Positions 1-18,694 of a DNA stretch of 18,694 nucleotides are shown piece by piece (position 1 is the first letter of the stretch; each line of letters starts with the position of its first letter). This DNA comes from Bacteroidales bacterium (GTDB lineage Bacteria; Bacteroidota; Bacteroidia; Bacteroidales; UBA932), in contig JAFXPV010000002.1 in the NCBI GenBank assembly GCA_017527625.1, positions 1 to 18,694 of the forward strand. The letters are read 5' to 3'. The position numbers were made by a program, and so were the translations under genes. The notes below the pieces were generated by a model. That model was not told the origin of the DNA and searched no databases. It saw only the letters and a list, made by a program, of their open reading frames with translations.

Positions 1-43
1 CTATGCCGAACAGAGATTTTCTGATGAAGTCACGTCTTTCCAT
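1..43 (-). CDS. N-terminus of a Tat-signal exported protein (partial)
   Basis: The minus strand opens with an ATG at 43 and reads MERRDFIRKSLFGI before the window ends. The RRDFIRK core matches the twin-arginine signal consensus (RRxFLK) common at the start of Bacteroidales exported oxidoreductases and hydrolases, so the product is probably folded in the cytoplasm and exported by TatABC. The start lies 9 nt after the stop codon of the GNAT-fold gene on the same strand, so the two are probably co-transcribed. Only 14 codons are visible and the mature protein cannot be identified. A chance open frame is possible, but the short gap and exact motif argue against it. Confidence 0.6.
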   Translation of the reverse strand, partial: MERRDFIRKSLFGI

Positions 44-52
44 AGCTGATGA

Positions 53-1171
53 TTATATTGCTTTGACATATGCGCGGCGGATGGTGTAGAGTTCGGTCTT
101 GAACTCTTCGAACAGGGTCTGGACCTTGAAGTTCTCTTCGAGCTGGGGGTTCATTATCATTCGGGTGACGCCGCGTTTGATGCAGTTTTCGTGGAGCTGC
201 TTGAACATAAGGACGCTGACGCCTTTGCCCTGATATTCGGGAAGCACGCCGATGAGCAGGGATTCGAGGGTGTCGTTGTGTTTGAGGGCCTTGAGAATGC
301 GGATGAAGCCGAAGGGCAGCAGGTTGCCGTTGCTCTTCTTGACGGCGGTGGACAGGGTCGGCACGCAGAAGCAGAAGCCGACGGGCTTGTCTTCTTCATT
401 GACCACCACCGAGACGAAATCCGTGTCGAGGATGGGGACATAGGTCTTGAGGTAGCGGCGGATTTGCTCGTCGGTGAGCGGAGCGAACTCATAGAGCGGA
501 GCGAAACTCTCGTTGTAGAGGTGGAAGATCTCCATTCCGTAGCGCTTGTTGAGCTCCTGCATACTGTGGCCGGTGACGGCGTGGACTCCGAATTTCTTCT
601 CGATGAGGGGAGCATACTGATATGACGGCAGCGGCTCCTGCGGGATGTACACGATCCTCTGGGTCCAGTCGGCATCTCTCTCGAAGCCTATTTTCTTGAG
701 GAGGGTGTCGTAGTATGGGAAATTGTAGAGGCAGGTGAAAGACGAAAGCTTGTCGTATCCTTCCACCAGCGAACCTTCCTTGTCCATATCCGTGAAGCCC
801 CAGGGGCCTTTGAGGGAGGTGCATCCGCGCTCCTTGCCGAAAGCTTCCACGGCGCCGATGAGGGCTCTGAGAACCTCCTCGTCCTCGATGAAGTCCAGCC
901 AGCCGAAACGGGCCACGGCACCCCAGCGCTTGTTGGCTTGGTGATTGATTATGGCTGCTACGCGGCCTGCCAGCTTGCCGTCCTTGTATGCCAGAAAGCA
1001 GTCAGCTTCGCAGTATTCGAAAGCGGCGTTCTTCTTCTTGTCGAAAGTGTCGAACTCGTCGCCGGTCAGAGCCGGTACCCAATAAGGATTGTCCTGGTAT
1101 AGTGAGAAAGGGAATTTTATGAATTTGCGCAAGTCGCTGCGGCTTGCGACCTTCTTGATAGTTACAGTCAT
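53..1171 (-). CDS. Conserved two-part GNAT-fold acyltransferase-like protein
   Basis: A 372-residue cytosolic protein that I recognise as a conserved Bacteroidota family, often left as hypothetical or labelled GNAT N-acetyltransferase. Its N-terminus contains a family hallmark (LYQDNPYWVP, residues 24-33). Residues about 55-130 look like a first GNAT-like half (FLAYKDGKLAGRVAAI). Residues about 250-355 form a second half with the acyl-CoA/pantetheine-binding signature LPEYQGKGV at 310-318. The ATG at 1171 is preferred over an in-frame TTG at 1210, because the TTG overlaps the likely -7 promoter element. The gene is divergent from an acyl-AMP ligase/ACP pair, which fits an acyltransferase drawing on acyl-ACP. 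Bacterial ceramide synthases described in Caulobacter are GNAT-domain proteins; a similar role here is inference only. The fold is fairly sure, the substrate unknown. Confidence 0.8.
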   Translation of the reverse strand: MTVTIKKVASRSDLRKFIKFPFSLYQDNPYWVPALTGDEFDTFDKKKNAAFEYCEADCFLAYKDGKLAGRVAAIINHQANKRWGAVARFGWLDFIEDEEVLRALIGAVEAFGKERGCTSLKGPWGFTDMDKEGSLVEGYDKLSSFTCLYNFPYYDTLLKKIGFERDADWTQRIVYIPQEPLPSYQYAPLIEKKFGVHAVTGHSMQELNKRYGMEIFHLYNESFAPLYEFAPLTDEQIRRYLKTYVPILDTDFVSVVVNEEDKPVGFCFCVPTLSTAVKKSNGNLLPFGFIRILKALKHNDTLESLLIGVLPEYQGKGVSVLMFKQLHENCIKRGVTRMIMNPQLEENFKVQTLFEEFKTELYTIRRAYVKAI

Positions 1172-1199
1172 AGTTTCAGGTCTTAGTTTAGGGTTAAAG

Positions 1200-1207
1200 C
1201 AAATGTA
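1200..1207 (-). promoter_or_regulatory. Putative -7 element for the GNAT-fold gene
   Basis: Read on the minus strand this is TACATTTG followed by C, an exact match to the Bacteroidota -7 consensus TAnnTTTG. It lies 28 nt upstream of the ATG at 1171, giving a predicted leader of about 20 nt. No TTTG is seen at the usual -33 distance. It faces away from the plus-strand element at 1219-1226, with 11 nt between them. Confidence 0.6.
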
Positions 1208-1218
1208 CAAAAAATGAG

Positions 1219-1226
1219 TATATTTG
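1219..1226 (+). promoter_or_regulatory. Putative -7 element for the ligase-ACP operon
   Basis: TATATTTG followed by C is an exact TAnnTTTG match, 33 nt before the ATG at 1260, giving a predicted leader of about 25-30 nt. A -33 TTTG is not evident; the place it would occupy falls just beyond the opposed minus-strand element. This arrangement suggests that polymerase can occupy only one direction at a time. Confidence 0.65.
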
Positions 1227-1259
1227 CCCCATTGTTACTGAAACTAAATCTAACTTAAA

Positions 1260-2759
1260 ATGAGTAATTACTTTTTTGACATGATTCCTGCAGAGGAATT
1301 GAAGCAGATGCCGTATATCCCTACGGTTCCCGAATTCCTCGATTTTATCGGCAGGCAATATCCCCAGTATCCGGCGCTGACCGACATCAACAAACCTGAA
1401 AAGAGCGTCAACTACGCCCAGCTCGTAGAGAACGTGGCCAAACGCCGCGCGTTCCTCGCAGGCCTCGGACTTGCTGACGGTGCCAAGGTGGCCATCTTCG
1501 ACTTCAACAGTGTGGATGCAGTCGAGATGTTCCTGGCAGTGACTTCAGCAGGATACACAGCAGTGATACTTCCCGCCCAGCTTCCTGCCCCCGCAGTTGC
1601 AGGTTCGTGCGCAAGATTCGACATCTCAGCCGTGATGGTCGGTGACGCCCTCAAAGGCGTGACAGAAGGGCTTCCGGTCAAAGTATATCCCATTTCTTCC
1701 ATCGGCGAAACCGAAGCTCCCGCAGCCAAGGTTGACAAGGACGCCCCGGCAGCCATTTTCTTCACGGGCGGAACCACCGGCACCCCGAAAGGCGCAATCC
1801 TGCCTCACCGCGCACTGCTCAGAGGTTCGTTCAACGGCGCTTTTATGCCCGGCAGCGTACTGCACTGCCACCGCACCATCGGTATGCTCCCGCTGAGCCA
1901 CGTGTTCGGCCTAATCAAAGGCACGATGTCTTGCCTGTACTCAGGCAACGAGTGGATTGCCTGCGAGGATATGAAAGCCACAATCGGCAAGCTCCCCGCA
2001 ATCCAGCCGACCTTCCTCACCCTGGTTCCCGGCCTTTGTGACATCCTCTACGGCCTGACCAAGATGTACGGCCCGAACTTCCTCGGCGGCAAGCTCAAGA
2101 TCATCATCAGCGGCGCAGCAAACGTTCCCCCGAGGCTTATCAAGGCCTTTGACGGTATGGGTATCGGTCTTCTCGGCGGCTACGGCCTGACTGAAGGCGC
2201 CAACTTCACCAGCGGAAACGCAGACGTCAAAACACACCCCACATCTGTCGGCAAGCTCTATGCAGAGCAGCAGATCCGTTTTGTGGACGGAGAAATCCAG
2301 CTCAAGGGCGACAACATCTTCCTTGGATACTATAAGGACCCTGCAAACACCGAAGCCGCATTCACTGAGGACGGATGGTTCCGCACCGGAGACCTCGGAA
2401 GAATGGACGAAGACGGCTTCCTGTACATCACAGGCCGCATCAAGAACCTCATCATCCTTGCTAACGGCGAGAACGTCTCTCCCGAGAGCATCGAAGAGCT
2501 TTTCTACAAATGCGACGCACTTCGCGACTGCCTCGTGAAAGAAGACATTATGAACGGCGAGAGCGTCATCGCCATCGACATCCTGCCTCAGCCCGCTTTC
2601 GTAGAAGGCAAGTCCGAGGAGGAAGTCGTCGCTTTCTTCAACAAACTCGTTGAAGACGTGAACGCAACCCTGCCGACAACCCACCGCGTAACAAAGGTTA
2701 CAGTTAGGAAGGAAGACTTCAAACGTACAGGATCCCTTAAAGTAGCGCGCAACCAGTAA
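1260..2759 (+). CDS. Class I adenylate-forming acyl-CoA/acyl-ACP synthetase
   Basis: A 499-residue member of the ANL superfamily, which activates a carboxylic acid as acyl-AMP and passes it to CoA or a carrier protein. Visible motifs: the P-loop TGGTTGTPKG (169-178), GGYGLTEG (306-313), GWFRTGDLG with Asp377 (372-380), GRIKNLI with hinge-region Arg393, and the C-terminal catalytic lysine in RTGSLKVAR (Lys494). Length is normal for the family. Its stop codon overlaps the ATG of the ACP gene by one base (TAATG), so the partner is very likely that ACP rather than, or as well as, CoA. A fatty acid substrate is likely but not proven by sequence. The window's only CATG tetranucleotide lies at its eighth codon. 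Confidence 0.9.
   Translation: MSNYFFDMIPAEELKQMPYIPTVPEFLDFIGRQYPQYPALTDINKPEKSVNYAQLVENVAKRRAFLAGLGLADGAKVAIFDFNSVDAVEMFLAVTSAGYTAVILPAQLPAPAVAGSCARFDISAVMVGDALKGVTEGLPVKVYPISSIGETEAPAAKVDKDAPAAIFFTGGTTGTPKGAILPHRALLRGSFNGAFMPGSVLHCHRTIGMLPLSHVFGLIKGTMSCLYSGNEWIACEDMKATIGKLPAIQPTFLTLVPGLCDILYGLTKMYGPNFLGGKLKIIISGAANVPPRLIKAFDGMGIGLLGGYGLTEGANFTSGNADVKTHPTSVGKLYAEQQIRFVDGEIQLKGDNIFLGYYKDPANTEAAFTEDGWFRTGDLGRMDEDGFLYITGRIKNLIILANGENVSPESIEELFYKCDALRDCLVKEDIMNGESVIAIDILPQPAFVEGKSEEEVVAFFNKLVEDVNATLPTTHRVTKVTVRKEDFKRTGSLKVARNQ
1280..1283. other. Sole CATG tetranucleotide found in the window
   Basis: The Asp7-Met8 junction (GAC ATG) of the adenylating enzyme holds the only CATG I could find on reading all 18.7 kb. 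CATG is its own reverse complement, so one reading covers both strands. See the finding on CATG avoidance. Confidence 0.85.
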
Positions 2760-3007
2760 TGACAGACACTGAGATTTTCGAAGGACTCAAAGAGATCCTG
2801 GCGGTGATGAAACCGCATCTTGACACCTCGTCAGCAACCCTCGAAAGCAACCTCGTCCGCGACCTCGACATCGACTCACTGTCGATGCTGCTGATGTCGC
2901 TCGCCCTGGAAAACAAGTTCAAGGTGAACTTCGACACCACAAGGGCCCCGTTTACCACTGTAGGCGAAGTTGTGACTTATATCAGGGAGAACCAGAAAGA
3001 ACAATAA
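2759..3007 (+). CDS. Acyl carrier protein
   Basis: An 82-residue acidic helical protein with the phosphopantetheine attachment motif DIDSL; Ser40 is the residue modified by a holo-ACP synthase. The length matches the ACP/PP-binding family. It shares one base with the upstream adenylating enzyme, so translation is coupled, which points to a dedicated carrier rather than the general fatty-acid ACP (AcpP), usually found with fabF. It follows the pattern of specialised ACPs loaded by an acyl-ACP synthetase. An intrinsic terminator closes the operon 28 nt after the stop. Carrier identity is clear; the pathway is inferred. Confidence 0.92.
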   Translation: MTDTEIFEGLKEILAVMKPHLDTSSATLESNLVRDLDIDSLSMLLMSLALENKFKVNFDTTRAPFTTVGEVVTYIRENQKEQ

Positions 3008-3034
3008 GCCGGAAAAGGCTGGTACTATAGATAG

Positions 3035-3072
3035 AAAAAGCGCGTGGAACAATTTCCACGCGCTTTTCTTTT
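3035..3072. terminator. Bidirectional intrinsic terminator
   Basis: A perfect 14-bp inverted repeat (AAAAGCGCGTGGAA at 3036-3049 and its complement at 3054-3067) with a 4-nt loop is followed on the plus strand by CTTTT and on the minus strand by a T tract formed from the A run at 3035-3039. It sits between the convergent ACP gene and M13 peptidase gene and should end both transcripts. Confidence 0.92.
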
Positions 3073-3089
3073 GCAGGTCTGAAGCCGCA

Positions 3090-5099
3090 CTACCAGATGT
3101 GTACGCGCTCAGACTCGGGACGGAACATCGGGTCGCCTTCGTGGATGTCGAATGCATCGAAGAAGGTCTGGAAGTTACGTACTGAAACGTTGACGCGGTT
3201 GCGTGCGAGAGAGTGTACGTCCATATTGGTGAGGCGTGCCTTCTCTTCGTCGGTGATGTTCTGGGCCCAGATGGCACCGTAGCTGAGGTAGAAACGCTGG
3301 GCGGGGGTGAAGCCGTCGATGAGTTTGACGGGCTTGCCGGCCATTGCGTTCTCCATAGCGGTGTAGGCGATTGAAAGTCCGCCGTGGTCACCGATGTTCT
3401 CGCCGAGGGTGTAGCGGCCGTTGGCGTGGACGCCGGGGAGGATTTCGACTTCGTCGAACTGGGCGACGAGCTTGTCGCCGAGAGCGTCGAACTTAGCCTT
3501 GTCTTCAGGAGTCCACCAGTTGGCCATATTGCCGACGGCGTCGAACATAGAACCCTGGTCGTCGAAACCGTGTGACATCTCGTGGCCGATGACTACGCCG
3601 ATGCCGCCGTAGTTGACGGGCTCGTCAGCGTTCGGGTCGAAGAACGGTTTCTGGAGGATACCTGCCGGGAAGCAGATCTCGTTGGTGGTGGGGTTGTAGT
3701 ATGCGTTGACGGTCTGGGGAGTCATACCCCACTCAGTCTTGTCAGTCGGTTTGCCGAGTTTTGAGAGGTTGTCCTTGACGTACCAGGCGCTGGCGTTGCG
3801 AAGGTTCTCGTAGTATGTATTGTCGGGGTTGATGTCGAGGGTGCTGTAGTCTTTCCATTTGTCGGGATAGCCGATCTTCACGGTGAAGGCGGCGAGTTTC
3901 TCGCGAGCCTTGGCCTTGGTGGCGTCGCTCATCCACTCCAAGTCGTCGATGTGCTGGCCGAGGGCGGTGCGGAGGTTCTCCACGAGTTCGATCATCATCT
4001 GCTTAGAAGACTCGGGGAAGTAGCGTTCAACATACATCTGTCCGACGGCTTCTCCGAGAAGGCTGTTGGGAACACTCATAGCGCGTTTCCAGCGGGGCTG
4101 CTGCTCCTGCGCGCCGGCCATCTGGTGGCTGAAGAATTCCCAGGATGCTGTGTAGAAGTCATCGCTGAGGGCGCTGCACTGACCGCTGATGAACTGGCAG
4201 AGCAGATAAGCCTTGAGAGTCTCGATGTCAGTCTTGGCGAAGAGCTTGTTGAGGCCGTCGAAATATGAAGGCTGCTCGACGATCACTTTCTCCTGAGGCT
4301 CGATGCCGGCTACGGCGCAAACCTTGTCGAAACGGAGTTCCGGCCATTTCTTGCAGATCTGCTCGGTTGACATCGGGTTGTACTGGGCTGCTACGTCGCG
4401 GTTCTGCTCGCGTGTCCAGAAAATCTCGGCCATAGCGTCTTCAACTGCCATATCCTTGGCTACTACGGCTTCGGCATTCTCAATGCCGGCGAGCTTGAGG
4501 ACTTTCACGAGGAAGTTCTTGTATCCTTCCTTGAGGGCGGCGTTGCTCTCGAGGAGGTAGTAGTCGCGGTCACCCATTCCAAGGCCTCCCTGGCCGAGGT
4601 AGAGGATCTGCATATCACTGTTGGTGAGGTCGGCGCTGACGCCTGAACCGAAGAAACCGCCTTCGCCGTAAAGATTCATCTCGCCGAGGACTCTGGCCAG
4701 ATCATCTTTGGTCTTGATGGCCTGGATCTGGGCGATGTAGGGCTGGATGGGCTGTGCGCCGAGAGCGTTGCGGGTTGTTGAGTCGAGGGCCATCTTGTAG
4801 AGGTCGGAGATCTTCTGGTCAACTGTGCCGTATTCGGCCTTTACAGAGGTCATACTCTCGAACAGGGCGTTGAGGTTCTCCTGAGCCTGCTCGCGCAGGG
4901 CGTCGAAGCTGCCGTAGCGTGAGAATTCGGGACGGAGCGGGTTGTTCTTCTGCCAACCGCCGGTTGAGTATTGATAGAAATCTTCCTTGGGGCTGACGCT
5001 GGTGTCAAGATAACTCATATCCAGGGCAGGGACGCTGTTCTTGTTTCCGCAAGAAGCGAATGCAAGGACTGACAACATAAGTACAAATACTTTTTTCAT
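3090..5099 (-). CDS. M13 (neprilysin-like) zinc metallopeptidase, lipoprotein
   Basis: A 669-residue endopeptidase of family M13 (PepO/neprilysin type), which cleaves small peptides. The N-terminus is a lipoprotein signal with Cys17 after AFAS. The residues following the cysteine (GNKNS) do not resemble the acidic surface-export signal known in Bacteroidota, so it probably faces the periplasm. Catalytic features: HEMSH at 506-510 (zinc ligands His506 and His510, catalytic Glu507), third zinc ligand Glu567 in GENIGDHGG, and the substrate-binding NAYYNP at 465-470. It ends in HIW, comparable to the CxxW ending of neprilysins but without the cysteine. Full length and intact. It is transcribed alone from a promoter facing the neighbouring acyltransferase-fold gene. 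Confidence 0.95.
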   Translation of the reverse strand: MKKVFVLMLSVLAFASCGNKNSVPALDMSYLDTSVSPKEDFYQYSTGGWQKNNPLRPEFSRYGSFDALREQAQENLNALFESMTSVKAEYGTVDQKISDLYKMALDSTTRNALGAQPIQPYIAQIQAIKTKDDLARVLGEMNLYGEGGFFGSGVSADLTNSDMQILYLGQGGLGMGDRDYYLLESNAALKEGYKNFLVKVLKLAGIENAEAVVAKDMAVEDAMAEIFWTREQNRDVAAQYNPMSTEQICKKWPELRFDKVCAVAGIEPQEKVIVEQPSYFDGLNKLFAKTDIETLKAYLLCQFISGQCSALSDDFYTASWEFFSHQMAGAQEQQPRWKRAMSVPNSLLGEAVGQMYVERYFPESSKQMMIELVENLRTALGQHIDDLEWMSDATKAKAREKLAAFTVKIGYPDKWKDYSTLDINPDNTYYENLRNASAWYVKDNLSKLGKPTDKTEWGMTPQTVNAYYNPTTNEICFPAGILQKPFFDPNADEPVNYGGIGVVIGHEMSHGFDDQGSMFDAVGNMANWWTPEDKAKFDALGDKLVAQFDEVEILPGVHANGRYTLGENIGDHGGLSIAYTAMENAMAGKPVKLIDGFTPAQRFYLSYGAIWAQNITDEEKARLTNMDVHSLARNRVNVSVRNFQTFFDAFDIHEGDPMFRPESERVHIW

Positions 5100-5142
5100 A
5101 ATGTTATTATTATAGAATCTTTTGTTCTTGTCTAAGGGCTCG

Positions 5143-5150
5143 CAAATTTA
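5143..5150 (-). promoter_or_regulatory. Putative -7 element for the M13 peptidase gene
   Basis: On the minus strand this reads TAAATTTG followed by C, matching TAnnTTTG exactly, 43 nt upstream of the ATG at 5099. Extended by one base, it forms one arm of a 9-bp inverted repeat whose other arm contains the opposing promoter element at 5163-5170. Confidence 0.65.
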
Positions 5151-5162
5151 AAACAAGTTTAT

Positions 5163-5170
5163 TAAATTTG
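5163..5170 (+). promoter_or_regulatory. Putative -7 element for the acyltransferase-fold gene
   Basis: TAAATTTG followed by T matches TAnnTTTG exactly. It lies 24 nt before the ATG at 5195, predicting a leader of under 20 nt. It is the mirror image of the minus-strand element 12 nt away. Confidence 0.65.
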
Positions 5171-5194
5171 TTAATTATACTTGAACCTGAACTA

Positions 5195-6085
5195 ATGAGC
5201 GAAACTAGAAAAAGGAAATGGGGGGACCGCAGGGACGGCTTCTGGGTAAAAGACATTCCAGGACTCAACACCGTGATGATGCACCTCTTTCCTAACCGTA
5301 CCGATTGTGAGGTCTACCTCAATGACAAACTGGATGTGACTGAAGTCCTCAAGTTCATTGAGAAGAAAAATGAAAACCATCCGGACTACAAGACCACAAT
5401 TTTCCACGCTATGATCATCGCTGTCGCCCGTATGGTGAAGGAGCGCAACAAGATGAACCGTTTCATCCAGGGCAGACGTGTCTACGAAAGATACGATGTC
5501 AGTATGAGCTTCGTCGCCAAACGCCGCTTCCTCGACGGTTCCGACGAGTCGAGTATGTTCTTCGTTCCGAAGGATGACGACAATCTGGACAGCCTCAGCT
5601 ACAGGATGTCCGGCGAAATCAAGCAGATGCGCAAGAGCGAGCATTCCACCGGAGGCATCGACTCTACCATCGACGCTTTCGCCAAGATTCCGCGCCTGCT
5701 GCTGATGGTGGCGCTCAGGATCATCCGCTGGCTCGACTTCTGGGGCGTCAACCCCAAGGCTCTGACGGACGGCGACTGCAATTACTCCTCAGTGCTGCTG
5801 AGCAACCTGGGAAGCATCGGCGGTCCTGCCGTCTACCACCATCTGAACAACTACGGCACCAACAGCATTATGGTGACTGTCGGCACCGTGCACAAAGAAG
5901 AGATGGTGATGCCCGACGGCCACAAGGAAGTGAGGGATATATTGGATATCGGAGCTACGCTTGACGAGCGCATAGCGGACGGATTCTATTTCGTGCGCAG
6001 CCTCAAGCTGCTCAAGTATATTTTTGCCAATCCGGAACTTCTGGACAAGCCGATGGGCGAACACAGCGGCTTCAACTACGAATAG
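5195..6085 (+). CDS. CAT/E2-fold acyltransferase-like protein lacking the catalytic His
   Basis: A 296-residue protein resembling the catalytic domain of 2-oxoacid dehydrogenase E2 and trimeric chloramphenicol acetyltransferase. Recognisable parts are the strand-turn LLSNLGSIGG at 201-210 (E2: SNLG) and the active-site segment DERIADGF at 257-264, equivalent to DHRxxDG of E2 and HHxxxDG of CAT. The essential histidine is Glu258 here, while Asp262 and Gly263 remain. It has no lipoyl or peripheral-binding domain, and no E1 or E3 gene is nearby, so it is not a complete E2. I chose the ATG at 5195 rather than an in-frame TTG at 5168, which falls within the -7 element. Its last 10 bases overlap aroK tail to tail. 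Fold likely, activity unknown. Confidence 0.78.
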   Translation: MSETRKRKWGDRRDGFWVKDIPGLNTVMMHLFPNRTDCEVYLNDKLDVTEVLKFIEKKNENHPDYKTTIFHAMIIAVARMVKERNKMNRFIQGRRVYERYDVSMSFVAKRRFLDGSDESSMFFVPKDDDNLDSLSYRMSGEIKQMRKSEHSTGGIDSTIDAFAKIPRLLLMVALRIIRWLDFWGVNPKALTDGDCNYSSVLLSNLGSIGGPAVYHHLNNYGTNSIMVTVGTVHKEEMVMPDGHKEVRDILDIGATLDERIADGFYFVRSLKLLKYIFANPELLDKPMGEHSGFNYE

Positions 6086-6606
6086 TCACACTCGGCCGCT
6101 ATTGCGTCGGCAATCTGCACGAACGTCAGTGCGTCCGTGTCGATGACTGTGTCCGCTACTGAACTGTAGATGCCGCTGCGGACTTCGAACATCTCTTCGA
6201 TCTGAGCCCTTGTCTTGCCCTGGAGCAGAGGCCTCGGATAAGTGGCTTCAATATTCTCAAGACAAGTGTCGAGGCTGCAGCGCAGCCACACCAGACGGCA
6301 GTTCTCTTTCAGAACGGCACGGTTCTCATCCCTCACGACGGCACCACCGCCGAGGGCGATTATGGCTCCCCGGCTGCCGCTGAGAAGCTTGCGCAGGGTG
6401 GCTGTCTCGAGATTGCGGAAGTAGCTTTCCCCCATACCTGCGAAAACTGCCGACACCGAGTCGTACTGCCGGTCGGGGAAGGCCTCGTTGTGGGCCTCCA
6501 GCACTGCGTCGTCAAGGTCGAAGAAAGCTATGCCGGAGCGCTGCGCGGCGGCACGTCCGTAGGTTGTCTTGCCACAACCCATAAATCCTGTGAGGGCTAC
6601 GTTCAC
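6076..6606 (-). CDS. aroK: Shikimate kinase
   Basis: A 176-residue enzyme phosphorylating shikimate with ATP in the chorismate pathway. Motifs: Walker A GFMGCGKT (7-14), shikimate-binding FFDLDD with Asp30 and Asp32, YFRNLE with Arg64, GGG at 86-88, RPLL with Arg125 (nucleotide side), lid Arg133 and the conserved RSGIY near 143-147. The start is inferred to be the GTG at 6606, one base after the parC stop. No ATG gives a complete Walker A without running far into parC, and 176 residues is the usual size. Translation is therefore probably coupled to parC. Its 3' end overlaps the convergent gene by 10 bp, and no hairpin terminator is seen. Confidence 0.95.
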   Translation of the reverse strand: MNVALTGFMGCGKTTYGRAAAQRSGIAFFDLDDAVLEAHNEAFPDRQYDSVSAVFAGMGESYFRNLETATLRKLLSGSRGAIIALGGGAVVRDENRAVLKENCRLVWLRCSLDTCLENIEATYPRPLLQGKTRAQIEEMFEVRSGIYSSVADTVIDTDALTFVQIADAIAAECDYS

Positions 6607-6607
6607 T

Positions 6608-9400
6608 TTAGAATAGAGAGAGTTCGATGGGTTCGTCGTCGTTGAAGCTGCTGGGTGCAGAATCGTCGGGAGCTCCGGCTGCCGGGTCATCGGGAGAAAC
6701 GGGGGGCTGTGCTCCGCCGTCCTGCGGCAGATCCTCGTCGTCGTAAAGATCAATGGCTTCGTCGACCTCAAGCTCGGGGACGGGGAGGGGCTCGATGAAT
6801 TCAACAGTGTCGACATCATACTGGCTCAGGCGTTTGCCCTTTGCCTTGAGGCCCTTCTTGCCGATGAAGCTGGCGACGTCGATGATCTCAACGCCGCGGG
6901 AAGCGTTCTTGCCCTTGAAGGTTACCTGCAGGCGGGGGTAGACATCCTCGCTGATGGCGACCATACGCGAGCCGCTGCCTTCGGAAATGAAGCTCTGCTC
7001 GTTGTTGTCGCTGACCTCGAAGCTGAAGCGTTTCACATAGAAGAATCCGGCCTGCTTGTCGAAGTATACTACCGAGTATGTCTTTTCGGGATCAAGCTTG
7101 CATATCCTCTCAAGCTCGCCCTGGTAGCGGTTGCTCAGGTCGAACGACGAGGTGTAGTAGCGGCCGCTGCGGAGTATGCACAAAATGTGCTCGTCAGGCA
7201 GGAATTCTCCCAGATACAGGCCGCGGCCTGCATCGTTCAGGCGGCTGATGTCGCTGTCGAACCATATCTCCTTGCCGCCGATGGTCGAAACGCCTTTGGT
7301 GCGGAGCTGGATCCTGGCGATGGGATTGCGGGACAGGATGTTTCCGCGGCTTCCGCGGCCCTTGACTGCGAGGTTGGCGAAGTCGAAAGTGTCGCTTGTC
7401 TTCTTGAGATTGGGACGGTTGCGGAACTGTATGCGGATGACTTCGGCCTCTCCGTTGGGGTTGGCAGAGAAGTACGTCACCGAACTTTCGGGTTTGCCCT
7501 GGGTAAGGTTGTATGTCTTGTTCTTGGTGACGCCGGTGACGGCGAAGCGTTTGGCGAAATAGATGCCGTTCTTGCCGTCGCGGTAGACTGCGTTGTAGAT
7601 GGTGCGCTCGTCGCCCTTCTTGAACACCCCGACGTGGATGATGTCCTTGCCGAAGAAGGCCTTGTCCTTGACCGGGGCTACGGTGTAGTCGCCATTCTTG
7701 CGGAAGACGATGATGTCGTCGATGTCAGAGCACTCGCATACGAACGCCGCGTTGTCTATCTTCTTTTCGTCGATGCCGACGAAGCCGCCTTCCATATCGG
7801 CGAAGAGCTTGGCGTTGGCCACGACAACTTTCTGCACGTTGATGTTCTCGAACTCTTCGATGCGGGTCAGGCGGGGATGTGCATCGCCGTATTTCTTCTT
7901 GATGTTGCGGAAGTGGGCGATGGTATACTGCGTGAGATGCTCAAGGTTGTATTTGACCTTGGCGATCTGGTCCTCGGTGGCGCGGATGCGGTCGTCTGCA
8001 GCCTTTATGTCGAATTTGGAAATCTTGCGGACCGGCTTCTCCACAAGTTTCAGGATGTCGTCGCTGGTGATGGGCTTGTGGACGAGGTGCTGGTATTCGA
8101 GCATCTTGTCTGTGACGTCCTGAATCTGCTCCTCCCAGGTGCGGGCGTCGTTTTCAAGCACGCGGTAGACCTTCTCCTCGAAGAATATCTTCTCCAGGCT
8201 CATCCTGTGCCAGTCTTCTTCCAGTTCCGACAGCGTGACTCCGAGCTCTTTCTCGAACAGGTCGCGGGTGTGCATCGCTCCGTAGCGCAGGATGTCGTTG
8301 ACGGTCATAAACTCCGGCTTGCCGTCCTTGATGACGACGGTGTTGGGGGAGAGCACGACCGAACACTTGGTGAAGGCGTAGAGGGCGTCGATGGTCTTGT
8401 CGGGAGATATGTCGTTGGCCAACTGGAGCACTATCTCAACCTTGGACGAACTGTAGTCGTCGATCTTCCTGATCTTGATCTTGCCGGAATCGTTGGCCGC
8501 TGCGATCGAGGCGATCACGGAGCCTATGGTCTCGCCGAAAGGGATGTCCTCGATGACGAGGGTCTTCTTGTCGCGCTTGGTGATGGTAGCGCGGACACGC
8601 ACACGGCCTCCTCTCAGGCCGCCGTTATACTTGCTGCAGTCGGCGATGCCGCCTGTGGGGAAGTCGGGGTAGAGGTCGAATTCCTCCCCCTTGAGAGCGG
8701 CGATGCTGGCATCGAGCAGCTCGTTGAAGTTGTGGGGAAGGATGAGGATCTTGAGGCCGACGCCGATGCCCTTGCTGCCCTGGGACAGAAGCAGGGGGAA
8801 TTTGATCGGGAGAGTGACAGGCTCGACGCTTGCACGGTCGTACGTGGGCACCCACTCGGTGATCTTGGGATTGTAGACCACTTCGAGGGCGAACTTGCTC
8901 AGTTTGGCCTCGATATAACGCATAGCTGCAGCGCTGTCGCCCGTGAGGATGTTTCCCCAGTTGCCCTGGCCGTCGATGAGCAGTTCTTTCTGCTGTATTC
9001 CCACGAGGGCGTCATATATGGAGGCGTCGCCGTGCGGGTGGAATTTCATCGTGTCGCCGACTATTCCCGCAACTTTGTGGTAGCGGCCGTCCTCGTTGAG
9101 TTTCAATGCGTGAAGGATGCGCCTCTGAACCGGCTTGAGACCGTCCTCGATGTAGGGCACGGCGCGGTCCAGCATAACGTATGAGGCATAGTCGAGGAAC
9201 CAGTCGCGGTACATTCCCGGGAGTTTGTATTTGTTCTCCCCGGCATTGATCACGCGATTGAACTTGCTGGTCTTGCTGTTGTCCCTGGCTTCCCTGGCCG
9301 GCTCTGCGTCGGGCTGCTGATCTTCCAGGACCTCCTGCGGAGTTTCCTCAACCGACTCTTCCTGAGCTCCTTCTACTATGTCGTCAATCTCTTCACTCAT
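6608..9400 (-). CDS. parC: DNA topoisomerase IV subunit A (ParC-type)
   Basis: A 930-residue type IIA topoisomerase breakage-reunion subunit. Landmarks: an acidic N-terminal extension (1-45), winged-helix segment HPHGDASIYD at 121-130, catalytic Tyr162 preceded by Arg161 (AAAMRY), tower and coiled-coil region about 380-520, and a beta-pinwheel C-terminal domain containing KGRGSRGN (680-687). A GyrA box (QRRGGRG type) is absent, favouring ParC over GyrA. The acidic Pro/Asp-rich tail (about 875-925) is probably disordered. The position of E. coli GyrA Ser83 is Ala126 here. It begins 6 nt after the era stop and ends one base before aroK. The partner ParE is not in the window. Confidence 0.93.
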   Translation of the reverse strand: MSEEIDDIVEGAQEESVEETPQEVLEDQQPDAEPAREARDNSKTSKFNRVINAGENKYKLPGMYRDWFLDYASYVMLDRAVPYIEDGLKPVQRRILHALKLNEDGRYHKVAGIVGDTMKFHPHGDASIYDALVGIQQKELLIDGQGNWGNILTGDSAAAMRYIEAKLSKFALEVVYNPKITEWVPTYDRASVEPVTLPIKFPLLLSQGSKGIGVGLKILILPHNFNELLDASIAALKGEEFDLYPDFPTGGIADCSKYNGGLRGGRVRVRATITKRDKKTLVIEDIPFGETIGSVIASIAAANDSGKIKIRKIDDYSSSKVEIVLQLANDISPDKTIDALYAFTKCSVVLSPNTVVIKDGKPEFMTVNDILRYGAMHTRDLFEKELGVTLSELEEDWHRMSLEKIFFEEKVYRVLENDARTWEEQIQDVTDKMLEYQHLVHKPITSDDILKLVEKPVRKISKFDIKAADDRIRATEDQIAKVKYNLEHLTQYTIAHFRNIKKKYGDAHPRLTRIEEFENINVQKVVVANAKLFADMEGGFVGIDEKKIDNAAFVCECSDIDDIIVFRKNGDYTVAPVKDKAFFGKDIIHVGVFKKGDERTIYNAVYRDGKNGIYFAKRFAVTGVTKNKTYNLTQGKPESSVTYFSANPNGEAEVIRIQFRNRPNLKKTSDTFDFANLAVKGRGSRGNILSRNPIARIQLRTKGVSTIGGKEIWFDSDISRLNDAGRGLYLGEFLPDEHILCILRSGRYYTSSFDLSNRYQGELERICKLDPEKTYSVVYFDKQAGFFYVKRFSFEVSDNNEQSFISEGSGSRMVAISEDVYPRLQVTFKGKNASRGVEIIDVASFIGKKGLKAKGKRLSQYDVDTVEFIEPLPVPELEVDEAIDLYDDEDLPQDGGAQPPVSPDDPAAGAPDDSAPSSFNDDEPIELSLF

Positions 9401-9406
9401 TGCCTG

Positions 9407-10306
9407 TTAATCTTGTATGTAGCCGAATCTGCGCAGCATCTGGCGGTCTTCCCTCCAGTTGCGTTCGACCTTGACAAATATCAGCAAAAATACCTTTTTT
9501 TCAAAAAAAGCCTCCATATCGACACGGGCCTGCGAACCGACTTTCTTGAGGGCGGCGCCCTTGTTGCCGATGATTATGCCTTTCTGGGATTCGCGCATCA
9601 CGTTGATGACCGCCCTTATGTCGTATCGCTCCTGGCCTTCCTTGAACTCTTCTATGACCACTTCGGTGCAGTAGGGAATCTCCTTCGAGTAGTTCAGGAG
9701 TATCTTCTCGCGGATTATTTCGGCGGCGAAGAAGCGCAGGCTCTTGTCGGTGAATGCGTCCTTGTCGTACCAGGGAGGGCTGACGGGCAGCAGCTCCTTG
9801 ATGCGCTCGAAAATGGAGTCGAGGTTGAAGCGCTCCAGCGCGCTGGCTGCGAAAATCTCAGCCTTCGGCACTTCTTCGTGCCACTTTGCGGCCAACCGGC
9901 TGACCTCGTCCTGGCTGCTCTTGTCAATCTTGTTGATGACTATTATCACCGGGCAGGCGAGCTGGTTGAGCTTTTCGACATATTCACGGTTCTTGTCGGC
10001 CTTTTCGATGACGTCAGTGACGTAGATGATCACGTCGGCGTCGCCGATCGCAGTGTCCACGAAGTTCATCATACTCTCCTGAAGCTTGTACGCAGGCTTC
10101 AGGATGCCGGGAGTGTCGCTGTATACTATCTGGAAATCGTCGCCGTTGACGATGCCCATAATGCGGTGCCGTGTCGTCTGGGCCTTGGCGGTCACTATCG
10201 ACAACTTCTCGCCCACAAGGGCGTTCATCAGGGTGGACTTGCCGACGTTGGGGTTGCCGATTATGTTGACAAAGCCGGATCTGTGGTTCTTGCGGGCTTC
10301 CATCAT
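9407..10306 (-). CDS. era: GTPase Era, 16S rRNA-binding
   Basis: A 299-residue essential GTPase that binds the 3' end of 16S rRNA and assists 30S assembly. G1 GNPNVGKST (17-25), G2 TTRHRI, G3 DTPG, G4 NKID and G5 SAL are all present. The C-terminal KH domain carries the GxxG loop in IIIGNKGAALKKVG. The start is one of two adjacent ATGs (10306 or 10303); the first overlaps the rluB stop as ATGA, so translation is coupled. An upstream in-frame extension into rluB would add 18 non-conserved residues and is rejected. Near the 3' end there are adjacent runs of seven T and seven A (sense strand) in slippery-site phase; see findings. Confidence 0.97.
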   Translation of the reverse strand: MMEARKNHRSGFVNIIGNPNVGKSTLMNALVGEKLSIVTAKAQTTRHRIMGIVNGDDFQIVYSDTPGILKPAYKLQESMMNFVDTAIGDADVIIYVTDVIEKADKNREYVEKLNQLACPVIIVINKIDKSSQDEVSRLAAKWHEEVPKAEIFAASALERFNLDSIFERIKELLPVSPPWYDKDAFTDKSLRFFAAEIIREKILLNYSKEIPYCTEVVIEEFKEGQERYDIRAVINVMRESQKGIIIGNKGAALKKVGSQARVDMEAFFEKKVFLLIFVKVERNWREDRQMLRRFGYIQD

Positions 10307-11256
10307 TCGAACGAACCCATCATCATATAGTTCAACTCTTCCTCGGTGAGGAAACGCCATTGGCCGCGGCGCAGATTCTTCTTGGTCAGGCCTGCGAAAT
10401 AGACTCTGTCGAGCTTCTTGACCTTGTAGCCGAGATGTTCGAAGATGCGGCGCACGATGCGGTTGCGGCCGGAGTGGATCTCAATGCCCACTTCGCTCTG
10501 CACGCCGTTCACATAGGAGAGGGCGTCGGCGGCGATGGGACCGTCTTCGAGGGTTATGCCGTCAAGGACGGCGTCGAAGTCGGCTTTCTTGAGGTTCTTG
10601 TCGAGGGTGACGTAATAGATCTTGCGCACGTGGAAAGAAGGGTGGGTCAGCTTGTCAGCCAGGTTGCCGTCGTTGGTGAACATCAGCACGCCGGTGGTAG
10701 CCTTGTCGAGCCTTCCGACGGGGAAGACGCGCTCCTTGCAGAGTTCGGTGGAGATGAGGTCCATCACAGTCTTCTCGGCGTGGGGGTCGCTGGTGGTGGT
10801 GACGAAATTCTTGGGCTTGTTCATCACGATGTATACTTTTTTCTCGCCCTTGAGCCTCTCGCCGCTGAAGCGGATGTCGTCGGTGGGGCTGACCCTTGTG
10901 CCGAGCTCGGTGACTATCTTGCCGTTGACGGTGACCAGGCCGGCCTCGATATATTTGTCAGCCTCGCGGCGTGAGCATACCCCTGAATTGGCGATGAACT
11001 TGTTGAGGCGTATCAGGCCGTCTTCCTCTTCTCTGCGGGGCTGTCTGACGGGGGTGTTCTTCTTTTTGTACTGCTTGTCGGAGAAATACCTGCCGCTGCC
11101 GGAGGCCCTCCTCTCGTAGTTCTTGTCACTGCCGCCCTTACGGCCCTTGCCGGTGTTGCCTCTGCCGGTGTTGCCCTTGCCGCCTTGCCTTGCCGTAGCT
11201 CTTGACGGGGCGGGGCGGGGGGTGTTGCGTTTTCTGGATGTATTGTTGTTCTGCAT
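10303..11256 (-). CDS. rluB: 23S rRNA pseudouridine synthase, RluB-like
   Basis: A 317-residue member of the RsuA/RluB/E/F family, which isomerises a uridine in 23S rRNA. Residues about 81-115 form an S4 RNA-binding domain (LIRLNKFIANSGVCSRREAD). The catalytic motif GRLDKATTG has Asp184. The first 75 residues are a basic Gly/Lys/Arg/Asn-rich tail, probably disordered and RNA-binding, with a short internal repeat (GNTGR, GNTGK). Assignment to RluB rather than RluE/F/RsuA rests on the S4 domain, overall size and extended tail typical of Bacteroidota RluB-like proteins; the target base is not proven. It overlaps era by 4 nt and follows pyrF after 39 nt, where an internal promoter is likely. Confidence 0.88.
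   Translation of the reverse strand: MQNNNTSRKRNTPRPAPSRATARQGGKGNTGRGNTGKGRKGGSDKNYERRASGSGRYFSDKQYKKKNTPVRQPRREEEDGLIRLNKFIANSGVCSRREADKYIEAGLVTVNGKIVTELGTRVSPTDDIRFSGERLKGEKKVYIVMNKPKNFVTTTSDPHAEKTVMDLISTELCKERVFPVGRLDKATTGVLMFTNDGNLADKLTHPSFHVRKIYYVTLDKNLKKADFDAVLDGITLEDGPIAADALSYVNGVQSEVGIEIHSGRNRIVRRIFEHLGYKVKKLDRVYFAGLTKKNLRRGQWRFLTEEELNYMMMGSFE
11146..11175 (-). repeat. Two 15-nt direct repeats in the rluB tail
   Basis: Two adjacent 15-base units (plus strand 11146-11160 and 11161-11175) differ at two positions, sharing TGCCGGTGTTGCC, and encode the repeated GNTGR/GNTGK pentapeptide of the RluB N-terminal tail. In-frame expansion or contraction would change tail length without disrupting the enzyme. 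Confidence 0.7.
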
Positions 11257-11279
11257 TTTTCTGGCGTTTTTTGCCGCAG

Positions 11280-11287
11280 CAAATTTA
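11280..11287 (-). promoter_or_regulatory. Putative internal promoter for rluB-era-parC-aroK
   Basis: In the 39-nt gap after pyrF the minus strand reads TAAATTTG followed by C, an exact -7 match, 23 nt before the rluB ATG. It would let the rluB-era-parC-aroK segment be transcribed independently of pyrF. No clear -33 TTTG is visible. Confidence 0.5.
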
Positions 11288-11295
11288 GTTGTTTT

Positions 11296-12099
11296 TTACA
11301 GATATGTGGCCATTTCGTCGGCCAGAGCCTTGGCTGCGGCAGCGGAGGCCTCGGCGAAGCCTTCGCCCTTGCCGGCGTAGATCACGCCGCGGGAAGAATT
11401 GACAAGCAGGCCGCAGCGGCTGTTCATACCGTATCTGACCACTTCGCTTACTGTGCCTCCCTGGGCGCCGACGCCAGGCACGAGAAAGAAATTGTCGGGG
11501 CATATCTCACGGATGGCCTTGAACATCTCGGGGCGGGTGGCTCCCACGACGAACATCGTGTTGTCGACAGTGCCCCACTCCAGGGCCTTGCTCATTACTT
11601 TGGCGTAGAGGGGTTCCTCGCCTCCGAATTCGAAGTCCTGCGCGGATTCGTTGGAAGTCGCCGCAAGGATGACCGCCCACTTGCCCTCATACTCGAGGAA
11701 GGGCTTGACGCTGTCGTAGCCCATATATGGCGAAAGGGTGACGGCGTCGAAATCCAGGGTCTCGAAAAATGCACGGGCATACATACGGGCGGTGTTGCCG
11801 ATGTCGCAGCGCTTTGCGTCCAGGATGACGAACAGCTCCGGGTAGTGTTTCCTGATGTATGATACAGTCATCTCCAGCTCGTTCCATCCCTGGGCCCCGA
11901 ACACTTCGTAGAAAGCGCTGTTGGGCTTGTAGGCAACGGCGTAAGCGGCTGTCGCGTCGATGATTGCCTTGTTGAATTCGAAGATGGGATGCTCCGTGTG
12001 CTTGAGGTGTTCCGGAATCTTGGAGATCTCGGGATCCAGTCCGATGCACAGGAAACTCCGCTTGGCGAGTATGTTTTCGTACAGTTGCTGATGTGTCAT
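11296..12099 (-). CDS. pyrF: Orotidine 5'-phosphate decarboxylase, type 2
   Basis: A 267-residue enzyme that decarboxylates OMP to UMP, the last step of pyrimidine nucleotide synthesis. The type 2 (long) form is recognised by FLCIGLDPEISKIP near 16-29, the KPNSAFYE segment (58-65), and the catalytic DAKRCDIGNTA at 94-104 with Lys96 and Asp99. A phosphate-binding PGVGAQGG and a late NSSRG motif complete the active site. Position 98 is Cys where the family almost always has Gly, as I recall. It is the promoter-proximal gene of the minus-strand cluster and diverges from tig. The start at 12099 gives the expected N-terminus. Confidence 0.96.
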   Translation of the reverse strand: MTHQQLYENILAKRSFLCIGLDPEISKIPEHLKHTEHPIFEFNKAIIDATAAYAVAYKPNSAFYEVFGAQGWNELEMTVSYIRKHYPELFVILDAKRCDIGNTARMYARAFFETLDFDAVTLSPYMGYDSVKPFLEYEGKWAVILAATSNESAQDFEFGGEEPLYAKVMSKALEWGTVDNTMFVVGATRPEMFKAIREICPDNFFLVPGVGAQGGTVSEVVRYGMNSRCGLLVNSSRGVIYAGKGEGFAEASAAAAKALADEMATYL

Positions 12100-12136
12100 A
12101 GCAGTCGGCTAAAATGATTTTTTTGACTGAATTATA

Positions 12137-12144
12137 CAAAGATA
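12137..12144 (-). promoter_or_regulatory. Putative -7 element for pyrF operon
   Basis: Minus strand TATCTTTG followed by T matches TAnnTTTG exactly, 37 nt upstream of the pyrF ATG, for a leader of about 30 nt. It is probably the main promoter for pyrF-rluB-era-parC-aroK. Confidence 0.65.
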
Positions 12145-12156
12145 CCAAATTTTTAC

Positions 12157-12164
12157 TATTTTTA
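12157..12164 (+). promoter_or_regulatory. Possible -7 element for tig-clpP-clpX
   Basis: TATTTTTA departs from TAnnTTTG only at the last base and lies 37 nt before the tig ATG. On sequence alone it is weak. It gains support from its position: exactly 12 nt from the opposed pyrF element, the same geometry as the other two divergent regions in the window. Confidence 0.35.
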
Positions 12165-12201
12165 CGCCCCTTTGTTTCGAATAGAAAAATCAAATAAAAA
12201 T

Positions 12202-13518
12202 ATGCAGATAAATCAAACCAATCAGGAAGACCTCACATTGAAGGTCAGCATCAAGGTCGACAAAGAAGACTACGCAGAAGATATGAACAAACGCCTCAAG
12301 GAATATCGCCACAAGGCTGATATCCGCGGCTTCCGCAAAGGAATGGCTCCTATGGGCCTCATCGAGAAGATGTACGGCGGCCAGGCGCTCGCAGATGCCA
12401 TCAACACGGTAGTGTCACAGGCGCTCGCCAAACATATAGAGGACAACAAGCTCAACGTCATCGGAGAACCGCTTCCGAGCGAGGACAATGACAAGGCTGC
12501 TGAAGAAGGCGATTCTTTCACTTTCGACTTTGACCTTGGAGTAGCCCCTGAAGTCACGGTGGACGTGACCGCAGAAGACACCATCCCTTACTACACGGTG
12601 ACTGTCAGCACCAAAGCGGTGGCTGACTACAAAGACAGCCTCCTTCGCCAGTACGGCACTATGGAGAGCGGCGAGAAGGCCGGTGATGACGATTTCGTAG
12701 TTGTGGATTTCAAGCAGGGCGAAACCGAGGTGAAGGATGCCTATGTGGCTCTGCGCAGCATCGCAGATGAAGCCAAGAGCATCTTCCTGGGCATAAAGAA
12801 GGACGACGTGAGGGACCTCGACGTAAATGAGGTTTTCCCCAACGAGTCAGACCGTGCAGCTATGCTCCATATGAAGAAAGAGGAGCTGAAAGATATGGAT
12901 CCGAAGTGGCAGATGACAGTGAAGGACGTCAAGACCTTCGTGGCAGCCAAGCCGACTCCCGAGACCTTCGACAAGATTTTCGGCAAGGACGAGGTGAAAG
13001 ACGAAGCAGCGTTCGACGCAAAGGTCAAAGACCTGCTCAAGAAGGAATATGCCCGCGAGAGCGACTACCGCTTCGCCGGCGACGTGCGCGATTATCTCCT
13101 TCAGAAAGCTGACATCAAGCTCCCCGAGGCATTCCTCAAGAAATGGCTCATCCGTGTCAACGAGGGCAAGTACACCGCAGAGGACATCGAGAAAGAGTTC
13201 GGCGCTTTCACCAAGGACTTCCGCTGGCAGATGATCTGCAACCACCTGATGAAGGCCCACGGTATGGAAGTTACCAAGGAAGACCTCGACAAGGAGGCCA
13301 AGGCGCTGGCAGCATACCAGTTCGCTATGTACGGTATGAACGACGTTCCTGAAGACCAGCTCGCCGGTTTCGCTGACCGTCTTCTCGGAGACGACGACCA
13401 GGCCCGCCGCCTTTACGACAAGGTCGAGTCCGACAAGGTAATCGCTTACGTGAAGGATACCGTCACCCTCGACAAGAAAAAATCAACCATCGAAAAGATG
13501 CGCCAGCAGAGCAAGTAA
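12202..13518 (+). CDS. tig: Trigger factor, ribosome-associated chaperone
   Basis: A 438-residue chaperone that docks at the ribosomal exit tunnel and shields nascent chains. The ribosome-binding signature GFRKGMAPMGLIEKMYG is at 43-59, the same position as in E. coli. Residues about 135-245 are in the place of the PPIase domain but only weakly resemble FKBP, so proline isomerase activity is doubtful. The remainder is the helical C-terminal substrate-binding domain. The ATG at 12202 is chosen because the reading frame then begins directly with the conserved N-terminal strand; an upstream TTG at 12172 would add non-conserved residues. It is the first gene of tig-clpP-clpX, 12 nt before clpP. 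All nine internal Met codons preceded by a pyrimidine-ending codon follow T, never C. Confidence 0.95.
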   Translation: MQINQTNQEDLTLKVSIKVDKEDYAEDMNKRLKEYRHKADIRGFRKGMAPMGLIEKMYGGQALADAINTVVSQALAKHIEDNKLNVIGEPLPSEDNDKAAEEGDSFTFDFDLGVAPEVTVDVTAEDTIPYYTVTVSTKAVADYKDSLLRQYGTMESGEKAGDDDFVVVDFKQGETEVKDAYVALRSIADEAKSIFLGIKKDDVRDLDVNEVFPNESDRAAMLHMKKEELKDMDPKWQMTVKDVKTFVAAKPTPETFDKIFGKDEVKDEAAFDAKVKDLLKKEYARESDYRFAGDVRDYLLQKADIKLPEAFLKKWLIRVNEGKYTAEDIEKEFGAFTKDFRWQMICNHLMKAHGMEVTKEDLDKEAKALAAYQFAMYGMNDVPEDQLAGFADRLLGDDDQARRLYDKVESDKVIAYVKDTVTLDKKKSTIEKMRQQSK

Positions 13519-13530
13519 TTTGTCCGCAAT

Positions 13531-14211
13531 ATGAACGAATTTGAGAAATACGCTGTCAAGCACCGTGGCATCAGCTCTATGGCCCTGCACAGGTTCAATT
13601 CAGTGAACGACAGCTACATCAACCCTATGATCATCGAAGAGCGCCAGCTTAACGTGGCCCAGATGGATGTCTTCTCACGTTTGATGATGGACCGCATCAT
13701 CTTCCTCGGCTGCCCCATCAACGATGAGGTCGCCAACATCATCCAGGCCCAGCTGCTCTTCCTCGACAGCAACGGTTACGATTCTGACATTTCCCTGTAC
13801 ATCAACTCCCCGGGAGGTTCGGTATACGACGGTCTCGGCATCTACGACACGATGCAGACCATCAGTTCCGACATCCACACCATCTGCACCGGTATGGCCG
13901 CTTCTATGGCATCTGTGCTGCTGGCAGCCGGCACTGCCGGAAAACGCTCGGCGCTGACCCACTCGAGAGTTATGATACACCAGCCGCTCGGAGGCGCTGA
14001 AGGCCAGGCTTCCGACATCGAGATCACTGCCCGCGAGATCCTCAAGCTCAAAGACGAACTCTACCAGATTCTCAGCGACCACACCGGCAAGAGTATGGAT
14101 GAGATCCGCCGCGACGCCGACCGCGATTTCTGGATGACTTCGCAGGAAGCTCTCGACTACGGAATGATAGACCAGATCGTGACCAAAGCTGAAAAAAATG
14201 GCAAAAAGTAA
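13531..14211 (+). CDS. clpP: ATP-dependent Clp protease proteolytic subunit
   Basis: A 226-residue serine peptidase forming the double heptameric ClpP chamber. The triad is Ser125 (GMAASMAS), His150 (MIHQPLGG) and Asp199, with spacings of 25 and 49 residues identical to E. coli ClpP (97, 122, 171). The oxyanion region INSPGGSV is at 91-98. The approximately 30-residue N-terminal stretch before the conserved core is longer than in E. coli and may include a propeptide. It follows tig by 12 nt and overlaps clpX by 14 nt, so protease and unfoldase are translated together. Confidence 0.97.
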   Translation: MNEFEKYAVKHRGISSMALHRFNSVNDSYINPMIIEERQLNVAQMDVFSRLMMDRIIFLGCPINDEVANIIQAQLLFLDSNGYDSDISLYINSPGGSVYDGLGIYDTMQTISSDIHTICTGMAASMASVLLAAGTAGKRSALTHSRVMIHQPLGGAEGQASDIEITAREILKLKDELYQILSDHTGKSMDEIRRDADRDFWMTSQEALDYGMIDQIVTKAEKNGKK

Positions 14212-15463
14212 AATCGAAGAAGTCCATTGCCCCTTCTGCGGCAGAAGCGAAAACGAAGTTCCGCTGATGCTCTACGGCGAGAACGCCTGCATCTGCTCCG
14301 ACTGTGCCGAAATGGCATTCACCAAGGCAAAGGAACTTCTTCACCCCCAGAGCAGCATCAAGACGGCCGGCAAGGTGAACGGCGAGTTCTCCCTGCGCAA
14401 GCCTCACGAGATTTATGATTTCCTCAGCCAGTACGTGGTAGGGCAGGACGCTGCAAAGAAGACTCTCGCAGTGGCCGTGTACAACCACTACAAGAGGATC
14501 GAGAATGCTGAGGCAGGCAATTCGGACCTCTTCGAGAAATCCAATATCCTGATGGTTGGACCGACCGGCACCGGCAAGACCCTGCTGGCCCGCACCATCG
14601 CCAAGATGCTCAACGTACCTTTCGCAATTGTCGACGCCACAGTCCTGACAGAGGCAGGATATGTAGGTGAAGATGTGGAGAGCATCCTGACCCGCCTTCT
14701 GCAGGACGCTGATTACGACGTCAAGAAAGCAGAGAAGGGCATAGTCTTCATCGACGAAATAGACAAGATCGCCCGCAAGGGTGACAATCCTTCGATAACC
14801 CGCGACGTTTCGGGAGAAGGAGTACAGCAGGCCCTGCTGAAAATCATCGAGGGCAGCATAGTCAACGTGCCGCCCCAGGGAGGCCGCAAGCATCCCGAGC
14901 AGCAGATGATAGCTGTCGACACCAACAACATCCTCTTCATCTGCGGAGGTGCGTTCGAAGGCATAGAGCGCAACATCGGCAACCGCCTGAACACCCAGGT
15001 GGTGGGTTATACTTCCGTCAAAACCCGCTCCCGCATCGACCGTGACAACCTCATCCAGTATATCGCTCCCCAGGACCTGAGGGCCTACGGACTGATACCG
15101 GAAATCATCGGCCGTCTCCCGGTGCTCACCCACCTGAATCCGCTCGACCGCCGCACGCTGCGCGCCATCCTCACCGAGCCGAAGAACTCCCTCGTCAACC
15201 AGTACAAGGAAATCTTCCGTCTCGACGGCATCAAGCTCATCATCAAGCCGGACGTGCTGGAGTATATCGTCGACACGGCCATCGAGTTCAAGCTCGGAGC
15301 CCGTGGACTGCGTTCGATCTGCGAAATCATAATGCTCGACGCAATGTACGACGCACCCACTTCGAAGCGCAAGACATTCACTATAAACCTCGATTACGCG
15401 AAGTCCAAAGTACAAAAATCGGGAGCGATACTCGTTAAAGATACCACTCCCGTTATCGAATGA
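14198..15463 (+). CDS. clpX: ClpX, AAA+ unfoldase of ClpXP
   Basis: A 421-residue AAA+ ATPase that recognises tagged substrates, unfolds them and feeds ClpP. Zinc-binding domain: Cys11, Cys14, Cys33, Cys36. Walker A GPTGTGKT (121-128), pore loop GYVG (154-157), Walker B IVFIDEID (182-189), RKH loop (230-232) and sensor 2 GARGLRS (367-373). The ClpP-docking loop is VGY (269-271) rather than IGF. The start overlaps the end of clpP. The last about 50 bases also encode, on the opposite strand, what looks like the rho terminator. No good clpX terminator is visible; the two convergent genes are only 19 bp apart. Confidence 0.97.
15414..15452 (-). terminator. Putative rho-gene intrinsic terminator inside clpX
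   Basis: In minus-strand RNA, CGGGAGUGGUAU can pair with GUAUCGCUCCCG as a 12-bp stem including three G-U pairs around a 9-nt loop, followed at once by AUUUUUGU. It starts 31 nt after the rho stop codon. On the plus strand the wobble pairs become A-C mismatches and no U tract follows, so the signal is strand-specific. Confidence 0.7.
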
Positions 15464-15482
15464 CCTTCGTCGAGGCCGTTTT

Positions 15483-17294
15483 CTAGTTCAGAATATCCCC
15501 GTTCATAGAGATCAGGAATTCCTGGTTGTCTCTGGTCCTTTGCAGCCTGCTCTTCATAAACTCCATAGCTTCTACGGAGTTCATATCTGAGAGGTAGTTG
15601 CGCAGTATCCAGATGCGGTTGACGTGCTCCGGATCGTAAAGCAGGTCGTCGCGGCGGGTGCTGCTGAGGGTAACGTCCACTGCAGGGAAGATGCGCTTGT
15701 TGGAAAGTTTGCGGTCGAGCTGGAGCTCCAGGTTGCCGGTTCCTTTGAATTCCTCGAAGATCACGTCGTCCATCTTGGATCCGGTCTCGGTAAGGGCTGT
15801 GGCGAGGATTGTGAGCGAACCTCCGTTCTCGATGTTACGGGCGGCGCCGAAGAAGCGTTTCGGCTTCTGGAGGGCGTTGGCGTCCACACCGCCGGAAAGG
15901 ACTTTGCCGGATGCCGGCTGCACGGTGTTGTAAGCCCTGGCGAGACGTGTGATGGAGTCGAGCAGGATTACGACGTCGTGTCCGCACTCCACAAGCCTCT
16001 TGGCTTTCTCGATGACCATATTGGCAACCTTCACGTGCCTCTCAGCAGGTTCGTCGAAGGTAGAGGCGATAACCTCGGCCTTGACGCTGCGCTGCATATC
16101 GGTAACCTCCTCGGGACGCTCGTCAATGAGCAGCACTATCATAAACACCTCGGGGTGGTTGTCGGCGATTGCATTGGCTATATCCTTGAGCAATACTGTC
16201 TTACCGGTCTTGGGCTGGGCTACGATAAGACCCCTCTGGCCTTTGCCGATAGGGGTGAACAGATCCACCACGCGGACAGAAATGTTGTCGTTGTGCCCGT
16301 TGCCGGTGATGTTGAATTTCTCGTCGGGGAAAAGCGGGGTGAGGAAGTCGAAGGGCACGCGGTCGCGAACTTCTTCGGGAAGACGGCCGTTGATGCGGTC
16401 GACTCTCACCAGCGGGAAATATTTGTCGCCTTCGCGCGGAGGACGGATCTCGCCGAGAATGGTGTCGCCGTTCTTGAGTGCGTAGTTCTTTATCTGCGAC
16501 TGTGATACATATATATCATCAGGGGAGTTCAGGTAGTTGTAGTCAGAAGAACGCAGGAAGCCGTAACCGTCAGGCATAATCTCCAGCACGCCGATGGCCT
16601 TGACGATGCCCTCGAACTCGATGCGGGGCCTGGGCTGCTGATGCTGCTGGTTCTGGTTCTGATTCTGCTGATTCTGATTCTGGTTTTGCTGCTGCTGGAC
16701 TTGCTGGCCCTGCTGAGGCTGCTGCTGGCCCTGGGGCTGCTGTTCGGGAGCGGCCTGGGCTGCAGCATCGGCTTTCTGCCTGCCTTTTCTCTGCCTGGCG
16801 GGCTGCTGCTTGGGCTGGTCCTGGGCGCTTTGCTCCTTGGGCTGCTTGGGCTCCTGCTCCTGAGCTTTGGGAGCCTTGGGCTCTTTGGGCTGGCGGCTTT
16901 GCTTTGCAGGCTTCTCCTGAGCGGCGGGAGTTCCTTCTGCTGCCTTTTCTTCAGCGGGGGCTGCAGTTTTCCTGGGTCTTCCGGCTTTCTTCTTCGCGGG
17001 AGCCTGGGGCGCATCGGCAGCGCTTTCGTCTGTTGCAGGGGCGGCTTCAACGGCCTTTTCGGCCGCAGCTGCGGGTTCTGCGCTCGCCTCTACTTTCTGA
17101 GCAGCCGGCTTGGCAATCCTCGGCCGAGCCTTCTTGGGCTTGGGTGATTCATTGCTTTGTATGGCCTGCTCATCGAGGATGACGTAGATCAGGTCTTCCT
17201 TCTTGATGTTTTCAGGCTTTTTGATATTGAGTTCTTTTGCGATAGCGTACAAGTCTTCCTGACTTTTTGCGCTCAATTCGAGAATGTCGTACAT
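15483..17294 (-). CDS. rho: Transcription termination factor Rho with long disordered insert
   Basis: A 603-residue hexameric RNA-dependent ATPase that ends transcripts; E. coli Rho has 419. Residues 1-45 form the Rho N-terminal helical domain. Residues about 47-224 are a low-complexity insert, Ala/Pro/Lys/Glu-rich and then almost pure Gln/Asn. The cold-shock-type RNA-binding domain follows (about 227-301, GYGFLR at 243-248). The ATPase has Walker A QPKTGKT (360-366), the catalytic-Glu region DERPEE (391-396), Walker B VVILLDS (441-447) and Q/R-loop segments [20 protein letters not shown] (468-487). The start at 17294 gives the expected N-terminus. It is convergent with clpX and downstream of lptD, with its own promoter. 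Confidence 0.97.
16635..16745 (-). repeat. Gln/Asn codon-repeat tract in rho
   Basis: Codons 184-220 of rho are almost all CAG/CAA and AAT/AAC, giving imperfect 6-12 nt repeats (on the plus strand CTG and ATTCTG units). They encode a Q/N-rich, prion-like segment. The tract is prone to slippage, so its length may vary between strains. Confidence 0.8.
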
Positions 17295-17324
17295 TAAAAG
17301 ATTATTGGTAATTGAAAGGAGAAA

Positions 17325-17340
17325 ATGCCTGAAACGGCAT
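17325..17340 (-). promoter_or_regulatory. Small hairpin in the rho leader
   Basis: ATGCC and GGCAT form a 5-bp stem with a 6-nt loop in the predicted rho 5' leader, about 30 nt before the start codon. No U tract follows on the minus strand. Many bacterial rho genes are autoregulated in the leader, but nothing here proves that. Confidence 0.3.
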
Positions 17341-17361
17341 AATCCTCAGTGGAATGCTTTG

Positions 17362-17391
17362 CAAATATAGCAAATAAATCGGAATTGCAAA
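17362..17391 (-). promoter_or_regulatory. Putative rho promoter with -33 and -7 elements
   Basis: On the minus strand TTTG (17391-17388), an 18-nt spacer and TATATTTG followed by C (17369-17362) match the two-part Bacteroidota promoter, with a spacer about one base shorter than usual. It lies directly after the lptD stop codon, and the predicted leader is about 60 nt. Confidence 0.7.
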
Positions 17392-17395
17392 CAGC

Positions 17396-18694
17396 TTATT
17401 TATCCCAGTAGCTGGACGCCTTCTTGAACTGCAGCAGGTCGGCAAGCGCAGATGCGTTCGCGGCTATGCGGAAACTCCAGCTCTCCCACGTTCCCTGAGG
17501 CACCCAGGATACCGATATGTTGAAGCAGTGCAGGTCGTATGTCGCGCTGAGCTGTGTTGTGGTCAGGGCCAGTTTCGTCAGGTCGAAACCGGTGTTGAGC
17601 GACAGGTTCAGGGCCTTGGTCAACTTCAGCTGGGCGGAGGCGCTGATGGTGCTGGTGAAGTTGTTGACTTTCTGCAGCATTCCATTGACGTTCTTGTAGG
17701 AGGCCGAATATGCGAAGTTGGCGTTGAGGTTGAGCGACCAGGGCGACGAAGGGTTGAGGTAATAGAGCCATCCTCCGGGGATATACTCTCCGGTGACAGG
17801 GTGGTAGTACACCCTGTAATAGTCGGGCGAACTCGAAGGGTCGGCTTCCGATTTGCCGTCATTTCCGTCGATGCGTCCTTCTCCGCTGAAAGAGTAGGAG
17901 AGGGAGGCGCTGGCGTTGGTGATCCTGGCTATCCTGAAACCTTTTTCCTGGATGATGTTGAAGGTGTTGATGCGCTTGCCCTGATTGTCGACGGCATAGG
18001 GGTCAAGAGTCATATTACCGTTGATTCCGAGCTTGCCGAACACGGTGGTCGAGCCGGAAATCGATATGGTCGACAGATTGAGCGAGTCCGCCAGGAAATT
18101 GTAGTTTCCGCTTATCGTCAGCTGGTCGAGCAGCTTGACCTTGGTGGTGGCGACTCCGGTGGAGTCCTTGTCGTCGCGAACCTTCGCTTCGAGGTTGTTG
18201 CCGAAAGAGAAGCCGAGCGACATTGACTTGCCTTTTGAAGGAGGGGAGTACATCATACCGCTGTATTTGTTGTACTCTTCCACCACTTCCTCGCCCTTGG
18301 CGTTGACGTACCTGAGGGTGGTGTAGCCGTTGGCAGGGGTTCCGAGCTCGGGTTTGAACGAGAAGCTGAAGCTCGGGGTTATCATATGGCGGATGGCTTG
18401 CAGCTTGCCCTTCGGGTTGAAGTTGAACATACCGTAGATACGCGTGCTCATCGAGATGCCGCCGGAGTAGTTCTGGGTTATGCCGAAGGTGCTGAACTGG
18501 TCGGTCATCTTGGAGATGACTTTCTGGGCCTCAGGATCGTATTCTCGGATGTTCTCCCTGAAATACCAGTTCATTCCGTAGGAGATTGAAGGCGAGAAGT
18601 TGAAGTATTTGAGGAGGGTGAACTGAGGGAGGCCGATGGCGAAGTTGTGCGTCATTCCGTTCTCCATCTTGTTGATCAGGCCGGGGTCCTTGAG
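17396..18694 (-). CDS. lptD: LptD-like outer-membrane LPS assembly protein (5' end outside window)
   Basis: The C-terminal 432 residues of a large beta-barrel protein; the frame stays open to the window edge. Alternating hydrophobic/aromatic strands run throughout, for example KYFNFSPSISYGMNWYF and HMITPSFSFSFKPEL. The end, SWVPQGTWESWSFRIAANA followed by a short SYWDK tail, matches my recollection of the Bacteroidota putative LPS-assembly protein LptD, which inserts LPS into the outer leaflet. The periplasmic OstA-like half would lie beyond the window. The stop is only a few bases from the rho -33 element. Another outer-membrane barrel cannot be fully excluded from the C-terminus alone. Confidence 0.85.
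   Translation of the reverse strand, partial: LKDPGLINKMENGMTHNFAIGLPQFTLLKYFNFSPSISYGMNWYFRENIREYDPEAQKVISKMTDQFSTFGITQNYSGGISMSTRIYGMFNFNPKGKLQAIRHMITPSFSFSFKPELGTPANGYTTLRYVNAKGEEVVEEYNKYSGMMYSPPSKGKSMSLGFSFGNNLEAKVRDDKDSTGVATTKVKLLDQLTISGNYNFLADSLNLSTISISGSTTVFGKLGINGNMTLDPYAVDNQGKRINTFNIIQEKGFRIARITNASASLSYSFSGEGRIDGNDGKSEADPSSSPDYYRVYYHPVTGEYIPGGWLYYLNPSSPWSLNLNANFAYSASYKNVNGMLQKVNNFTSTISASAQLKLTKALNLSLNTGFDLTKLALTTTQLSATYDLHCFNISVSWVPQGTWESWSFRIAANASALADLLQFKKASSYWDK

Follow-up and report, generated by a model that had tools for sequence, protein, structure and literature searches.

CATG is nearly absent from the stretch of Bacteroidales DNA analysed here (the window; positions 1 to 18,694, 18,694 nt, unstranded), and a loss so close to total is the kind of scar left by a DNA-cutting defence enzyme. 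The depletion extends genome-wide in the relatives of the window, has arisen repeatedly among them and has proceeded by any substitution that destroys the word; in other genomes, the loss of CATG is associated with genes of the NlaIII/IceA type. The best explanation, and a probable one, is that the lineage of the window has hosted a Type II restriction-modification system whose nuclease cuts CATG when it is unmethylated, a system that either still resides there or did so until recently. The window adds another strong example to a phenomenon already known, restriction-site avoidance, and the enzyme behind its loss was not found in the searches described below.

The depleted stretch holds 14 genes from the list of open reading frames (ORFs), named from a reading of their translations: a GNAT acetyltransferase, an acyl-CoA ligase-like gene, an M13 peptidase, a CAT-like gene, aroK, parC, era, rluB, pyrF, tig, clpP, clpX, rho and an LptD-like gene. 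The exact count confirms the near-absence reported in the initial annotation. The sole CATG (1280–1283, unstranded) lies at a GAC/ATG codon junction inside the acyl-CoA ligase-like gene (1260–2759). The number expected is 72.5 under a second-order Markov model and 71.0 from base composition. The G+C content is 55.2% and not the 57% judged by eye. The Poisson probability of one CATG or fewer given 72.5 is 2e-30, and the ratio of CATG (0.014) is the lowest among all 256 tetramers in the window; the second most depleted is CTAG (2 vs 19.7 expected), which is likewise low in most relatives.

When the synonymous codons of the 14 genes were permuted 300 times, preserving amino acids and codon counts, the mean number of CATG was 68.7 (sd 5.0), and the palindrome is depleted in the window beyond what composition, codons and protein account for. 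In the same test ACGT, AGCT, TCGA, CCGG, GGCC and GCGC stay near their means, moderate deficits appear for GTAC (40 vs 61.3), GATC (60 vs 80.7), CGCG (65 vs 83.4) and CTAG (2 vs 9.8), and TGCA shows a moderate excess (59 observed vs 48.5). The palindromes GATC, GGCC, TCGA and AGCT, initially described as plentiful, are so by number, but GATC (62) reaches only 0.61 of its Markov expectation. Chance and composition are rejected by the single CATG, set against the Markov and shuffle expectations. That chance, composition or an assembly artefact produced the pattern has a practically negligible probability, given a minimum of 54 over the 300 shuffles, the same loss in independent MAGs and the normal sisters at the same locus.

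All three codon frames have been emptied. For two-fold codons before Met, the sole silent escape from CATG is the change of C to T, and in tig (12202–13518, + strand) T precedes nine of the nine internal Met codons that come after pyrimidine-ending codons, as had been pointed out in the initial annotation; in the whole window the figures are 66 T vs 1 C before Met, compared with 21 T vs 176 C before ATC. The junction xxC/ATG occurs in 1 of 67 cases in the window. CAT/G junctions number 0 of 20, against 14 CAT among the 65 His codons in other contexts (p 0.016), and NCA/TG junctions 0 of 16, against 191 of 1214 elsewhere. None of the 62 CATG sites of the normal sister clade is retained in the window, and 16 other tetramers are retained at 27–82% in the same comparison.

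The replacements bear on a mutational decay without selection, in which C-5 methylation of CATG would be followed by deamination to TATG or CATA. CATG has indeed most often become TATG, at 22 of 35 sites under a strict definition and at 35 of 62 in the larger set, but the remaining 13 strict sites turned into other words (AATG, GATG, AATA, CACG, CCGG, CCTG and CGTG), none of them CATA, and the CAT/G and NCA/TG junctions are empty although C to T on either strand cannot silently clear them. Since CATG was lost by any substitution, transversions included, and in all codon frames, m5C deamination as the sole cause, the alternative offered in the initial annotation, is rejected, and decay without selection is highly improbable. 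Replacements common to different depleted lineages exceed those in shuffles; constraint on the amino acids could produce this excess, as could changes that occurred in the normal clade, and nothing is concluded from it.

Outside ORFs, CATG occurs once against 16.2 expected in ten near-zero loci (the window included), and 20 times against 19.2 expected in ten normal loci; a stricter count gives 0 vs 4.4, in a set too small to use. These numbers matter for the proposal that the word avoided is CAUG in RNA, owing to an RNA nuclease or a regulator, and not CATG in DNA. Being a palindrome, CATG reads alike on both strands, so that strand offers no way of telling the two apart, which leaves room for avoidance in RNA; however, the stretches outside ORFs, though short and possibly transcribed, are depleted as well, and the depletion accompanies genes of a DNA-cutting system, so that an RNA target is very unlikely.

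The comparison with relatives comprises 81 Bacteroidales loci around tig, the 80 relatives having been found with tig as the query; the closest relative found is a MAG from yak rumen. CATG depletion marks 17 of the 81 loci, and at least 12 changes between the normal and the depleted state are counted on the tree. In the whole genomes of the kin, as distinct from the window's own genome, the comparison of WWCATGWW with the reversed pattern gives low genome-wide counts. The depletion is also lineage-specific, as normal members of the window's genus (L003, L004 and L006) lie at 0.77–0.94. Ratios within the genus form a gradient that starts at a normal 0.88 and ends at 0.00, with no CATG in 13 kb, and three members stand at 0.00–0.05 (G682, G746 and G573; 13.3, 8.3 and 4.6 kb counted, respectively). 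Because the whole series is found inside one genus, the rates at which a restriction-modification system erases its target, and at which the target recovers after the system is lost, could become measurable.

As regards a single origin of the depletion within the genus, a tree of 14 rows divides the genus into three groups whose branching order is open at the fork, and a topology that unites the depleted rows passes the test (p-AU 0.086). Most CATGs of L007 (ratio 0.40) coincide with CATG in L003 (20 of 26); the preference of a normal genome for C would yield nearly the same pattern, and both losing and regaining the word fit. A search for 16S genes in 34 genomes recovered one (L223), which looks archaeal and, on the author's reading, like a binning contaminant.

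Elsewhere in Bacteroidales, a candidate system of the NlaIII/IceA type is present in five genomes (G015, G709, G797, G805 and G795). As in the CATG-targeting NlaIII and IceA1-HpyIM systems, an ICEA nuclease (PF05315; 389 bits in G015) is paired with a D12 methyltransferase, within about 1.2 kb in all five genomes; unlike in those systems, a second methyltransferase, of the N6_N4 class, accompanies four of the five copies, and a contig end cuts the fifth. Judging from the protein family and from the loss of CATG, this word is the probable target of the five cassettes. Among 398 genomes sampled from the same taxonomic family as the window's genus, ICEA exceeds the cut-off in 4; the three-gene cassette is complete in two of these and cut by a contig end in the other two (in the nuclease in G795, in the D12 gene in G805). 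The five copies, G015 included, occupy four different housekeeping sites, which implies that the cassettes move.

All five genomes with a substantial ICEA match are CATG-poor (0.00–0.36): G015 has 0/91 and 2/82, and the ratios of those with ICEA and D12 are 0.064 in G805, 0.078 in G797, 0.063 in G795 and 0.36 in G709. Among the ICEA-free controls of the family, 3 of 25 fall under 0.4 (of 28, two without such a contig and one all N were left out), and G543 and G546 are strongly depleted in two contigs apiece. With G015 excluded, the difference gives a Mann-Whitney p of 7.6e-4 and a Fisher p of 0.0015, the 0.4 threshold having been chosen after the data were seen; at 0.25 the association, which is based on five genomes, is weaker (3/4 vs 2/25, p 0.010). 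A sixth match, a 31-position ICEA fragment in a 3.1-kb locus of G316 with normal CATG (10 vs 8), was excluded, being taken for a remnant or a spurious match. Searches with the NlaIII-type nuclease found nothing in phages or in the PDB, and a single partial match among plasmids (Priestia, 37% identity). Distant viral relatives of IceA do not all show loss of CATG, and the same reading suggests other targets for them (GATC, GTAC).

In the genus of the window the picture differs from NlaIII and IceA1-HpyIM. ICEA over the cut-off was found in 0 of 26 MAGs, which are incomplete, and one match fell below it (G646); in a panel of 50 genomes, ICEA is absent from 16 of the 17 entered as depleted (16 under 0.25 plus L007). 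The search for a CATG methyltransferase proposed in the initial annotation, made with D12, N6_N4, C5 and Eco57I models, gave no obvious candidate in four depleted congeners (G001–G004): PF02086, the D12 class, is found in none of them and in none of three normal ones (G018–G020), PF01555 matches one phage-like gene in G002, PF00145 two genes, both in G002, and PF07669 gives weak, PrmC-like matches. The proposal of a CATG-specific defence system is upheld as regards restriction pressure, by the CATG-poor genomes with NlaIII-type genes, the genome-wide loss in kin and its repetition across lineages, whereas its resident system did not emerge from these searches.

Two versions of the restriction reading follow. 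It is a credible possibility, though short of probable, that a cassette of the NlaIII/IceA type acted in the genus and has since been lost, or sits on mobile DNA missed by binning. The few same-family genomes with the nuclease and the scattered insertion sites fit this proposal, as do the 2474 relatives of the nuclease in a metagenome protein set (among the best 120 of the 2474, the few named are Bacteroidales) and the graded series within the genus, which would reflect loss and then slow recovery; the absence of ICEA from the 26 MAGs tells against it, including as they do G682, G746 and G573, where the pressure should be recent. Somewhat doubtful is the action of a CATG-specific enzyme from a family outside those searched. 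Near-zero CATG without ICEA and without a clear methyltransferase candidate points in that direction, and depleted lineages elsewhere on the tree are also mostly without ICEA, but the incompleteness of the MAGs and the four congeners and restricted models of the methyltransferase search weaken the argument. A bolder extension, which is unlikely, is that restriction at CATG in the genus, and in many other CATG-poor Bacteroidales, is the work of a system from a family so far unrecognised and without NlaIII/IceA homology, whose methyltransferase lies outside the four models or is dispensed with because the genome is nearly target-free.

The favoured explanation, a past or present Type II system, would operate through self-cutting. 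CATG sites would be left unprotected where methylation is incomplete, or where the methyltransferase becomes diluted once the system is lost; the nuclease could then cut the chromosome at the leftover sites, substitutions of any kind destroying CATG would be favoured, and the word would nearly disappear. Gain and loss of such systems among gut Bacteroidales would leave different lineages at different points in losing or regaining the word. The Type II assignment is suggested by the report that avoidance is caused only by Type II systems whose nuclease and methyltransferase act separately, and that it can outlast the system as a trace of its loss (Rusinov et al., 2015; PMC4687349). The present case resembles what is described there in its palindromic tetramer, its genome-wide extent in kin, its lineage specificity and its occurrence both with and without a resident system; it differs in being near-complete in the window and in switching so often on the 81-locus tree. 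The main text of that paper contains neither CATG nor any word beginning with Bacteroid.

In Helicobacter pylori, M.HpyI is reported in all genomes and CATG as the densest motif (PMC10423294), which indicates that the word is not depleted by the presence of a methyltransferase alone. In Helicobacter and Campylobacter, avoidance of GTAC is described together with PabI-family restriction glycosylases (PMC10273834); there too a four-base palindrome is rare where a toxic restriction enzyme has been resident for long, although word and enzyme type are both different. Missing CATG can also serve as a detector, marking lineages not in culture that have been exposed to an enzyme cutting CATG even though searches find none. 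In G016, another genome with CATG near zero, a Dam-like D12 enzyme and a PDDEXK_13 nuclease are encoded in an island that itself holds CATG, and no link between this pair and CATG could be made. A parallel case is seen in G009, whose locus has a GATC ratio of 0.27 and in which a DpnII system is present.

The near-absence of CATG claimed in the initial annotation is real and statistically very strong: the 18,694 bases of the window hold a single copy (1280-1283), against 72.5 expected from a second-order Markov model and 71.0 from base composition, and no other of the 256 tetramers is as depleted as CATG. When synonymous codons were shuffled within each of the 14 genes, with proteins and codon counts kept, 300 shuffles gave a mean of 68.7 copies (sd 5.0, minimum 54). 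Other words also fall below their shuffle means, although far less than CATG: GTAC (40 vs 61.3), GATC (60 vs 80.7), CGCG (65 vs 83.4) and CTAG (2 vs 9.8), the last being treated as background because CTAG is also low in most relatives.

A search with the trigger-factor gene of the window (tig, 12202..13518, + strand) provided the best 80 of 137 relatives, all Bacteroidales loci, mostly from metagenome-assembled genomes (MAGs) and many from ruminant guts. Locus L001, from yak rumen, is 94.5% identical to the window across 7 kb of coding sequence; for L002 to L007 the figure is 83-86%, and these loci also carry homologues of other window genes. Among the 81 loci (the relatives and the window), 17 hold less than 0.25 of the expected CATG, 60 hold at least 0.5 and four lie between, and the CATG state requires at least 12 changes on a tig tree built by a quick method, in which 16 of 78 inner forks are open. 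Sister rows differ sharply (0.81 in L041 vs 0.01 in L056; 0.59 in L059 vs 0.00 in L065), and the window's genus is itself divided, with observed/expected ratios of 0.77-0.94 in L003, L004 and L006, of 0.07-0.16 in L001, L002 and L005, and of 0.40 in L007. Across the 25 of its 26 MAGs with readable sequence (G696 is masked; samples of 3.6 to 61 kb), ratios extend from 0.00 (G682, 0/34) to 0.88 (G018). The pooled ratio of G002 is 0.45 because one contig, L116, has CATG at 58/55; this normal-CATG contig inside a depleted MAG is probably misbinned or recently acquired. Depletion at the scale of the genome was checked in kin, where whole-genome counts of WWCATGWW agree with those of the loci: relative to the reversed pattern, G013 stands at 14 to 307, G016 at 39 to 434 and G001 at 79 to 241, against 627 to 333 in the normal G018, with milder cases among depleted-class genomes (G004, 313 to 329; G007, 158 to 207). 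The trait is genome-wide in kin, and it switches on and off.

The way in which sites were lost is visible at codon junctions. Met codons of the window follow a T-ending codon 66 times and a C-ending codon once, and the nine of nine reported for tig is exact; by comparison, codons before ATC end in T 21 times and in C 176 times. His CAT is absent before G (0/20, vs 14/65 elsewhere, p 0.016), as is NCA before TG (0/16 vs 191/1214). Outside open reading frames, CATG occurs once against 16.2 expected in 10 near-zero loci, and 20 times against 19.2 in 10 normal loci. The alternative raised earlier, that C-5 methylation led CATG to decay to TATG or CATA, can be weighed at 35 strict sites, defined by CATG in every readable sequence among L003, L004 and L006, with two or more of the three readable. 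The window keeps CATG at none of them; 22 have become TATG, 13 together have become AATG, GATG, AATA, CACG, CCGG, CCTG or CGTG, and CATA is absent from these replacements. Under a looser rule it keeps 0/62, whereas 16 other tetramers are kept at 27-82%. Since sites were lost in all three codon frames, and of the 35 strict sites 13 went to words other than TATG and none to CATA, decay is rejected as the sole cause; the loss of CATG is attributed to selection.

Restriction-site avoidance is an already known phenomenon, which Rusinov et al. attribute to Type II systems whose nuclease and methyltransferase act separately (PMC4687349), and a limited full-text literature check listed no paper whose title deals with the loss of CATG from such bacteria. 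The point of interest is which CATG enzyme acted on the window's genus. Methylation alone does not erase CATG, because in H. pylori M.HpyI is present in all genomes, CATG is the densest motif and the nuclease is facultative (PMC10423294). In that species iceA1, described as similar to NlaIII, adjoins the methyltransferase gene hpyIM (PMC13340068).

The corresponding nuclease family (ICEA, PF05315) was found in one of 50 panel genomes, G015, which is CATG-zero (L065, 0/91). Its predicted cassette consists, in order, of an N6_N4 methyltransferase (PF01555), the ICEA nuclease and a D12 methyltransferase (PF02086), and the 20-kb stretch around it has CATG only at 13167, between the nuclease and D12 genes, and at 14544, inside the N6_N4 gene. 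ICEA is rare among the genomes drawn: it occurs in 1/101 relatives of G015 (G015 itself), in 2/395 genomes drawn from the phylum (G015 and a 31-position fragment in G316, on a 3.1-kb locus with normal CATG, 10 vs 8), and in 5/398 genomes sampled from the family to which G001 belongs, four of them over the cut-off. These four, G709, G797, G805 and G795, have the gene order of G015 where the contig permits, contig ends truncating G795 within the nuclease and G805 within the D12 gene; the left flank is common to G797 and G805, and the G709 and G795 cassettes lie at different housekeeping sites. CATG ratios of the four genomes are 0.36 (G709), 0.078 (G797), 0.064 (G805) and 0.063 (G795), whereas 3 of 25 controls from the same draw, lacking an ICEA match, are below 0.4; the Mann-Whitney test gives p 7.6e-4, and the Fisher test p 0.0015 with 0.4 as the cut-off. 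At a 0.25 cut-off the comparison is 3/4 vs 2/25 (Fisher p 0.010). The predicted cassette in kin fits as a candidate CATG enzyme. Two family control genomes show further single-word losses, of GATC (1/61, L259 of G557) and of GGCC (4/47, L252 of G549).

The proposal that this lineage carries or faces a CATG-specific restriction, methylation or other defence system stands in part: a predicted ICEA cassette exists in depleted kin, but ICEA over the cut-off was found in 0/26 MAGs of the window's genus. ICEA is also missing from 16 of 17 depleted-class panel genomes (16 below 0.25, plus that of L007 at 0.40), so ICEA tracks depletion, yet most depletion occurs without it. Either short-lived systems left a scar that persisted after their loss, or CATG systems are present but were left out of the bins, or other enzymes are responsible. 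Rusinov et al. report that systems since lost can leave such avoidance behind as a trace (PMC4687349). Searches of the depleted congeners G001-G004 gave no PF02086, a single phage-like PF01555 gene (G002), two PF00145 genes (both in G002) and weak PF07669 matches only (20.7-26.1 bits, frames of 279-319 residues), which resemble PrmC. Within the genus, G646 has a trio (L273:8915-11558) of a predicted XRE-type regulator, a 315-codon frame with a weak, below-cut-off ICEA match (18.9 bits) and a predicted C5 methyltransferase; given a CATG ratio of 0.61 in this genome, its target is probably another word.

In stretches of the near-zero genomes G013 and G016, picked for clustered WWCATGWW sites, CATG is in most cases restricted to bounded islands, with up to 22 copies in 4.4 kb and zero in adjoining DNA; solitary sites also occur, and one 20-kb stretch (L216) has zero. 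By predicted names, the islands contain a duplicated ABC-transporter-like gene, a transposase-like gene with accessory genes, SusC/SusD-like clusters and a McrBC-like defence island. This confinement to foreign islands implies that incoming CATG was tolerated at first, as would be expected if it were methylated or the nuclease were absent.

A parallel case is G009, in which a GATC ratio of 0.27 in the locus accompanies a DpnII system in the genome; the four other panel loci poor in both CATG and GATC (L031, L033, L042, L048) gave no PF01555 match. Six viral loci carry relatives of the nuclease: L224 (CATG 7/30, CCGG 0/22, GGCC 5/33), L225 (CATG 3/49, GATC 0/55), the near-duplicates L226 and L227 (normal CATG; GATC 5/43 and 2/54), L228 (GTAC 4/46) and L229 (every palindrome at least 0.4). 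The GATC- or GTAC-poor contigs L226-L228 suggest that distant viral members of the family may have targets other than CATG; in these three, the IceA-family nucleases adjoin methyltransferase-like genes. The only 16S gene among 34 genomes, on L223, is archaeal-looking, so the Bacteroidales MAG G012 appears to include a misbinned contig. Besides CATG, Bacteroidales lineages have lost a second word, AGCT, which is near-absent (0.00-0.17 of expectation) in L072, L076 and L079, and also in L075 and L078.
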